A stretch of 64,000 bases of DNA from Pararhodobacter aggregans (lineage in GTDB: Bacteria > Pseudomonadota > Alphaproteobacteria > Rhodobacterales > Rhodobacteraceae), in assembly GCF_003075525.1 (NCBI RefSeq), contig NZ_QDDR01000004.1:248001-312000 (forward strand), written 5' to 3'. Both the position numbers and the translations under genes were made by a program. The notes below the pieces were generated by a model that made no database searches, had not been told where the DNA came from, and worked only from the letters and a program-made list of their open reading frames with translations. Numbering within the stretch: position 1 is the stretch's first letter; each line of letters begins with the position of its first letter. Shown here piece by piece: positions 1 through 64,000 of the stretch.

Positions 1-435
1 TCGTTCATCTGCATCTACACAACCCACTCCAAATCGGAAAAGCGCAACAGCTTCGGCCCCGGCGATTCGATGCCGATCCTGTTCGGCGCGAATGCCATGG
101 TCATTCAGGCGTTCCTGTCGCGCCATCTGCAAAAGAAACTCTACGACGAGAACCAGGAAAAATTGGCCAAAGGCGGCCGCGGCGAGACCTTTCAGGAATT
201 TCGCGACAATCTGGCCGCCGTGCGCCAGGCCCGGGTCTGGAAGGTGGATGGCGCGATCCGTGCCGATTCCTCGGGGATCGCGGCTCCGCTGCTGGGGCTG
301 AAGGGTCAGATCCTGGGCACCTTCTCGTTTTCGGTCCCGACCGAGATCCTCACGCCCGAGATGGAAGAGACGTTGAAACTGCGCGTCCATGAGATCGGCA
401 TACGCGTCAGCGAGATGCTGGCCCGCCCGACCTGA
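1..435 (+). CDS. IclR-family transcriptional regulator, C-terminal part (cut by window start)
   Basis: The reading frame is open from base 1 and ends at a TGA at 433-435, so the N-terminal winged-helix half lies outside the window. The visible 144 residues look like the IclR effector-binding domain: the start SFICIYTTHS, a central FGANAMVIQAF stretch, the AAPLLGLKGQILGTFSFSVP segment typical of the sensor core, and a C-terminal helix ending ISEML-like. IclR proteins usually control adjacent aromatic-acid operons and respond to the aromatic substrate. It is transcribed toward the dioxygenase operon about 200 bp downstream, so it is the natural candidate regulator of that operon. The effector cannot be named from sequence. 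Family call is secure; target is inference. Confidence 0.8.
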   Translation, partial: SFICIYTTHSKSEKRNSFGPGDSMPILFGANAMVIQAFLSRHLQKKLYDENQEKLAKGGRGETFQEFRDNLAAVRQARVWKVDGAIRADSSGIAAPLLGLKGQILGTFSFSVPTEILTPEMEETLKLRVHEIGIRVSEMLARPT

Positions 436-547
436 CAGCCCTTCGCAGCCGCCGGATTGCGGGGCGCCGTCGGCAGGCGGGCGCCCCCTCGCGCATGCGG
501 CGTCCTGCCGGAAAGCTCATAAATAAATTACCGATATACGAGAATAT

Positions 548-576
548 TTGACAGGGATAATCCTGCCTGCTATCGA
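548..576 (+). promoter_or_regulatory. Candidate sigma70-type promoter of the dioxygenase operon
   Basis: TTGACA at 548-553, a 17-bp spacer and TATCGA at 571-576 lie in the locally A+T-rich gap (about 520-560) between the IclR gene and the dioxygenase gene. The -35 matches consensus, the -10 only partly. An IclR operator would be expected over or just upstream of it, but no clean palindrome was seen here. Confidence 0.4.
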
Positions 577-641
577 CGGCTGACCAGAGCCGGACCTGCC
601 CGATGGGCCGCAGGGCTCTTGCAACGGGAAGGAGAGCGAGC

Positions 642-1661
642 ATGGCCGATATCGTCGGGGTCATCACGACAGCGCATGGTCCGCAACTGCACACGACCCC
701 CGATCAATGGCTCTTGCGGCTGGCGTCCGACAAGGCGCGCAAACATCCGTTCAAGGGCGGGCTCTATACCTTTGACGAGCTGGTCGAGCTGCGCCGAGAC
801 GAAGGCCTGGCCGAGAAATCCTCGATGGAAGCCATGGTGCGCAACCACCATCTGTGCAACGCGGCGACCGAGCGTCTGGCAGAGGCCTATGACGCGATGA
901 ACGCCGATGTCGCGGTGATCTTTGGCAACGACCAGCACGAGATGTACGGCGACGACCTGATGCCGCCCTACATGGTCTATTACGGTGACAGGATCCCGCA
1001 TTTCCCGGCCACCGAAGAGGGGCGCGCCCTGCTGCCGCCGGGGATCAAGGAGGGCGAGCACGGCCACGCGCCCGACGAATACCGCGAATACGTCTGCCAG
1101 TCGGACCTGTCGCGCCACATCATCGCCGAGCTGGTCGAAGCCGAATTCGACATCACCGTCTCGCCAAAGCTGCCCAGTCACAACCCGCGCACCAACGGCG
1201 TCAGCCACGCGTTCGGCCATATCTACCGGCAGATCATGCGCGATCGGGTGATCCCCAACGTGCCGATCTACCAGAACACGTTTTTCCCGCCCAACCAGCC
1301 CACCGCGCGCCGGTCCTTCAACTTCGGCAAGGCCGTGGGGCGCGCGATCCGCAGCTGGAAAAGCGACGCGCGGGTTGTCGTCTTCGGGTCGGGCGGCATG
1401 AGCCATTTCACCATCGACGAGGAATGGGACCACCGTTTCATGCGCGCGATGCGCGAAAAAGACCGGGAATTCCTGCAATCGATCCCTCTGGCCGAGCTGC
1501 AATCGGGCACCTCCGAGATGAAGAGCTGGATCTCGGCGGCGGGCGTGATGGATGAGCTGGAAACCGAGATGCACGAGATCGCCTATGTCCCCTGCTACCG
1601 CTCGGCAGCGGGGACCGGCACCGCGCAGGGCATGTATTGGTGGGAGGTGAAGAGCGCATGA
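642..1661 (+). CDS. LigB-type extradiol (ring-opening) dioxygenase
   Basis: Class III Fe(II) extradiol dioxygenase that should open a catechol-type ring. The start ATG at 642 follows a GGGAAGGAGAG ribosome site; a frame-open ATG at 603 has none. Candidate iron ligands follow the LigB/DODA pattern: His12 in TTAHGPQL, His69/His70 in VRNHHLCN, and an acidic residue in the GSGGMSHFTIDEEWD segment near residue 245. GNDQHEMYGDD near residue 95 is a second family signature. At 339 residues it is longer than LigB (about 300) and shorter than gallate dioxygenase (about 420). No separate LigA-like alpha subunit is visible. It heads an operon with three RraA-like genes, whose family cleaves products of 4,5-type ring opening. 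Substrate (protocatechuate, gallate or another catechol acid) is undecided. Confidence 0.8.
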   Translation: MADIVGVITTAHGPQLHTTPDQWLLRLASDKARKHPFKGGLYTFDELVELRRDEGLAEKSSMEAMVRNHHLCNAATERLAEAYDAMNADVAVIFGNDQHEMYGDDLMPPYMVYYGDRIPHFPATEEGRALLPPGIKEGEHGHAPDEYREYVCQSDLSRHIIAELVEAEFDITVSPKLPSHNPRTNGVSHAFGHIYRQIMRDRVIPNVPIYQNTFFPPNQPTARRSFNFGKAVGRAIRSWKSDARVVVFGSGGMSHFTIDEEWDHRFMRAMREKDREFLQSIPLAELQSGTSEMKSWISAAGVMDELETEMHEIAYVPCYRSAAGTGTAQGMYWWEVKSA

Positions 1662-2317
1662 ACTCACCTCTCGACAGACTGGCGCGTCTGGACACCTGTG
1701 CGGTGTCGGATGCCAAGGATTCCCTGGGGCTGAGCGCGGCGGTCAGCGGCATGGGCCGGGCCTCGGGTCAGGGTGTGCTGGCCGGGCGGGTCAAGACCGT
1801 GCAGCTTGCCGCGGGCAAGCCCGCTCCCGATGCGCCCAAGGTCCATCTGGGCGCCCGCGCCATCGCCGCCGCGACGGCAGAGACGGTGATCGTCGTCGCC
1901 CATCCGGGCATTGACGCCGGGGGCTGGGGCGGGGTTCTGTCCACCGGCGCGCAGCTGGCGGGGGTGCGCGGTGTCATCATCGACGGGCCGACGCGCGACG
2001 TGGATGAGGCGAAGGGCCTCGGATTTGCGATCTTCTCGCGCACGACCACCGCCCGCACGGCACGCGGTCGGGTGTATGAGGTCTCGACCGGCGAACCCGT
2101 CGTGATCGGCGCCGAGCCGGTGGCGGACGGGGATTACGTGATCGCCGACGGCTCGGGCGTGGTGTTCATCCGTCAGGCCGATATCAGCCGCGTTCTGGAC
2201 GCCGCCGAAAGGATCGCCGCGCGGGAGGCGGCCATGGTCGCGGCCCTGCGCGCGGGCGAGCCGATCACGCAGGTGATGGGCGCAACCTATGAAACCATGC
2301 TGGAGGCCAAGCCGTGA
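1658..2317 (+). CDS. RraA/LigK-family aldolase-fold protein, copy 1
   Basis: A 219-residue protein of the RraA-like fold (4-hydroxy-4-methyl-2-oxoglutarate / 4-carboxy-4-hydroxy-2-oxoadipate aldolases and related proteins). The ATG overlaps the dioxygenase stop by four bases (ATGA), indicating translational coupling. The family's substrate-binding loop is recognisable as VIIDGPTRDVDEAKGLGF, with the conserved Arg-Asp, followed by ISRTT-like and GDYVIADGSGVVFI segments. It is one of three consecutive paralogues that differ clearly from each other, so they are not a recent duplication. Of the three it is less like LigK than the third copy. It may act on a different 2-oxo acid or form mixed oligomers; neither can be decided by reading. 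Confidence 0.75.
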   Translation: MNSPLDRLARLDTCAVSDAKDSLGLSAAVSGMGRASGQGVLAGRVKTVQLAAGKPAPDAPKVHLGARAIAAATAETVIVVAHPGIDAGGWGGVLSTGAQLAGVRGVIIDGPTRDVDEAKGLGFAIFSRTTTARTARGRVYEVSTGEPVVIGAEPVADGDYVIADGSGVVFIRQADISRVLDAAERIAAREAAMVAALRAGEPITQVMGATYETMLEAKP

Positions 2318-2976
2318 GCGATGCCAATGTGACGCGCGCCGCGACGCTGGATTGCGCGACCCTGTCGGATGCGATGGACAAGCTGGGGATCGAGGGCGTC
2401 TGCCGGGGCATCAAACCGCGCGACCCGGCGTTTCGCATGGCCGGGCGGGCGTATACGGTGCTCTACGGTCCCGTCGATGCGGCCAATCCCGGCACCGTCG
2501 GCGATTATGTCGATGACATGCAGCCGGGCCAGATCGCCGTCCTCGATAACGGCGGGCGCGAGGATTGCACGGTCTGGGGCGATATCCTGACGCAGTTCGC
2601 CCATACGCGCGGTCTGGCGGGCACGGTGATCGACGGCCCTTGTCGCGATGTCCATCTGTGCCTTGAACTGGGCTACCCGGTGTTTTCCCGCAGCTATTCG
2701 ATGAAGACCGGCAAGGACCGCGTGCAGGTGGATGCGGTGCAGGTGCCCGTCACCATCGGCGATGCCCGCGTTTGTCCGGGCGACATTCTGGTGGGCGGCG
2801 CGGATGGTGTCGTGGTACTGCCACGGTCGCACGAGGACCGCATCCTCGACGAAGCCGAGCGAATACAGGCGGCCGAGGATGCGATCCGCGCCCTCGTCGC
2901 CCAAGGGCAGTCGATCACCCAGGCGCGCCAGCGGATGAACTACCACTCGCTGCAATCGCGCACGGACAAGGGCTGA
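2314..2976 (+). CDS. RraA/LigK-family aldolase-fold protein, copy 2
   Basis: A 220-residue RraA-like protein that starts with GTG and overlaps the previous stop by four bases (GTGA). The conserved loop reads VIDGPCRDVHLCLELGYPVFSR, with the Arg-Asp pair, and GDILVGGADGVVVLPRS follows, as in family members. The N-terminal TLSDAMDKLGIEGVCRGIKP is the usual RraA start helix. It lies in the middle of the three-paralogue run in the dioxygenase operon. A role in retro-aldol cleavage or decarboxylation of a hydroxy-oxo acid is expected from family membership. Specificity is unknown. Confidence 0.75.
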   Translation: MSDANVTRAATLDCATLSDAMDKLGIEGVCRGIKPRDPAFRMAGRAYTVLYGPVDAANPGTVGDYVDDMQPGQIAVLDNGGREDCTVWGDILTQFAHTRGLAGTVIDGPCRDVHLCLELGYPVFSRSYSMKTGKDRVQVDAVQVPVTIGDARVCPGDILVGGADGVVVLPRSHEDRILDEAERIQAAEDAIRALVAQGQSITQARQRMNYHSLQSRTDKG

Positions 2977-2979
2977 GTG

Positions 2980-3651
2980 ATGACCCATGCCATCCGCGAG
3001 ATCGAGCGCGCCGATCCGGCCCAGATTGCCGGGCTTGGCGAATGCGGCGTCGCCACGGTGCACGAGGCGATGGGGCGCCGGGGCCTCATGTCATCGAAGA
3101 TGCGGCCGATCCAGCCGGATCAGGCCATCGCAGGCAGTGCGATCACCGTCTCCGCCGCGCCAGGCGACAACTGGATGATCCATGTCGCGCTCGAACTGGC
3201 GCAGCCGGGCGATGTGCTGGTCGTCGCGCCCTTCTCGCCTTCGGACGCCGGTTACTTCGGCGACCTGCTGGCGGAATCAGCGCAGGCGCGGGGCATCGCC
3301 GGGCTGGTCATCGACGCCGGCGTGCGCGATCTGCGCGACCTCAAACAGATGCGGTTCCCGGTCTGGTCGACGGCCATCAGCGCCTGGGGAACGGTCAAGG
3401 AAACACCGGGTTGGGTCAATGTACCGGTGCAATGCGCGGGCGCGATTGTCAGGCCGGGCGACGTGGTTGTCGCCGACGACGACGGCGTGGCAATCGTCCC
3501 GCGCGACGAGGCGGCCGAGGTGCTTGCCAAGGCACGGGCCCGCATCGCCGATGAAGCAGAGAAGCGCCGCGCATTGCGCGAGGGGGTGCTGAGCATGGAC
3601 CTCTACAATCTTCGGCCAGGGTTGGTGGCCAAGGGGTTTACCTACCGCTGA
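2980..3651 (+). CDS. ligK: 4-carboxy-4-hydroxy-2-oxoadipate aldolase-like (LigK/GalC type), RraA copy 3
   Basis: Most LigK-like of the three paralogues: it has [21 protein letters not shown] near residue 65, the [12 protein letters not shown] loop, [16 protein letters not shown], and a C-terminal tail [14 protein letters not shown] that resembles the LigK end. LigK/GalC cleaves 4-carboxy-4-hydroxy-2-oxoadipate to pyruvate plus oxaloacetate in the protocatechuate 4,5-cleavage and gallate pathways. A GTG three bases upstream (2977), directly after the previous stop, is an alternative start; ATG 2980 is preferred because of the AAGGG ribosome site. The hydratase that makes its substrate (LigJ) lies 4 kb downstream, which supports the assignment. 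Gene symbol is by family similarity only. Confidence 0.65.
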
Positions 3652-3744
3652 GCCTGGCGCAGCCAGGACGATCCATTCGAGGCGTATGTCCCGGGCCATG
3701 ACAGCAAGAAGACCTGTCGCCCCGGGACCGAGGAAGGGGAGCCA

Positions 3745-5001
3745 ATGAGGCCCACACAATTGGACAAGGCCCGCATCCGCGAGCTGGAAGAGATCGGCAC
3801 CCGCTCGGATACGCGCGACGTGCTCGCCCGGGCGACGATGCAGGCCAAGCGCGACTACGACGATTACTTCGTCGTCGATATCGACGCCCATGTCTCGGAG
3901 GATCACTTCTGGGGCGAGGTGATCGAGCTGATCGACAACGAATATCTGCGCGATCTGGGGCAGAGCCAGCTGCGCAGCTTCGCCGGCAACAACGCGCTGC
4001 TCAACATCGTGCCGGGATTGAGCCACCAGAGCGTCGGCGGGCGCATCACCCATCAGGGACGGCGCGAGCCCGACGTCCCGCAGGGCGAGCATCCCTTTGT
4101 CGTCGCCGCGCAACGCAGCATGGATGCGATGGGGCTGGATTATCAGATCGTCTTTCCCAGCGCGATGCTGCTCTTGGGCATGCACCCCCAGGACGAGGTC
4201 GAAGTCGCCCTCGCCCGGGCGTTCAACCGCTGGACGGTCGAGCGCATTCTGCCGATGGACGAGCGGCTCAAGGCCTTTGTCTATCTGCCCTTCAACACCC
4301 CCGAAGCCTGCGAGGCGTTGGTGGCGCAATACGCCGACGCCAAGGATGTGATCGGCTTTACCGTCTGCTCGACCCGCAACAATGCGATCCACGCCGATTG
4401 CTACGCCCGGCTCTATGCCATGATCGAGGAAAGCGGCAAGCCGCTGGCCTTTCACTCGGGCTATCACTGGGGCGATCCGTCTTTCGCGCAGCTCAACCGC
4501 TTTGCCACGATGCATGCGCTGTCCTTCACGCATTACAACCAGATTCACGTGTCGAACTGGCTCTTCAACGCGATGCCGGAACGCTTCCCCAAGTTGAAAA
4601 TGCTGTGGGTGGAAAGCGGGCTGGCCTGGATCCCCTTCCTGATGCAGCGACTGGACCACGAGGTGCTGATGCGGCCCAGCGAGGCACCGGGAATGAAGCG
4701 GCTGCCCAGCGAATACATGGCCGAGATGTGGTACACCAGCCAGCCGATGGAACGCACCAACATGGAATTGCTGGAAGCGACCATGAAGGTGATGAAGGCG
4801 GAGACGCAGCTCTTGTATTCCTCGGACTGGCCGCATTGGGACTGGGATGCGCCCTCGGTCATCACGACGCTGCCGTTCCTGTCGGATCAGGCCAAGCGCA
4901 ACATTCTGGGCCTGAACGCGGCACGGCTGTTCAATCTGGACATCAAACCCAAGAAACCGCGTGCCGATGCGGTTCTGGCCACGCGACCGGGGAGATCGTG
5001 A
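3745..5001 (+). CDS. Amidohydrolase-2 family metal-dependent hydrolase or decarboxylase
   Basis: A 418-residue TIM-barrel enzyme of the ACMSD/amidohydrolase-2 family. Metal-site signatures are VDIDAHVSEDHFW near residue 47 (Asp-x-His), AFHSGYHWG near residue 237, and SSDWPHWDWDAP near residue 355 (catalytic Asp). It has a GAGGAAGGGGAG ribosome site before ATG 3745. Family members hydrolyse lactones or non-oxidatively decarboxylate aromatic acids; it is much longer than LigI (about 295 residues) and does not resemble it, so a pyrone hydrolase role is not claimed. It is followed one base later by the 104-aa gene and then the Rieske ferredoxin, suggesting a three-gene functional unit. Confidence 0.7.
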   Translation: MRPTQLDKARIRELEEIGTRSDTRDVLARATMQAKRDYDDYFVVDIDAHVSEDHFWGEVIELIDNEYLRDLGQSQLRSFAGNNALLNIVPGLSHQSVGGRITHQGRREPDVPQGEHPFVVAAQRSMDAMGLDYQIVFPSAMLLLGMHPQDEVEVALARAFNRWTVERILPMDERLKAFVYLPFNTPEACEALVAQYADAKDVIGFTVCSTRNNAIHADCYARLYAMIEESGKPLAFHSGYHWGDPSFAQLNRFATMHALSFTHYNQIHVSNWLFNAMPERFPKLKMLWVESGLAWIPFLMQRLDHEVLMRPSEAPGMKRLPSEYMAEMWYTSQPMERTNMELLEATMKVMKAETQLLYSSDWPHWDWDAPSVITTLPFLSDQAKRNILGLNAARLFNLDIKPKKPRADAVLATRPGRS

Positions 5002-5002
5002 C

Positions 5003-5317
5003 ATGAGCGAGACCATCGAAACCACGCAGGACGATCTGCCGCGGCTGAGGGCGCTGATCGGCGAACTGACGGACGTGACCGACCGGATCTGCGCCACCCG
5101 GCAATCGGGGCGGCTGGACGAAGAGGCGTTGTCGGATCTGGTCGCCGCGGCGGCCCGGCTGTTTTCCGACCGGATGGACCGCGATCCGGGCACCACACTT
5201 GCGGTGCCGCCGGACCGGCTGAACGCGACGCAGAGCGTGGTCCTCATCAAGGCCTTGATGGAGGTCACCGACATCAACCTCTTTGATCTGGCGATCTGGT
5301 ATCGGAGGGTGGGATGA
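5003..5317 (+). CDS. Unknown 104-aa acidic protein
   Basis: Small protein starting ATG 5003, one base after the amidohydrolase stop, and overlapping the ferredoxin start by four bases (ATGA). No domain was recognised. It is acidic in the N-terminal half, mostly helical in appearance, with no signal peptide, membrane segment or cysteine pair; one Cys lies near residue 32. The C-terminal NATQSVVLIKALMEVTDINLFDLAIW segment is the most distinctive part. It is not LigA (the alpha subunit of protocatechuate 4,5-dioxygenase) by any visible similarity. Being sandwiched and translationally coupled between an amidohydrolase and a Rieske ferredoxin suggests a subunit or accessory role with one of them. 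Confidence 0.65.
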   Translation: MSETIETTQDDLPRLRALIGELTDVTDRICATRQSGRLDEEALSDLVAAAARLFSDRMDRDPGTTLAVPPDRLNATQSVVLIKALMEVTDINLFDLAIWYRRVG

Positions 5318-5706
5318 CCAAGGCCAACACACCGCCACGTCAGGTCTCCATCGGCACCTATGAGGGCCTGCGCACGAAAGAGCGCGTGGTGCTGGATATC
5401 GACGGGCAGTCGGTCGGTGTCTACTTCCTCGGCGACGAGATCCGCGCCTGGCACAACACCTGCCCGCATTCGGGCGGCCCTGTCTGCCAGGGAAAGACCG
5501 TCGCCCGCACGCTGCAGGCCGTTGACGCGGCCACGGGCAAGAGCCCCGGCCTGACACTGGATCGCAGCAGCCGGATGATCGTCTGCCCCTGGCACGGTTT
5601 CGAGTTCGATCTGCTGACCGGAATCCACGCCGTCGATACCAAGACCCGCCTTCGGCCGGTGCCAGTCGCTGTGGTCGATGGCGATGTGGTCCTGACCCTG
5701 GGCTGA
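5314..5706 (+). CDS. Rieske [2Fe-2S] ferredoxin
   Basis: A 130-residue single-domain Rieske protein. Cluster ligands are Cys50-x-His52 in CPHSGGPVC and Cys91-x2-His94 in CPWHGFEFD. The spacing between the two boxes (about 38 residues) is longer than the usual 17-20 because of an insertion around VDAATGKSPGLTLDRSS. Such ferredoxins normally feed electrons to a Rieske oxygenase or a related iron enzyme, but no oxygenase alpha subunit is in this operon. The only one in the window is 19 kb away and has its own reductase. One family role that would fit is keeping the extradiol dioxygenase iron reduced, as XylT-type ferredoxins do, though those are plant-type rather than Rieske. Confidence 0.85.
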   Translation: MTKANTPPRQVSIGTYEGLRTKERVVLDIDGQSVGVYFLGDEIRAWHNTCPHSGGPVCQGKTVARTLQAVDAATGKSPGLTLDRSSRMIVCPWHGFEFDLLTGIHAVDTKTRLRPVPVAVVDGDVVLTLG

Positions 5707-5728
5707 CCCCCTCGCAACGACCGAGCGC

Positions 5729-5754
5729 CCCCTGATCCGGCGTTGGAACAGGGG
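5729..5754 (+). terminator. Possible hairpin after the ferredoxin gene
   Basis: CCCCTG at 5729-5734 pairs with CAGGGG at 5749-5754 and the stem extends inward with one mismatch (ATCC against GGAA). There is no clear T tract, so termination at the end of the first operon is only possible. Confidence 0.3.
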
Positions 5755-5794
5755 TCTTGCGTCGTGGGCGGGTGGTGCGGAACGCCAAAAGGTA

Positions 5795-5830
5795 TGCAAG
5801 AAAATTTCTCACTATAAGAAAATTCTTGCA
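5795..5830 (+). promoter_or_regulatory. Inverted repeat, candidate operator upstream of the flavin hydroxylase
   Basis: A 36-bp dyad with perfect outer arms TGCAAGAA (5795-5802) and TTCTTGCA (5823-5830). The interior is A+T-rich and partly symmetrical. It lies 55 bp upstream of the hydroxylase start in an otherwise G+C-rich genome. Size and position suit an IclR-type or similar operator that also overlaps a promoter. The binding protein is not known; the IclR regulator at the window start is the nearest candidate. Confidence 0.5.
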
Positions 5831-5885
5831 ATCAATTCGCCGCTCCTTAACCTGTCAATCATTGGCCCCGGGCCGGAGGAATCAC

Positions 5886-7520
5886 ATGAAAGCCGATGTC
5901 TTGATCGTCGGGGCCGGCCCTGTCGGACTCAGCCTTGCCCTTGAGCTTGCGTATCAGGGCGTCCGCTCGGTGGTGGTTGAACGGCGGCCCCGGGGCGGCT
6001 TTGTGACGGTGCGCTGCAACCACATTGCCTCGCGCTCGATGGAGTTCTTCCGCCGCCATGGCCTGGCCGATACCGTGCGCCAAGCGGGCCTGCCGGAGGA
6101 TTATCCGCAGGATGTCTCCTACCGCACGACGACCACGGGCCAGGAATTGTCGCGGATCAGGATTGCCGCCCGGGGCGACCGCAAGACCGAGCGCGACACC
6201 GGCGTGGATTCCCGATGGGCGACCGCCGAACCCCCGCACCGGATGAACCAGATCTACCTCGAGCCGCTGATGATCGACGCGGCGATGCAGCGCCCCGAGG
6301 TCACGCTGCTTTTCGAGCATGAGATGCTCGACTTCAGCCAGGATGACAGCACTGTCAGCGCCCGGATCAAACCCGCGACAGGGGCCGAGTTCACCGTGCA
6401 GGCCCAGTATCTGGCCGGATGCGACGGCGGCGGCTCGCAGGTGCGCAAGGCGATCGGCGCGCGGCTCGAAGGCGACGCGGTGCTGCAAAGGGTGCAATCG
6501 ACCTATCTGCGCGCCCCTGGCCTGATCGAAGCGATGCAGGTTCCGCCCTGCTGGTGCATGTTCTCGCTCAACCCGCGGCGCAGCGGCAATATCTACGCCA
6601 TCGACGGCAAGGAGCTGTGGCTGGTCCATAACTACCTGCGCGACTCCGAGCCCGATTTCGCCGCGGTCGACCGGGATCACTGCATCCGCGAAATCTTTGG
6701 CGTCGGGCCGGAGTTCGCGTATGAGATCCTCAACATCGAAGATTGGTTCGGCCGCCGCCTTGTCACCGACAAGATGCGCGACCGCCGGGTGTTTCTGGCC
6801 GGCGATTCCGCCCATCTCTGGGTGCCGTACGCAGGCTATGGCATGAATGCCGGAATCGCCGATGCCTTCGACCTGGGCTGGATTCTGGGCGCAGTCATCC
6901 AGGGCTGGGGCGGTCCACGGCTGCTGGATGCCTATGTCGCCGAGCGGGGCGCGATCACCGAACAGGTGAGCCGCTTCGCAATGGACCATTGCATCAAGCT
7001 GGCGGCGATGCGCAGTGCCGTGCCCGCTGAACTGGAGGATCCGACGCCCGAGGGCGAGGCCGCGCGCGGGCGCATGGGGCACGAAACCTATGCGCTGAAC
7101 GTCCAGCAATATTGCGCGGAGGGGCTGAACTACGGGTATTTCTACGATGCCTCGCCGGTGATCCTGCCCGATGGCGCGCAGCCGCCGGTCTATTCGATGG
7201 CCGACTACACACCCTCGACGGTACCTGGCTGCCGGGTGCCGCATTTCTTCCTGCCGGACGGGCGCTCGCTCTACGATACCTTCGGCAAGGGCTACACGCT
7301 GCTGCGGCAAGACCCGGCGCAGGACGTTTCGGCCTTTACCGCCACCGCCGCCGCCTTCGGGATGCCGCTTGGCGTGGTCGACATCACCCCCGATGCAGCA
7401 ACGGCTGCGCTCTATGACGCTCCCTTGATCCTGGTGCGCCCCGACCAGCATGTGGCCTGGCGCGGCGATGCCGCGCAGGGGGATGCGGCGTCAATCCTGA
7501 ACAGGGTCAGGGGCGCATGA
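5886..7520 (+). CDS. FAD-dependent aromatic hydroxylase (MhpA/PheA-type)
   Basis: A 544-residue group A flavoprotein monooxygenase. It has the N-terminal FAD motif VLIVGAGPVGLSLALELA, the DG-type motif in LAGCDGGGSQVRKAIG near residue 180, and the second FAD motif RVFLAGDSAHLWVPYAGYGMNAGIADAFDLGW near residue 305. About 150 residues follow, as in the C-terminal thioredoxin-like domain of phenol and 3-hydroxyphenylpropionate hydroxylases. ATG 5886 is chosen because GGAGGAA lies 6-8 bp upstream; the frame is open to 5757 but has no ribosome site there. It should hydroxylate a phenolic acid with NAD(P)H and O2 to give a catechol-type substrate for a ring-cleavage enzyme. The substrate cannot be inferred. 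Confidence 0.85.
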   Translation: MKADVLIVGAGPVGLSLALELAYQGVRSVVVERRPRGGFVTVRCNHIASRSMEFFRRHGLADTVRQAGLPEDYPQDVSYRTTTTGQELSRIRIAARGDRKTERDTGVDSRWATAEPPHRMNQIYLEPLMIDAAMQRPEVTLLFEHEMLDFSQDDSTVSARIKPATGAEFTVQAQYLAGCDGGGSQVRKAIGARLEGDAVLQRVQSTYLRAPGLIEAMQVPPCWCMFSLNPRRSGNIYAIDGKELWLVHNYLRDSEPDFAAVDRDHCIREIFGVGPEFAYEILNIEDWFGRRLVTDKMRDRRVFLAGDSAHLWVPYAGYGMNAGIADAFDLGWILGAVIQGWGGPRLLDAYVAERGAITEQVSRFAMDHCIKLAAMRSAVPAELEDPTPEGEAARGRMGHETYALNVQQYCAEGLNYGYFYDASPVILPDGAQPPVYSMADYTPSTVPGCRVPHFFLPDGRSLYDTFGKGYTLLRQDPAQDVSAFTATAAAFGMPLGVVDITPDAATAALYDAPLILVRPDQHVAWRGDAAQGDAASILNRVRGA

Positions 7521-7587
7521 TGCCGGGCCGCCGTCGGACAAGCACCAATCAGCCAGAGATCAAGGGCCCGCGGGGAGGAAACGCGCG

Positions 7588-8610
7588 ATGATTATTGATT
7601 GCCATGCGCATATGGCCGTTCCGGGCAAGCTGCCGGCGTGGAAGGCCAGCCTTCTGTCCCATCGCGGCGCGCATGGACGCAAGGCGCCCAGCTTTACCGC
7701 GCAGGAGATCGAGAGCGCCTTTACCCGCGTCGAAATGGCCGAATACGGCCATATCGAATGTCTGGAGCGGGCGGGCGTCGATCATCAGTTGCTGTCGCCG
7801 CGACCGTTCCAGCTGATGCATTCCGAGGAGCCCAAGAAGCTGGTGCATTGGTACGCCGAGGCCGCCAATGACCTGATCGCTCAGGAATGTGCGCAATACC
7901 CCGGCAAGTTCACCGGCATCGCCGGGCTGCCGCAGACCGGCGACAGCCCGGTCGAGCATTGCCTGCCCGAGCTGGAGCGCACGGTGAAGGAGCTCGGCTT
8001 TCGAGGCTGCCTGCTGAACCCCGACCCGTTCGAGAACAACGGTCGCAAGGCCCCGCCAATGGGCGACCGCTACTGGTATCCGCTCTATGAAAAGCTGTGC
8101 GAACTCGATGTCGTGGCGCATATCCATTCGGCCAGTTCGCGGCTCGTGGACCGCGAGCCCTATTCGCTGCACTTCATCAACGAGGAAACCACCGCCGTCT
8201 ATGGCCTGTGCAAATCGACGGTGCTGGATGACTTCCCGGATCTGAAGATCCTGGTCAGCCATGGCGGCGGTGCGATCCCCTATCAGGTGGGCCGCTTCGA
8301 TGCGACCAGCGTGCCGCGCAAGGGCATGGATGTGTCCGGTGCCCGGTTCCTGACCCGGCTGCGCAAACTCTATTTTGACACGGTGCTCTACTCGCGTGAG
8401 GCGATCGAACTGCTGGTCAAGGTCGTCGGCCCCTCTCGCTGCCTCTATGGCGCTGAAATGCCCGGCGTGGGGTCGTCGATCAACCCCGATACCGGACAGG
8501 CCTTTGACGACATCATCCCCTTCATCCGCGGGCTGGACTTCATCACCGACGGCGAGAAGGCCGATATCCTCGGCGGCAATGCGCGGCGCGTCTTCGGGCT
8601 CGCGCTCTGA
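7588..8610 (+). CDS. ligJ: 4-oxalomesaconate hydratase (LigJ)
   Basis: A 340-residue amidohydrolase-superfamily enzyme. The metal and catalytic positions match what I recall for LigJ: His6 and His8 in IIDCHAHMAV, His178 in VVAHIHSAS, His225 in VSHGGGAIPYQ, and Glu290 in YGAEMPGVGSSINPDTG, where the unusual Glu replaces the common Asp. LigJ hydrates 4-oxalomesaconate to 4-carboxy-4-hydroxy-2-oxoadipate, the substrate of LigK, in protocatechuate 4,5-cleavage and gallate catabolism. It has a GGGGAGGAAAC ribosome site and sits between the flavin hydroxylase and pobA. The closing GGNARRVFGL is the standard amidohydrolase-2 end. Confidence 0.85.
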   Translation: MIIDCHAHMAVPGKLPAWKASLLSHRGAHGRKAPSFTAQEIESAFTRVEMAEYGHIECLERAGVDHQLLSPRPFQLMHSEEPKKLVHWYAEAANDLIAQECAQYPGKFTGIAGLPQTGDSPVEHCLPELERTVKELGFRGCLLNPDPFENNGRKAPPMGDRYWYPLYEKLCELDVVAHIHSASSRLVDREPYSLHFINEETTAVYGLCKSTVLDDFPDLKILVSHGGGAIPYQVGRFDATSVPRKGMDVSGARFLTRLRKLYFDTVLYSREAIELLVKVVGPSRCLYGAEMPGVGSSINPDTGQAFDDIIPFIRGLDFITDGEKADILGGNARRVFGLAL

Positions 8611-8667
8611 CCCGCCAGCTTGGCCCCGACCGCGCCATCAAGACATTCATGACCGGAGACACGACGC

Positions 8668-9843
8668 ATGAAAACGCAAGTGGGGATCATCGGCGCAGGG
8701 CCCGCGGGCCTGCTGCTGGGCCGGATCCTGCAAGCCCACGGCATCGACGCGGTCGTTGTGGAGCGGCGCAGCCGGGATTATGTCCTCAAACGGATCCGCG
8801 CGGGGGTGCTGGAGCAAGGCACCGTCGACACGCTGCGCAAATACGGCGTGGCCGAGAGGCTGGACCGCGAGGGACTGCCGCATGCCGACATGAAACTGTT
8901 CTGGAAGGGCGAGCGCCACTCGATCCCCATGACGGGTGAAGGCGGGCGGCGGATGACCACCTACGGCCAGAACAAGATCGTCGAAGACCTCGTGCTCCGG
9001 CGCGAAGCGGACGGATTGCCGCTGATCTTCGACGCCGAGGTCAAGGCCATCGAGAATGTGACCGACAGGCCGGTCATCCACTATGACCACAACGGCGAGG
9101 CGCAGACGCTTGAGTGCGACTTCGTCGCGGGATGCGACGGTTTCTGGGGCGTTTCGCGCAAACACATGCCGGATGCGGATGCGCATTCGTTTGAAAAGGT
9201 TTTTCCCTTCTCCTGGTTCGGCCTGCTGGCCGAGGCCAAGACCAGCACCGAAACGCGCGGCTTCTGCCACAGCGAGCGGGGCCTTGCCGTCAGTTCCTCG
9301 CGCGGCCCCGACGTGAGCCGCCTCTATCTGCAGGTGCCGCCCGATTTCGACATGGCCAGCATGTCCGACGATCAGATCTGGGACGAGTTGTCGCTGAGGC
9401 TGGCCAACCAATACGGCAAGACGCTGAACCGTGGCCCGATCATCGACAAGGCGGTCGTCCGGCTCAGGGGGTTCATCTGCGAGAAGATGGTCCACGGGCG
9501 GCTGGCGCTGGCGGGGGACGCCTGCCACACGGTCCCGCCCAGCGGCGCCAAGGGGCTGAACCTGGCGGTCGGGGACGTGCGTCTGCTCAGCGAGGCGATC
9601 GTTTCGCTGCTGCAGGAGAATGACGACAGCAAGCTCGCGCGCTATCCCGACCTGGCGCTGCAGCGCATCTGGCCGACGGTCCATTGGTCCTGCACCATGT
9701 CCGACGTGTTCCACATCTTCCCCGGGCAGACCGCCTTCGACACCCGGCGGCAGTACGAGGTGCTGAACTTCTGGGCCTATGACGAAACCGGCCAGAGGGT
9801 GTTCCGCGAGAACATGCTGGGCAGACCGCTGCCGCAATACTGA
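8668..9843 (+). CDS. pobA: 4-hydroxybenzoate 3-monooxygenase (PobA)
   Basis: A 391-residue group A flavoprotein, the standard PobA length. Motifs are VGIIGAGPAGLLLGRIL at the N terminus, the PobA-typical RIRAGVLEQGTVDTLRKYGV near residue 43, CDFVAGCDGFWGVSR near residue 150 with the DG motif, and LAGDACHTVPPSGAKGLNLAVGDV near residue 285. It converts 4-hydroxybenzoate to protocatechuate with NAD(P)H. Its place next to ligJ and 5 kb from the LigK-like gene suggests the protocatechuate goes to 4,5-cleavage rather than the beta-ketoadipate route in this locus. An AraC- or IclR-type PobR is not adjacent. Confidence 0.93.
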   Translation: MKTQVGIIGAGPAGLLLGRILQAHGIDAVVVERRSRDYVLKRIRAGVLEQGTVDTLRKYGVAERLDREGLPHADMKLFWKGERHSIPMTGEGGRRMTTYGQNKIVEDLVLRREADGLPLIFDAEVKAIENVTDRPVIHYDHNGEAQTLECDFVAGCDGFWGVSRKHMPDADAHSFEKVFPFSWFGLLAEAKTSTETRGFCHSERGLAVSSSRGPDVSRLYLQVPPDFDMASMSDDQIWDELSLRLANQYGKTLNRGPIIDKAVVRLRGFICEKMVHGRLALAGDACHTVPPSGAKGLNLAVGDVRLLSEAIVSLLQENDDSKLARYPDLALQRIWPTVHWSCTMSDVFHIFPGQTAFDTRRQYEVLNFWAYDETGQRVFRENMLGRPLPQY

Positions 9844-9908
9844 CGCGTGGCAGTTCAACACCATTCAGACTTGGCAGGCGGCCCTGCGCGCTTGTCCGGA
9901 GGGGGCGA

Positions 9909-11348
9909 ATGACGGATTTCACCTATCCCGAACCGAAGCTGTTCATCGGCGGTGTCTGGCTCGAGGCCGGGTCACGGGACACGATACCCGTGCTCGATCC
10001 CGCGACCGGCGCGCCCATCGCGCGGCTGCCGGTCGCCACCCAGGCCGACCTGGACGCCGCCCTGGACGCGGCCAACCGCAGCTTTCCCGCCTGGCGCGCG
10101 ATGTCCGCCATTGACCGCGCCGCGATCTTGCACCGCGCCGGGATGCTGTTGCGCGAACGGGCGCGGTACATCGGCCATGTCTCGACGAGCGAGCAGGGCA
10201 AGGTGCTGGCCGAATCCTCGGCCGAAGCCGCGGCGAGCGCCGACATTTTCGACTGGTTCGCCGAAGAAGCGCGGCGGGCCTATGGCCGGATCGTGCCGTC
10301 GAAATTCCCCAGCGTGCGTCAGAATGTCCTCAAGGAGCCGGTCGGCCCCGTCGCCGCCTTCACCCCCTGGAACTTCCCCACCACCATCCCCGCCCGCAAA
10401 CTCGGCGCCGCGCTGGCGGCGGGTTGCACGGTCATCATCAAACCGGCGGAAGAGACGCCGGGAAGCTGTCTGGAACTGGCGCGCGCGCTGGACGACGCGG
10501 GGCTGCCCAAGGGCGTGCTGAACGTCGTCTTCGGCGTGCCTGCGCAGATTTCCGAGTATCTGATCGCCTCGCCGGTCATCAAGAAGATCTCGTTCACCGG
10601 CTCGACCATGGTCGGCAAGCACCTCTCGCGCCTGGCCGCCGACGGGATGAAGAAAAGTACGATGGAGCTGGGCGGCCATGCCCCGGTTCTGGTGTTCGAG
10701 GACGCCGATATCGACAAGGCCGCCGCGATGATGGCCCGGTCCAAATACCGCAACGCAGGCCAGATCTGCATCGCGCCGACGCGGTTCTACCTGCACGACA
10801 GCATCCATGACCGCTTCGTCGAGGCCTTCGGCCGAATCGCTGGTGGCCTCGTCATTGGCAATGGCCTCGACCCGGCCTCGACGATGGGGCCCCTGGCCAA
10901 TGGTCGGCGGCTAGAGGCAATGGGCGTGCTGATCGAAGACGCGGTCGGCAAGGGGGCCAGTCTGCGCACCGGCGGCGCCCGCATGGGCAACGCCGGGAAC
11001 TTCTGGCAGCCGACGATCCTGACCGATGTGCCCAACAGCGCCGCGGTGATGAACACCGAACCCTTCGGTCCCGTGGCCGTGACCCAGCGCTTCACCGACA
11101 TGGATGCCGTCATCGCCGAGGCCAACCGCCTGCCCTATGGCCTGTCCGCCTATGCCTTCACCGCCGATGGCGCCCGCGCCAACGCGCTGGCAGACCGCAT
11201 CGAGGCCGGGATGATCGGCATCAACTTCAGCGTCCTGACCGGGCCGGAAACTCCTTTTGGCGGAATCAAGGAAAGCGGCCACGGGTCCGAAGGCGGGATC
11301 GAGGGGCTCGACGGTTTCCTGATTACCAAATACGTGGCCCAGGCGTAG
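9909..11348 (+). CDS. NAD(P)-dependent aldehyde dehydrogenase (succinate-semialdehyde dehydrogenase-like)
   Basis: A 479-residue aldehyde dehydrogenase with a GGAGGGGG ribosome site. Family marks: FTPWNFPTTIPARKLGAALAAGC near residue 150, SFTGSTMVGKHL near residue 230, the general base Glu in MELGGHAPVLVF, the nucleophile Cys in NAGQICIAPTRF near residue 287, and EPFGPVAVTQRF near residue 385. Sequence style is that of the GabD/AldA group. As last gene of the aromatic block it may oxidise a semialdehyde such as a ring-cleavage product or a benzaldehyde; LigC (a Gfo/Idh/MocA-type dehydrogenase) is absent, so it could substitute, but this is speculation. It converges on the GlxA-type regulator, 18 bp apart. 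Confidence 0.85.
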   Translation: MTDFTYPEPKLFIGGVWLEAGSRDTIPVLDPATGAPIARLPVATQADLDAALDAANRSFPAWRAMSAIDRAAILHRAGMLLRERARYIGHVSTSEQGKVLAESSAEAAASADIFDWFAEEARRAYGRIVPSKFPSVRQNVLKEPVGPVAAFTPWNFPTTIPARKLGAALAAGCTVIIKPAEETPGSCLELARALDDAGLPKGVLNVVFGVPAQISEYLIASPVIKKISFTGSTMVGKHLSRLAADGMKKSTMELGGHAPVLVFEDADIDKAAAMMARSKYRNAGQICIAPTRFYLHDSIHDRFVEAFGRIAGGLVIGNGLDPASTMGPLANGRRLEAMGVLIEDAVGKGASLRTGGARMGNAGNFWQPTILTDVPNSAAVMNTEPFGPVAVTQRFTDMDAVIAEANRLPYGLSAYAFTADGARANALADRIEAGMIGINFSVLTGPETPFGGIKESGHGSEGGIEGLDGFLITKYVAQA

Positions 11349-11366
11349 GCGCCTCGCCCCCTGTCG

Positions 11367-12410
11367 TCAGTCGGCGTCCGGGCTCTTGAAGCCCGTCGCC
11401 GCTGACTGCCTGCTGCGAGTGCGATACTCGACCGGCGTCAGGCCGACGCGGCGCTTGAAGAGGCGCGACAGATGCTCGGCGCTGGCGAACCCCACCCGGC
11501 GCGAGACCGCGGCGATGGTCAGGTTTGTCTCGGTAAACAACACGCGCGCCGCATCGAGCCGGATCCGCTCCAGAAACACGCCGGGCGAACAGCCCCGATC
11601 CTTGGCGAAGCGCCGGGCGAAATTGCGTTCGCTCATGTTCACCACCGCAGCGATGTCCGAAATCTTGATGTTGCGGTGGTAATTGTCGTTGAGCCAGCCG
11701 ACCGCCTGCCGCATGCGCGGCGTCAGGCTGTCCTGTGCTTCCAGACTGGCGCTGATCTGCGGCTGGCTGGCGGTGCGCCGGACGAAGACCACCAGGATGC
11801 GTGCGGTACGGCTCGCGATGTCCTGGCCCAGATCCTCTTCGACCAGTTCCAGGCACAGATCGATCCCGGCTGAAACGCCCGCCGAACTGTAGAATTTCCC
11901 GTCGCGGGTATAAAGCGAATCGGCGCGCGAATGAACCTTGGGGAAATCGCTGCGCATATCCTCGAAATAGCGCCAATGCGTCACGCATTGGCGACCGTCC
12001 AGTTGCCCTGTCGCCGCCAGCAGGCCGACGCCGCTGCCGATGGTGACAACCCGCTGTGCCCCAAGAACCAGCGGCGCCAGCGCCGTGACCTCGGCGTCGG
12101 ACCGTGTCGCAGCGCGGCACCCCGGGCCGCCCGGGATGATTAACGTGTAGCCGCCTTGCGGGCTGAAATCCGGGACCGGCTCGGCCTCCATCCCCGCGCC
12201 GCAGGACAGTTTGACCATGCGTTCGGCGGCCGAGACAAAGCGCAAACGATAGGGCCAGACCATGCGCCCCGGGGTCGGGCGCAGCAATTCCTCGGTTTCC
12301 AGATTGGCGGTCGAGAAGACTTCCGACGGTCCCGCAACATTCATCAGAAGCGCCCTCTTGTAGAGGAAGACGATGATGTCCCGTTGGGGGTAATGCGGCT
12401 CGGCGGGCAT
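11367..12410 (-). CDS. GlxA-family regulator (DJ-1/PfpI-like domain plus AraC HTH)
   Basis: A 347-residue regulator with an N-terminal DJ-1/PfpI-like domain (about 10-200) and a C-terminal AraC double helix-turn-helix (about 240-335: IKISDIAAVVNMSERNFARRF and LTIAAVSRRVGFASAEHLSRLFKRRVGLTPVEYR). The DJ-1 nucleophile elbow reads TIGSGVGLLAATG, so the Cys of enzymatic members is replaced by Ser and the domain is likely a ligand sensor. It is divergent from the M20 deacylase operon with an 87-bp shared gap carrying two dyads, so control of that operon and itself is expected. The effector is unknown; amino-acid derivatives are typical for the family. Confidence 0.88.
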   Translation of the reverse strand: MPAEPHYPQRDIIVFLYKRALLMNVAGPSEVFSTANLETEELLRPTPGRMVWPYRLRFVSAAERMVKLSCGAGMEAEPVPDFSPQGGYTLIIPGGPGCRAATRSDAEVTALAPLVLGAQRVVTIGSGVGLLAATGQLDGRQCVTHWRYFEDMRSDFPKVHSRADSLYTRDGKFYSSAGVSAGIDLCLELVEEDLGQDIASRTARILVVFVRRTASQPQISASLEAQDSLTPRMRQAVGWLNDNYHRNIKISDIAAVVNMSERNFARRFAKDRGCSPGVFLERIRLDAARVLFTETNLTIAAVSRRVGFASAEHLSRLFKRRVGLTPVEYRTRSRQSAATGFKSPDAD

Positions 12411-12428
12411 GGGGGCTCTGCTGGATCA

Positions 12429-12463
12429 AGACAGGTTTGTCTGAATATGTCATGAAACTGACA
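12429..12463. promoter_or_regulatory. Paired dyads in the divergent GlxA-type/deacylase gap, candidate operator
   Basis: Two adjacent inverted repeats: AGACA at 12429-12433 with TGTCT at 12438-12442, and TGTCA at 12448-12452 with TGACA at 12459-12463. All four arms contain the same TGTC/GACA core. They are centred about 20 bp apart, two helical turns, which suits a dimeric AraC-type regulator. No clear -35/-10 pair was recognised here. Confidence 0.45.
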
Positions 12464-12497
12464 GGCGCTGCAATTCGCCGCGTGCAACCTTCCTCGC

Positions 12498-13715
12498 ATG
12501 AGAACGCGCCCCGCCGATACCGCCCCTGTGGCACAGAAGCCGTCAGCCGCCAGCCTTGACGCCGTGGCCAGGCTAGTCGGCTTCCCCACGGTCAGCACAG
12601 AGTCGAACCTTGCGCTGCTCCAGTGGGTCCAGGGCCTTCTGGGAGAGCTGGGCATCATCGGCCACCTGACGCATTCGGACGACGGACAGAAGGCCAACCT
12701 TTTCGCGACGATCCACCCCGGGGATGGCAGCGTGGCGCCCGACAAGGGCGGGATCGTACTGTCGGGCCATACCGATGTGGTGGGCGTCGATCCATCGCAC
12801 TGGACCTCGGACCCCTTCACCGCCACGCAGCGCGGCACGCGTCTTTATGGGCGGGGCACGGCGGACATGAAGGGCTTTCTGGGGGTCGTTCTGGCGCTCT
12901 TGCCCGCCATCGCCACCACGCCCCGGGTAGAGCCCGTGCACCTCGCCCTCAGCTATGACGAGGAAGTCGGCTGCAAGGGCGTCCCCCGTCTGATCGAGGA
13001 TCTGGCGCGGCGGGGCATCACGCCCGAGGTCTGCCTGGTCGGCGAGCCGTCCTCGATGCGGGTCATCACCGGGCACAAGGGTTCGCGAGTCTTTCGTTGC
13101 CTCGTGACCGGGAAGGAGGCTCATTCCTCGTTGGCCACGCAGGGCGTCAACGCCGTTCACGTCGCCTGCCGGCTGGTCGAGTTCATCCGGCTCGAAGGAT
13201 TGGCCCTTGCCGAGAGCGAGACACACGTCCCCGGCTACGCGGTGCCCTTCTCGACCATCGGCACCGGCGCCATCGCGGGCGGCACGGCGGTCAATGTCAT
13301 CCCCGGCCATTGCGAGTTCCGCTTTCAGATCCGCCACCTGCCGGACACGAACCCCGAAACGGTGATCGCCCGGATCAGGGACTTCGCCGACGGGCTGCTC
13401 GCCGAGATGCGCCTTGTGGACCCCGGCTGCGCCATTGCCTTCACCGATCTCGGCGGCGTGCCCGCCCTGAACGAGCCGCCGGATTCCGCCTGGACCCGGC
13501 GCGTCGCCCGGGCTGCGGGAAACGACAGGCCCGGGATCGTCGATTTCGGCTCTGAGGGCGGGCATTTCCAGCGAGCCGGGATCAGCACCGTGATCTGCGG
13601 CCCGGGCGACATAGCCAACGCGCATCGCCCCGACGAATTCATCGACCTCGACCAGCTCACTGCCTGCGAGCGGTTCCTGACGCGCCTCTTGGGCCTGATG
13701 CCCCTCGAGGCCTGA
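12498..13715 (+). CDS. M20-family deacylase (acetylornithine deacetylase-like)
   Basis: A 405-residue dinuclear zinc hydrolase of the ArgE/DapE group. Metal ligands are visible in VLSGHTDVVGV (His), GRGTADMKGFLGV (Asp), SYDEEVGCKG (catalytic and bridging Glu pair), CLVGEPSSM and NAHRPDEFIDL (C-terminal His). The dimerisation domain insert spans about residues 180-300. ArgE removes the acetyl group from N-acetylornithine, but the family also takes other N-acyl and N-formyl amino acids. No arginine genes are nearby; it heads an operon with an aminotransferase and an isonitrile-hydratase-like gene, so a catabolic N-acyl-amino-acid deacylase is more likely. There is no good ribosome site before ATG 12498. 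Confidence 0.85.
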   Translation: MRTRPADTAPVAQKPSAASLDAVARLVGFPTVSTESNLALLQWVQGLLGELGIIGHLTHSDDGQKANLFATIHPGDGSVAPDKGGIVLSGHTDVVGVDPSHWTSDPFTATQRGTRLYGRGTADMKGFLGVVLALLPAIATTPRVEPVHLALSYDEEVGCKGVPRLIEDLARRGITPEVCLVGEPSSMRVITGHKGSRVFRCLVTGKEAHSSLATQGVNAVHVACRLVEFIRLEGLALAESETHVPGYAVPFSTIGTGAIAGGTAVNVIPGHCEFRFQIRHLPDTNPETVIARIRDFADGLLAEMRLVDPGCAIAFTDLGGVPALNEPPDSAWTRRVARAAGNDRPGIVDFGSEGGHFQRAGISTVICGPGDIANAHRPDEFIDLDQLTACERFLTRLLGLMPLEA

Positions 13716-13760
13716 TTCACCACTGGAAGACCGGGCACGCGCCCGTATTGGGAGGTTACC

Positions 13761-14963
13761 TTGCTTTTCGAAGGACTGAAAACGCCCTCGCCCGACCCCA
13801 TCCTGGGAATGGCGGCCCGCTTCAACGCGGACCCCGCCCCGGACAAGGTGGATATGGGGATCGGCGTCTATATGGACGACCAAGGCCGCTCGCCCGTGCT
13901 GGAAAGCGTCAAGCAGGCCGAGGCGCTGCTTCTCAAGGAACAGTCGAGCAAGGCCTATCTCTCCTCTGCCGGGCATGAGGCCTATAACCGGCATATCCGC
14001 GCCCTGCTGCTGGGGGATGACCACCCGGCGCTGCCCCGTGCGCGGACCATCCAGACCCCGGGCGGCACCGGTGCGCTGCGCGTTGCCGCGGATTTCCTGC
14101 ACGCCCTGAAGGGTGACTGCCGGGTGTGGATCCCCGATCCGACCTGGGCCAATCACCGCGGGCTCTTCGCCGCGGCGGGTCACGAGGTGACGACCTACCG
14201 CTACCTCGATGCCGCGACCGGCGGCGTCGCTTTCGGCTTGATGATGGAAGACCTCGCGCAGATTGGTCCGGGCGATATCGTCATCGTGCATGGCTGCTGC
14301 CAGAACCCGACCGGCGCCGATCTGACCGCCGCGCAATGGACCGAGGTCAGCGACCGCCTGCTGGCGCGCGGAGCGGTGCCGCTGGTCGACATCGCCTACC
14401 AGGGCTTTGGCCGGGGTCTGGACGAGGACGCCGCCGGTCTGCGCCTGCTAGCCGAGACCCAGCCGGAACTGTTGATCGCCAGCTCCTGCTCGAAGAACTT
14501 CGCGCTCTACCGCGAACGGGTCGGGGCGCTGACCCTGGTGAGCCAGAGCACAGCCTCGGCCGACAGGGCGCTGGGGCATCTGTTGCCCGTGGTGCGCGCG
14601 AATTACTCCATGCCGCCGGATCACGGTGCCGCGGTGGTGGCGCAGATCCTCGGCGATCCAGAACTGCGCGCGCTCTGGGTTGAAGAAGTCACCCTGATGC
14701 GCGAACGCCTGATCGGTGTCCGCGCAGCCCTGGCAGGGGCGATGAACCAGACCGGCGGGCGCGACTATGGCTTCATCGCCCGCAATCGGGGCATGTTCGT
14801 GCAGCTTGACCTGACGCCCGAGCAGGTCGATTACCTGCGCGAGCACGAGCATATCCACCTCAGCCGCAGCGGCCGGATGAATGTCGCGGGCCTGAACCGG
14901 GGCAATGTCGCGCGGGTCGGCGCGGCGGTCGGCCGGATCCTGAGCGGCGCCTCCCATGGCTAA
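13761..14963 (+). CDS. Class I PLP aminotransferase (aromatic/aspartate type)
   Basis: A 400-residue AspC/TyrB-type enzyme. The start is TTG 13761, preceded by GGGAGG at 6 bp; no ATG in frame fits as well. The PLP lysine is Lys245 in SSCSKNFALYRERVG. The substrate-pocket strand GIGVYMDDQGRSPVLESVKQAE and the HGCCQNPTGADLT segment (Asn-Pro-Thr-Gly) are typical of aromatic-amino-acid aminotransferases. It should convert an amino acid, probably aromatic, to the 2-oxo acid. The next genes (hydratase-like protein, aldehyde dehydrogenase, ThDP decarboxylase) suggest a catabolic Ehrlich-type series. It overlaps the next gene by 8 bp. Confidence 0.88.
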   Translation: MLFEGLKTPSPDPILGMAARFNADPAPDKVDMGIGVYMDDQGRSPVLESVKQAEALLLKEQSSKAYLSSAGHEAYNRHIRALLLGDDHPALPRARTIQTPGGTGALRVAADFLHALKGDCRVWIPDPTWANHRGLFAAAGHEVTTYRYLDAATGGVAFGLMMEDLAQIGPGDIVIVHGCCQNPTGADLTAAQWTEVSDRLLARGAVPLVDIAYQGFGRGLDEDAAGLRLLAETQPELLIASSCSKNFALYRERVGALTLVSQSTASADRALGHLLPVVRANYSMPPDHGAAVVAQILGDPELRALWVEEVTLMRERLIGVRAALAGAMNQTGGRDYGFIARNRGMFVQLDLTPEQVDYLREHEHIHLSRSGRMNVAGLNRGNVARVGAAVGRILSGASHG

Positions 14964-15657
14964 GCTGGTCATTGGCATGGTCGCCTTCGAGCAGGCGACC
15001 AACCTCGATTTCACCGGCCCGCTGGAGGTCTTCGGCAAGCTCGCGGGATGCGAGGTGCAGATCTGCGCCAAGACCCGGGATCTGGTCGCCTGCGAGGGGC
15101 TCTCGGTCATTCGGCCCACGGTGACCTTCGCCGATTGCCCGCAGGTCGATGTGCTCTTCGTGCCGGGCGGCCCGGGACAGATCGATGTCATGACTGACGA
15201 TGAAACCATCGGTTTCGTCGCGCGCCAGGGACAGGCGGCGCAATGGGTCACGGCGGTCTGCACCGGTTCGCTGATCCTGGGGGCCGCGGGTCTGTTGCAA
15301 GGCTACCGCGCCGCCTGCCACTGGATGTCACGCGACCAGCTGCCGCTGTTCGGGGCCGAGCCGGTCAACCAGCGCGTGGTCTTTGACCGCAACCGGGTGA
15401 CCGGCGGCGGCGTCACGGCGGGCATCGACTTCGGCTTTGCCCTGGCGGCGCGACTGGTGGGCGACCCTGCTGCCCGGCGCCTGCAACTGGCCCTTGAATA
15501 CGCGCCCGAGCCGCCTTTCGACTGCGGCCTGCCCGAGCGGGCCGATCCGGACACGGTCACCGATCTGCTGGGCCGGGCGGCGGGCTTGCTGGAAAGACGC
15601 TGGGCCGCATCGAGGACCGCCGCCGACCGGCTCAATCAAAGGGGCACCGGACAATGA
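14956..15657 (+). CDS. DJ-1/PfpI family, isonitrile hydratase (InhA)-like
   Basis: A 233-residue single-domain DJ-1 protein. Residues that I recall as catalytic in Pseudomonas isonitrile hydratase (Asp17, Cys101, Thr102) are present with an offset of one: Asp18 in NLDFTGPLEVFG and Cys102-Thr103 in TAVCTGSLILGAAGLL. FVPGGPGQIDVM and CHWMSRDQL complete the family pattern. InhA adds water to an isonitrile to give an N-substituted formamide. Many relatives are annotated this way without proof, so the reaction is a hypothesis. Its position between an aminotransferase and an aldehyde dehydrogenase, downstream of an N-deacylase, supports an amino-acid-derived substrate. Unlike the two GlxA-type regulators of the window it keeps the Cys nucleophile. 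Confidence 0.7.
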   Translation: MAKLVIGMVAFEQATNLDFTGPLEVFGKLAGCEVQICAKTRDLVACEGLSVIRPTVTFADCPQVDVLFVPGGPGQIDVMTDDETIGFVARQGQAAQWVTAVCTGSLILGAAGLLQGYRAACHWMSRDQLPLFGAEPVNQRVVFDRNRVTGGGVTAGIDFGFALAARLVGDPAARRLQLALEYAPEPPFDCGLPERADPDTVTDLLGRAAGLLERRWAASRTAADRLNQRGTGQ

Positions 15658-17111
15658 GCATCGATTTCCTGAACCGCGAGCATGGTCTGCACATCGACGG
15701 CGCCTGGCAGCCCAGCGACGGCGGTGCGCGGCTGGATGTGATCAATCCCGCCAATGGCGCTGTCATCTCGACCATCGCCGACGCGAGCCTTACCGATGTC
15801 GACCGGGCCGTCGCCGCCGCGCGCGCGGCCTTCGAACGCAATGACTGGGCCTGCCTGCAGCCGAACGCCCGCGGGCAGCTGCTGTGGCGCATCGCCGAGG
15901 CGATCGAGGCCCATGCCGACGAATTCGCGCGGCTCGAATGCCTGGACAACGGCAAGCCGATGCTGGCGGCGCGGCGCGGCGACGTGCCGGGCGCCGCCGA
16001 TACCTTCCGTTACTTCGCAGGCTGGTGCACCAAGATCACCGGCCAGACGATGCAGGTCTCGCGTCCTGGCCAGACCTTCGCCTATACGCTGCGCGAACCG
16101 CTGGGCGTGGTCGCCGCGATCGTGCCGTGGAACTTTCCACTGCTCATGGCGGCATGGAAGCTGGCCCCGGCGCTGGCGGCAGGTTGCACCGTGGTGCTGA
16201 AACCGGCCGAGGATACCTCGCTCACCGCGCTGCGGCTGGCCGAGGTGATGGCCGATTGCGGGCTGCCCGCGGGGGTGGTCAACGTCATCACCGGGCGTGG
16301 CGCCAGCGTGGGCGCGGCCCTGACCCGCCATCCCGGCGTGGACAAGGTCGCCTTTACCGGCTCGACCCAGATCGGCAAAGAGATCATCGCCGCCGCGGCA
16401 GGCAATCTGAAGAAGCTGACGCTGGAGCTGGGTGGCAAATCGCCCACGCTGATCCTGCCCGATGCCGATCTGGCCAAGGCGATCCCCGCTGCGGCGATGG
16501 GGATCTTCCACAACGCCGGGCAGGTCTGTGCGGCCGGGTCGCGGCTCTATGTCCATGCCGACATCTTCGATCAGGTGACCGAGGGCATCATCCAGCGCGC
16601 CCGCGCCATGCGCAGCGGGCCGGGCGAGGTGCCGACGACCGAACTCGGCCCGCTGGTGTCGCAACGCCACCGCGAGCGGGTGCATGGCTATGTCGCATCC
16701 GGCATGGCGGGCGGCGCGCAGCTGCTGACCGGCGGCGCGCGCGGGGAGGGCGAGGGCTATTTCTACGAACCGACGATCCTGACCGGCACCACCCAGGACA
16801 TGAGCATCGTGCGCGAAGAGATCTTCGGCCCGGTGCTGGTCGCTGAACGCTTCAACGATCTGGACGAGGCCGTCCAGCGCGCCAATGACAGCGACTTCGG
16901 CCTGTCGGCGACGGTCTGGACCACGAACCTCGGCCTGGCCCATGGGCTGGCCCGGCGGCTGGAGGCCGGCACGATCCGCGTCAACACCGGCGGCGGCACC
17001 GACCCCAACCAACCCTTTGGCGGCACCAAGCAATCGGGCTGGGGCCGGGAGTTCGGCGAGGAAGGCCTGCTCGAATACATGCAGACAAAATCTGTGCTGA
17101 TGACCCTGTAA
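15654..17111 (+). CDS. NAD-dependent aldehyde dehydrogenase (phenylacetaldehyde/betaine aldehyde type)
   Basis: A 485-residue class 1/2 aldehyde dehydrogenase that overlaps the InhA-like gene by four bases (ATGA). Motifs: IVPWNFPLLMAAWKLAPALAAGC near residue 155, AFTGSTQIGKEI near residue 232, LELGGKSPTLILPDADL (general base Glu), FHNAGQVCAAGSRLYV near residue 290 (nucleophile Cys) and EEIFGPVLVAERF. The sequence style is that of phenylacetaldehyde or betaine aldehyde dehydrogenases. Next to a 2-oxo-acid decarboxylase and an aromatic-type aminotransferase it most likely oxidises the aldehyde from decarboxylation, for example an arylacetaldehyde to the arylacetate. Confidence 0.87.
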   Translation: MSIDFLNREHGLHIDGAWQPSDGGARLDVINPANGAVISTIADASLTDVDRAVAAARAAFERNDWACLQPNARGQLLWRIAEAIEAHADEFARLECLDNGKPMLAARRGDVPGAADTFRYFAGWCTKITGQTMQVSRPGQTFAYTLREPLGVVAAIVPWNFPLLMAAWKLAPALAAGCTVVLKPAEDTSLTALRLAEVMADCGLPAGVVNVITGRGASVGAALTRHPGVDKVAFTGSTQIGKEIIAAAAGNLKKLTLELGGKSPTLILPDADLAKAIPAAAMGIFHNAGQVCAAGSRLYVHADIFDQVTEGIIQRARAMRSGPGEVPTTELGPLVSQRHRERVHGYVASGMAGGAQLLTGGARGEGEGYFYEPTILTGTTQDMSIVREEIFGPVLVAERFNDLDEAVQRANDSDFGLSATVWTTNLGLAHGLARRLEAGTIRVNTGGGTDPNQPFGGTKQSGWGREFGEEGLLEYMQTKSVLMTL

Positions 17112-17114
17112 GCG

Positions 17115-18785
17115 ATGGACAAGACAATGAACAACAAGATGCGGACGGATGTGGCGGTGGAAAGCCTGACGGGCGGCGATGCGGTGGTGGAGAGCCTGAA
17201 GCGCTGGGACGTGGACACGGTCTTCGGCTTGCCCGGCGTCCAGCTGGACCAGCTTTTCGACGCGCTGCATCGCCGGGGTAACGGGATCCGCGTGATCCAC
17301 ACCCGGCACGAACAGGGCGCGGCCTATATGGCGCTGGGAGCCGCAGCCTCGACCGGGAAACCCGCCGTTTTCGCGGTTGTTCCGGGGCCAGGCGTGCTGA
17401 ACGCAGGGGCCGCGCTGTCGACCGCCTATGCCTGTGGCGCGCGGGTTCTGTGCGTGACCAGCACGGTGGCGACAGCTCAGATCGGCCGCGGTAACGGCGC
17501 GCTGCACGAGATCCCGGACCAGACCGGCTATCTGCGCGGGCTGACGAAGTGGTATGGCCGCGCGACCTCGGCTGCCGAAGTCCCCGCCGTGATGGACGAG
17601 GCTTTCCGCCAGTTGATGAGCGGACGCCCGCGCCCCGTCGCCGTCGAGGTCCCCCCGGACGTGCTGGCGCAGCGTGCGGTCTTTGCCCCGCAGGTCCGCC
17701 CGGCGGTGCCGGCCCGCCCGCTGGTCGATGCCTCGGCTGTCGAAAGCGCGGCCAGCCTGCTGATGGCCGCGAAGAAACCGATGATCCTCGTCGGCAGCGG
17801 CGCCCGCCACGCGGGCCCCGACCTGACCCGTCTGGCCGAACGTCTGCAGGCGCCGGTTGTCAGCCGCACGCAGGGACGCGGGATCGTGCCCGACACGTCG
17901 GATTACAGCTGGTCGGCGGCCATGGCGAATGACCAATGGGCTGATGTCGATGTCGTGCTGGCCCTCGGCACACGGATGACGCAATTGCGGGAATGGGGCA
18001 CGGACAAGGACCTGTCGGTCATCCGCGTCGATATTGATTATCCCGAGATCGTGCGCAGCGGCCCCCCGCGCCTGGGCATCGTCGCGGATGCCGCCGATTT
18101 CACGGCCGAGCTGCTGGCGCTTGTCGAAGCGCGCGGGTTCCAGGCCGTCGACCGCAGGGAGGAATTGCGCCGTGTGCGCACTGACTTCGCCGCGACCTTG
18201 ACGCAGACCATCCAGCCGCAAACCGATTACCTGCGGGCGATCCGGGCGGTCCTGCCCGATGATGGCATCCTGGTCGACGAGATGACCCAGGTAGGCTTCG
18301 TGGCACGCTATGCCTTTCCCGTCACCCATCCGCATGGCTTCATCTCGTCCAGCTATCAGGGCACGCTGGGCTATGGCTTTGCCACCGCCATCGGCGTGCA
18401 GGCCGCCAATCCCGACCGCCGGGTCGTGGCGATCAGCGGCGACGGCGGGTTCCTGTTCACCATGCCCGAACTCTCGGTGCTGGCGCAGCAGCAGATCCCG
18501 CTGACCACGGTGGTCTTCGCCGACGGGCATTTCGGCAATGTGCGTCGCATTCAGGAACGCAGTTACGGCGAGCGTTTCATTGCCTCCGAGCTGCACAACC
18601 CCGACTTCGTGCAACTCGCGCAGAGTTTCGGCATCCGGGGCCTGCGGGCAGAAGGACCCGCTGGCCTGCAAGATGCGCTGGCCACGGCGTTTGCGGGCGA
18701 CGGACCGACCCTGATCGAGGTTCCCGTCCGGATCGAGGACATGGCCTCGCCCTGGCAGTTCGTCCATGGGCGCAAAGTGCGCTGA
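17115..18785 (+). CDS. ThDP-dependent 2-oxo-acid decarboxylase / acetolactate synthase-like enzyme
   Basis: A 556-residue three-domain ThDP enzyme. The catalytic Glu is Glu66 in HTRHEQGAAYMA, the ThDP-binding motif begins VVAISGDGGFLFTMPELSVLAQQ near residue 438 and ends GHFGNVRRIQ. The central domain (about 190-340) contains MILVGSGARHAG. It starts four bases after the aldehyde dehydrogenase stop. The ALS/benzoylformate/phenylpyruvate decarboxylase group cannot be resolved by reading; no small regulatory subunit (IlvN) is adjacent and the neighbours are catabolic, so biosynthetic acetolactate synthase is unlikely. Decarboxylation of the aminotransferase product is the best inference. Last gene of the operon before a 447-bp gap. 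Confidence 0.82.
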   Translation: MDKTMNNKMRTDVAVESLTGGDAVVESLKRWDVDTVFGLPGVQLDQLFDALHRRGNGIRVIHTRHEQGAAYMALGAAASTGKPAVFAVVPGPGVLNAGAALSTAYACGARVLCVTSTVATAQIGRGNGALHEIPDQTGYLRGLTKWYGRATSAAEVPAVMDEAFRQLMSGRPRPVAVEVPPDVLAQRAVFAPQVRPAVPARPLVDASAVESAASLLMAAKKPMILVGSGARHAGPDLTRLAERLQAPVVSRTQGRGIVPDTSDYSWSAAMANDQWADVDVVLALGTRMTQLREWGTDKDLSVIRVDIDYPEIVRSGPPRLGIVADAADFTAELLALVEARGFQAVDRREELRRVRTDFAATLTQTIQPQTDYLRAIRAVLPDDGILVDEMTQVGFVARYAFPVTHPHGFISSSYQGTLGYGFATAIGVQAANPDRRVVAISGDGGFLFTMPELSVLAQQQIPLTTVVFADGHFGNVRRIQERSYGERFIASELHNPDFVQLAQSFGIRGLRAEGPAGLQDALATAFAGDGPTLIEVPVRIEDMASPWQFVHGRKVR

Positions 18786-18904
18786 CATGGCTGGCGGCCC
18801 TCGCATCGGGATGGGTCACGCCGCCCTTTGCGGCGGTTGCCGCGGGCGCCGGGCAGGGCTGGCGCGATCTGTCTGGCTACCGGGAGGCTCGCCGGGAATA
18901 GGTG

Positions 18905-18938
18905 AACAAATAAAATCACTATTCGATAATTTTTTGTT
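18905..18938. promoter_or_regulatory. A+T-rich imperfect dyad upstream of the peptide transporter
   Basis: The 447-bp gap 18786-19232 holds no gene. Its one striking part is an A+T-rich stretch, about 18903-18960. There AACAAA at 18905-18910 faces TTTGTT at 18933-18938, and the adjoining TAAAAT/ATTTT bases are roughly symmetrical. TAAAAT at 18911-18916 could serve as a -10 box. It is the likely control region of the transporter operon. The remainder (18961-19232) shows nothing recognisable except the GGGAGAAGGAAG ribosome site of the binding protein. Confidence 0.35.
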
Positions 18939-19232
18939 GCCTTATCGCCCAAGAATCTGTCACCTGCTTGCAAGGAGTCGTCAGGGAAGAGCGATCACCA
19001 CAGCCCGCCGTACCGTGCGCCAGCATCCGGTCGTTCTGCGACCGGGCGGAGGATCTTCGCGTAACCGACAAAGCGGCGAGCGGCGCGTGGACAGGTCACC
19101 ATTTCCGGGGCAAGGACACCGCTGAAACGACCAAGGGGTGCCGGAAACCACCGGCTCCCGAAGAAAGGCCCGAAAAGGCCGCCCCACCCGCAGCAATCAA
19201 GAACCGCGTTTGACAATAAAGGGAGAAGGAAG

Positions 19233-20768
19233 ATGACTGAAGGACTGAAGCTCTCACGTCGCAGACTGCTGGAACTGACCGCCATGTCCGGGGCGATGGT
19301 GCTCGCGCCCCGGCTCGCCTGGGCGGGAGAGCCCCAACGCGGCGGCCATCTTGTGATCTCGAGCGGTGGCGCGGCGGCGGGCGACTCGCTTGATCCGCGG
19401 ACCTTCAATTCGCCCTATGGCGCGGCGGTCTCGGGGATCATCTACAACAACCTGATCGCGGTGCAGGGCCCCAACAAGGAGCTCGTCCCCGAGCTGGCCC
19501 AACGCTGGGAGGCGATCAACGACGGGCTGAGCTGGGTGTTCCATCTGGTCGAGGGCGTCGAGTTCCACAACGGCAAGATCCTGACCAGCGAAGACGTGGT
19601 CTATTCGCTGCGCCGTCACGCCGAGCCGGAGTCGCGCTCGAGCATGCGCTCGGTCATCAGCAACCTCGTGGATATCCGCGCCGATGGCGACAACCGCGTC
19701 ATCATCGACCTGCCTGCCGTCAACTACCTGTTTCCCGCCTATATGGCGCATTTCACGCTGGGGATCATCCCGGCCGGGACCACGGAGTTCACCGGGATCG
19801 GCACGGGCGGCTACAAGGTCACCAATTTCGCGCCGGGCGAAGTGCTCGAACTGGTGCGCCACGAGAACTACTTCAAGCCGAATGCGGCCTTCGTGGACAG
19901 TGTCGAGCTTCTGGCGATCAACGACCCCTCGGCACTGACCGCGGCGTTCCAGAGCGGTCAGGTCAACATGACCAGCGGGCTGGACGCCCGGTCGGCCGGG
20001 TTGCTCGAATCGATGTCCAGCCTGCGCATCTTCAAGATGGAGGGCGGCGGCTACATCAGCTTCAACATGCGCTGCGACATTCCCCCCTTCGACAATCCCG
20101 ACATGCGGCTGGCGCTGAAGCTCGCGGTCGACCGCGAAGACATGCTGCAACGCGTGGGCGCGGGGGTCGGCAGCATCGGCAACGACACGCCGGTGCCGTC
20201 GAACGATGCCGTCTTCTCGCCCAATGTCGAGCAGAAGCGCTACGATCCCGAACGCGCCCGCGCGCTGTTCGAGAGCGTCGGCTACACGGGCACCATCGTG
20301 CTGCACACTTCGGACGCGATCTCGTCGCGGGCCGTCGACATGGCCACGGTGTTCCAGGAACATGCCGCCCGCGCCGGTATCCCGATCGAGGTCCAGCGCG
20401 ATCCCGCGGATGGCTACTGGAACTCAGTCGTCGGTGTCGCGCCTTTCCACGTCTCGGCCCGCTCGGCGCGGCCAACGGCGGATGCGATCTTCTCGACCGC
20501 CTTCCTCGGCACCTCGGAAAACAACGAGTGCAAATGGGTCAACGAGGAATTCGACGCCGCGATCATCGCGGCACGCGCCGAAGAAAACCTCGAGCGGCGG
20601 CTTGCCCTCTACGAGCGCGCTCAGGAGATCTGCAGCGTCGATGGCGGCACGATGATCCCCTTCTTCTCGGCCACGGTGCAAGGCACCAGCGCGGATGTCG
20701 ACGGGTTCAATGTCGGGGCGGTCGAGCTGAACGGCTATCGCGCGGTCGAACAGGTCTGGTTCACCTGA
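19233..20768 (+). CDS. Peptide-type ABC transporter substrate-binding protein (family 5)
   Basis: A 511-residue DppA/OppA-type periplasmic receptor. The N terminus carries a Tat-like signal, SRRRLLELTAMSGAMVLAPRLAWA, with the twin arginines and a cleavage site after AWA. Family 5 marks include ELAQRWEAINDGLSWVFHLVEGVEFHNG near residue 85 and LTSEDVVYSLRRH just after. It is the first gene of a four-gene transporter operon. Ligands of the family include di- and oligopeptides, opines, nickel chelates and N-acyl amino acids. The adjacent deacylase/aminotransferase operon suggests that an N-modified amino acid or peptide is taken up. Ligand unproven. Confidence 0.9.
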   Translation: MTEGLKLSRRRLLELTAMSGAMVLAPRLAWAGEPQRGGHLVISSGGAAAGDSLDPRTFNSPYGAAVSGIIYNNLIAVQGPNKELVPELAQRWEAINDGLSWVFHLVEGVEFHNGKILTSEDVVYSLRRHAEPESRSSMRSVISNLVDIRADGDNRVIIDLPAVNYLFPAYMAHFTLGIIPAGTTEFTGIGTGGYKVTNFAPGEVLELVRHENYFKPNAAFVDSVELLAINDPSALTAAFQSGQVNMTSGLDARSAGLLESMSSLRIFKMEGGGYISFNMRCDIPPFDNPDMRLALKLAVDREDMLQRVGAGVGSIGNDTPVPSNDAVFSPNVEQKRYDPERARALFESVGYTGTIVLHTSDAISSRAVDMATVFQEHAARAGIPIEVQRDPADGYWNSVVGVAPFHVSARSARPTADAIFSTAFLGTSENNECKWVNEEFDAAIIAARAEENLERRLALYERAQEICSVDGGTMIPFFSATVQGTSADVDGFNVGAVELNGYRAVEQVWFT

Positions 20769-20777
20769 CCTTCCCTC

Positions 20778-20803
20778 CCCGGGCGCCGCTGGTGGCGCCC
20801 GGG
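20778..20803 (+). other. Perfect 10-bp stem-loop between binding protein and permease
   Basis: CCCGGGCGCC at 20778-20787 pairs perfectly with GGCGCCCGGG at 20794-20803 around a 6-base loop (GCTGGT). No T tract follows. A stable hairpin just after the binding-protein gene is classical for ABC operons, where it protects the 3' end of the receptor mRNA and makes the receptor more abundant than the permeases. It is 10 bp after the stop codon. Confidence 0.6.
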
Positions 20804-20867
20804 ATCCTCTGACAAGCACCACGCACCGGCGCCGCCTGCCCCGGTGTTCAAGAGAGAAGGTGCCGGC

Positions 20868-21848
20868 ATGACGTTGATGCAAGGGTCCGCTGTGCGTTCG
20901 TTCGTCGTTGCGCGCATAGCCTCGGGCCTCGTGTCGATCCTCTTCATTTCGTTCCTGGTCTTCCTGGGAACGGCGCTTTTGCCCGGAGACGCGGCCACCG
21001 CGATGCTGGGACAGGAGGCGACACCCGAACTTGTCGAAAGCCTGCGCCAGGCGTTGGGATTGGATCAGCCCCTGCTGATCCGCTATCTCGACTGGCTGTG
21101 GGACGCGCTGCATGGGGATTTCGGCGTCTCGCTGTCAAACGGGCAGCCCGCCATGGCCATGCTGCTGCCCCGGCTGGAGAATTCGCTGATCCTGGCCTTT
21201 TCCGCGGCGGTCATCGTGCTGCCGCTGGCCATCTCGATCGGCCTCTTTGCCGCGATCAAGAAGGGCAGGCCCTTCGATACCATGTCGGGACTGGTCTCGG
21301 CGCTGTTCCTGTCGATGCCGTCGTTCATGATCGGCTACGTGCTGATCTATGTCTTCGCGGTCGAGTTCCGGCTGTTCCCGGCCGTCTCCAGCGTCCGCGC
21401 CTCGACATCGCTGACCGGATGGGTCTGGGCGCTGACCCTGCCGGTCCTGACGCTGGTGCTGGTCGCGCAATCGCATGTCCTCAAGGTCACGCGGGCCGCG
21501 GTGCTGGGCGTGATGGGATCCGACTATATCCTGATGGCCGAGACCAAGGGCATTCCGCGCATCCGCATCATCTTGCTGCACGCGCTGCCCAACGCGCTGT
21601 CGTCCATCGTGTCGATCTGCATGATAACCATGGCGCACCTGATCGTCGATGTCGTGGTGATCGAGGCGGTCTTCAGCTATCCGGGGATGGGCAAGCTGAT
21701 GGTCGATGCCGTCGCCTATCGCGACATCCCCGTCGTTCAGGCCTGCGGCGTGCTGTTCTCGGCGATCTTCGTCGTGCTGAACATGCTCGCGGATCTTCTG
21801 GGCGTCCTCGTCAATCCACGTCAACGCCTGCCGCGCCGGGGAGCCTGA
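20868..21848 (+). CDS. Peptide-type ABC transporter permease (DppB-like)
   Basis: A 326-residue inner-membrane permease with six predicted segments: one N-terminal (SGLVSILFISFLVFLGTALL) followed by the periplasmic GLDQPLLIRYLDWLWDALHGDFG loop typical of DppB, then five more. The cytoplasmic coupling motif is ADAETKGI-like (ILMAETKGIPRIRIILLHALPNAL, near residue 225). ATG 20868 is used with an AGAGAAGG ribosome site; a GTG 24 bp upstream in frame is less likely. It pairs with the DppC-like permease three bases downstream. Confidence 0.9.
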   Translation: MTLMQGSAVRSFVVARIASGLVSILFISFLVFLGTALLPGDAATAMLGQEATPELVESLRQALGLDQPLLIRYLDWLWDALHGDFGVSLSNGQPAMAMLLPRLENSLILAFSAAVIVLPLAISIGLFAAIKKGRPFDTMSGLVSALFLSMPSFMIGYVLIYVFAVEFRLFPAVSSVRASTSLTGWVWALTLPVLTLVLVAQSHVLKVTRAAVLGVMGSDYILMAETKGIPRIRIILLHALPNALSSIVSICMITMAHLIVDVVVIEAVFSYPGMGKLMVDAVAYRDIPVVQACGVLFSAIFVVLNMLADLLGVLVNPRQRLPRRGA

Positions 21849-21851
21849 GCC

Positions 21852-22658
21852 ATGCTGAGCAGAATTGCGGTTATCGGGTCCCTCTGCCTGCTGTCGGCGA
21901 TGGTTCTGGCGGCACTGCTGGCGCCCGTGCTGGCGCCCGTGCCACCCAACGAGATGGTCTACCCGGCCTATGCCGCGCCGGGTCCCGGCGGGGTGCTGGG
22001 GGCCGACGGTCTGGGCCGGGACATGCTGTCGCGCGTCCTTCACGGCATGCGCTACACGCTCATCATCACCTTTGCGGCGACCACGCTGGCGGGGGCGATC
22101 GGGGTTTCCCTCGCCATCGCCTCGGGCCTGCTGAAGGGATGGTTCGACATTCTGGTCGGCCGGGCCTTCGACATCCTGATGTCAATTCCGCATATCATTC
22201 TGGCGCTGATCGTTCTGGCCATTCTGGGCGTGTCGATGACGACGCTGGTCTTCACCATGGCCGTGCTGCAATCGAGCACCTATTACCGCGTGACCCGGCC
22301 GATTGCCGGAGATCTGTCGGCCATGGATTATGTCGAGGTCGCGCGGCTGCGGGGTGAGCGGCTGGGCTGGAACCTGTTCCGCGAGATCTTTCCCAACATG
22401 GTGCCGTCGCTCTTGGCGCAATACGGGCTGGGACTGTCGTCGGCGACGCTGTTCATCAGCTCGCTCAGCTTCCTGGGCATCGGGATCCAGCCCCCGGCCG
22501 CCGATCTGGGCGGGCTGGTGCGGGAGAACGCGCTCGCCTTGTCGGCGGGACGCTTCACCCCTCTGGTGCCGGCCGCCTGCATTGCGCTCTTCTGCCTGTC
22601 CGTTAACGGCATCGCCGACTGGCTGGTCAGCCATTTCTCCGAAAGGCCGGAATCGTGA
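21852..22658 (+). CDS. Peptide-type ABC transporter permease (DppC-like)
   Basis: A 268-residue inner-membrane permease. The DppC signature GPGGVLGADGLGRDMLSRVLHGMRYTL lies near residue 42, just after the first membrane segment, and the coupling helix is VEVARLRGERLGWNLFREIFPNMVPSL near residue 160. About six membrane segments are visible. It starts three bases after the DppB-like gene and its TGA overlaps the ATG of the ATPase gene (TGATG), so the three membrane-complex genes are co-translated. Confidence 0.9.
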   Translation: MLSRIAVIGSLCLLSAMVLAALLAPVLAPVPPNEMVYPAYAAPGPGGVLGADGLGRDMLSRVLHGMRYTLIITFAATTLAGAIGVSLAIASGLLKGWFDILVGRAFDILMSIPHIILALIVLAILGVSMTTLVFTMAVLQSSTYYRVTRPIAGDLSAMDYVEVARLRGERLGWNLFREIFPNMVPSLLAQYGLGLSSATLFISSLSFLGIGIQPPAADLGGLVRENALALSAGRFTPLVPAACIALFCLSVNGIADWLVSHFSERPES

Positions 22659-24244
22659 TGACGACACCTCCCATCCTGAGGATCGAGAACCTGCGCGTTG
22701 AATCGCGCAAATCGGTGCTGCTCGACGATGTCTCGATCACCCTCGCCAAGGGCGAGGTCCTGGGGATCATCGGTGAATCGGGGGCGGGCAAGAGCACTCT
22801 TGCGCTGTCGTCCATGCTGCTGATGCGGCCGGGATGCCGGGTGACCGCCGGCAGCGTCGAGCTGTGTGGCCAGCCGCTGATCGGCCTGCCCCAGGCCGCG
22901 CTGGAACAGATTCGCCGCACCAGGGTCGCCTATGTCGCGCAAAGCGCCGCCGCTGCCTTCAACCCGTTCTACAGGCTGGAGACGCAGATCACCGAGCTGC
23001 CTGCCCTGAGCAGCCGCCTGGGCCGGACCGAGCGGCACCGCATGGCCGCCGCGCTGTTTGAAGAATTGCAGCTGCCCGACCCCGAAACTTTCGGAAAACG
23101 CTATCCGCATCAGGTTTCGGGCGGGCAGTTGCAGCGGGCGATGATCGCCATGGCCCTGATTAACAAGCCTGAGCTCATCATCTTCGATGAACCGACCACC
23201 GCCCTCGATGTGACCACCCAAATCGAGGTGCTCCAGCTGATCCGCAAGATCGTGCGCGAGCACGATTGCGCCGCGCTCTATGTCTCGCATGATCTGGCCG
23301 TGGTCGCGCAGATGGCTGATCGCGTGCTGGTCATGCGGCACGGCAAGATGGTCGAAGAGGGCCCGACCCGGCAGTTGGTGGACAGCCCGCAGACCGAATA
23401 TGCACGCCAGCTGGTCAGCAACCGGGGCCATCACGGCTATGCGGAGCACAGGGGCGAAGACACGCCGATCCTCGACATCCGCAATGTCACCGCGGCCTAT
23501 GGCGCGGTGACAGCGGTCGACAACGTCTCGATGGCCATGGCGCCGGGCGAGGTTCTGGCGCTGGTCGGTGAATCCGGCAGCGGCAAGACCTCCCTCGCCC
23601 GCTGTGTCGCCGGATTGCAGACCGTGCGCAGCGGGACCATCACGCTGCAAGGGGCGCCATTGCCGCCGCTGGTCGAACAGCGCAGCTTCGAACAGCGACG
23701 GCTGGTGCAGTACATCCACCAGCTGCCCGACCTTGCGCTGAACCCGCGCCAGACGCTGCGCGAGATCATCGGACGACCGCTGAGCTTCTTTCACAAACTC
23801 TCCGGCGCCCGACGCGAGCAGCGCCTGGCCGAGCTGATGGAGGCCATCGAACTGCCCGTCAGCTACCTGGACCGCTATCCCTCGGCCCTCTCGGGCGGAC
23901 AGAAACAGCGGATCTGCATTGCCCGGTCGCTGGCGGCCGAGCCCAAGGTCCTGATCTGCGATGAGATCACCTCGGCGCTGGATCCGCTGGTCGAGGAATC
24001 GATCGTCCTGCTGCTCAGCCGTCTGATCCGCGACGAGAACCTCGCGATCCTGTTCATCACCCACAATCTGGGCCTGGCCGCGCGCTTCTCGCATAACGTG
24101 GCGGTCATGCAGCACGGCAAGCTGGCCGAGTTCGGCCCGACCGCAGAGGTTTTCGAAACCCCGCAATCGGCCTATGCCCGAACGCTGATGGAGGCCGTTC
24201 CGCAACTGGATGAGGGTTGGCTCGACTCCCGGCGCAGGGCCTGA
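22658..24244 (+). CDS. Double ATPase of peptide-type ABC transporter (DppD-DppF fusion)
   Basis: A 528-residue protein with two complete ATPase domains. Domain 1: Walker A GESGAGKST near residue 37, signature VSGGQLQRA, Walker B LIIFDEPT. Domain 2: Walker A GESGSGKTS near residue 307, signature LSGGQKQRI, Walker B VLICDEIT. Fusion of the D and F ATPases is common in this transporter family. The second Walker B region reads DEITSALDP in place of the usual DEPTSALDP, which is frequent in DppF-like members. ATG 22658 overlaps the previous stop; a GTG at 22655 is an alternative. It converges on the MarR gene, 28 bp away. Confidence 0.92.
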   Translation: MTTPPILRIENLRVESRKSVLLDDVSITLAKGEVLGIIGESGAGKSTLALSSMLLMRPGCRVTAGSVELCGQPLIGLPQAALEQIRRTRVAYVAQSAAAAFNPFYRLETQITELPALSSRLGRTERHRMAAALFEELQLPDPETFGKRYPHQVSGGQLQRAMIAMALINKPELIIFDEPTTALDVTTQIEVLQLIRKIVREHDCAALYVSHDLAVVAQMADRVLVMRHGKMVEEGPTRQLVDSPQTEYARQLVSNRGHHGYAEHRGEDTPILDIRNVTAAYGAVTAVDNVSMAMAPGEVLALVGESGSGKTSLARCVAGLQTVRSGTITLQGAPLPPLVEQRSFEQRRLVQYIHQLPDLALNPRQTLREIIGRPLSFFHKLSGARREQRLAELMEAIELPVSYLDRYPSALSGGQKQRICIARSLAAEPKVLICDEITSALDPLVEESIVLLLSRLIRDENLAILFITHNLGLAARFSHNVAVMQHGKLAEFGPTAEVFETPQSAYARTLMEAVPQLDEGWLDSRRRA

Positions 24245-24272
24245 CCCTCGCCGGGTGCGGCCCTGCCGGGAA

Positions 24273-24809
24273 CTAGTCGAGCAGGTGGTCGATCTCCTCG
24301 CCCTCACCGACCTGCCGCCGGATCGTGGCGATCAGCCGGAACAGGGTCTCGCGGTCCTCCGCTGACAGCTCGCTCATCAGCCAGTCGTTGCGGCGGCGCG
24401 TGACCGGCGCGATCTGACGATAGACCGCCCAGCCGGCCTCGGTCGCGCTGGCAGGACCGAAATAGCGCCGCTCGCTGCCACCGGGCCAGGCGATGAGCCC
24501 CTTGGCCCCCAGCGACCGCATACCCCGGCTGGCCTGTGGTCGGCTGACGTTGCACAGCTCGGCCAGCTCGCTGCCGGTCTTGGCGCCGCGCGTACACAGC
24601 GTCAGCAGGCACCGCCATTCCAGCAGGTTCAGCCCGGCAAGCCGCTCAAGGATATTGCCGGTCTGATGCTCGATGGCGGCGTTGAGCCAGGAAATCCGGA
24701 CCGAAAGCATGTCGGTCATGACGACCGTGTCGTCCGATGCCGGCTGCGGTTGCCGCAACTCGTCGTCGCTCAGACGTCTGACGGTTTCGGGCTTGCTCAT
24801 CTCGACCAC
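24273..24809 (-). CDS. MarR-family transcriptional regulator
   Basis: A 178-residue winged-helix regulator. GLNLLEWRCLLTLCTRGAKTGSELAELCNVSRPQASRGMRSLGAKGLIAWPGGSERR is the MarR DNA-binding domain (about 60-125), flanked by dimerisation helices. GTG 24809 is preferred because AGGAG lies 10 bp upstream; ATG 24800 is the alternative. It follows the Rieske oxygenase gene on the same strand after 105 bp, so it may be the third gene of that operon, and it converges on the transporter operon. Targets could be either; MarR regulators of aromatic or amine oxygenases are common. The wing RRYFG lacks extra features. Confidence 0.85.
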   Translation of the reverse strand: MVEMSKPETVRRLSDDELRQPQPASDDTVVMTDMLSVRISWLNAAIEHQTGNILERLAGLNLLEWRCLLTLCTRGAKTGSELAELCNVSRPQASRGMRSLGAKGLIAWPGGSERRYFGPASATEAGWAVYRQIAPVTRRRNDWLMSELSAEDRETLFRLIATIRRQVGEGEEIDHLLD

Positions 24810-24914
24810 GGGCTGATTGCTCCTGTCATCAGGACGTACCAGCCGGGCGAGCCTGTCACAACTCCCCGCAAGGCCCCGGCCGGTACAGGCGGCGGGACCC
24901 GGGGCCGGGCGGCG

Positions 24915-26096
24915 TCAGCCGGCGGGCGCCTCCTCGAACCAATTGCCTGCCGGGCTGTCAATCCATTCCTCGCCCGGGGCGAAGGCCACGCCGACAGGAT
25001 CCTTGCCGTCCTGCACCGCCTTGACCTGCCGCAGCATGAAACGGCGCAGCAGGGCGATACCTTGATCGGAGGTGGCCAGATGTTCGTGGTTGTGCCAGGT
25101 GATGTCGCCCTGCCCCTTTTGCGCCTCGTAATCGCCGGGAAAGACCCGGTGTTCCTCGTCGCTCAGCTCTTCCCAAAGCTTGCCATCCTGACGCGAGCGC
25201 ACGTTTGCGAGCTCGCCCTCGGCTGTCACGCGGCCGACGGTGTAGATCTGGAAATGTGTATCGTCGATCGGCAGCACGAAGCCGATCGACTGGCAGCGCC
25301 CCGGGGCCAGCTTGGGCGATGGCACCACGCGCAGGGTCGGGATCTGCACCTCTGTGATCCGGCGCAACCGCTTGCCGCCGTCGAGCGCCCGGAACGAGGT
25401 GGTGCGCACGCCCAATGCCTCAGTGGTGAAATCGCAGATCGGCATGGTCGCCATCTCGGCCACGAACTGAGTGCCCGAGAATGTCGAATGCAGCACCACC
25501 ACATGGAACGGGTCCATGACATTCTCCCAGTGCTGGAACCAGTTGAAATCGACCACCCTGGGACCGCCTCCGCCGATGGACAGATCGTTGACCTCAAGGA
25601 ACTCGCCTTGGTCCAGCTCTTCCAGCAGGCGGAAGCGCGGCAGCAGGGGCTGTTTTTCTGCCGGACCCATATAGACCCAGATCAGCCCGTAGCGTTCTGC
25701 CGCGGGATACCAGGGTTGGCGCACCTTACCGCGTGTGCCTTCGCCCATTTTCGGCTCACAGGGCTGTTCAAGACAATTGCCCTCGGCGTCGAAAAGCCAG
25801 CCGTGATAGCAACAACGGATGCCACGAGCCTCGACCTTGCCGTAATAGAGCGAGGTTCCCCGGTGGGCGCAGCGCGGATGCACGATGCCCACCTTGCCAG
25901 AGCCGTCGCGAAACAGGATCAGATCCTCGCCCAGGGCCCGGATCTGTCGGGGCGTCGCGGTCGCGTCCGCCGCCACGCCGACCGGATGCCAGTAGCGGCG
26001 CAGAAATTCCCCCATCGGCGTGCCCTTGGTCACCTCCGTCAGGCTGGCATTCGGCACACCGGGCTTGAGATCATAGGCCGTTCCGGCACTGGGCAT
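24915..26096 (-). CDS. Rieske non-heme iron oxygenase, phthalate dioxygenase type
   Basis: A 393-residue oxygenase subunit. Rieske ligands are Cys76-x-His78 (CAHRGTSLYYG) and Cys95-x2-His98 (CCYHGW). The mononuclear iron site is NVMDPFHVVVLH, with Asp195, His198 and His203. GEFLRRYWHPV at the N terminus and the KVRQPWYPAAERYGLIWVYMGP strand are typical of the phthalate dioxygenase/O-demethylase group. ATG 26096 is chosen because GGAGGA lies 6 bp upstream; an ATG at 26132 has no ribosome site. The group includes ring dioxygenases and O- or N-demethylases, so substrate is open. Electrons come from the reductase encoded just upstream. Confidence 0.88.
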   Translation of the reverse strand: MPSAGTAYDLKPGVPNASLTEVTKGTPMGEFLRRYWHPVGVAADATATPRQIRALGEDLILFRDGSGKVGIVHPRCAHRGTSLYYGKVEARGIRCCYHGWLFDAEGNCLEQPCEPKMGEGTRGKVRQPWYPAAERYGLIWVYMGPAEKQPLLPRFRLLEELDQGEFLEVNDLSIGGGGPRVVDFNWFQHWENVMDPFHVVVLHSTFSGTQFVAEMATMPICDFTTEALGVRTTSFRALDGGKRLRRITEVQIPTLRVVPSPKLAPGRCQSIGFVLPIDDTHFQIYTVGRVTAEGELANVRSRQDGKLWEELSDEEHRVFPGDYEAQKGQGDITWHNHEHLATSDQGIALLRRFMLRQVKAVQDGKDPVGVAFAPGEEWIDSPAGNWFEEAPAG

Positions 26097-26144
26097 GGAT
26101 AGTCCTCCGCTTGTTGGTTCACGATTTCCCATGAGACACCCGCG

Positions 26145-27080
26145 CTACAGGTCGAGGACGAGATGCGGCGTCTTCGCGCGCGAACAGCAGATCAGCATCC
26201 GCCCCTCCCCGTGCTCCTGATCCGTCAGGATCAGGTCGCGGTGATCCGCCTCTCCGCCGAGGACCTGACATTCGCAGGTGCCGCAGACCCCGACACGGCA
26301 GGAATGGGCCGCGTCAATCCCGGCGGCGAGCAGGGCGTCAAGGATTGTCTCCTGCGGCCCCACGACGATGGTCCGGCCCGAGCGCGCCAGTTCGACAGCC
26401 ACCTCACCCTCGCCCATCCCGGGCCTTGGCGCTTCGAAGCGTTCGATGTGGACATGTCCCGGGTCGCGATCTGCCGTCGCGGCCAGAAAGGCGTCGAGCA
26501 TCCGCCCCGGACCGCAACAATAGAGATGAGTCTCGGGTGATACCCCGGCCAAAAGCGTGGGCAGGTCCGGCGCCCCGACTTCGTCATCCACGCGCAGCTG
26601 GGCTCCCAGCTGCGAAAGCCGGTTCGCAAACGGCAGCGCGCTGCGTGAGCGGACACAGGCAATCAACGACCAGGGGCGTGTGCCCTGCACCAGTCTTTCG
26701 GCCATGGCCAGAAGCGGCGTCATGCCGATGCCGCCCGCGATCAGCAGGACGGGACCATCCCCCGGGACCAGAGCGAAAGCGTTGCGCGGCGCCGAGATCC
26801 TCAGCACGTCCCCGGGCCGCAAGATTTCATGAACCGCCGCCGAGCCACCGCGACTGCGCGGTTCGCGCAGGATGCCCAGCACATAGGCCTCGCAGGAACT
26901 GCCTGCGGTCAGCGAATACTGGCGGACGGCGCCACCCGGCAGATGCAGATCCACATGGGCGCCCGGCTCCGGCCTCGGCAGGCGACCGGCGAGGGGACTC
27001 AGGGTCAGGCTCAGAACGCCGGGGCATTCCCAGCGCAAGGCGCTCAGACGGGCGTCGATCGTCCCCGACAGCTTGGTCAT
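26145..27080 (-). CDS. VanB/phthalate-type oxygenase reductase (FMN, NAD, [2Fe-2S])
   Basis: A 311-residue flavin reductase with the FMN-binding domain first (RQYSLTAGSS near residue 53), the NAD domain next (LLIAGGIGMTPLLAMAERL near residue 115, and YCCGPGRMLDAF), and a C-terminal plant-type ferredoxin domain. Cluster Cys are in SCRVGVCGTCECQVLGG (C-x4-C-x2-C) and the following LICCSRAK. It passes electrons from NAD(P)H to the Rieske oxygenase 48 bp downstream. ATG 27080 has a GGGAAGGGG ribosome site. First gene of the operon; the control region with TGCAATTTG repeats is just upstream. Confidence 0.9.
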   Translation of the reverse strand: MTKLSGTIDARLSALRWECPGVLSLTLSPLAGRLPRPEPGAHVDLHLPGGAVRQYSLTAGSSCEAYVLGILREPRSRGGSAAVHEILRPGDVLRISAPRNAFALVPGDGPVLLIAGGIGMTPLLAMAERLVQGTRPWSLIACVRSRSALPFANRLSQLGAQLRVDDEVGAPDLPTLLAGVSPETHLYCCGPGRMLDAFLAATADRDPGHVHIERFEAPRPGMGEGEVAVELARSGRTIVVGPQETILDALLAAGIDAAHSCRVGVCGTCECQVLGGEADHRDLILTDQEHGEGRMLICCSRAKTPHLVLDL

Positions 27081-27132
27081 CGGCCCCTTCCCCTTCGACA
27101 ACGGCGGCCGATGCCCCCTTCGCCGCCCTTTA

Positions 27133-27167
27133 TTGCGTATGCAATTTGTTATTTCAAGTGCAATTTG
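27133..27167. promoter_or_regulatory. Repeated TGCAATTTG motif, candidate operator of the Rieske oxygenase operon
   Basis: The nonamer TGCAATTTG occurs at 27140-27148 and again as a direct repeat at 27159-27167, 19 bp apart. The first copy is also part of a short dyad, ATTGC...GCAAT (27132-27145). The stretch is A+T-rich and lies 55-90 bp upstream of the reductase start. The same nonamer forms a perfect inverted repeat at 55151-55177. The rest of the gap to 27714 (about 550 bp) holds no recognisable gene; ACAAC/GTTGT at 27482-27508 is a minor dyad nearer the kinase. Confidence 0.45.
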
Positions 27168-27714
27168 AGGACGCCTCCGCGATCTGATGCCAAGGGGACA
27201 TCGTCTGTCCGGGAAAAGAGCGACCCTGAACGGCGGCGCTGTCAGGGAGCAGAAGCGGGAGATGCGGGCCGGCGTGCGTGTCGGGGGGCTTCCTCTGCCG
27301 CGGCCCGCGGCAGGCCGGTCACAGCGGCGTCGCGACCCGCGGATCGAGGGGGCAGTGCATGCCAAATCAGCGGCGGATCTGTGCACCGTGCCCCCCAGGG
27401 GGACAGTTTCACCAGCCTGCGCAACAGGCCGTCCGGCTGGAGGCCTCACGGCGTCAGTTTGGATATTGCCACATTCTGGACACAACCTTAAGGATTAATG
27501 AGTGTTGTCCCCAGTAACCACGGTCGCCACCACCCGCAGCGTATTCGAGCGGCGTCGGAGGTGGCGTGGGGGCAGCCGCTCGTCACCGTCCCGCCCGTCC
27601 GAAGACCCGCACCATGATGATCGCCTTCCATGCCTCGTGCCCGTTCGTGACCTCGTTTTCGTACCGGTTCCAACCACGTCCCCCTGATCGCCTTCTGCTT
27701 TTGCGACCGAAACC

Positions 27715-29991
27715 ATGAGCTGTTTCAGTGATCTGGAGCATTCGACCGCGTCAGCCGCCGCGCTTGGCCTGTGGTTGTCCTGCGCTCTGATCCTTGCTGC
27801 AGTCCTGCGCAACAACCGCTTTGCGGGGAAAGCAGCCTTCAGCCTCGCATTTGCGGCGATGCTGTGGTGGCTCTTTGCCGTCTATTTCGAACTGGTCGGA
27901 CGGCGGGAAGACTGCAAGCTGATCTGGTCGCTGGCGGCCTGGCCTGCCATCACCCTGCTGCCGATCGCCTGGTCGTTGTTCATCTTCGACTACACTATGA
28001 ACCAGCCGCCGCTGTGGCGCTGGCAGCGGCTCATGGCGCTGGTCGGGCTGCCGGGCATCGTCACGCTGATCGCGCTGACCAATGCCCAGACCCATCTGCT
28101 TTATGGGACCGACAGCCAGATGGTCACCGAGGACGGCTACACTTTCGTCCGGTACGACCACGGACCGCTGTTCTACGTCGTTGCCGCGGTGCTTTATGTC
28201 TTCGTCTCCTCGGCGCTCGGCGTGCTGGGCCTGGCAATGGCGAAGGGCAAACCGGTCATTCGGCCCTTTTTGTCGGTGCTGACGATCGTCACGATCGCGC
28301 CCTTGCTGGCGAACATCGGCTATGTCCTCTGGGGCCTGACGATCTTCGGTTTCGATCCGACGCCCTTCGCTTTTGCCCTGGCGCTGATCGCGCTGAGCTG
28401 GATGGTCTTCAACAACACGATCATGGACACCGCGACCCTGGGGCGCGAGCTGATGTTCTCGGACACCGGGGACCCGGTCTTCGTCGTCGATGCCCAGGGG
28501 CGCCTCGCCAGTGCCAATCCCGCGGCGCAGGTACTCTTTTCCGAGGCGCTGCCCCGCCCCGGCGAAAGCCTGTCCCACCTCGGCCAGATCGGGCGCCTGC
28601 TGGACGAGATCGTGCGCGCGCGGGCCCCGGTGCCGGTCGATACCCTGCGCCTGGGCCAGAAGGTCTACGATCCGAGGATCCGGCCCATCGACAGCCCCAT
28701 TCCCGGACCCAATGCCCTGCTTGGCTGGACGGTGTCACTGATCGACATTACCGAACGCGAACGCACCGCCGAGACGCTGCGCGAGGCGCTGGCCCGGGCC
28801 GAGGACGCCAATCAGGCCAAGTCGCGCTTTCTGGCGAATGTCAGCCATGAGATCCGCACCCCCCTCAACGGGATCCTCGGCATGGCCTCGCTGCTGGGCG
28901 AGACCGATCTGTCGCCGGAACAGCGTGACTATCTGCAAGTCATCGACGATTCCGGGCAGGTGCTGCTGTCGACGATCGGTGATGTGCTCGATCTGTCCAA
29001 GGTGGAAGCCGGCCAGATGGCGATCGAGAGCCGGGCCTTTGCCATCCGCGATACCATCGAATCGGCGCAGATGCTGTTCTTGGCCCGGGCGCGCGAAAAG
29101 GGTCTGGCGCTGACGGCGAGGATCCACCCGGCTCTGCCGGAGCGGATCATGGGCGATGAGCACCGCATCCGGCAGGTGTTGCACAACCTGATCTCGAACG
29201 CGATCAAGTTCACGGATGTGGGGTCAGTCACCCTGGATGCCGCCCCCAGCGACACTGGCAAATGGCTTGTGGTGCGGGTCACCGATACCGGGCCCGGCGT
29301 GCCGACCAAGGCGCGCCAGACCATCTTTCTGCCCTTCCATCAAGCCGATGCCGGAGACAGCCGCAAGTTCGGCGGCACCGGGCTGGGGCTGGCGATTTCG
29401 CGCCATCTCTGCGCATTGATGGGCGGCTCTCTCGACCTCGCACCCGAGGAGGAACAGGGCGAAACCTTCGAGATGCGCCTGCCGCTGGTGCCAGCGGATT
29501 CCGAGGCGCCAGAGGGCGTCCCCCTGTCGTTGCTGCCGCCCCTGACCAGCGAGGCCGTCGCGCGGCCCGCCACGGCCCCCGCTGGCGCCGCCTCGGCGCA
29601 GGGGGTGCCGCTGCGGATCATGGTGGTTGACGACAACCGGACAAATCGCCTGATCCTGGAAAAATTCCTGTCCGCGAAGCCTTGCATCCTGCGCTCGGTC
29701 GCCAGCGGGCCCGAGGCAATCGAGCTGGCCCGCACGGATCCTTTCGACGTGATCTTGATGGATATCCAGATGCCTGGCATGGACGGGCTCGAAGCCACCC
29801 AGACGATCCGTCGCATCGAACGCGAGACGGGCCGGTCGCCCAGCCACATCGTCGCGGTGACGGCCAATGCCATGCCGGAACAATTCCGGCAGTATCTTGA
29901 GGCGGATATGGATCAGGTTCTGTCCAAGCCGGTCTCGAAGGTCCGGCTGCTTGCCCTGATAGACCAGGTCGACAGGCGGGCCCTGGTGTGA
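27715..29991 (+). CDS. Hybrid sensor histidine kinase with 7TM N-terminal domain
   Basis: A 758-residue protein. Seven hydrophobic segments occupy about residues 12-235, resembling the histidine-kinase N-terminal 7TM region. A PAS-like domain ([29 protein letters not shown]) follows at about 245-350. The phospho-acceptor is His378 in [12 protein letters not shown]. The ATPase domain has [19 protein letters not shown] and [10 protein letters not shown] boxes (about 490-600). The C-terminal receiver domain has its phospho-acceptor Asp683 in [12 protein letters not shown]. No Hpt or output regulator is adjacent, so it is an orphan. ATG 27715 has no clear ribosome site. The ligand is unknown. Confidence 0.88.
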
Positions 29992-30440
29992 CCCCGCAAG
30001 CCCGAGTGCCGCCTGACCGGCGGGTCGGCGCGATGCGCGGACATGCCCGTCAGCCCCTCGCCACCGGGCGCTGAGAGGGAGACCTCGAGCCTCGGCTCGA
30101 CCCCTGCAAGCTGGATCAGCGGCGCTTCGGCGCGCCATTCGAGCCGGTTGCCCCGGATCAGGCGAGAAAGCGCCTCGATCTGGTTCAATTCGGCCACCTC
30201 GCCACCCAGCGACACATAGGCGCCAGCACAGGCGAAATCCTCGGACCTGGCGCGCAGGCGCGGGGCCTCGGCGGATCGGGCGGCCAGAACTTGCGCAGCG
30301 GCGCGGCCCAGGTCCGCGATCTGCGCTGTCGCCAGCGACAGAAGCTCGGCCAGTTGCGCGTCGCCCATGATGGCGACCCTGTGCTGGGCGGCATCGTCGA
30401 TACCAAGGCCGAGATCGTCGTGCAGGACTTCTTGATGCCA
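29913..30440 (-). pseudogene. Possible degenerate gene remnant, product unknown
   Basis: The 689-bp stretch 29992-30680 has no convincing gene. On the minus strand, about 30435 to 30040 reads as protein-like sequence with codon use like the neighbours (for example IMGDAQLAELLSLATAQIAD and ARSEDFACAGAYVSLGGEVA). The frame runs on into the antisense of the kinase end and has no good start, except possibly ATG 30368. On the plus strand, about 30440-30660, short protein-like pieces (RIRCESPISPPVLW, FNLPELLAQRIGRPVSRA) occur in different frames broken by stops. I do not recognise either. Decayed coding DNA is the best description. Confidence 0.25.
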
Positions 30441-30680
30441 AAGTCGACGGACTGGACGTGCAGCGCCGGATCCGCTGCGAAAGCCCGATCTCTCCGCCGG
30501 TGCTGTGGCGCCTGACACGATGCGCAGGCTGGCGCGGTGGCAGGGCGAAGCCGTCTCACCGACCGGGAGGTAGTTCAACCTTCCGGAGCTTCTGGCGCAA
30601 CGGATCGGCCGCCCGGTCAGCCGGGCCGCATCGGCGCGCGTGCTGGACAGAGGGGTGATTTCCCCCTTACTCTTTCAACC

Positions 30681-31646
30681 ATGACGATAATTTCGGTTTC
30701 GACCTCTGATCTGTGTACCCGTGCGCGTGTCTCGGCTTTTCAGGCCACGGTGGCGCCGCTGTGCCGGCTGGAATTCACCCCTGACGACCCCGAGAGTTTC
30801 AGCTCGGCCACCGCGGTTGGCCTGATGCCCGAAGCCATGCTTGCCTGGGGCCGCCATTCGCCTTGCCGGGCCGAGCGGACGGCGGAGCTGGCGGAGGGTG
30901 GTTCGGACAATGTGATGATTCACTTCCTGCGCCATGGCGCTTTTGTGATGAAACAGCAGGGCGGCAGCGAGGTGATCTGCGAGCCCGGACACCTCTATGT
31001 CGACCCCAACGAAATCGCCGGAACCTCGCGCTTTCTCGCCGACGGGACCGAGGCTTTCTACATCTCGCTGCCCCGCTCGCTGGTCCGGGGGCTGCGCGGG
31101 ATCAACGACCACCTGCGCCAGCGCCTCGACATGACGCCGCAATGGCGGCTTTTGCAGCGCTACGGCGAGGCGCTCTTTGCCGAGCTTGACACGCTGACGC
31201 CCGAGCAAATCGCGCTATCCTCGCGCCATCTGCATGATCTCGCGGTCTCGGCCTTCGGCGCCCGCGATCCGGGCCCCCTGCCCGGCACGATGGCCGCGCG
31301 GCTGCGGCTCATCAAGGACGATATCGCCGGGCTTCTGGCGCAGCACGACCTCTCGCCGGATCTGGTCGCCGCGCGGCACGGGATCTCGACGCGCTATCTG
31401 CGGATGATGTTTGCCGAGGAAAGGTCGAGCTTTCGCACCCATGTGCTGGACGAACGACTGAGGCTGGCGCACGCCCTCCTTTCGGCGCCCGAGGCCGCGG
31501 GCCAGGCGATTTCCGACATCGCCGGGGCGGCGGGCTTCTCGGACCTGTCGTGGTTCAACCTCAGCTACCGACGCCGCTTCGGCCAGACCCCGCGCGAGAC
31601 CCGAGCCGAGGCGATGCTGACCGCAATCCGACATTCCCCTGGCTGA
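30681..31646 (+). CDS. AraC-family transcriptional regulator
   Basis: A 321-residue regulator. The N-terminal two thirds resemble the AraC-binding-like (ActR/FeaR-type) sensor domain, with NVMIHFLRHGAFVMKQQGGSEV near residue 80. The C-terminal AraC HTH spans about 225-315: LVAARHGISTRYLRMMFAEERSSFRTHVLDERLRLA and ISDIAGAAGFSDLSWFNLSYRRRFGQTPRE. ATG 30681 lies at a natural domain start, although the frame is open upstream to 30537. It is alone on its transcript between the degenerate stretch and the VWA operon. The target is unknown. Confidence 0.87.
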   Translation: MTIISVSTSDLCTRARVSAFQATVAPLCRLEFTPDDPESFSSATAVGLMPEAMLAWGRHSPCRAERTAELAEGGSDNVMIHFLRHGAFVMKQQGGSEVICEPGHLYVDPNEIAGTSRFLADGTEAFYISLPRSLVRGLRGINDHLRQRLDMTPQWRLLQRYGEALFAELDTLTPEQIALSSRHLHDLAVSAFGARDPGPLPGTMAARLRLIKDDIAGLLAQHDLSPDLVAARHGISTRYLRMMFAEERSSFRTHVLDERLRLAHALLSAPEAAGQAISDIAGAAGFSDLSWFNLSYRRRFGQTPRETRAEAMLTAIRHSPG

Positions 31647-31782
31647 ACCGGGGCCTGCCTGCGATCACATCCGCGCCAGAACCGGCGTGCAACCTCACCC
31701 TCCTGCCGCTGAACCCGCGATCCTTCCGCCCTGCCCAAGACAGGCGCAAGCGCCGTGGCTAGCGTCCGGTCGTCAGCAAGGG

Positions 31783-32979
31783 ATGGTTCCGGATGAGGAT
31801 GTCTTCGATCGACTATGCGCCGAGCCCGGCGCGCGCCCTGGGCTCGCGGGCGGGTATCGGCCGTCGGGCCTTTGGATGACGGGAGCGCCCCCCTCTCCCC
31901 CGGCTGCGCCGATCCTTGGACTGCTCGCCCGTCTCGGCGGGCCGCATCGGCGCGGGCGGCAATTCGGCTCGCAGGGATGGCCGCGGCCGCTGGAACCCGC
32001 GCTGCCGGAGGCGCAGCTGCCGTCCCTTCGCGCCCGCCTTGCCCCGGTGCTCGCACGGTTGAACACCGACCGGCAGGCGTGGGTCGCCCGGACCGAGCGG
32101 GAGCTGCGGCTCGCGGCCAGTCTGGCCGCCCTTGCCGGTCTGGCGCTTGGCTGGAGCATGGGCGGGCTGCCTCTCGGCCTGGCGCTGATGCTCGGCGGCG
32201 CGGCTTTCGCCCTTCTGTTGCTGACGGGCCGGGCCCAGGGCAGCCTGCGCGCGGCGACCAAACAGGGGATCATCGGCACGCTGGCTCCCGACCTGACCGG
32301 CCTCGCCTCGGTTTCCCCCGAAGCCCGCGCGGCGCTTTACACCCCTGAAAGGCTGGAAGCCTGGCACCTTGCCCGCCCTGTCCACTCCGTCACGGTGGAT
32401 GAATGCCTGACCGGCGAGCGCGCAGGATACCACGTCCGGGTTGCCCGCATCGGCCTCTATACCGGCAACGAGAACAACCGCGAGGCCGAGGTCGGGGGTG
32501 GGCTTTGCCTCGTCGCTGTCGAACTGGTAGCGGACGGCACCCATGACGGCACGCCGACCTTCGTGATCCCCACCGATGCCGCCCGAGCCCTGCGTGCGCC
32601 GCCGCTATCCCCAAGACCGCCGCAGATGGCCACAGGAGACGCCGATTTTGACGCGCGTTATCAGGTGCTTGGCAATCCGGCTCCCCTTGGTGCGCAAGCC
32701 CGCGCGGCGTTCGCGGCGCTGGAGGCCGTGACCCGCGCTGACCCGACCTGCACACGAGAAGTCCCGCCCGGCACCGGGCTGCGCCCCTTCGTGATCCTCC
32801 GCCCGGGGCAAGTGACCGTGCTGACACCGCTTGCGCTCTTTGACGGCGCCTTCGAACCGCCGCCCCCCTGGCAGTCGCTCGACGCCGACACCCTGATCCC
32901 GCGCTTCGCTGCGGACCTGCTGGCCATGGACCAGCACCTGACGGCGGCCCTCGCCCTGACGAAAGGACTTTCCCGATGA
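31783..32979 (+). CDS. DUF3137-like membrane protein
   Basis: A 398-residue protein (if started at ATG 31783, with AAGGG nearby; the frame is open to 31687 and a later ATG lies at 31876). Two adjacent hydrophobic segments form a hairpin at about residues 112-155 (LAASLAALAGLALGWSMGGLPL, LALMLGGAAFALLLL). The region after it contains YHVRVARIGLYTGNENN and GGLCLVAVELVADG, which resemble DUF3137 proteins common in Rhodobacterales. Function of that family is unknown. It overlaps the VWA gene by four bases (ATGA), so the products probably work together at the membrane. Confidence 0.6.
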   Translation: MVPDEDVFDRLCAEPGARPGLAGGYRPSGLWMTGAPPSPPAAPILGLLARLGGPHRRGRQFGSQGWPRPLEPALPEAQLPSLRARLAPVLARLNTDRQAWVARTERELRLAASLAALAGLALGWSMGGLPLGLALMLGGAAFALLLLTGRAQGSLRAATKQGIIGTLAPDLTGLASVSPEARAALYTPERLEAWHLARPVHSVTVDECLTGERAGYHVRVARIGLYTGNENNREAEVGGGLCLVAVELVADGTHDGTPTFVIPTDAARALRAPPLSPRPPQMATGDADFDARYQVLGNPAPLGAQARAAFAALEAVTRADPTCTREVPPGTGLRPFVILRPGQVTVLTPLALFDGAFEPPPPWQSLDADTLIPRFAADLLAMDQHLTAALALTKGLSR

Positions 32980-35432
32980 TCCGCCCCTTGCGCCTGTTGA
33001 CCGGGCTCGCCCTCGCCTCAACCCTTGCCCATCCAGCCCTGGCCGAGCGAGTCTCGGTCCTGGTTTTCGATGCCTCGGGCTCGATGTGGAACCGGGTCGA
33101 GGGCGATCTGAGCCGGATCGAGGTCGCCCGCGACGTGATGGGCGAATATTTCGCCAGCCGCGATGGCGCCGTGCCGCTGTCTGTCATCGCCTATGGCCAC
33201 AACCGGCGGGGCGATTGCCGCGACATCGAGGTCGTGGCGCCGATGGGTCAGGGCTCGCCCGATGCGCTGGAGCGGCGGTTGCGCGGGCTGATGCCGCGCG
33301 GCATGACGCCCCTGACCGACAGCCTGGCGCTGGCCCGCGCTCAGATCCCGCCCACGGCCGAAGCGGCCGACATCATCCTCGTCACCGACGGGCTCGAGAC
33401 TTGCGAGGGCGATCCCTGCGCGCTGGCCGCGAGCCTCGCCGCCGAGGGGATCGAGATCCGCGCCCATGTGGTGGGGTTCGGTCTCAGCCGGGCCGAGCTG
33501 GAGGGGCTGTCGTGCATCACCGAACAGACCGGCGGAATGATGTTCGACACCAATTCCGGCGCCGAACTGGCCGCGGCCCTGCAACAAGTCAGCGCCGCCG
33601 AGCCAGCGCCACCCGCCCCGCCGCCCACGCCGGAACCCGAACCCGCCGCGGCCTTCGATCTGGGCGACCGGGCCGAGGCCGGGTTCGCCTACCGCATCCG
33701 CTGGACCGGCGAGGCCACGTTTGTCGATTACATCGGCTTCGTCCCGCAGGGCGGCACCGACATGACGGCCGCGATCAGCTACCAGACGATCGGCGGGACC
33801 GGCGCCGCACCCAACAACCCCGTGACCCGCACCGCGCCGACCGAGCCGGGGATGTATGACCTCGTGCTGGTGACCGCCCGCGCCGGGATCATCGCCCGCC
33901 AGGCGGTCGAGGTCGTGGCGCCGCATCTGGGCTTCGAGGCCATCGGCTCGGTCGAGCCGGGCGCGCGGGTGGTCTTCACCTTCCGCGGCCCCGAACGGGT
34001 CGAGGAACGCATCGTCATCGCCCGCCCCGGGGATCCGCCCAACGCCCAGATCGGCGACTGGGGCTATGCACTGCACAAGAACGGCACCATCCGCCTGACG
34101 GTGCCCGATGAGCCCGGCGAATATGAGGTCCGCTATCTGAACCGGGGCCGGAGCGAGGTGCTGTTCGCCCGCCGCTTCGGTGTGGGCATTCCCTTCGCGG
34201 ATGAGGACCAGACCCGCGCTTCCGACCTCGCCGCCGCGGCCTTTGCCGCGACCCAGGGCGACGCCAATCAGGACGCCATAGCCGCCCTGCCCGCCACCTT
34301 CCGCCTGCCCCCGGGCACCCCGGCCGGCGCGGTCAGCTGGGAGGGCATCCCGCTCGACCCCGACATGGCGCCCGAAGCCTGGGCGCCCCACGAGACCGGC
34401 GCCGCCGTCTCGGGCCTCTTCGAACCGGGCCGCTGGCGCATCACTGCCCGCGCGCCGGGCGAGGTGGTCTATTCGGCCGAGGTGACGATCTTTCCGGGCC
34501 AGACCGATGACGTGACCCTGACGCTTGTGGACGAGGCGTCGGACGGCGCGCTGGTCGGGGGCTGGATCCTCTGGGCGATCCCCCCGCGCGAGATCGACGA
34601 CCAGCCGATGCGCATGGCGTCCTTCACCCTGCGGCTGAGCGACGAGGGGCAGGATTACATTGGCCGGATCGCGCCCGGGCCGGGGATGGGACCGGCGGCG
34701 ACGCCGGTCGAGCTGACCTCGGTCGTGGTGGAATTCGGCGATCTCTTCATCGACTTCCCGCAGCCCGGGATCGCGGCCGAGCCGCTGCGCCTTGCCCTCT
34801 CGCCGCAGGGTCCGGGCTTTGTCGGCACGCTCTTTGCCGGGGGCGAACAACTGGCCGTCGCCGCCTGGCCCGAGGATGTGCCGCAGGATCTGGCGCTTTG
34901 GCGCGAGGCAGCTTTCGGGCCGGCGCAGGACGCAGACCCGGCGCAGCGGTTCTCGACCGCGGCGCGCTGCGACGAGCCGCGCTGCGCGCTGGTCGTCGAC
35001 GGGCTGGCGCTGACGCTGGAACAGGGCTGGTCGATGACCGCGCCCGCCTGGGTCGGCGCCACCGCCGGGGCGCATCCGCTCGACGCGCCGCGGGTCGATT
35101 TCTTCGGGCCGGAGGGCGCGAGTTTGCACCTCAACCCGCATCAATGGCTGGCGAGCAACGGGCCCTGCTTCTCAACCGAGGCAGGCGCGCTCTGCCTCTT
35201 CCTCGACGCCCCGGCCGTGGCCACCGCCGCCGCCCTGCCGCTGTCCATGTCCCTGCGGCTGGTCGAGCGCGCCAGCACACCGGGGGCCACGGTGAAGGAC
35301 CCCGGCCGCCCCGCCGCCCCCGGAGCCGCCGCCCCCGCCGCCAGGCGCCGCCTCGTCCCCGTCGAGCTGCCGGAGGGGCTGAGCCCCGCTGAGGTTCTCG
35401 ACCGTCTCCTGCCCGGCCTGACCACGGAGTAA
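32976..35432 (+). CDS. Periplasmic von Willebrand factor A domain protein
   Basis: An 818-residue exported protein. It has a signal peptide (MIRPLRLLTGLALASTLAHPALA) and a VWA domain at about 25-205 with an intact MIDAS motif (FDASGSMWNR, MTPLTDSLALA, and VTDGLETCEGDP). A Pro/Ala/Glu linker follows at about 210-225. Then come several Ig-like or beta-rich repeats (DLGDRAEAGFAYRIRW, GFEAIGSVEPGARVVFTFRGP) and a Pro/Ala-rich stretch near the C terminus. Only four to six Cys are present. VWA proteins of this layout are found in envelope-assembly settings; no chaperone ATPase (MoxR) is adjacent. It starts within the previous gene's stop (ATGA) and is followed four bases later by the third gene. 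Confidence 0.8.
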   Translation: MIRPLRLLTGLALASTLAHPALAERVSVLVFDASGSMWNRVEGDLSRIEVARDVMGEYFASRDGAVPLSVIAYGHNRRGDCRDIEVVAPMGQGSPDALERRLRGLMPRGMTPLTDSLALARAQIPPTAEAADIILVTDGLETCEGDPCALAASLAAEGIEIRAHVVGFGLSRAELEGLSCITEQTGGMMFDTNSGAELAAALQQVSAAEPAPPAPPPTPEPEPAAAFDLGDRAEAGFAYRIRWTGEATFVDYIGFVPQGGTDMTAAISYQTIGGTGAAPNNPVTRTAPTEPGMYDLVLVTARAGIIARQAVEVVAPHLGFEAIGSVEPGARVVFTFRGPERVEERIVIARPGDPPNAQIGDWGYALHKNGTIRLTVPDEPGEYEVRYLNRGRSEVLFARRFGVGIPFADEDQTRASDLAAAAFAATQGDANQDAIAALPATFRLPPGTPAGAVSWEGIPLDPDMAPEAWAPHETGAAVSGLFEPGRWRITARAPGEVVYSAEVTIFPGQTDDVTLTLVDEASDGALVGGWILWAIPPREIDDQPMRMASFTLRLSDEGQDYIGRIAPGPGMGPAATPVELTSVVVEFGDLFIDFPQPGIAAEPLRLALSPQGPGFVGTLFAGGEQLAVAAWPEDVPQDLALWREAAFGPAQDADPAQRFSTAARCDEPRCALVVDGLALTLEQGWSMTAPAWVGATAGAHPLDAPRVDFFGPEGASLHLNPHQWLASNGPCFSTEAGALCLFLDAPAVATAAALPLSMSLRLVERASTPGATVKDPGRPAAPGAAAPAARRRLVPVELPEGLSPAEVLDRLLPGLTTE

Positions 35433-35436
35433 CCCC

Positions 35437-36183
35437 ATGACCAAACCCATCTTTCCAAGCTTCGCCATGGCGCTGGCCCTTCTGCCCCTCCCCACCCTAG
35501 CGCAGGATCTGCCGCGGCAGGGCAACGGCGTCCAGCGCACGGATGCCGGCGGCCTGATCATCGCCACCTGCCGACAGGGCGAGGGCTGCCATTGCTATCA
35601 ATCCTCGCATTCGCTGGCCACGCTCGAGACCCAGACCGACCTCAGCCCGCCCGAGGGGCTGGACGCGCCGATCCTGGTCAGCCTCGACGGCGCGCTCTTC
35701 TGGAGCGAGGACAGCGGCCATGCCGTAGACCTGACCTATGGCGGCGACGGCCTTTGCGATCCCCAGGTCTTTCCCGAGGCCGATACGGGGCTGCCCCGCA
35801 ACGGCGACTGGGCGATGACCATCACCGGGCACAGCCTGTCGGGCTGCCCCGATCAGGTCGCGGCAGCCATCGGCGGCGATATCGGCATCGGACGGACCGA
35901 GCGCCGCGCCATCACCTGGCCCCGGCCCTTCTCGATGGCACCGCTCACCGCCGACAATCCCGCTGCCGGCCCCTGGGTCAACCAGGGCGGTGGCGTCTGG
36001 AGCACCGAGGTGCTGAATTCCAGCGGCGCCATGGGCGCCAACGCCCGGGTGACGATGACGGCGCGCATCCTGAGCCCGGTCGAGATCGCGGTGACGAGTG
36101 TCTTCTCGACCGACGCCCTAGCGATCATCACCGGCCAAACCTGCCGCTCGACGACCGAAGCAAGGCTTCGTCGGCACGGCTGA
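35437..36183 (+). CDS. Secreted protein of unknown function
   Basis: A 248-residue protein with a signal peptide (MTKPIFPSFAMALALLPLPTLAQ) and about six Cys in the mature part, including CHCYQSSHS, consistent with periplasmic disulfides. No known domain was recognised; WxWxx-type or catalytic motifs are not evident. It is the third gene of the DUF3137-VWA operon. The final residues TTEARLRRHG differ in character from the hydrophobic strand before them, so the frame may be shifted near the end, but this cannot be verified here. Confidence 0.65.
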   Translation: MTKPIFPSFAMALALLPLPTLAQDLPRQGNGVQRTDAGGLIIATCRQGEGCHCYQSSHSLATLETQTDLSPPEGLDAPILVSLDGALFWSEDSGHAVDLTYGGDGLCDPQVFPEADTGLPRNGDWAMTITGHSLSGCPDQVAAAIGGDIGIGRTERRAITWPRPFSMAPLTADNPAAGPWVNQGGGVWSTEVLNSSGAMGANARVTMTARILSPVEIAVTSVFSTDALAIITGQTCRSTTEARLRRHG

Positions 36184-36810
36184 AGGCGCGATCAGATGGC
36201 CTCGCGGGGATCGCTGGCACGGCCTCACAGGGCGCCCGGAGAGTGAATCCAGGGGCAGGGGATGTCGATTCGAAGTCTGGACAGGTTCGTGCGTCATGAC
36301 CAAACAAGTGCCGCGGCGGCGAGGGCGATGGCCGGGGGACACAGCGTTGTGCCTCTGACTTAGCGCCTTGCGACCCGCCGCCAGCCCTTCGGCTTACCGG
36401 TTGTGACTGTGATCCAGTTGCGGCGTCCGCGGCAGCGCCCTTCGCAGCAGACACCCCTTTCCTCACAACTTGCAGCCGGGCATGCAGGCGCGTTTGCCCC
36501 GTCTCCCGCGGCGAAGGACCCAGTCCGCGTCATTGTCCCGACCTGCGATCAACCGATCGGAGGCGGCGGGCTGCTCAGCCTCGTCCGCTTCCTTGTCCGC
36601 CGAACGGGCTGCCCTTGAAACAGGGAAGTTCCATGCCGGCAAGACAGCCGGAAGGCAGGTTGACCCGTCTCGGCCCTCTCGGCGGCAAGCTGCCCAACAC
36701 GGGGTCTCGCAACGGGTGCTTCTGGTTGCGCTGCCGGGAGAGATCAGGCAGAAGACGACCTAAGTTCTGAGGCGATCTTGGCGCCCGGATTCTCACATGT
36801 GGGCATCTCC
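36184..36810. other. 627-bp gap without recognisable gene
   Basis: Between the secreted-protein gene and the sugar transferase. Short open frames occur on both strands but none has a ribosome site, sensible composition or recognisable product. A weak dyad GCGATC...GATCGC at 36188-36214 follows the upstream gene and might contribute to termination. The promoter of the polysaccharide genes should lie near the right end, where base composition becomes more A+T-rich. Confidence 0.4.
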
Positions 36811-37416
36811 ATGAACAATTTCATTATTCGACTGCGTGATCTTTTCTTTGTCAGTATCGCCATCCTTTTGCTCTCGCCCCTGCTGATCGGCACGGCACTG
36901 TTGGTGTGGATCAAGATCGGCCGCCCGATCTTTTTCCGGCAAGCGCGGCCCGGCCTGCATGGCAAGCCCTTCCAGATGCTGAAGTTTCGCACCATGCGCG
37001 ACGCCATTGGGCCCGATGGCCAGCCGCTGCCCGACAGCGAGCGCCTGCTGCCCTTCGGCAAGTTCCTGCGTGCCACCTCGCTCGACGAGCTGCCGGAGCT
37101 GTTCAACATCCTCAAGGGCGACATGAGCTTCGTCGGCCCCCGGCCCCTGCTGATGGAGTACCTGCCGCTCTACACGCCCCGTCAGGCGCGGCGGCACGAG
37201 ATGCGGCCGGGGATCACCGGCTGGGCCCAGATCAACGGCCGCAACGCCATCACCTGGGATCAGAAGTTCGAATACGACGTCTGGTATGTCGAAAATCAGT
37301 CCTTTTGGCTCGACACCAAGATCTGCTGGCTGACCATGATGAAGGTCTTCCGGCGGTCCGACATCAATGCCCAGGGTGAGGCGACGATGCCGAAATTCCA
37401 GGGCCCCGGCTCATGA
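36811..37416 (+). CDS. Undecaprenyl-phosphate sugar phosphotransferase (PglC-like)
   Basis: A 201-residue small phosphoglycosyltransferase. One N-terminal membrane helix (RDLFFVSIAILLLSPLLIGTALLVWI) is followed by the catalytic domain: PIFFRQARPGLHGKPFQMLKFRTM, TSLDELPELFNILKGDMSFVGPRPLL (with the Asp-Glu catalytic pair), and RPGITGWAQINGRNAI. The small size without an N-terminal CoA-type domain fits PglC, which transfers a phospho-amino-sugar, often di-N-acetylbacillosamine, to the lipid carrier. The next two genes (PglD- and PglE-like) support that sugar. ATG 36811 is preferred over an upstream TTG at 36778. Confidence 0.85.
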   Translation: MNNFIIRLRDLFFVSIAILLLSPLLIGTALLVWIKIGRPIFFRQARPGLHGKPFQMLKFRTMRDAIGPDGQPLPDSERLLPFGKFLRATSLDELPELFNILKGDMSFVGPRPLLMEYLPLYTPRQARRHEMRPGITGWAQINGRNAITWDQKFEYDVWYVENQSFWLDTKICWLTMMKVFRRSDINAQGEATMPKFQGPGS

Positions 37417-38039
37417 CCCACCTGATCGGCGTCTATGGGGCGTCGGGCTGCGGACGGGGGATCATGCCGCTGGTTCGGGCGGAACACCCGGGCGCGACGC
37501 TGGTGTTCATCGACGATGGCCAGGCGCCGGGTTCGGTGAACGGCCATGCCATCACCGATTGGGCCGGTTTCCTGCAGCGCCCGGCACGGCAACGCTCGGT
37601 GTGCCTGGCCATCGCTTCGGGCCGGGTGCGCGAGACGCTGGCAGGCAAATGCGACGCCGCGGGGGTACCGCTGATCGGCGCCCGCGCGGCCTCGGTCGTC
37701 GAGATGGACGAGGTGCAGATCGGCGAGGGGGCGTGTCTGTCACCCTTCGTCACGCTGACCTCGAACATCCGCATCGGGCGGGCGTTCCACGCCAACCTCT
37801 ATTCCTACATCGAACATGATTGCACGGTGGGCGATTTCGTCACCCTGGCGCCGGGCGCCAAGGTGAACGGGAATGTCACACTGGGTGATCATAGCTATAT
37901 CGGATCGAACGCTGTCATTCGGCAGGGGCTGACCATCGGCCACGCCGCTGTGGTCGGCATGGGTGCGGTCGTCACCCGTGACGTGCCGCCGGGCGTGACC
38001 GTGGTCGGCAATCCGGCCCGCATCTTGAACAAAGGCTGA
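37413..38039 (+). CDS. NeuD/PglD-family sugar O/N-acyltransferase
   Basis: A 208-residue protein with an N-terminal Rossmann-like part (LIGVYGASGCGRGIMPLV) and a C-terminal left-handed beta-helix of hexapeptide repeats (IEHDCTVGDFVTLAPGAKVNGNVTLGDHSYIGSNAVIRQG, about residues 120-200). The general base His is probably in YIEHDC. PglD acetylates UDP-4-amino-sugar to give UDP-di-N-acetylbacillosamine. It overlaps pglC-like gene by four bases and is followed six bases later by the aminotransferase that would supply its substrate. Confidence 0.85.
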   Translation: MTHLIGVYGASGCGRGIMPLVRAEHPGATLVFIDDGQAPGSVNGHAITDWAGFLQRPARQRSVCLAIASGRVRETLAGKCDAAGVPLIGARAASVVEMDEVQIGEGACLSPFVTLTSNIRIGRAFHANLYSYIEHDCTVGDFVTLAPGAKVNGNVTLGDHSYIGSNAVIRQGLTIGHAAVVGMGAVVTRDVPPGVTVVGNPARILNKG

Positions 38040-38045
38040 TTTTCC

Positions 38046-39176
<1,131 letters not shown>

Positions 39177-39189
39177 CCGACATCGGCGC

Positions 39190-39214
39190 GGGGGCTCGTG
39201 CGCAGCGAGCCCCC
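39190..39214. terminator. Bidirectional hairpin between convergent genes
   Basis: GGGGGCTCG at 39190-39198 pairs perfectly with CGAGCCCCC at 39206-39214 around a 7-base loop. It lies in the 48-bp gap between the converging aminotransferase and glycosyltransferase genes. There is no T tract on either side, so it may act with Rho or as a transcript end protector. Confidence 0.55.
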
Positions 39215-39224
39215 TGCGATCCGC

Positions 39225-40445
39225 CTAGCGCCGGGCGGCGCCGGCAACCCAGTTGACCCAGTCACTTGCAAGGCGGGACCGCGCGAAGCGGCTTGTCGCC
39301 AGCGCCTGTGCGCGGGCGCCCTTGTCCCGGAGCGCCGCGCGGTCGTCGGCGGCAGCGATCAGCGCGTCGGCAAAGGCCTGAGGCTGATCGGGTGGTACGG
39401 CAAAGCCGCAATCCGTCTCATCGATCAACTCGGCCAGCCAGCCGGGATAATTGTTCAACACAGGCAGCCCGGCGGCGATGTAGTCGAAGAACTTGTTGGG
39501 CGAGGTGCCGAAATAGAATGCCGGCACATTGCGCAAAACCTGCAAACCGACGTCCGCACCGGCCATCAGCCCCGTCAGTTGCGTTTTCGGCACGGGATCA
39601 AGGAACAGCACGTTGTCGAGCCCCTCGTCCCGGGCCCGCGCCTGAAGCTGCGCCTTCTCCCGACCTTGCCCGACCAAGGCAATGCGGATGTCATCGCGCC
39701 CCCGCGCCCTGAGCACCGCTGCCGCGTCGAGCACAGCGTTCAGACCGTTCGCCGAACCATGCGTGCCGGTGAAGATGGCCAGCAACTGGTCATCGGCCAC
39801 CCCCTCTGGACGCCACGACTCCGTCGACTGCGCGAAAAGATCCATGTCGCAGCCGTTCGGCACCATGGCGATGCGATCGCGCGCGACACCGCGTTTGGCG
39901 ATGCCGTCCACGATCCCCGGCGACAACCCGACCAGCCGGTCGGCCGAGCGATACGACATCCATTCCAGCGCTGACAACAGCCCCAGCACCACCGGATTGG
40001 TGATGACCCCCATCGCCTTGGGAAGCTCGGGCCAGAGGTCGCGCACCTCGAAGACGAAGGGCTTGCGCCTTAGCCAGCGCGCGAAAATGCCCGGTATCCC
40101 GGCCGTGAGCGGCGTGGTTGTCGCGAAGACGACATCGGCGGGCTCACGCAGGGCGACGCCGATCGACCCCAGGGCAAATTTCGCAAAGACCCCGACGCGC
40201 TGCGCAAAACCCATGTGGTTGGCGTAGTCCAGCGCGAACTCGATCACCTCGATGCCGTCCACCACGCCCCGCCGTCGCCCACGCACGAAGTCGCCGGTCA
40301 GCCCGGTCTTCCCCTGCGCATAGCTGCCGCAGACCATTGTCACGCTGTGCCCATCCCGAAGCAGCGCCTGCGCCATTTCGTAGGATCGTGTCCCGGCCGA
40401 ACCCTGCGGGGTGGAAAAGTGCTGATGGAAGTAAAGGACGTGCAT
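39225..40445 (-). CDS. Glycosyltransferase family 4
   Basis: A 406-residue GT-B retaining glycosyltransferase of the WcaI/Glyco_trans_4-4 type. N-terminal MHVLYFHQHFSTPQGSAGTRSYEMAQAL is characteristic. FVFEVRDLWPELPKAMGV near residue 125 and the C-terminal GTSPNKFFDYIAAGLPVLNNYPG box, with the nucleotide-sugar-binding Glu-x7-Glu region degenerate, are visible. ATG 40445 is chosen with AAGGAA upstream; the frame is open further. Similar proteins add N-acetyl sugars, for example in PglA-like roles. It is the last gene of the minus-strand part of the locus. Confidence 0.88.
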   Translation of the reverse strand: MHVLYFHQHFSTPQGSAGTRSYEMAQALLRDGHSVTMVCGSYAQGKTGLTGDFVRGRRRGVVDGIEVIEFALDYANHMGFAQRVGVFAKFALGSIGVALREPADVVFATTTPLTAGIPGIFARWLRRKPFVFEVRDLWPELPKAMGVITNPVVLGLLSALEWMSYRSADRLVGLSPGIVDGIAKRGVARDRIAMVPNGCDMDLFAQSTESWRPEGVADDQLLAIFTGTHGSANGLNAVLDAAAVLRARGRDDIRIALVGQGREKAQLQARARDEGLDNVLFLDPVPKTQLTGLMAGADVGLQVLRNVPAFYFGTSPNKFFDYIAAGLPVLNNYPGWLAELIDETDCGFAVPPDQPQAFADALIAAADDRAALRDKGARAQALATSRFARSRLASDWVNWVAGAARR

Positions 40446-40503
40446 TGAGTATAGTTTCCTTCTTGGTGCCAGCTCGCGACTCGTCAAGCCGGTCCGCCCG
40501 ATC

Positions 40504-41256
40504 CTAGTAATGACTTACGGCATATAGGGAGCCAAATACAATTGGTGATACAATCGCGATGCTTGAGAACTGAGAGGTCAAAATCACTAGCGTGATCTCG
40601 TCTAGGCTTTCTCTATTATCCAAGAAACGGGAGATTTTTGGATCAATCAAGAATGCAAGGACAAGTGTTCCCAAGCCATTAAAGAATCCAAGACCTTGCA
40701 ATATGACCGGCGCCGCATCAACAAAGAATATCGCCAGGATATTGATCAAGAATATTGATGCGCCAAAGATAAAATATACCCAAGTCGCCATCAAGAGAAG
40801 CGGAAGGTGCTGACGCAAGGACGCAACGAGCCCGGGGACGTTTTCGCCGCGGTCGCTCAGCCGCTCGCGATCATCGACAAGAAGCGCATCTGGCCGAATG
40901 AACGATCTCAAAACGCCGGAACCGCCTCCAAAGCTCTTGGAAACCATGAAGAAGTATCTGGCAAGCGAGTGCCTGAAGAAAATCGCAGCGGATACGGAAA
41001 GCGCAGCAAATACGATGGCAACGAAAATGGCGAAGAAAAGTGCATCCAAGTCTCTACGCATAACAAAGTAGCCCAGTGCGGGCGGGAAAGAAAATATACT
41101 CAGTCTCTTGAGTGTATTCATGATCTTCTCGATTGCCGCGCCAAAAGCATTCATTGATGCCTTTGATGCAGCCATCCTTGATATCACTGCAAAAGCATCG
41201 AACAGCGCATAGCCTGAAAAGAATAGCGCAACCCAGCCAATTATAAACGCATTCAT
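40504..41256 (-). CDS. Multi-pass membrane protein, possibly Amj-like (DUF2837)
   Basis: A 250-residue integral membrane protein with about six hydrophobic segments (AFIIGWVALFFSGYALFDAFAVIS, FAIFVAIVFAALSVSAAIFF, LLMATWVYFIFGASIFLINILAIFFVDA and others). The C-terminal pattern LGTLVLAFLIDPKISRFLDN is reminiscent of the Amj lipid II flippase family, but this is a weak impression. In its setting between a polymerase and a glycosyltransferase a role in lipid-linked sugar translocation would make sense, since no Wzx is visible. The gene is clearly A+T-richer than the surrounding DNA, suggesting transfer. Confidence 0.5.
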   Translation of the reverse strand: MNAFIIGWVALFFSGYALFDAFAVISRMAASKASMNAFGAAIEKIMNTLKRLSIFSFPPALGYFVMRRDLDALFFAIFVAIVFAALSVSAAIFFRHSLARYFFMVSKSFGGGSGVLRSFIRPDALLVDDRERLSDRGENVPGLVASLRQHLPLLLMATWVYFIFGASIFLINILAIFFVDAAPVILQGLGFFNGLGTLVLAFLIDPKISRFLDNRESLDEITLVILTSQFSSIAIVSPIVFGSLYAVSHY

Positions 41257-41280
41257 ATTTCAACCCTATTGCTGGCGCAT

Positions 41281-42414
41281 CTATAGTGAGAGCTTGTTTC
41301 TAGTGGAGAGCGCGAGAGGAAGGAAATATAGGAATCGCCAGTAGGACATGTCGCCCGTAAACTGAAGTGCGGTAAGGAAAAGAATGATCAACGCGCGCGA
41401 AAACGCATCAGCCCTTATAAAGACCCAGGTGAGGATCAATAGAAAAAATGTCGCTCCAACCAATCCATATTCAGCCAAGGCCTCTCCGAAAAAGTTATGC
41501 GGATAGACAAATTCATAGGACTTAATATCCATGTCGTCCGAGAAGTGTATCCAATTGGAAATCCCGACTCCTAGGATTGGATTCTGCCAGAAAACTGAAA
41601 TTGAGTCCCTTAGCATCTGCTGCCTTATCCCGATAGACCCTGCATCCGAGTCATTCAGATCTGAGGAGAGCAGTCTTTGAAAGACTGAGAACCGCTCGGG
41701 CAACAAATTCAACTCACTCAATGTGAGAAATGCCAGAACCGTACAGCCCACCACCACGGATAATGCGCCCAGCCTGCGGCTTGCAATAAGAAAGAAGAGA
41801 CCAGAGGCACCCATTGCGATAAGCGGTCCTTTGGATCCGGTCCAAATAACCGCCAGAAAAAAAAGGAAGAAAGTGACGATAGGCACCATCCCACCGCCTC
41901 TAACGTACCTACGCAAACAGAGTAGGCACATGGTCGCCATGATCCAGCCAAAAATGATTGGCCCATTCAAGAAAAATCTGACCTGTCGGTCCCAGAAGCC
42001 AAAGAGCAGCTTGTATGCAATTGTTAGAGAGAGGATCACCAAACCACATACCACGAACGAGGTATAGAAGCTCTCATCGTGGCGATCAACCGCGCGACGG
42101 AAGATCAGGTACACGAATAATCCTCCCACCAAGAAGCCGTCAATTTTGACCAGGGCGATCGCTGGATCGATAGGCAGCAGTGCCTGCACTGATAGAAATG
42201 CCGCCAAGGCAAAGAACAATAGTGAAACTGAGCGGCTTTCCCGAGGATCCTGAGCGATAAAAAAAATCGATCCGATCATCAGGATTGCCGATAACGCAAG
42301 CCGCTCGATTGACAATGCTTCTCCCAGCCCTACTCCACCTACCGACAGAGATAGATATGCAAGAAACGCAGCGGGTAACGCTTTAAGTGTGTGTGAGATC
42401 GATCGCATCCTCAT
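41281..42414 (-). CDS. O-antigen/EPS polymerase-like membrane protein (Wzy/WaaL type)
   Basis: A 377-residue protein with 10-12 hydrophobic segments. The large periplasmic loop contains NPILGVGISNWIHFSDDMDIKSYEFVYPHNFFGEALAEYGLVG, the Wzy_C pattern with the conserved PHN(x)-E-G. ATG 42414 overlaps the wecC stop by four bases (ATGA), so it is translated with wecC; a slightly upstream in-frame ATG (42429) is less likely. It should polymerise or ligate the oligosaccharide repeat. Like its downstream neighbour it is markedly A+T-richer than the flanks. Confidence 0.82.
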   Translation of the reverse strand: MRMRSISHTLKALPAAFLAYLSLSVGGVGLGEALSIERLALSAILMIGSIFFIAQDPRESRSVSLLFFALAAFLSVQALLPIDPAIALVKIDGFLVGGLFVYLIFRRAVDRHDESFYTSFVVCGLVILSLTIAYKLLFGFWDRQVRFFLNGPIIFGWIMATMCLLCLRRYVRGGGMVPIVTFFLFFLAVIWTGSKGPLIAMGASGLFFLIASRRLGALSVVVGCTVLAFLTLSELNLLPERFSVFQRLLSSDLNDSDAGSIGIRQQMLRDSISVFWQNPILGVGISNWIHFSDDMDIKSYEFVYPHNFFGEALAEYGLVGATFFLLILTWVFIRADAFSRALIILFLTALQFTGDMSYWRFLYFLPLALSTRNKLSL

Positions 42415-43685
42415 AAGGACTGAACCCACACTCCCCTCGCATCCACCACCTTGCCTCGGGGCGTGGGCGTGCCGCGGAACTCGCGGTGGTCCACCAGCAT
42501 CACATGCACATCCGAGCTGGCGGCGGCGGCCAGATCAGCAAGACTGGCGGACTCGAGTCCCTTCGGCAGGTCGTCGACATTCGGCTCGACCACCAGCAAC
42601 GGACCCGGGTGCTCGGCTGCAATCAGGCGGGCAATGTCCAGCGCCGGGCTTTCCCGCAGGTCGTCAATGTCCGGCTTGAAGGCGAGGCCGTAGACGGCCA
42701 CCGTCACCTCGGTGGCGGTCTGCCCCGGGTTTTCCATGAGGTGGGCGCCGATTGCGTCGCGGACCTTGTCCAGAACCCAATGCGGCTTGCTGTCATTGAC
42801 CACCCGCGCGGTGCGGATCAGCCGTGCCTCGTCCGGCGAGGACGAGACGATGAACCACGGATCGACGGCGATGCAATGGCCGCCGACACCCGGACCGGGC
42901 TGCAGGATGTTGACGCGGGGGTGGCGGTTGGCGAGCCGGATCAGCTCCCAAACATCCATGCCCAGCTTGTCGCAGATCAGCGACAATTCGTTGGCGAAGG
43001 CGATGTTCACATCGCGGAAGCTGTTCTCGGTCAGCTTCGCCATCTCGGCCACGCGCGGGCCGCTGGCGACCACGCAATCGCCGGTGACGAAGGCCTTGTA
43101 GAGCGCCACCGCCCGGGCCGAGCAAGCCGGGGTCATGCCGCCGATCACACGGTCGTTGGTGATGAGCTCCTGCATCACCTTGCCGGGCAGCACGCGCTCG
43201 GGGCAATGGGCGACGCGGATGTCCGACGCCTCGCCGGCGTTCTGGGGAAAGCTCAGATCGGGGCGCGCCGCGGCCAGCCAGTCGGCCATCGCCTCGGTTG
43301 CGCCGACGGGCGAGGTGGATTCCAGGATCACCAGGTTTCCGGGACGCAGCACCGGCGCGATCGCCTTGGACGCCGCCTCGATATAGCTGAGGTCGGGATC
43401 GTGGTTGTCACCCTTGAAAGGGGTCGGCACGGCGATCAGGAAGGCTTCGGCGGGTTCGGGCGTGGTGGTGGCGCGCAGGAACCCTTCCTTCACGGCGGCA
43501 TGGACCACCATGTCCAGATCGGGTTCGACGATGTGGATCGCGCCGCGATTGATGGTGTCGACGGCCCGCTGGTTCACGTCGATGCCGACCACCTCGATCT
43601 TGCGAGAGGCGAACATGGCCGCGGTGGGCAGGCCGATATAGCCAAGGCCGATGACGGAAATGCGCTTGAAGGAATGATCAGACAT
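42411..43685 (-). CDS. wecC: UDP-N-acetyl-D-mannosamine dehydrogenase (WecC)
   Basis: A 424-residue NAD-dependent UDP-sugar dehydrogenase: ISVIGLGYIGLPTAAMFA (NAD motif), VLESTSPVGATEAMADWL, CPERVLPGKVMQELITNDRVIGG, AKLTENSFRDVNIAFANELSLICDKLG, and PGPGVGGHCIAVDPWFI, where Cys is the catalytic nucleophile near residue 260. The pattern is that of the WecC group rather than Ugd. It oxidises UDP-ManNAc to UDP-ManNAcA for a surface polysaccharide. Its ATG overlaps the wecB stop by one base (TAATG). Confidence 0.9.
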   Translation of the reverse strand: MSDHSFKRISVIGLGYIGLPTAAMFASRKIEVVGIDVNQRAVDTINRGAIHIVEPDLDMVVHAAVKEGFLRATTTPEPAEAFLIAVPTPFKGDNHDPDLSYIEAASKAIAPVLRPGNLVILESTSPVGATEAMADWLAAARPDLSFPQNAGEASDIRVAHCPERVLPGKVMQELITNDRVIGGMTPACSARAVALYKAFVTGDCVVASGPRVAEMAKLTENSFRDVNIAFANELSLICDKLGMDVWELIRLANRHPRVNILQPGPGVGGHCIAVDPWFIVSSSPDEARLIRTARVVNDSKPHWVLDKVRDAIGAHLMENPGQTATEVTVAVYGLAFKPDIDDLRESPALDIARLIAAEHPGPLLVVEPNVDDLPKGLESASLADLAAAASSDVHVMLVDHREFRGTPTPRGKVVDARGVWVQSL

Positions 43686-44824
43686 TATTTTTGAACCTTA
43701 TCGAGGCCGAAGAAGTCGAGGATAGCGTCACGGATCCGCTGTGCGGCCAGCCCGTCACCATAGGGGTTATGCGCGCGGGCCATCGCCTGATACGCGGCAT
43801 CGTCGTCCAGCAGCGCCGTCGCCTCGCGCTGGATCAGCGCGGTATCGGTGCCCACCAGCTTGACGGTGCCGGCGTCCACCGCCTCGGGGCGCTCGGTCGT
43901 GTCGCGCATCACCAGCACCGGCTTGCCCAGCGAGGGGGCCTCTTCCTGCACGCCGCCTGAATCGGTCAGGATGATGTCGGCGCGGCGCATCAGATGGACG
44001 AAGGGCAGATAATCCTGCGGCGCAATCAGTTTGACGCTTTGCAGGGTGCCGAGGCTCGTTTCCACCGGCCCCTTGACGTTGGGGTTCAGGTGAACGGGAT
44101 AGATGATCTGCACATCCTGACGCTGCGCCAGCGCGGCGATGGCATCACAGATCCGCTGGAACCCGCCGCCAAAGCTTTCCCGCCGGTGCCCCGTGACCAG
44201 GATCATGCGCTTGCCTGCGTCGATTCCGAAATCGGCGTCGAAGGCCGCGCTTTGCTGCGCATCGCCTTCCAGCCGGTCAACGACTTCGAGCAGGGCGTCG
44301 ATCACCGTATTGCCGGTGATGATGATGGTGTCCTGTGCCACGCCCTCGGCGCGCAGGTTCTGCGCGGCCTTTTCCGTCGGGGCGAAATGCAGGCGGGCGA
44401 TGGTGCCCGTGACCTTGCGGTTGATCTCTTCGGGCCAGGGCGAATAGATGTTGCCGGTGCGCAGCCCGGCTTCGACATGACCGACCGGGATCTGCTGGTA
44501 ATAGGCCGCCAGCGAGGCGGACAGCGTGGTCGTGGTGTCGCCATGGACCAGCATCAGGTCTGGTTTGAAATCCTCGAGGATCGGCTTCAGCCCGGCCAGC
44601 ACCGAGGCGGTGATCTCGGTCAGGCCCTGCCCCGGCTTCATCACGTTCAGGTCGTATTCCGGCTCGATCTCGAACAGCCTGAGCACCTGATCCAGCATCT
44701 CACGATGTTGGGCCGTCACGGCGACACGGACATCGAGTCCAGGCGTCTTCCGGAGCGCTTCGTGCACCGGAGCCATCTTGATGGCCTCGGGCCGGGTGCC
44801 GAATACCATGAGAATTTTCTTCAT
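43685..44824 (-). CDS. wecB: UDP-N-acetylglucosamine 2-epimerase (WecB)
   Basis: A 379-residue non-hydrolysing epimerase: [83 protein letters not shown] and [28 protein letters not shown], all diagnostic of WecB. It makes UDP-ManNAc for WecC. ATG 44824 is chosen; a GTG directly upstream (44827) is also possible. About 105 bp separate it from the MarR-type gene on the same strand. Confidence 0.95.
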
Positions 44825-44930
44825 CACAATGCCTTTGGATGTGTGTTCAACGTGGTGCCAGGGATCGGTTCAGGCCCGGGGGAAGGTCCCACAAAAGGTC
44901 CCTCGGGGCAGATTGTGTTGTAGGGAGGGA

Positions 44931-45287
44931 TCATGACGGCTTTTGAAGCCGCTCATGGTCCAGATCAGATTCCAGCGCTTCGATTTCCTCGCGCAGCGCG
45001 GCGTATTCCTCCAGCTTGCGGGCCAGGAACGCTCGGGTCAGCGCTGCTTTGCGGGTAATGCCCTTGGGCGTCAGGATATAGGCGTAGCGCCGCTTGTCTT
45101 CCGCCGCCGAGAAATTGCCCAGCTTGACCAAACCCTTCTCGATGAGCGCGTTGAGGACATAATGAATGCCTCCGACGCTGATACCCGCAGCCCGCGCCAG
45201 TTCACGCTGCGACATCTCCGGGTTGTCCTGGAGGAGTCTCAGCACCCGAAAATGCGTGTCTTCCTGCAACTTGCTGCGCTTACTCAT
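44931..45287 (-). CDS. EPS-associated MarR-family transcriptional regulator
   Basis: A 118-residue protein with a compact winged helix: LQEDTHFRVLRLLQDNPEMSQRELARAAGISVGGIHYVLNALIEKGLVK (residues 8-58), then LTPKGITRKAALTRAFLARKLEEYAALREEIEALESDL, a C-terminal coiled coil. This is the small regulator type found in front of EPS loci in many Proteobacteria. ATG 45287 has a GGAGGA site 7 bp upstream. It reads into wecB and probably autoregulates the operon. TTGACA on the minus strand (45365-45360) is a possible -35 box. Confidence 0.85.
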   Translation of the reverse strand: MSKRSKLQEDTHFRVLRLLQDNPEMSQRELARAAGISVGGIHYVLNALIEKGLVKLGNFSAAEDKRRYAYILTPKGITRKAALTRAFLARKLEEYAALREEIEALESDLDHERLQKPS

Positions 45288-45721
45288 CAATCGTCCTCCG
45301 CTTGACCAAAACAGCCACTCGAAACAATGGGAGCGGTGTGTTGGAGGTCCCGCAGATTATGTCAACCCTCGCATCGGCGCCTTCGCTCGATATTGAGCGG
45401 ATAGCACCGGCCGGATCCAAAGGCAATGTGGCCAGGTCTCGTGCGGGCAGCGCCCTGTCGTGATCGTGATCGCGCCTCACGGCGGGCGTCACCGTCGCTT
45501 TGACAGGGGCTGCCGCATCGCCGCCCTGTCGCGCATCGGGCCATAGCGCGAGACGTCAGGAAGGTCACCACAGCCACCCTCGGGACACCTGGGAAACCAG
45601 AGCCCCTGCCCGCGCAACCTGAGGACTTTCGCCGCTTGCGGACCCGTCCCGCCTCGGGTCTGCCGCCGACAGCGCCTGGCGCCCATGCGCGGCGGCAGGT
45701 TTTCGCACCGCCAGACGGGCC
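45288..45721. other. 434-bp gap: promoter side of the EPS regulator and 3' side of the toxin gene
   Basis: No gene was recognised. The part nearest 45288-45370 is A+T-richer and should contain the EPS regulator promoter (minus-strand TTGACA at 45365-45360 with no convincing -10). The rest is G+C-rich with open frames on both strands but no ribosome sites or known products. No clear hairpin terminator for the toxin operon was seen. Confidence 0.4.
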
Positions 45722-46423
45722 TCATCCCACCGCGAGGATCGAGTATTCCGGGCCGCCTTGCCAGACCAGATCCCACGAGGCCCCGGGTCGTACACTCTGG
45801 ATCGCTCGGGGCTCGAAGCAGACCAGGCAATTCCCTCCTGGCCCGGGCGCCCGCACCGAGGGATAGATCAGCCCCCGTGAGCCCCCCCGTTGCAGGTGCT
45901 GCGCCAGCGCCTGACCCTCGGGGTAGCCGATCTGGGGATCGGGGTGCAGCGCCGGATGGTCGAGCTCATCCGTGAGGTCGTCGAACACGCCGATGAAATC
46001 GGCCAGCAATTCGACATAGCGGGCGCTGTCCTCATAGCAGCCGGTGAAGCCCAGTTCGCGCGTGCGGTGCCAGGCGACCTCGGAGACCGAGATCAAGACG
46101 TCCCAGGCGCAATACCAGGCGCCCCGCGCCTCGGTGTTGAAGCGGTTGCCACCCGCTCTTGTATAGGTAAAGGCCGCGTTGATGTGGCTGTCGCCGTAGA
46201 GGCGCAAGTCGCGGCTGCGGCGCTGCCAGGCCAGTTCGCGCGGGTCGAGATGCGGATTGCGGCCCCGTTCGGCCAACAGGCGGCCGCTGGTCATGCCCTC
46301 GATCTCGGCCAGGATGGCCAGCTCGTCGTCGCTGTCGACCAGACCACGCAGCGCCGGCGGTTTGTGGTAGGTGGCGGGCAACAAGCGAACGAGACCGCGG
46401 TCGGAAATCCCGGTCTGCCTCAT
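45722..46423 (-). CDS. RES-domain toxin (NAD+ phosphorylase / ADP-ribosyltransferase fold)
   Basis: A 233-residue RES-domain protein. The family core is visible: RLLPATYHKPPAL, TRAGGNRFNTEARGAWYCAWDVLISVSEVAWHRTRE near residue 88 (the GGRFN-type box, the Tyr and the ExxW), and a C-terminal RGLIYPSVRAPGPGGNCLVCFEP near residue 180, corresponding to the GI-x-YPS-R box. Characterised RES toxins (MbcT, ParT, Res) degrade or use NAD+. It overlaps the upstream antitoxin by four bases (ATGA), the usual Xre-RES order. It is slightly longer than typical (about 150-200) because of an N-terminal extension. Confidence 0.88.
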   Translation of the reverse strand: MRQTGISDRGLVRLLPATYHKPPALRGLVDSDDELAILAEIEGMTSGRLLAERGRNPHLDPRELAWQRRSRDLRLYGDSHINAAFTYTRAGGNRFNTEARGAWYCAWDVLISVSEVAWHRTRELGFTGCYEDSARYVELLADFIGVFDDLTDELDHPALHPDPQIGYPEGQALAQHLQRGGSRGLIYPSVRAPGPGGNCLVCFEPRAIQSVRPGASWDLVWQGGPEYSILAVG

Positions 46424-46809
46424 GCACCGCCCCTGAGCGCATCGAGATAGGTGCGGATGGCAAGGATCTGCGGCAAGCCCCCCTCGATGGCGGTATCGAC
46501 TGGGCGCTGGCCACCGAAAAGGGGTCCGGTATTCGGCCGTGTGAACCAGCCCCGCGCCAGCGGTTCGGAGAAATAGAGCTCCAGCGATTTGTAGGTGCCG
46601 ATCACCGCGCTGAGCCGCAGCAGTTGATCCTTGGTCAATTCACCGGTGAAATCGGGCTTGCGGGCGCGTTTCCATGTGCTTTCGGACATGTCGGCAAGCG
46701 CCGCGGCCTCTTTCAGGCTCAGCGCCCAGGCATCGACAACCCGCGCGTAGGCCTTGAGGGCGACGGCGTTCACCTGGACAGGCTGTCGGATTCTGGCGGC
46801 AACGGGCAT
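46420..46809 (-). CDS. Xre/MbcA/ParS-type antitoxin
   Basis: A 129-residue antitoxin. The N-terminal Xre-like helix-turn-helix is LSLKEAAALADMSESTWKRARK (residues 30-52), and the C-terminal toxin-binding domain contains TKDQLLRLSAVIGTYKSLELYF and RPNTGPLFGGQRPVDTAIEGGLPQILAIRTYLDALRGG, the DUF2384/MbcA pattern. AAAGGAGAG precedes the ATG. It neutralises the RES toxin and should repress the operon by binding the CATATG-centred palindromes just upstream. Confidence 0.88.
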   Translation of the reverse strand: MPVAARIRQPVQVNAVALKAYARVVDAWALSLKEAAALADMSESTWKRARKPDFTGELTKDQLLRLSAVIGTYKSLELYFSEPLARGWFTRPNTGPLFGGQRPVDTAIEGGLPQILAIRTYLDALRGGA

Positions 46810-46829
46810 CTTGGCTCTCCTTTGGGCTC

Positions 46830-46869
46830 AAAATAGGCCATATGGCCGCAGTGTAAAGTCCATATGAAC
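46830..46869 (-). promoter_or_regulatory. Promoter with embedded palindrome of the toxin-antitoxin operon
   Basis: Reading the minus strand: TTTACA (46857-46852), a 16-bp spacer and TATTTT (46835-46830). The perfect palindrome GGCCATATGGCC (46836-46847) fills most of the spacer. A second CATATG-centred, less perfect site, TCCATATGAA, lies at 46859-46868, centred 22 bp from the first. Placement between -35 and -10 is ideal for autorepression by the antitoxin. Confidence 0.65.
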
Positions 46870-46946
46870 CAACCGGCCGGGCGTAGCCAAGCGAAAAGGG
46901 GCGGTTTGTCGCCCGCCCCCGTAGTCTCCACGACCGTAATGCCGGA

Positions 46947-47123
46947 TCAGTTCTTCTTCTTCACCGCGTCATAGGCGTGTTTCTCATGCCGCCAGCCGAG
47001 GATCACGGCGGCGACGATGGCGGCCAGGCACAGGCCCAGCCAGACCCCCTCGACACTGCCATAGCCGGTGAAAATGGCCCCCGAGATACCGTCCCAAGTA
47101 TTCGCGTCAAAAGGCGCTTCCAT
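46947..47123 (-). CDS. Small single-pass membrane protein downstream of amtB
   Basis: A 58-residue protein. It begins MEAPFDANTWDGISGAIF, has one membrane helix (VWLGLCLAAIVAAVILGW) and a basic C-terminal tail (HEKHAYDAVKKKN), giving an N-out/C-in expectation. AGGAAAGGAAA lies upstream of ATG 47123. It is 60 bp after amtB on the same strand, so co-transcription is likely. Function is unknown; a small partner of the ammonium channel is an attractive guess from the position. Confidence 0.7.
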   Translation of the reverse strand: MEAPFDANTWDGISGAIFTGYGSVEGVWLGLCLAAIVAAVILGWRHEKHAYDAVKKKN

Positions 47124-47183
47124 GGTGAATTTCCTTTCCTGTTGGAGGGAGGACCAGCAGAGGCGACCGCCGGTCCGCTTGCG

Positions 47184-48563
47184 TCATTCCGCCGGGCTGA
47201 CCGAAGCGTTGATCCCTTCGGGATAGGCCCGCGACGGAACCTTGACGGCATCGAGTCCCAGGATCTCGACCTCGGGCGGGACCCGCAGCTGGCCGGTGAC
47301 CTTCAGAATCAGCGACACCACATAGCCGGGCACGAAGCCCAAAAGGCCCATGGTCACCGCGCCGACCAGCTGACCCAGGAACGATGTGGTCACGACATCC
47401 TCGCCCGCCAGCGCCGGATAGCCCTGTGCGGCGATGCCGACTGCCAAGAGGCCCCACATGCCAAGGAACCCGTGAACCGCGAAGGCGCCGACCGCGTCGT
47501 CGATCCCGCGCCGCTCCAGGAACGAGGCGACGAAGGGCATGGCCGAGGCGCCGATGAAACCGATGGCAAAGGCCATGGGCGGATACCAGACATCAAGCCC
47601 CGCCGCGCAAGAGATGATCCCGCCAAGCGCGCCGGACATCATCCAGAACGGATCGCGCGTCACCATCCAGGCGCCGATGATGCCGCCAGCAAAGCCCATG
47701 ATCGTGTTGAAGGTCATGCCCGACAGCGTCATCGGCGTGCCATAGATCGTGGCGCCCATGGTGGTCGACCAGCTCCAGGCCTCGCCCGGGACGATGACGC
47801 AGGCCATCAGGAAGCCCCAGAAGCCGGCGATGATCAGCATGAGGCCGATCAGCGTCATCGGCATGGAATGCCCGGCGATCTGGTTGGCCGAGCCATCCGG
47901 GTTGAACTTGCCCACGCGCGGGCCGAGGTTCAGCAGCACCCCCAGCGTGAAGAAGCCCGCGATCATGTGCACGACCCCCGCGGCGCCGAAATCGTGGTAG
48001 CCCCATTGGGTGACCAGCCAGCCATCCGCATGCCAGCCCCAGGCGGCGGCCAGGATCCAGACGAAAGCGCCCAGCACGATGGCGAGGACCACAAAGCCCG
48101 TCAGGCGGATCCGCTCGATCAGCGCGCCCGACAGGATCGAGGCGGTGGTCGCGGCGAAAAGGACGAAGGCGCCGAAGAACACCCCCGAGGATTTGTCATC
48201 GAGGTTCGGCCCCATGAAGGCCGACCAGGGCGCCGCGACCTCGGTCGCGTAGCCGATGCCCGAGATGCCCATTGCGCCCTCGGAGCCGCTGAGGCCCGTG
48301 GGGAAGGCCCAGTAGATCCACCAGCCGATGAAATAGAAGAAGGGCACGATCATCGCGAAGGCGAGGATGTTCTTGATCCCCGAGGCCAGCGCGTTCTTCG
48401 ACCGCGAGGCGCCCATTTCATAGGCCAGGAACCCGGCATGGATCAGCACCATGAGCGGGATCGAGAGGAAGTAATAGGTTTCGGCGAAGATCGTGTTGGT
48501 TGCGGCCGCGCTCGCCTGCAACTGGGCGACCGCTTCGGCCAAGGTTGAGATGTCCGTTTCCAC
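47184..48563 (-). CDS. amtB: Ammonium/methylammonium transporter (AmtB)
   Basis: A 459-residue channel with 11 membrane segments. Signature sequences include FAETYYFLSIPLMVLIHAGFLAYEMGASRSKN, DFGAAGVVHMIAGFF (the twin-His pore His) and GFLGMWGLLAVGI (second pore His). The start is taken as GTG 48563, since AGGGAG lies 6 bp upstream and the product then begins like other members; ATGs further upstream lack ribosome sites. AmtB conducts NH4+ and also methylammonium, and it lies next to the sarcosine-oxidase-like genes of a methylamine locus. No GlnK gene is adjacent, unlike the usual glnK-amtB pair. Confidence 0.92.
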   Translation of the reverse strand: METDISTLAEAVAQLQASAAATNTIFAETYYFLSIPLMVLIHAGFLAYEMGASRSKNALASGIKNILAFAMIVPFFYFIGWWIYWAFPTGLSGSEGAMGISGIGYATEVAAPWSAFMGPNLDDKSSGVFFGAFVLFAATTASILSGALIERIRLTGFVVLAIVLGAFVWILAAAWGWHADGWLVTQWGYHDFGAAGVVHMIAGFFTLGVLLNLGPRVGKFNPDGSANQIAGHSMPMTLIGLMLIIAGFWGFLMACVIVPGEAWSWSTTMGATIYGTPMTLSGMTFNTIMGFAGGIIGAWMVTRDPFWMMSGALGGIISCAAGLDVWYPPMAFAIGFIGASAMPFVASFLERRGIDDAVGAFAVHGFLGMWGLLAVGIAAQGYPALAGEDVVTTSFLGQLVGAVTMGLLGFVPGYVVSLILKVTGQLRVPPEVEILGLDAVKVPSRAYPEGINASVSPAE

Positions 48564-49027
48564 GTGTGGCTCCCTGTCTCCAAAAGACGGCATGTCATCC
48601 AGCGTGTCGGGTTTTTGGTCTGCACCAATTACGGGAATTGGCTCACTGGACCTTTTCACTCAGGCGCCACCATCACCGTGGGTCAATTATTTTTCTTGCG
48701 AAGGGGTAGCGGCGGCGCGCTTTCCCGGGGATTCCGGCGGGGATCGGAAAAGGTGCTGAAGAAATGTGCGTTCTCGCCCGATATCCAGCAAAATAAGGAC
48801 AGGAAGCGGGGGGTTCCCCGGGCCCAGGAGGGGGGTTTCCGCTGAGTCGCCGAGTCGTTCCCGCGGCTCAGCGGGCAGCGGATTGGGCGCCCCAAAGGGC
48901 GCGCCCAGCCGTGGAAAAGGGGTGTACCAATTGGACCGGATGGACAAATTCCACCCGGTCCTTCCAGTGCATCAGGGCCGCCCCGGTGACGAGGCAGCCC
49001 CAGGTGGCGGCGTCACAAGGCCCGGGC
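48564..49027. other. 464-bp gap between soxG-like gene and amtB
   Basis: No gene. CCGCTGAG at 48839-48846 pairs with CTCAGCGG at 48867-48874 (20-base loop), a possible end structure for the soxBDAG transcript. Nearer amtB, CCAATT at 48625-48630 and AATTGG at 48636-48641 form a small dyad within an A+T-richer stretch, a candidate regulator site. A sigma54 -24/-12 pair was looked for on the amtB strand and not seen. Confidence 0.4.
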
Positions 49028-49582
49028 TCAGCCCCGGCCAACCATCCGCGCGGCGATCCCGTCCAGCGCGTGCCACAGACTCTCCGCGGCCGAGCGCATG
49101 CCCCAGATCCCCAGCCGGTCCTCGGCCCGGCGCAGGACATAGGTGCCCAGATGCTCGATCGGGCTGCGCGTGGCGCTGCCCGGGGCGAAGCGGGCCAGAT
49201 CGATATTCGCCGCGCGTTCGAGGAAGTGCTCGATGGGCGCAGCACCCGCCGATGAGGTGATCTCGAACAACACCCAGCCGTCGGTCTGTTCGGTGATCGA
49301 AGCGCCGGGCACCTTCCCCGCCAGCGTTGCCGCGACATCCGTCTCGGCCGCGCCCGGCAATTCGACCAGCCATTGCCCGGGGCCGGTCCAGATCAGCGTC
49401 AGGCCATCGGCCGCCTGCCAGCGCCCCGGACCCGGCAGGTCCAGCGCTGGCGGCGGCGTGCCGCGGCGGAGCGCCAGCGAGGCCAGACCGCACTCCGGCG
49501 TCTCGGTCAGGGTCAGCGCGCCATGGGTCACGCGGCGCGGAGTCCGGGCGCCCAGGGCGCAGAGGGGGGACAGATCAGGCAC
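49028..49582 (-). CDS. soxG: Sarcosine oxidase gamma subunit / N-methylglutamate dehydrogenase subunit D
   Basis: A 184-residue SoxG-family protein. GLTLIWTGPGQWLVELPG near residue 60, TEQTDGWVLFEITSSAGAAPIEHFL near residue 97 and RRAEDRLGIWGMRSAAESLWHAL near the C terminus are the family pattern, itself related to the GcvT fold. It overlaps the alpha-subunit gene by 8 bp and closes the BDAG operon. In the heterotetramer this subunit is structural. With MgsABC and GmaS-like genes in the locus it may belong to N-methylglutamate dehydrogenase (MgdD) rather than sarcosine oxidase. Confidence 0.85.
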   Translation of the reverse strand: MPDLSPLCALGARTPRRVTHGALTLTETPECGLASLALRRGTPPPALDLPGPGRWQAADGLTLIWTGPGQWLVELPGAAETDVAATLAGKVPGASITEQTDGWVLFEITSSAGAAPIEHFLERAANIDLARFAPGSATRSPIEHLGTYVLRRAEDRLGIWGMRSAAESLWHALDGIAARMVGRG

Positions 49583-52514
49583 GCAGGCGCCCTCCTTCGG
49601 GATCGACGAAATGGCTGGGCACGACGCGGACCGCGACCTCGCTGCCCTGCAACGGGTTGGCGGCGGTGATCACCTCGCCCATGCGGTTCGCGCCATCTTC
49701 CAGGAATGCGAGCCCGATGGACGAGCCGACATGCGGCGAATAGGCGGCCGAGGTGATCCAGCCCTGGTCATGCGCCAGATCGCGCGGCGCGCCCTGCGTG
49801 AACAGATGCGAGCCCGGCACGACCGTATCCGCCGCGTTCACGGGTTGCAGCCCGACGAGCAGGCGCTTTTCGGCCGCCAGCCCCTCGCGCCGCGACATGA
49901 TATTGCCGATCGCGTCCTTCTTGGACGAGACCATCTTGCCCAGGCCGATCATCTGGCCGGTGGTCTGGCCGTTGAGTTCCGCGCCGGCGGCATGGCCCTT
50001 CTCGATACGAAGAACCCCCAGCGCCTCGGTTCCGTAGGGCGTGGCGCCGAGGTCGGCGCCCGCCTCCATCAGCCGGGCCATCAACGCATGGCCGTAGCGC
50101 GCGGGCACCGCCAGCTCATAAGCCAGCTCGCCCGAGAAGGAGATACGGAATAGCCGTGCTCTGAGCCCGTTGCAGATGGTGAGCGGCGCGCAGGCCATGA
50201 AGGGAAACGCCTCGTTCGACAGGTCGAAACCGTCGACCAGCCGGGACAGGAGTTCGCGCGACTTGGGCCCCGCCACGGCGATCTGCGCCCAGGCGTCGGT
50301 CGTCGAGATCAGCTGCACATCCAGCTCGGGCCAGAGGCATTGCCGGGCGAATTCCATGTTGCGGTAAACCGGCCCGGCGTTGGCGGTGGTTGTGGTGACC
50401 ACGTAATGATCCTCGGCCAGACGGGCGCAGGTGCCGTCGTCATAGGCCGTGCCATCCTCGCGCAGCATGAGGCCATAGCGCACCATGCCGACCTTCAGGC
50501 TGGCCATGGCATTGGCATAGAGCCGGTCGAGGAACAGCGTCGCATCGGCACCCTGCACATCGACTTTGCCCAGCGTGGTGACGTCGCAAAGGCCGACGTC
50601 CGCGCGGACCGACAGAACCTCGCGGTCAACCGATTGGCGCCAATGGGTTTCGCCCGGGCGGACGAAATATTGTGCGCGCATCCAGGGGCCGACCTCGACA
50701 AAGGTGGCACCGTTCGCCTTGGCCCAGTGATGGGTGGGCGTCAGGCGGCGGGGGCGGAAATGCGTGCCGGTATCGCCCCCGCCCAGCACGCCCAGCGAGA
50801 CGCCGGTATAGGGCGGGCGGAAGATGGTGGTGCCGGTCTGCGGGATGGTCTTGCCGGTCAGTTCCGCCATCACCGCCAGCGCGGTGACATTGGCGGTCTT
50901 GCCCTGATCGGTCGCCATGCCCAGCGTGGTCCAGCGCTTCAGATGCTCGACCGGGCGCATGTTTTCCTTATGCGCCAGAACGATGTCCTTGACGGTCACG
51001 TCGTTCTGGAAATCGACCCAGGCGCGGCGCTTGCCGGGGACGTGCCAGATCGGCGCCGTGTTGTCGTAGCGCGCTTCGGCCCGCGGCAGCGGCAGCGCGG
51101 GCGTCGTCAGGCCCAGCTCCGCCAGCGCCTCGGTCGCAGCGCGCAGGCCATCGGCCAGCGCCTCGGCCGTGCTGCCCTTGCCGGCGCAGGCGCCCGCCGG
51201 GAACAATCCGCCCGGACCGCCCTGCCCTGGCACGAAGGCCAGGTTCCGCTCGTCCCAAACCGGCCGCCCGCGGTGATGCGAGGCGAGATGCACGTTCGGG
51301 TTCCACCCGCCCGCAACCCCCAGCGCGCCGACTTGCAGCGTGTCAGACCCGCGCGCCGTGCGCACGGTGAGGGAATGCAGGCCCAGACGGCCCTGGGTGC
51401 CGATCACATCGGCCTGGGGCAGCAGACGGTACTCGCCGTGACGCTCCACCCCGCGGCGGGCGTCGATCACCGCCGCGACCGGAATGCCCTTGGCCATGAG
51501 GTCCAGCGCCGTGCGATGGCCGTCATCGTTGTTGGTGAAGATCGCCACCGGCGCCCCGGTTCCCGGGGCGGTCGCCCAACGGTTGGCATAGGCGCGCATG
51601 GCCCCCGCCAGCATGATCCCCGGACGGTCGTTGTCGGCGAAGGGTATGTGCCGCTCGGTCGCGCCCGCCGCCAGCACCGCCCGTTTGGCGACGATCCGCC
51701 AGAGGGTCTGGCGCACCGCGCCGCCGGGGGTGGGCAGGTGGTCCGAAACTCGCTCGACCGCGCCATAGACGCCGTGGTCATAGACCCCGAAGATCACCGT
51801 CCGCGTCAGGATGCGGACGTTCGGCAGGCTTTCCAGCTCGGCCTTCACCGCGGCGACCCAATCCTGCGCCGGGGCGCCATCCAACTGGTCGCTCTCGGCC
51901 AGAAGCCTCCCGCCCAGCCGGAAATCCTCGTCCGCGAGGAGCACCTTGGCGCCCGCCCGACCGGCAGCCAGCGCCGCCGCCAGACCCGCGGGACCGGCGC
52001 CGACCACCAGGAGGTCGGCATGCAGATAGCCGCGGTCATAGGCGTCGGGATCGGGCAGTTCCGACAGCTCGCCCAACCCCGCCGCCCGGCGGATCGCTGG
52101 CTCGTAGAGCTTTTCCCAGAAGGCGCGCGGCCACATGAAGGTCTTGTAATAGAACCCCGCCGCGAAGAAGGGCGACAGCAGGTCGTTGACCGCCAGCAGG
52201 TCGAAATTCAGAGGCCCCACGTGGTTTTGCGAGCGGGCAACGAGGCCGTCGTAAAGCTCGGCCATGGTGGCGCGGGTGTTGGGTTCGGCCCGCGCACCCT
52301 CGCGCAAGGTGACCAAGGCGTTGGGCTCCTCGGACCCGGCCGAGACGATGCCGCGCGGCCGGTGATATTTGAAACTGCGCCCGACCAGCTGCACGCAATT
52401 GGCCAGAAGCGCCGAAGCCAATGTATCGCCGGGATGGCCCTGATAGCGCTTGCCGTTGAAGGTGAAGTGGATCGTCTGGCTGCGGTCGATCAGGCCGCCG
52501 GAAAGCCGTTTCAT
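49575..52514 (-). CDS. soxA: Sarcosine oxidase alpha subunit / N-methylglutamate dehydrogenase subunit C
   Basis: A 979-residue alpha subunit. The N-terminal ferredoxin-like domain starts FTFNGKRYQGHPGDTLASALLANCV. The NAD-binding core is DLLVVGAGPAGLAAALAAGRAGAKV near residue 165. The C-terminal third (from about 600) is a GcvT-type tetrahydrofolate domain with YGLMLREDGTAYDDGTCARLAEDHY, AVAGPKSRELLSRL and GTEALGVLRIEKGHA. Thus the released C1 unit can be passed to tetrahydrofolate. ATG 52514 overlaps the delta gene stop by four bases. Whether the substrate is sarcosine or N-methylglutamate cannot be told from motifs; the neighbourhood favours N-methylglutamate. Confidence 0.9.
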   Translation of the reverse strand: MKRLSGGLIDRSQTIHFTFNGKRYQGHPGDTLASALLANCVQLVGRSFKYHRPRGIVSAGSEEPNALVTLREGARAEPNTRATMAELYDGLVARSQNHVGPLNFDLLAVNDLLSPFFAAGFYYKTFMWPRAFWEKLYEPAIRRAAGLGELSELPDPDAYDRGYLHADLLVVGAGPAGLAAALAAGRAGAKVLLADEDFRLGGRLLAESDQLDGAPAQDWVAAVKAELESLPNVRILTRTVIFGVYDHGVYGAVERVSDHLPTPGGAVRQTLWRIVAKRAVLAAGATERHIPFADNDRPGIMLAGAMRAYANRWATAPGTGAPVAIFTNNDDGHRTALDLMAKGIPVAAVIDARRGVERHGEYRLLPQADVIGTQGRLGLHSLTVRTARGSDTLQVGALGVAGGWNPNVHLASHHRGRPVWDERNLAFVPGQGGPGGLFPAGACAGKGSTAEALADGLRAATEALAELGLTTPALPLPRAEARYDNTAPIWHVPGKRRAWVDFQNDVTVKDIVLAHKENMRPVEHLKRWTTLGMATDQGKTANVTALAVMAELTGKTIPQTGTTIFRPPYTGVSLGVLGGGDTGTHFRPRRLTPTHHWAKANGATFVEVGPWMRAQYFVRPGETHWRQSVDREVLSVRADVGLCDVTTLGKVDVQGADATLFLDRLYANAMASLKVGMVRYGLMLREDGTAYDDGTCARLAEDHYVVTTTTANAGPVYRNMEFARQCLWPELDVQLISTTDAWAQIAVAGPKSRELLSRLVDGFDLSNEAFPFMACAPLTICNGLRARLFRISFSGELAYELAVPARYGHALMARLMEAGADLGATPYGTEALGVLRIEKGHAAGAELNGQTTGQMIGLGKMVSSKKDAIGNIMSRREGLAAEKRLLVGLQPVNAADTVVPGSHLFTQGAPRDLAHDQGWITSAAYSPHVGSSIGLAFLEDGANRMGEVITAANPLQGSEVAVRVVPSHFVDPEGGRLRA

Positions 52515-52792
52515 GCCATGTCTCCCTTGCGCGCCAAAGACACGTCGCGCGCCAGTTCCGCGCCCAGGATCTCGTGCGTCAGCGTGTTGCGCGTGACCAC
52601 CAGCCAGGAGCGATCGCCCTGTTCGTGAAACCACAGCTCGCGGTGAACCCCGGCCGGGTTGTCCCTCAGATAGACATACTCGGCCAACTCCGCCTCATTG
52701 CCGCCGGTCGGGCGGTCGATCAGCCGCGCGTCGCCGAGATAGGTGAATTCCTGCGCGTCGCGCAGGCCGAGAAGGGGGTGCGGGATCAGCAT
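52511..52792 (-). CDS. soxD: Sarcosine oxidase delta subunit / N-methylglutamate dehydrogenase subunit B, zinc site lost
   Basis: A 93-residue SoxD-family protein: EFTYLGDARLIDRP, YVYLRDNPAGVHRELWFHEQGDRSWLVVTRNTLTHEI. In typical SoxD the N terminus reads C-P-x-C-G-x-R-x and a later H-x3-C completes a zinc site. Here the equivalents are His5-Pro-Leu-Leu8-Gly-Leu-Arg-Asp and His-x3-Asp, and the whole protein has no Cys. The zinc site is therefore absent or changed. ATG 52792 is chosen at the family start (MLIPHPLLGLRD). It lies between the beta and alpha genes. Confidence 0.85.
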   Translation of the reverse strand: MLIPHPLLGLRDAQEFTYLGDARLIDRPTGGNEAELAEYVYLRDNPAGVHRELWFHEQGDRSWLVVTRNTLTHEILGAELARDVSLARKGDMA

Positions 52793-52802
52793 GGCAGCGC
52801 CC

Positions 52803-54053
52803 TCAATGCAGGTTGGGTTGGGCGCCGACGCCCTTTTCATCGATCACGCGGCCCTTCGCGAACCGGTCCAGCCGGTAGGCGGTGGCCGTCTCGTGCGGGG
52901 TATCGGTAGCCAGCAGATGCGCGAAGGCATAGCCCGAGGCAGGCGTCGCCTTGAACCCGCCATAGCACCAGCCAGCGTTGAGATAGAGCCCGTCCACCGG
53001 CGTCCGGTCGATGATCGGCGAGCCGTCCATCGACATGTCCATAACCCCACCCCAACTGCGCAACAGCCGCGCGCGCCCAATCCGGGGCATCAGGGCCATG
53101 CCACCCTCGATCACATCCTCGACCACCGGCAGGTTGCCGCGTTGGGCATAGGAATTGTAGCCGTCGATATCGCCGCCAAAGACGAGACCACCCTTGTCCG
53201 ACTGGCTGACATAGAAATGACCGGCGCCGAAGGTGATGACCCCGTCAATGGCCGGCTTCAGCCCTTCCGAGACGAAGGCTTGCAAGACATGGCTCTCGAT
53301 CGGCATGCGAAGCCCCGCCTGCGCCATCACGCGCGAGGTCGAGCCCGCCACCGCCACGCCGACCTTCCTTGCGCGGATCGACCCACGGCTGGTTTCGACG
53401 CCCAGAATGCGGCCGTTTTCGATCTGCAGACCGGTAACCTCGCAATTCTGAATGATGTCGACGCCGCGCAGATCGGCGGCCCGGGCATAGCCCCAGGCCA
53501 CACCGTCATGGCGCGCGGTCCCGGCCCGGCGTTGCAGCAGGCCGCCCTTGATCGGGAAGCGGGCATTGTCGAAATTGAGCCAAGGGTACATCTTGCGGAC
53601 CCCCGCCTGATCCAGCAGCTCCGCCCCTGCCCCAGTCAGATGCATGGCATTGCCGCGCCGCCGGTAGGCATCGCGCTGCGCATCCGAATGATAGAGGTTC
53701 AGGATGCCGCGCTGACTGACCATGGCGTTGAAATTGATCGATTGCTCCAGATTCTCCCACAGCTTCATCGAGAATTCGTAGAAGGGCTGGTTACCGGGCA
53801 GCAGGTAGTTCGAGCGGATGATCGTCGTATTCCGCCCGATGTTGCCGGAGCCCAGCCAGCCCTTCTCCAGCACCGCCACTTTGCGGATGCCATAGACCTC
53901 TGCCAGATAGAACGCGGTGGCGAGCCCATGCCCGCCGCCGCCGACGATCACCACGTCATACTCGGCCTGCGGATCGGGATCGCGCCACAGGGGCTTCCAC
54001 CCCTTGTGGCCGGTCAGAGCCTCGGCAAATACCCGGAAACCGGAAAATCTCAT
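52803..54053 (-). CDS. soxB: Sarcosine oxidase beta subunit / N-methylglutamate dehydrogenase subunit A
   Basis: A 416-residue flavoprotein. The FAD dinucleotide motif is YDVVIVGGGGHGLATAFYLAE (residues 32-52). The covalent-FMN His of the family is expected in TARHDGVAWGYAR, His182 here. ILVVG-type second FAD strand and GGFKATPASGYAFAHLLAT near residue 370 complete the DAO-family pattern. It is the catalytic subunit that oxidises the N-methyl group. First gene of the BDAG operon, divergent from the GlxA-type regulator with a 105-bp shared control gap. Confidence 0.92.
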   Translation of the reverse strand: MRFSGFRVFAEALTGHKGWKPLWRDPDPQAEYDVVIVGGGGHGLATAFYLAEVYGIRKVAVLEKGWLGSGNIGRNTTIIRSNYLLPGNQPFYEFSMKLWENLEQSINFNAMVSQRGILNLYHSDAQRDAYRRRGNAMHLTGAGAELLDQAGVRKMYPWLNFDNARFPIKGGLLQRRAGTARHDGVAWGYARAADLRGVDIIQNCEVTGLQIENGRILGVETSRGSIRARKVGVAVAGSTSRVMAQAGLRMPIESHVLQAFVSEGLKPAIDGVITFGAGHFYVSQSDKGGLVFGGDIDGYNSYAQRGNLPVVEDVIEGGMALMPRIGRARLLRSWGGVMDMSMDGSPIIDRTPVDGLYLNAGWCYGGFKATPASGYAFAHLLATDTPHETATAYRLDRFAKGRVIDEKGVGAQPNLH

Positions 54054-54088
54054 CGGCGCGACTCCTTGGCTGGCACCGTCTGCATGGG

Positions 54089-54109
54089 GTCAGACTAGAG
54101 GCTTCTGAC
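54089..54109. promoter_or_regulatory. Dyad in the soxB / GlxA-type regulator gap
   Basis: GTCAGA at 54089-54094 and TCTGAC at 54104-54109 form a perfect 6-bp dyad with a 9-bp spacer, 36 bp upstream of the soxB-like start. It is a candidate site for the divergently encoded AraC-type regulator. The motif shares the TCAGA/TCTGA core but not the exact arms of the dyads at 12429-12463. Confidence 0.4.
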
Positions 54110-54158
54110 GGGGCATTTCTTTCTTGATACGGCCATTCTTTTCCGAAATCCTGCCATC

Positions 54159-55112
54159 ATGAGTGTCAAGCGTATCGCCTTCGTCCTGATCGACGGATTC
54201 GCCCTGATGTCCACCGCCGCGGCGATGGAACCCTTGCGCGCGGCCAATCACCTGTCGGGTGAGAACCTCTATGATATCCGTATCTTCGCCCCGGATCCCG
54301 GGCCGGTCCGCGCCTCGCTCGGCAGCTGGTTCGAAGCCGAGGTCCTGCCCCCCGATCCCGGCGATCTGGACATGGTCTTTGCCGTGGCCGGGGGCGATCC
54401 GCTGTCGCCGCGCGACACGCGGCTGTTTGACTGGCTCAGGCGTGTGGACCGGACCGGCGTAGCCCTTGGCGGGATCTCGGGCGGGGCGGCGGTCCTGTGG
54501 CGGGCCGGGCTCTTGGACGGGCGGCGCTTCACCATTCACTGGCATCATATGGAGGCGATGCGGGCCGAAGCGCCGCGGGCGCTGATGGAACAACGCCTCT
54601 TTGTGATCGACCGCGACCGCTACACCTGCGCGGGGGGCACCGCGCCCCTCGACATGATGCTGGCGATCATCACCCGCGACCACGGCAGCCGTTTCGCCCG
54701 GCGCATCGCCGATTGGTTCATCCAGACCGAGATGCGGCCCGCCGATGCCCCTCAGCAGGGGCGCGGTGGCCCGGGCCATGCCGCCCTGCCCGGTCCGGTC
54801 CGAGCGGCGCTTGAGCTGATGGAGACCCATGTCGCAGATCCACTGGACGTCGGTCAGATCGCCGCGCTGGTCGCGCTGTCGCCTCGCCAGTTGCAGCGCC
54901 ATTTCACCGAGAGCCTGGGCGCCCCGGTGGCCGAGGTCTATCGCAACCTGCGGCTGGACGTGGCGCGGGATCTGGTGCGCCGTTCGTCCCTCAGAATGGG
55001 AGAGATCGCACTGATGGCCGGTTTCGCCAGCCAGGCGCATTTCTCGGACGCGTTCCGCACCCGCTTCGGCCACCCTCCCCGGGACGAGCGCGAAGGCTCA
55101 GGCCAGCGGTGA
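54159..55112 (+). CDS. GlxA-family regulator (DJ-1-like domain plus AraC HTH)
   Basis: A 317-residue regulator. The DJ-1-like domain (1-190) starts RIAFVLIDGFALMSTAAAMEPLRAAN. Its elbow reads LGGISGGAAVLWRAG, lacking the Cys, so the domain is a sensor. The AraC domain (215-310) has VGQIAALVALSPRQLQRHFTESLGAPVAEVYRNLRLDVA and MGEIALMAGFASQAHFSDAFRTRFGHPP. Relatives (GbdR, SouR, GlxA) control glycine betaine, dimethylglycine or sarcosine breakdown. Divergent from the sox/mgd operon, it is probably its activator. Confidence 0.88.
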   Translation: MSVKRIAFVLIDGFALMSTAAAMEPLRAANHLSGENLYDIRIFAPDPGPVRASLGSWFEAEVLPPDPGDLDMVFAVAGGDPLSPRDTRLFDWLRRVDRTGVALGGISGGAAVLWRAGLLDGRRFTIHWHHMEAMRAEAPRALMEQRLFVIDRDRYTCAGGTAPLDMMLAIITRDHGSRFARRIADWFIQTEMRPADAPQQGRGGPGHAALPGPVRAALELMETHVADPLDVGQIAALVALSPRQLQRHFTESLGAPVAEVYRNLRLDVARDLVRRSSLRMGEIALMAGFASQAHFSDAFRTRFGHPPRDEREGSGQR

Positions 55113-55150
55113 GGCGCCCTTGTGACCAGCGCTCGAAGCCGGCCTTTGTC

Positions 55151-55177
55151 CAAATTGCAACGCCTCTATGCAATTTG
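55151..55177. promoter_or_regulatory. Perfect 9-bp inverted repeat upstream of the hybrid kinase
   Basis: CAAATTGCA at 55151-55159 and TGCAATTTG at 55169-55177 are perfect inverted repeats with a 9-bp spacer. The arm equals the nonamer repeated at 27140-27167 upstream of the Rieske oxygenase operon. The gap 55113-55406 holds no gene. The site lies 230 bp upstream of the kinase start and 39 bp after the GlxA-type gene. Confidence 0.5.
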
Positions 55178-55406
55178 CGTCGCAAAACGACCAGAATCTG
55201 CCGGAACGCCAGGGAAGATGTCGACCCGTCCGGCGCTTTGCCGTAGGAGGAAGGGGCAGGGAGTCAGGGGGATGGGGCGGGAGTGTGAGGGTCTGGTCGG
55301 CAAGCCGATGCCCCGCCTTGGCCCTCCCTTGCGCCTTGGGAAACTCGACCGGAAGAGGTCGCAGGATTGCGATGACCTCTCGTGATAGTCAATTTGGAAG
55401 CATGGG

Positions 55407-57830
<2,424 letters not shown>

Positions 57831-57905
57831 CGATCCGGCACCGGACCTGCCCGGTCGGGGGCTCGAAGGGTCTGCGTCGGTTGCGGTGAAGAGACCGGGG
57901 TGCTC

Positions 57906-57932
57906 AAAAAAAACGGGGGCCGTTGGCCCCCG
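57906..57932 (-). terminator. Rho-independent terminator of the glnT/gmaS-like gene
   Basis: CGGGGGCC at 57914-57921 and GGCCCCCG at 57925-57932 form a perfect 8-bp stem with a 3-base loop. On the minus strand the stem is followed by eight T (A tract 57906-57913 on the plus strand). This is a textbook terminator for the minus-strand operon ending at 57984. It lies 73 bp past the kinase stop on the other strand. Confidence 0.85.
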
Positions 57933-57983
57933 GAAGGTTCGGGCCGGTGGGAGACTGATCCCCGGCCCTCTCAGGGTTCGTGT

Positions 57984-59288
57984 TCAGATGTCGAGCGTGT
58001 TGTCCCGCTCCCAGCGCGTGAAATGGGAAACGAAACTGTTCCATTCCTTGCGCTTGAGCTTGATGTAGCTGGCCGAAAAACCGGTCCCCAGCATCGCTTT
58101 CAGCTCGTCGTCCTTGTCGAAGTTGCGGATCGCGTCCAGCAGGTTCAGCGGCAGTTTCGGCGCATCGGTGATCTGATGCCCCTCGGCATACATGTCGATG
58201 TCGTAGCGCCGCCCCGGATCGGCCTTGCAGCGCACGCCCGAGAGACCGGCGGCTATGATTACGGCCTGCAGCAGATAGGGGTTCACGGCGCCATCGGGCA
58301 GGCGCAGCTCGAACCGGCCGGGCCCGGGGACGCGCACCATGTGGGTGCGGTTGTTGCCGGTCCAGGTCACCGAATTCGGCGCCCAGGTCGCGCCCGAGGC
58401 GGTGCGCGGCGCGTTGATGCGCTTGTAGCTGTTCACCGTCGGGTTGGTGATCGCGGCCAGCGCCTCGGCGTGTTTCATGATCCCGCCAAGGAAGGTGCGA
58501 CCCTGATCGGACAGGCCCAGCTCCTTGGATTTGTCGGCGAAGACGTTGGTCTTGCCCTCATTGTCCCAGACCGAGATATGCGCGTGGCAGCCGTTGCCGG
58601 TCAGCCCCTCGATGGGCTTGGGCATGAAAGTGGCGCGCAGGCCGTGCTTTTCGGCCACCGACTTGACCATGAACTTGAAGAAGGAATGGCGGTCGGCGGT
58701 GATCAGCGCGTCGTCGTATTCCCAGTTCATCTCGAACTGGCCGTTCGCGTCCTCGTGGTCGTTCTGGTAAGGCCCCCAGCCGAGGTCGAGCATGTAATCG
58801 CAGATCTCGGCGATCACGTCATAGCGGCGCATGACCGCCTGCTGGTCGTAGCAGGGCTTCTCGGCGGTGTCGGCCTCGTCCGAGATCTGCTCGCCATCCG
58901 GCGTCAGCAGGAAGAACTCGGGCTCGATCCCGGTCTTGACGCGCAGGCCCTCCTTGGCGGCCTCGGCCACCAGCTTGCGCAGGACGTTGCGCGGCGCCTG
59001 CTCCAGCTCCTTGCCCTCCATCACGCAATCGGCCGCGACCCAGGCGACCTCGGGCTTCCAGGGCAGCTGGATGACCGAGGCGGGGTCCGGTACGGCCAGC
59101 ATGTCGGGATGCGCCGGGGTCAGATCGAGCCAGGTCGCGAAACCGGCGAAACCGGCCCCGTCCTCTTGCATATCGGCAATGGCCTGGGCCGGCACCAGCT
59201 TGGCGCGCTGTCCACCGAACAGATCGGTGTAGGAAATCATGAAATACTTTACGCCCTTGTCGCGGGCGAAGGCAGCGAGATCGGTCAT
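57984..59288 (-). CDS. gmaS: GlnT-type glutamine synthetase family, probable gamma-glutamylmethylamide synthetase
   Basis: A 434-residue protein of the GlnT (type III) glutamine synthetase family. Motifs: TGIEPEFFLL near residue 118 (first metal Glu), QFEMNWEYDDAL near residue 185 (Glu pair), NGCHAHISVWD near residue 232 (His), ASGATWAPNSVTWTGNNRTHMVRVPGPGRFELRLPDGAVNPYL near residue 300. In methylamine users GmaS, a member of this family, ligates methylamine to glutamate. The start ATG 59288 matches the family N terminus MTDLAAFARDKGVKY. It is the last gene of the amidotransferase operon and ends in a strong terminator. A plain GlnT cannot be excluded by reading. Confidence 0.78.
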   Translation of the reverse strand: MTDLAAFARDKGVKYFMISYTDLFGGQRAKLVPAQAIADMQEDGAGFAGFATWLDLTPAHPDMLAVPDPASVIQLPWKPEVAWVAADCVMEGKELEQAPRNVLRKLVAEAAKEGLRVKTGIEPEFFLLTPDGEQISDEADTAEKPCYDQQAVMRRYDVIAEICDYMLDLGWGPYQNDHEDANGQFEMNWEYDDALITADRHSFFKFMVKSVAEKHGLRATFMPKPIEGLTGNGCHAHISVWDNEGKTNVFADKSKELGLSDQGRTFLGGIMKHAEALAAITNPTVNSYKRINAPRTASGATWAPNSVTWTGNNRTHMVRVPGPGRFELRLPDGAVNPYLLQAVIIAAGLSGVRCKADPGRRYDIDMYAEGHQITDAPKLPLNLLDAIRNFDKDDELKAMLGTGFSASYIKLKRKEWNSFVSHFTRWERDNTLDI

Positions 59289-59368
59289 AGGCCTTCCTTT
59301 TTTCCCTGTTGGTGGCGCGGGCTTGTCTCCGCCCGCGTCCCCGTCATCGAATTGCCGTCGTCCCGGCC

Positions 59369-60694
59369 TCAGAAGCCCGGCTTGCCCGGGTACCAGTCGG
59401 TGCCAGCCAGCGGCACCCGCGCCATGGCGGCGGCCTCCATGGTCAGCGCACAGAGATCCTCGGGTTCGAGGTTGTGCACATGGCTCTTGCCGCAGGCGCG
59501 CGCGATGGTCTGGCACTCCAGTGTCATCACGTTGAGGTAGTTGCGCAACCGCCGCCCCGCGGCGATGGGATCGAGCCGCTTCATCAGCTCGGGGTCCTGC
59601 GTGGTGATCCCGGCCGGGTCGCGACCTTCGTGCCAATCGTCATAGGCGCCGGTGGTCGAGCCGAGCTTCTGGTACTCGCTCTCCCATTTGGGGTCATTGT
59701 CCCCCAGCGCGATCAGCGCCGCGGTGCCGATCGAGACGGCATCCGCCCCCAGTGCAAGGGCCTTCGCCACATCCGCGCCGTTGCGGATCCCGCCCGAGAC
59801 GATCAGCTGCACCTTGCGGTGCATGCCCAGGTCCTGCAGGGCCTGAACGGCGGGACGGATACAGGCCAGCGTCGGCTGGCCGACATGTTCGATGAACACG
59901 TCCTGCGTCGCCGCGGTGCCGCCCTGCATGCCGTCCAGCACCACCACATCGGCCCCGGCCTTCACCGCCAGCGCCGTGTCGTAATAGGGGCGCGCGCCGC
60001 CGATCTTGATGTAGATCGGCTTTTCCCAACCCGTGATCTCGCGCAGTTCGAGGATCTTGATCTCCAGATCGTCCGGCCCGGTCCAGTCGGGGTGACGGCA
60101 GGCCGAGCGCTGGTCAATGCCCACGGGCAGCGAGCGCATGTCGGCCACGCGCTGGGTGATCTTCTGGCCCAGCAGCATGCCGCCGCCGCCGGGCTTGGCA
60201 CCCTGCCCGACCACGACCTCGATGGCATCGGCGCGGCGCAGGTCGTCGGGGTTCATGCCGTAGCGCGAGGGCAGGTACTGGTAGACCAGCTGCGTGGAAT
60301 GCCCGCGCTCCTCATTCGTCATGCCACCGTCGCCCGTGGTGGTCGAGGTCCCGGCAGCAGAAGCGCCGCGGCCCAAGGCCTCCTTGGCATTGGCCGAGAG
60401 CGAGCCGAAGGACATGCCGGCAATGGTGATCGGGATCTTCAGCTCGATGGGCTTCTTCGCGAACCGCGTGCCCAGCGTGACCGAGGTGTCGCAGCGCTCG
60501 CGGTAGCCTTCCAGCGGATAGCGGCTGATCGAGGCGCCGAGGAACAGCAGATCGTCGAAATGCGGCACCCGGCGTTTCGCGCCACCCCCGCGGATATCGT
60601 AGATCCCCGTCGCAGCGGCGCGGCGGATCTCGGAATTGGTCTCGTTCGAGAAGGTCCACGACTGGCGCGGCAGGGTTTGGGGGGTCTTGTCCAT
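59369..60694 (-). CDS. mgsC: Glutamate synthase-like FMN subunit (MgsC/GlxD)
   Basis: A 441-residue protein equal to the central FMN/synthase domain of GltB. Marks: IPITIAGMSFGSLSANAKEALGRGA near residue 90, TTGDGGMTNEER, VVVGQGAKPGGGGMLLGQKI near residue 160, and LIVSGGIRNGADVAKALALGADAVSIGTAALIALG near residue 310. In contrast to GltB, no obvious [3Fe-4S] Cys triplet (C-x5-C-x4-C) was seen; instead there are Cys near CRHPDW and VMTLECQTIARACG, which may be the cluster. In N-methylglutamate synthase it forms N-methylglutamate from methylamine and 2-oxoglutarate-derived carbon skeleton. Confidence 0.85.
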   Translation of the reverse strand: MDKTPQTLPRQSWTFSNETNSEIRRAAATGIYDIRGGGAKRRVPHFDDLLFLGASISRYPLEGYRERCDTSVTLGTRFAKKPIELKIPITIAGMSFGSLSANAKEALGRGASAAGTSTTTGDGGMTNEERGHSTQLVYQYLPSRYGMNPDDLRRADAIEVVVGQGAKPGGGGMLLGQKITQRVADMRSLPVGIDQRSACRHPDWTGPDDLEIKILELREITGWEKPIYIKIGGARPYYDTALAVKAGADVVVLDGMQGGTAATQDVFIEHVGQPTLACIRPAVQALQDLGMHRKVQLIVSGGIRNGADVAKALALGADAVSIGTAALIALGDNDPKWESEYQKLGSTTGAYDDWHEGRDPAGITTQDPELMKRLDPIAAGRRLRNYLNVMTLECQTIARACGKSHVHNLEPEDLCALTMEAAAMARVPLAGTDWYPGKPGF

Positions 60695-60705
60695 GGGGTG
60701 GGCCC

Positions 60706-61392
60706 TCAGTACGACGCGGCGTTGTCGATGTGGAAATTGTAAAGCGTCCGGGCCGAGCCGTAGCGCTTGAACTCTTCGGGCTTGGCATCGGCGCCCGCGC
60801 GTTCCAGCAGCTCTTTCAGGATCTCGATATGCTCGGCGCGCATTTCTTTCTCGACGCAATCGGCGCCGAGGCTTTTCACCGTGCCGCGCACGAAGAGCCG
60901 AGCCTCATAAAGGCTGTCTCCCAGCGCGTCGCCCGCGTCGCCCAGCACCACCAGATTGCCACGCTGCGCCATGAAGGCGGACATGTGGCCGATGTTGCCA
61001 TGCACCACGATGTCGATCCCCTTCATCGAGATCCCGCAGCGCGAGCTGGCGTTACCCTTGATGTTCAGCAGGCCGCCATGGCCGGTGGCCCCGGCGTATT
61101 GGCTGGCATCGCCCAGGATGGTGACAACACCCGACATCATGTTCTCGGCCACGCCGGGACCGGCCGAGCCTTCGACGGTGATGCTGGCTTCCTTGTTCAT
61201 CCCGGCGGTGTAATAGCCGGTCGAGCCCTTGACGGTCACGTTCAGCGGGCCGTCCAGACCGCAGGCCATGGCATGGCTGCCGCGGGGATTGACGATGACA
61301 TAGGGTTCGTTGACCTGCGCCTTGGCGGCGGACTGCAGGGTCGTGTTGACCTCGCGCAGCTCGGTCGTGGCCATGTCGAGGGTAGTGGGCAT
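60706..61392 (-). CDS. mgsB: Glutamate synthase GXGXG-domain subunit (MgsB/GlxC)
   Basis: A 228-residue protein made of the C-terminal GltB-type right-handed beta-helix. The repeat pattern is easy to see: GPLNVTVKGSTGYYTAG, ASITVEGSAGPGVAENMMSG, VVTILGDASQYAGATG, GGLLNIKGNASSRCGISMKG, IDIVVHGNIGHMSAFMAQRG, NLVVLGDAGDALGDS. It has a structural role between the amidotransferase and synthase subunits. It starts three bases after mgsA stop and is followed 11 bp later by mgsC, so the three genes are translated together. Confidence 0.88.
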   Translation of the reverse strand: MPTTLDMATTELREVNTTLQSAAKAQVNEPYVIVNPRGSHAMACGLDGPLNVTVKGSTGYYTAGMNKEASITVEGSAGPGVAENMMSGVVTILGDASQYAGATGHGGLLNIKGNASSRCGISMKGIDIVVHGNIGHMSAFMAQRGNLVVLGDAGDALGDSLYEARLFVRGTVKSLGADCVEKEMRAEHIEILKELLERAGADAKPEEFKRYGSARTLYNFHIDNAASY

Positions 61393-61395
61393 GGA

Positions 61396-62283
61396 TCAGC
61401 GCTCCCAGAAATAGACGGTGGCGGGTTCGGGTTCCCAGACGCGGGCCCCCTCGATGCCGGGCAGATCGGCAAAGGCGCGGTACTCGCTGGCGAAGGCGAC
61501 GTAATCCTCGGTCTCGGCCATGACGGCGGGTTTGCAGGCGATCGGGTCACGGACCACGCCGAACCCGTTCTTGGTGCCGGTCACGAAGGTGAAGAAACCG
61601 TCGAGGTCCTTCAGCGTGCCTTCCAGCGCCTGGCCCAGGGTCGCACCCTCGGCAATGCGGCTGGAGATATAGGCGGCACCCACTTCGGTGTCGTTCTCGG
61701 TCTTGGTGTAGATGCCCTTTTTGGCCAGCTTGCGGCGCATGTCGTTGTGGTTCGACAGCGAACCGTTATGCACCAGGCACTGGTCCGAAGCGGTCGAGAA
61801 CGGATGCGCGCCCAGCGTGGTCACGGCGCTTTCGGTGGCCATCCGGGTGTGGCCGATACCGTGGCTGCCGCCCATGGCGCGCAGGCCGAAGCGCTCGGCC
61901 ACGTCCTTGGGCAGGCCCACTTCCTTGAAGATCTCCATGCTCTCGCCGACGCCCATGACGCGCAGCTTCCTGTCCTCGAGGAAAGCGAGCGCTGCGGCTT
62001 CGGTGTCCAGCGGCAGGGTCAGGACGGCATGCGTGTCGACGACGCGGATCGTCACCGGCGCGCCGACGGCGGCGGCCAGCGCCCCCTCGAGACCCGCGAA
62101 ATCGGTGTCGGGCGTGTCGGATTGCACGGTGATTTTCAGCTTGCCGTGTTCATCGCCATAAATCGCGATCCCGGCGCTGTCGGGGCCGCGGTCGGTCATG
62201 GTGATAAGCATGTCGGTGAGCATGTCGCCCAGCTTCGGGCGCAAGGCATCCTTCTTCAGGAACAAGCCGACGATCCCACACAT
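61396..62283 (-). CDS. mgsA: Class II glutamine amidotransferase subunit (MgsA/GlxB)
   Basis: A 295-residue Ntn-type amidotransferase. The nucleophile Cys2 is exposed after removal of Met1 (MCGIVGLFLKKD), which fixes the start at ATG 62283. Further marks are MTDRGPDSAGIAIYGDEHG near residue 32, GIGHTRMATESAVTTLGAHPFS near residue 148 (Arg for glutamine binding) and LVHNGSLSNHNDMRRKLAKKG near residue 170. It corresponds to the N-terminal domain of GltB as a separate protein and would release an amine from the gamma-glutamyl donor. First gene of the mgsABC-gmaS operon, divergent from the XRE-cupin regulator. Confidence 0.9.
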   Translation of the reverse strand: MCGIVGLFLKKDALRPKLGDMLTDMLITMTDRGPDSAGIAIYGDEHGKLKITVQSDTPDTDFAGLEGALAAAVGAPVTIRVVDTHAVLTLPLDTEAAALAFLEDRKLRVMGVGESMEIFKEVGLPKDVAERFGLRAMGGSHGIGHTRMATESAVTTLGAHPFSTASDQCLVHNGSLSNHNDMRRKLAKKGIYTKTENDTEVGAAYISSRIAEGATLGQALEGTLKDLDGFFTFVTGTKNGFGVVRDPIACKPAVMAETEDYVAFASEYRAFADLPGIEGARVWEPEPATVYFWER

Positions 62284-62342
62284 GGTTTCCTCCATCTGAT
62301 CTGGGGGGCCGCGTCTGCGGCTCTCTGCAACATGATTAGCAG

Positions 62343-62373
62343 GAAACTTTTTGTCTCGACAAGAAACTTTTGC
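62343..62373. promoter_or_regulatory. Direct repeats GAAACTTTT upstream of mgsA
   Basis: GAAACTTTT occurs at 62343-62351 and 62363-62371, exactly 20 bp apart (two helical turns). Between them is a short dyad TTGTC-TC-GACAA (62351-62362). The site is 60-90 bp upstream of the mgsA-like start. The AAACTTTTGC end resembles the AAACTTTGC arm of the palindrome at 62657-62689, so the same regulator may bind both. Confidence 0.5.
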
Positions 62374-62656
62374 GACTGGGGTGAAGAAAGTCTGCAGCAG
62401 CAGTCAGCCCGGGCGCCTGCTGCCCGGAACACCGGATTTTCAGGGCTTTGCCTGCCAAACGGGCGGAAATGGAAAGGGGATTCGGGCCCGGTTGTCCCCA
62501 ATCTGCCAGCGCCAGCGCGGCGAAAGGCACGCCGGCACGACAGCCCCGGCGAATCGCCCCCGGGCGAGTCGCCCCGCGCCTGCCCGTCGCGCGGCAAAAG
62601 GAAGCGCCGCCCCGCCCCGTTTGAGGGCAGAAGCCGGGCCAATCCCGGGGGTTTCT

Positions 62657-62689
62657 GCAAAGTCTTTGAAACTGGTTCAAAAACTTTGC
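62657..62689. promoter_or_regulatory. 33-bp palindrome upstream of the XRE-cupin regulator
   Basis: Outer arms GCAAAGT (62657-62663) and ACTTTGC (62683-62689), and inner arms TTTGAA (62665-62670) and TTCAAA (62676-62681), all share one centre at 62673. It lies 83 bp upstream of the regulator start and is a strong candidate for its operator. The rest of the gap 62284-62771 is G+C-rich and holds no recognisable gene. Confidence 0.6.
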
Positions 62690-62771
62690 ATCATGGGAAT
62701 GATCGGGGTTGCCGGGCGGATCACTGGAAAAGTCGCGCGATTGACCGTAGTGCTGAAGAGAGAGTGTCCAG

Positions 62772-63422
62772 ATGACCAAAGGCGTGGGGCCGGAAAGCGT
62801 GTCCAAGCTGACCCAAGATCCGCACAGCGTGCGCGAAGAGCGGGAAAAAATCCTCGAGGTCGCGATCGGCCGCGAGGTCCGCAACTATCGCAAGCAGCAG
62901 AACATCACCGTGGCCGAGTTGTCGAAGCTCACGGACCTGTCCATCGGCATGCTGTCGAAGATCGAGAACGGCAATACCTCGCCTTCGCTGACCACGCTGC
63001 AGACACTGGCCAATGCGCTCTCGGTGCCGCTGACCGCCTTCTTCAAAGGCTATGAGGAACGCCGACAGGCGGTGCATACCAAGGCGGGCCGCGGGGTCGA
63101 GATCGAGCGCGCGGGCACCCGGGCCGGGCACCAGTACAAACTTCTGGGACACATCGGATCCAATTCCAGCGGCGTGATCGTCGAACCCTATCTGATCCAA
63201 CTGACCTCGGAATCCGACACCTTCAAGACCTTCCAGCACGAAGGGATCGAGATGATCTACATGCTGGAGGGCAAGGTCGATTACCGCCACGGCTCGGACA
63301 TGTTCCCGCTGGAGCCGGGCGATACGCTGTTCTTCGATGCCGATGCGCCGCACGGGCCCGAACGCCTGGTGCAACTGCCTGCGCGCTACCTGTCGATCAT
63401 CAGCTACCCGCGCGAGAAGTAA
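62772..63422 (+). CDS. XRE-cupin transcriptional regulator
   Basis: A 216-residue regulator. Helix-turn-helix: IGREVRNYRKQQNITVAELSKLTDLSIGMLSKIENGNTSPSLTTLQTLANAL (residues 32-85). The C-terminal cupin domain has EGIEMIYMLEGKVDYRHGSDMFPLEPGDTLFFDADAPHGPERL (residues 155-200), with conserved His/Glu positions. It is divergent from mgsABC-gmaS and similar regulators accompany glx/mgs genes in related bacteria, so it is the probable switch for the methylamine operon. Two candidate operators are in the 488-bp gap. Confidence 0.9.
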   Translation: MTKGVGPESVSKLTQDPHSVREEREKILEVAIGREVRNYRKQQNITVAELSKLTDLSIGMLSKIENGNTSPSLTTLQTLANALSVPLTAFFKGYEERRQAVHTKAGRGVEIERAGTRAGHQYKLLGHIGSNSSGVIVEPYLIQLTSESDTFKTFQHEGIEMIYMLEGKVDYRHGSDMFPLEPGDTLFFDADAPHGPERLVQLPARYLSIISYPREK

Positions 63423-63427
63423 CGGAA

Positions 63428-63452
63428 AAGGCCCCCGGATCGCGGGGGCCTT
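63428..63452. terminator. Bidirectional terminator between convergent genes
   Basis: AAGGCCCCCG (63428-63437) and CGGGGGCCTT (63443-63452) form a perfect 10-bp stem with a 5-base loop. Short A and T runs flank it (AAAA before, TT after). It sits in the 33-bp gap between the XRE-cupin gene and the converging DUF3445 gene and likely stops both transcripts. Confidence 0.7.
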
Positions 63453-63455
63453 CGG

Positions 63456-64000
63456 TCATTTCTGCAAGGGCGGTTCGGTCTCCAGATCGGCCCAGACCCC
63501 GGGCGAGGTCGGCAGACCGTCGTCATGGCGACTGAGATAGTCGATCATCAGCGGGCGATTGGCAATGAAGCCCTTATAGGTGGCCAGTTCCTCGGGCAGG
63601 TCGCGGATCACCCGATGCAGGCGGCGGCCCCATTTCGGCACGGTCACCAGATCCTGAAAGGCGATCAAATAGCAGCGGATCGGGAAGACCAGCGCATTGG
63701 ACCGCGGCAGCCGGTAGAAGGTCTGCAATTCGACCCTCAGATGCTGCTTGGCGCCGATGTTCTCTGCCGTGAGTTCGGTCTTCTGGATGCCCCATTTGTG
63801 GTAATTCTCGGGGCTGGTATCCAGCAGCGGATTGACCGTCATAGTCCAGTTCAGCCGCCGCGCCGGGGCGCCCTGCTGCACATTCATCAGGAATTTCAGC
63901 GCGCGCTTGAAGATCCCCAGCTCGTGCGCCAGCGGCACCGGGGCGTGCCACTCGAAGAAATTCATGCCGATGTCGAAATCGAGCGACCAGTCGGCCTGCG
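63456..64000 (-). CDS. DUF3445 / heme-dependent oxidative N-demethylase-like protein, C-terminal part (cut by window end)
   Basis: The frame is open to the window edge; at the edge it reads QADWSLDFDIGMNFFEWHAPVP. The visible part (about 180 residues) has the DUF3445 marks: WSLDFDIG...HAPVP, ARRLNWTMTVNPLLD, LRVELQTFYRLPRSNALVFPIRCYLIAF, and PEELATYKGF. This family includes the alpha subunit of heme-dependent oxidative N-demethylase and subunits of the dimethylamine monooxygenase (Dmm), which remove a methyl group from dimethylamine. An internal ATG at 63965 is not the true start. Position next to the N-methylglutamate genes supports a methylated-amine role. The full gene and partner subunits lie beyond the window. 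Confidence 0.78.
   Translation of the reverse strand, partial: QADWSLDFDIGMNFFEWHAPVPLAHELGIFKRALKFLMNVQQGAPARRLNWTMTVNPLLDTSPENYHKWGIQKTELTAENIGAKQHLRVELQTFYRLPRSNALVFPIRCYLIAFQDLVTVPKWGRRLHRVIRDLPEELATYKGFIANRPLMIDYLSRHDDGLPTSPGVWADLETEPPLQK

What the first reader, a model, noticed from the sequence alone, without database searches (positions are those of the whole stretch)
46947..64000. Nearly complete dimethylamine-to-C1 pathway assembled in one locus
Seen: amtB, SoxBDAG-type genes, GlnT/GmaS type, three glutamate-synthase-like subunits, and a DUF3445 gene in 17 kb. Known: the N-methylglutamate pathway uses GmaS, MgsABC and MgdABCD (SoxBDAG homologues), and DUF3445-type enzymes demethylate dimethylamine. 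Inference: this locus turns dimethylamine into glutamate plus a tetrahydrofolate-bound C1 unit. Formate-tetrahydrofolate genes are not in the window.
Basis: partly seen in the sequence, partly recalled or inferred. Interest (0 to 1): 0.75.

Follow-up and report, generated by a model that had tools for sequence, protein, structure and literature searches.

The report
Methylamine-eating gene island, known kind

Summary
Window 47184-64000 encodes an Amt-type transporter, MgdABCD, GmaS, MgsABC and the 3' part of a DUF3445 gene. Past base 64000 the same contig carries dmmB, dmmA, dmmD, eight serine-cycle genes and tdm. fhs, folD and tmm lie on contigs that share 127-bp ends; a Pararhodobacter contig carries tmm to gmaS unbroken. 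So the system probably runs from trimethylamine to the serine cycle. It is not new: PMC4543880 describes such methylotrophy islands in Paracoccus and Roseobacter, and PMC5520151 showed dmmABC activity. Differences are small: serine-cycle genes directly before dmmD, an AraC-mgd module unlike the Ruegeria one, and an inserted hybrid histidine kinase. Function is inferred; I have no growth or enzyme data for this host.

The parts
47184..48659 (-). amtB-type ammonium/methylammonium transporter
   Evidence: PF00909 E 1.3e-58; 80% and 83% relatives in the DmmC loci L005 and L006
49028..49582 (-). mgdD (SoxG-like) subunit, N-methylglutamate dehydrogenase
   Evidence: soxG 44 bits, below cut-off 144; operon position
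49575..52514 (-). mgdC (SoxA-like) subunit with folate-binding GCV_T domain
   Evidence: TIGR01372 1286 bits over cut-off 1164; PF01571
52511..52792 (-). mgdB (SoxD-like) subunit; Cys positions of the TSOX delta chain replaced
   Evidence: PF04267; alignment to 1vrq_D/2gag_D
52803..54053 (-). mgdA (SoxB-like) subunit
   Evidence: TIGR01373 687 bits over cut-off 529; tree with gmaS-linked copies
54159..55112 (+). AraC/GlxA-type regulator divergent from mgdA
   Evidence: PF12833, DJ-1_PfpI; divergent from mgdA also in L004, L043, L130, L131, L133
55407..57830 (+). CHASE-PAS hybrid histidine kinase, insertion not seen in L004
   Evidence: domains; no room between gmaS and araC of L004
57984..59288 (-). 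gmaS, gamma-glutamylmethylamide synthetase
   Evidence: 64.6% to RhGmaS 7cql, 11 of 11 residues checked kept, tree
59369..60709 (-). mgsC, glutamate-synthase-like FMN subunit of N-methylglutamate synthase
   Evidence: PF01645 1.5e-86
60706..61392 (-). mgsB, GXGXG subunit
   Evidence: PF01493
61396..62283 (-). mgsA, glutamine-amidotransferase-like subunit
   Evidence: PF13522/PF13537
62772..63422 (+). XRE-cupin regulator between dmmC and mgsA
   Evidence: PF01381, PF07883; hit in 73 of 80 DmmC loci
63456..64000 (-). 3' part of dmmC (DUF3445/HODM alpha); gene continues beyond the window to about L003:1523
   Evidence: PF11927 226 bits; HODM 5lte 460 bits

Best explanation
A methylated-amine catabolism island ('methylotrophy island') of a bacterium near Pararhodobacter (host inferred from the closest named loci). 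Inferred flow: TMA is oxidised to TMAO by Tmm; Tdm demethylates TMAO to DMA; DmmABC (haem-dependent oxidative demethylase) oxidises DMA to MMA and formaldehyde, with DmmD probably passing the C1 to tetrahydrofolate; GmaS joins MMA to glutamate using ATP; MgsABC makes N-methylglutamate; MgdABCD oxidises that to glutamate and CH2=H4F, so nitrogen ends as ammonium. The C1 unit is oxidised by FolD with Fhs or PurU, or assimilated by the serine cycle (GlyA, Ppc, HprA, MtkA, MtkB, Sga, Mcl, Gck). Shown here: gene content, order, homology, conserved residues, phylogenetic placement. Inferred: activities, substrates, regulation, growth.
For: Curated cut-offs passed (bits, cut-off): GmaS family 678 (469.6), SoxA 1286 (1164), SoxB 687 (529); Tdm 1226 (1100), Tmm 842 (675), DmmA 112.5 (60), malate-CoA ligase beta 738 (604). 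GmaS residues and tree. MgdA tree. DmmC is 460 bits to solved HODM 5lte; Tdm 1207 bits to solved TMAO demethylase 9q59; Tmm 916 bits to 5gsn, named flavin-containing monooxygenase. P. aminovorans plasmid II holds gmaS (glnT), tdm, dmmDABC, AraC, mgdABCD, folD and serine-cycle genes in one stretch. One CCB-MM2 contig holds tmm to gmaS in the order found here. fhs, folD, purU and ccr are in the genome. Literature: dmmABC activity in E. coli (PMC5520151), dmm mutants in P. aminophilus (PMC4543880), tmaR control in R. pomeroyi (PMC13390433).
Against: No growth, expression or enzyme data for this host. SoxD-, SoxG- and Amt-type proteins miss their NCBIfam cut-offs. Mcl, Gck, HprA and DmmD match related families below cut-off, and the Sga protein had no Pfam hit at 0.001, so those names rest on operon context. 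The MgdA clade also holds copies outside a methylamine context (L131, L132), so clade membership does not fix the substrate. The solved 'glutamate-methylamine ligase' 9qur lies just outside the window's GmaS group. The tmm/fhs link crosses a collapsed repeat and is not resolved in the assembly.
Confidence: 0.92

Rival explanations
1. The SoxBDAG genes are a true sarcosine oxidase (betaine/choline catabolism under a GbdR-like AraC regulator), placed next to a GlnT-type glutamine synthetase; no N-methylglutamate pathway.
For: Family names are sarcosine oxidase; the AraC protein's best NCBIfam hit is GbdR (244 bits, cut-off 480); best PDB hits of the SoxA- and SoxB-like proteins are TSOX chains.
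Against: MgdA falls in a 48-row clade (100/100) with gmaS/mgs-linked copies such as L011 and R. etli p42e, while TSOX, the plasmid copies L134 and L135 and the genome's own C9 copy fall outside; GmaS residues and tree; the genome has a separate copy on C9 with the delta-subunit Cys motif kept.
Confidence: 0.04
2. The locus serves mainly nitrogen scavenging from methylated amines (energy and N, little carbon assimilation); the adjacent serine-cycle genes are for other purposes.
For: The R. pomeroyi growth tests that I read used methylated amines as sole N source with glucose (PMC5520151, first part of the text); an Amt transporter is in the cluster.
Against: Serine-cycle genes lie in the same run of about 35 kb, malate-CoA ligase is over its cut-off, crotonyl-CoA carboxylase/reductase for glyoxylate regeneration is present (622 bits, cut-off 379), and the same paper's introduction says Roseobacter-clade bacteria can use these compounds as sole C and N source.
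Confidence: 0.2
3. The Mgd module here has another N-methyl amino acid or heterocycle-derived substrate (for example in homarine breakdown) and was recruited with its own AraC regulator.
For: Its nearest MgdA relatives include a plasmid copy with no gmaS in the stretch seen (L131, beside hutG and formimidoylglutamate deiminase); the AraC is 28% to the AraC of L011; PMC13390433 cites Mgd in homarine catabolism (passage read).
Against: The same 5-row sub-clade (96/95) holds L130 (P. aminovorans) with gmaS, tdm and dmm nearby, and L043 with gmaS/mgs nearby.
Confidence: 0.06

Closest known systems
Ruegeria pomeroyi methylated-amine/serine-cycle island (SPO1548-1588 region; PMC5520151, PMC13390433, PMC4543880)
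   Same: In the R. pomeroyi strain examined, the run hprA-mtkB-mtkA-sga-luxR-mcl-gckA-globin-tdm-folD-folD-fhs has the order found here (L151); dmmD-dmmA-dmmB-dmmC-XRE too (L011).
   Different: Here dmmD follows glyA and mgsABC-gmaS follows dmmC; in L011 mgs-gmaS lies between glyA and dmmD. mgdC is 64%, mgdD 41% and AraC 28% identical, and AraC is divergent from mgdA here but at the mgdD end in L011.
Paracoccus aminovorans JCM7685 plasmid II cluster (NZ_LN832560)
   Same: glnT/gmaS, GntR, binding protein, an FAD oxidoreductase in the place of tmm (my naming), tdm, dmmDABC, GlxA-type AraC divergent from mgdABCD, folD, XRE, ammonium transporter, glyA-ppc-hpr-mtkB-mtkA.
   Different: Other gene order, plasmid-borne; mgsABC not in the stretch shown; mgdA 84%, mgdC 73%, AraC 48% identical.
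Pararhodobacter sp. CCB-MM2 contig NZ_LRRR01000002 (L007, L146, L147)
   Same: tmm-fhs-folD-tdm-globin-gckA-mcl-luxR-sga-mtkA-mtkB-hprA-ppc-glyA-dmmDABC-XRE-mgsABC-gmaS in the order found here.
   Different: No hit to mgd, AraC or the histidine kinase in the next 17 kb after gmaS (L148).

Membership tests
N-methylglutamate pathway (gmaS-mgsABC-mgdABCD) | GmaS with Asp177, Glu186, Arg312 and with Ala48/Trp300 where glutamine synthetase has Asp/Glu | tested here: met
   11 of 11 positions checked equal to RhGmaS, 64.6% identity; residue roles from passages of PMC7948447
N-methylglutamate pathway (gmaS-mgsABC-mgdABCD) | GmaS groups with proven GmaS, not glutamine synthetases | tested here: met
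   16-row group with 7cql at 100/99; the genome's 7 other relatives outside; 25 of 73 collected rows used. No separately proven GlnT was a row
N-methylglutamate pathway (gmaS-mgsABC-mgdABCD) | three mgs and four mgd subunit genes | tested here: met
   soxD- and soxG-type subunits below their NCBIfam cut-offs
N-methylglutamate pathway (gmaS-mgsABC-mgdABCD) | Mgd subunit apart from solved sarcosine oxidase | tested here: met
   48 rows against 4, 100/100; long branches in the smaller group
N-methylglutamate pathway (gmaS-mgsABC-mgdABCD) | growth on methylamine / enzyme activity | not testable with these tools
   no strain or assay
Dimethylamine monooxygenase DmmABC(D) | DUF3445 haem subunit, DmmA, flavin-ferredoxin reductase and GcvT-type DmmD in one run of genes | tested here: met
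   order D-A-B-C in this genome
Methylotrophy island (Dziewit 2015) | C1 substrate oxidation, CH2=H4F oxidation and serine-cycle genes in one cluster | tested here: inconclusive
   substrate oxidation and serine cycle on one contig, with the 3' end of folD at its edge; full folD and fhs linked only through 127-bp shared contig ends of a repeat, contiguous in CCB-MM2
Heterotetrameric sarcosine oxidase (TSOX) | Cys motif of the delta subunit (CPxCG and later GC) | tested here: not met
   HPxLG and GD here and in 47 of 52 delta sequences in all; 4 of 52 keep CPxCG (the genome's other two copies, a Shinella plasmid copy, and R. etli's gmaS-linked copy), 1 is cut off there. The Zn role of these Cys is recalled, from no call

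The most novel reading that the evidence does not exclude
The island has been rewired: an AraC-mgdABCD module of another lineage and an inserted CHASE-PAS hybrid histidine kinase took the place of the Ruegeria-type TmaR control, so that methylated-amine breakdown here answers to an extracellular signal and not only to a downstream catabolite. A further part would be that this Mgd accepts other N-methylated substrates.
Probability: 0.08. Interest if true: 0.35.

Novelty: new member of a known kind. Interest (0 to 1): 0.15.

Why it matters
It gives a clear, almost whole example of how methylated amines (abundant marine nitrogen compounds and aerosol precursors) are taken to ammonium and cell carbon by one set of genes, and shows that database labels 'sarcosine oxidase' and 'GlnT' here most likely mean N-methylglutamate dehydrogenase and GmaS. 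The biology itself was already described in Paracoccus and Roseobacter.

Tried and rejected
Sarcosine oxidase reading: rejected by the MgdA tree, the GmaS tests and the presence of a separate copy on C9.

Loss of the delta-subunit Cys motif as a marker of Mgd: rejected, because R. etli's gmaS-linked copy keeps it.

Hybrid histidine kinase as a conserved part of the island: rejected; in 80 DmmC loci only 3 partial hits at 33-34%. Long relatives (64-88% identity; the G022 one split over the two ends of a contig) occur in 5 of 17 other same-genus genomes. In the short stretches held around them (L153-L157, 3.2-5.4 kb) the only hits besides the kinase itself were a second kinase hit in L155 and a 27% XRE hit in L154.

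A first motif count of the delta subunit and of MgdA used faulty patterns and was repeated. The FMN-His motif HDxVAW is in 51 of 51 rows. A Lys pattern was faulty; the simpler GGxKxxP is in 51 of 51. The roles of that His and Lys are recalled, not from a call. Rows with under 80% coverage were dropped before the MgdA tree and these counts (number not printed). In one search one folD query was dropped because my reading of it was out of frame, so a second folD may be missed there.

Literature searches: Pararhodobacter with methylamine/trimethylamine (1,327 papers hold two of three terms, 12 listed, none of those 12 with 'Pararhodobacter'), methylotrophy island with serine cycle (listing of 9), N-methylglutamate dehydrogenase with sarcosine oxidase and structure (listing of 2). 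I make no claim that this lineage is unreported.
Full report
WHAT IS THERE. The window is G000:C4:248001-312000 of a 5.08-Mb, 32-contig genome. From the window end down to 47184, one search gives: 3' part of dmmC (DUF3445), XRE-cupin regulator (+), mgsA, mgsB, mgsC, gmaS, hybrid histidine kinase (+), AraC-type regulator (+), mgdA, mgdB, mgdC, mgdD, amtB. The two small Sox subunits and the Amt protein match their NCBIfam families below the curated cut-off (soxD 78 of 116.5 bits, soxG 44 of 144, amt 210 of 343).

BEYOND THE WINDOW. The next 19 kb held of the same contig (L003; ORFs) carry the rest of dmmC, then dmmB, dmmA, dmmD, glyA, ppc, hprA, mtkB, mtkA, sga, a LuxR-type gene (+), mcl (+), gckA (+), a globin gene and tdm. 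DmmA (112.5 bits, cut-off 60), malate-CoA ligase beta (738, cut-off 604) and Tdm (1226, cut-off 1100) pass their cut-offs; GlyA, PEP carboxylase, the second CoA-ligase subunit and the globin match Pfam. HprA, Mcl, Gck and DmmD match related families below cut-off, and the Sga protein had no Pfam hit, so those names rest on context. The contig ends 238 bases after L003, with the 3' end of folD at its edge.

CONTIG ENDS. Contig C28 (3916 bp: fhs and two folD) shares exact 127-bp ends with C4 and C19 on one side and with C18 and C21 on the other. I read it as a repeat present at least twice; the assembly does not say which neighbours pair. C18 ends in tmm (842 bits, cut-off 675), with a binding protein, a GntR regulator and an Amt-type transporter before it. 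C21 and C19 begin with what I read, by eye, as housekeeping and pilus genes. In Pararhodobacter sp. CCB-MM2 the order Amt, GntR, binding protein, tmm, fhs, folD, tdm, globin, gckA, mcl, luxR, sga, mtkA, mtkB, hprA, ppc, glyA, dmmD, dmmA, dmmB, dmmC, XRE, mgsA, mgsB, mgsC, gmaS lies on one contig, which makes the C18-C28-C4 neighbourhood likely but not proven. The genome also holds purU over its cut-off (317, cut-off 286) and crotonyl-CoA carboxylase/reductase (622, cut-off 379).

IS IT GmaS? TIGR03105 passes (678, cut-off 469.6), and the window gene is the only one of 9 genome matches over the cut-off. Against crystallised RhGmaS (7cql) identity is 277 of 429 aligned positions (64.6%), and all 11 positions checked are equal, including Ala48 and Trp300, where glutamine synthetases have Asp and Glu, and Asp177, Glu186, Arg312 (residue roles from passages of PMC7948447). 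In a tree of 25 rows (picked from 73) it sits in a 16-row group (100/99) with 7cql and with two proteins annotated glnT from clusters with dmm and mgd genes; the genome's 7 other relatives lie outside, and the solved 'glutamate-methylamine ligase' 9qur just outside. No separately proven GlnT glutamine synthetase was among the rows.

IS IT Mgd OR SARCOSINE OXIDASE? The best solved relatives of the SoxA- and SoxB-like proteins are TSOX chains, but none of the PDB hits listed there is named N-methylglutamate dehydrogenase, so that alone does not decide. In a 52-row MgdA/SoxB tree the window protein lies in a 48-row clade (100/100) with copies linked to gmaS/mgs, among them the R. pomeroyi-strain locus L011 and R. 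etli p42e. TSOX, L135 (beside a ring-hydroxylating dioxygenase and a BCCT transporter, which I read as betaine genes), the Shinella plasmid copy L134 and the genome's C9 copy form the other side. Long branches on that side make its inner order unsure. Against a narrow reading: the clade also holds L131 (beside hutG and formimidoylglutamate deiminase) and L132, which lack gmaS in the stretch seen, and the genome's third copy (C2).

SYNTENY. With my proteins as queries, hits are found for dmmB in 80 of 80 loci, dmmA 79, dmmD 77, XRE-cupin 73, amtB 69, mgsA 62, mgsB 62, gmaS 61, mgsC 61, AraC 53, mgdC 45, mgdA 44, mgdB 44, mgdD 43, tdm 8. Many loci are cut, so linkage may be higher; a few of the hits are weak and may be unrelated paralogues. 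The run mtkA-mtkB-hprA-ppc-glyA directly before dmmD appears in 2 of 80, L004 (a MAG, 99% DmmC identity) and L007 (CCB-MM2).

WHAT DIFFERS. (1) The AraC regulator is 27-33% identical to the best AraC hit in 49 of 53 loci that have one, and 55-92% in 4; it is divergent from mgdA in L004, L043, L130, L131 and L133, unlike L011. PMC13390433 (abstract, passages and section 20 read) describes TmaR in R. pomeroyi and a second clade under 35% identity; ours, at 28% to the L011 protein, would fall there, which I did not test with their sequences. (2) A CHASE-PAS-HisKA-HATPase-REC hybrid kinase sits between the convergent gmaS and AraC genes, where L004 has about 60 bp. (3) The delta subunit has HPxLG/GD where TSOX has CPNCG/GC; so do 47 of 52 delta sequences collected, this one included.

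HOW IT MOST LIKELY WORKS. TMA to TMAO (Tmm), TMAO to DMA (Tdm), DMA to MMA plus formaldehyde (DmmABC; activity of the R. pomeroyi genes shown in E. coli, PMC5520151, first part of the text and passages read), formaldehyde to CH2=H4F (DmmD, a hypothesis cited in PMC4543880, passage read), MMA to gamma-glutamylmethylamide (GmaS), N-methylglutamate (MgsABC), then glutamate plus CH2=H4F (MgdABCD), and C1 oxidation or serine-cycle assimilation. For this genome all steps are inferred from homology.

NOVELTY. PMC4543880 (passages and section 17 read; [quoted passage not shown] N5, R. pomeroyi DSS-3 and L. methylohalidivorans, covering C1 substrate oxidation, CH2=THF oxidation and assimilation. The locus is a new member of that kind with minor rearrangement. 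Interest 0.15.

Noticed in passing
window 55407-57830: CHASE-PAS hybrid histidine kinase between convergent gmaS and araC; no room for it in the near-identical locus L004; long relatives in 5 of 17 other same-genus genomes.
   Followed up: partly
window 52511-52792; L133, L134, L136, L137: Delta (SoxD-like) subunit lacks the paired Cys motif of TSOX in 47 of 52 sequences collected; kept in R. etli's gmaS-linked copy, a Shinella copy and the genome's other two copies.
   Followed up: partly
L003:16164-~16560: Bacterial (truncated) globin gene just downstream of tdm; globin hits also beside tdm in CCB-MM2 (L146), L150 and R. pomeroyi L151. Its role in an oxygen-using demethylation pathway is unknown to me.
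   Followed up: partly
G000:C28 (L116): A 3.9-kb unit with fhs and two folD genes, apparently present at least twice in the genome and breaking the assembly at four contig ends.
   Followed up: partly
G000:C1:739068-739748 (L120): Second DUF3445 gene (158 bits); none of my Dmm queries hit its 19-kb surroundings. Beside it an M24-family protein, 702 bits to 4rzy, which I recall as DMSP lyase DddP.
   Followed up: partly
G000:C9:111530-114445 and C2:420495-423407: Two further SoxA-type alpha subunits over cut-off in the genome, each with SoxB- and SoxD-like neighbours.
   Followed up: partly
L003 ~13100-13817: LuxR-type regulator between sga and mcl, with hits at the same place in L004's contig, CCB-MM2 and R. 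pomeroyi; candidate serine-cycle regulator.
   Followed up: no
window 45722-46809: Two adjacent small ORFs that look like a RES-type toxin and its Xre-like antitoxin partner (by eye, from no family search).
   Followed up: no
window 41281-44827: O-antigen ligase-like, UDP-ManNAc dehydrogenase-like and UDP-GlcNAc epimerase-like ORFs below the island's lower edge (by eye).
   Followed up: no
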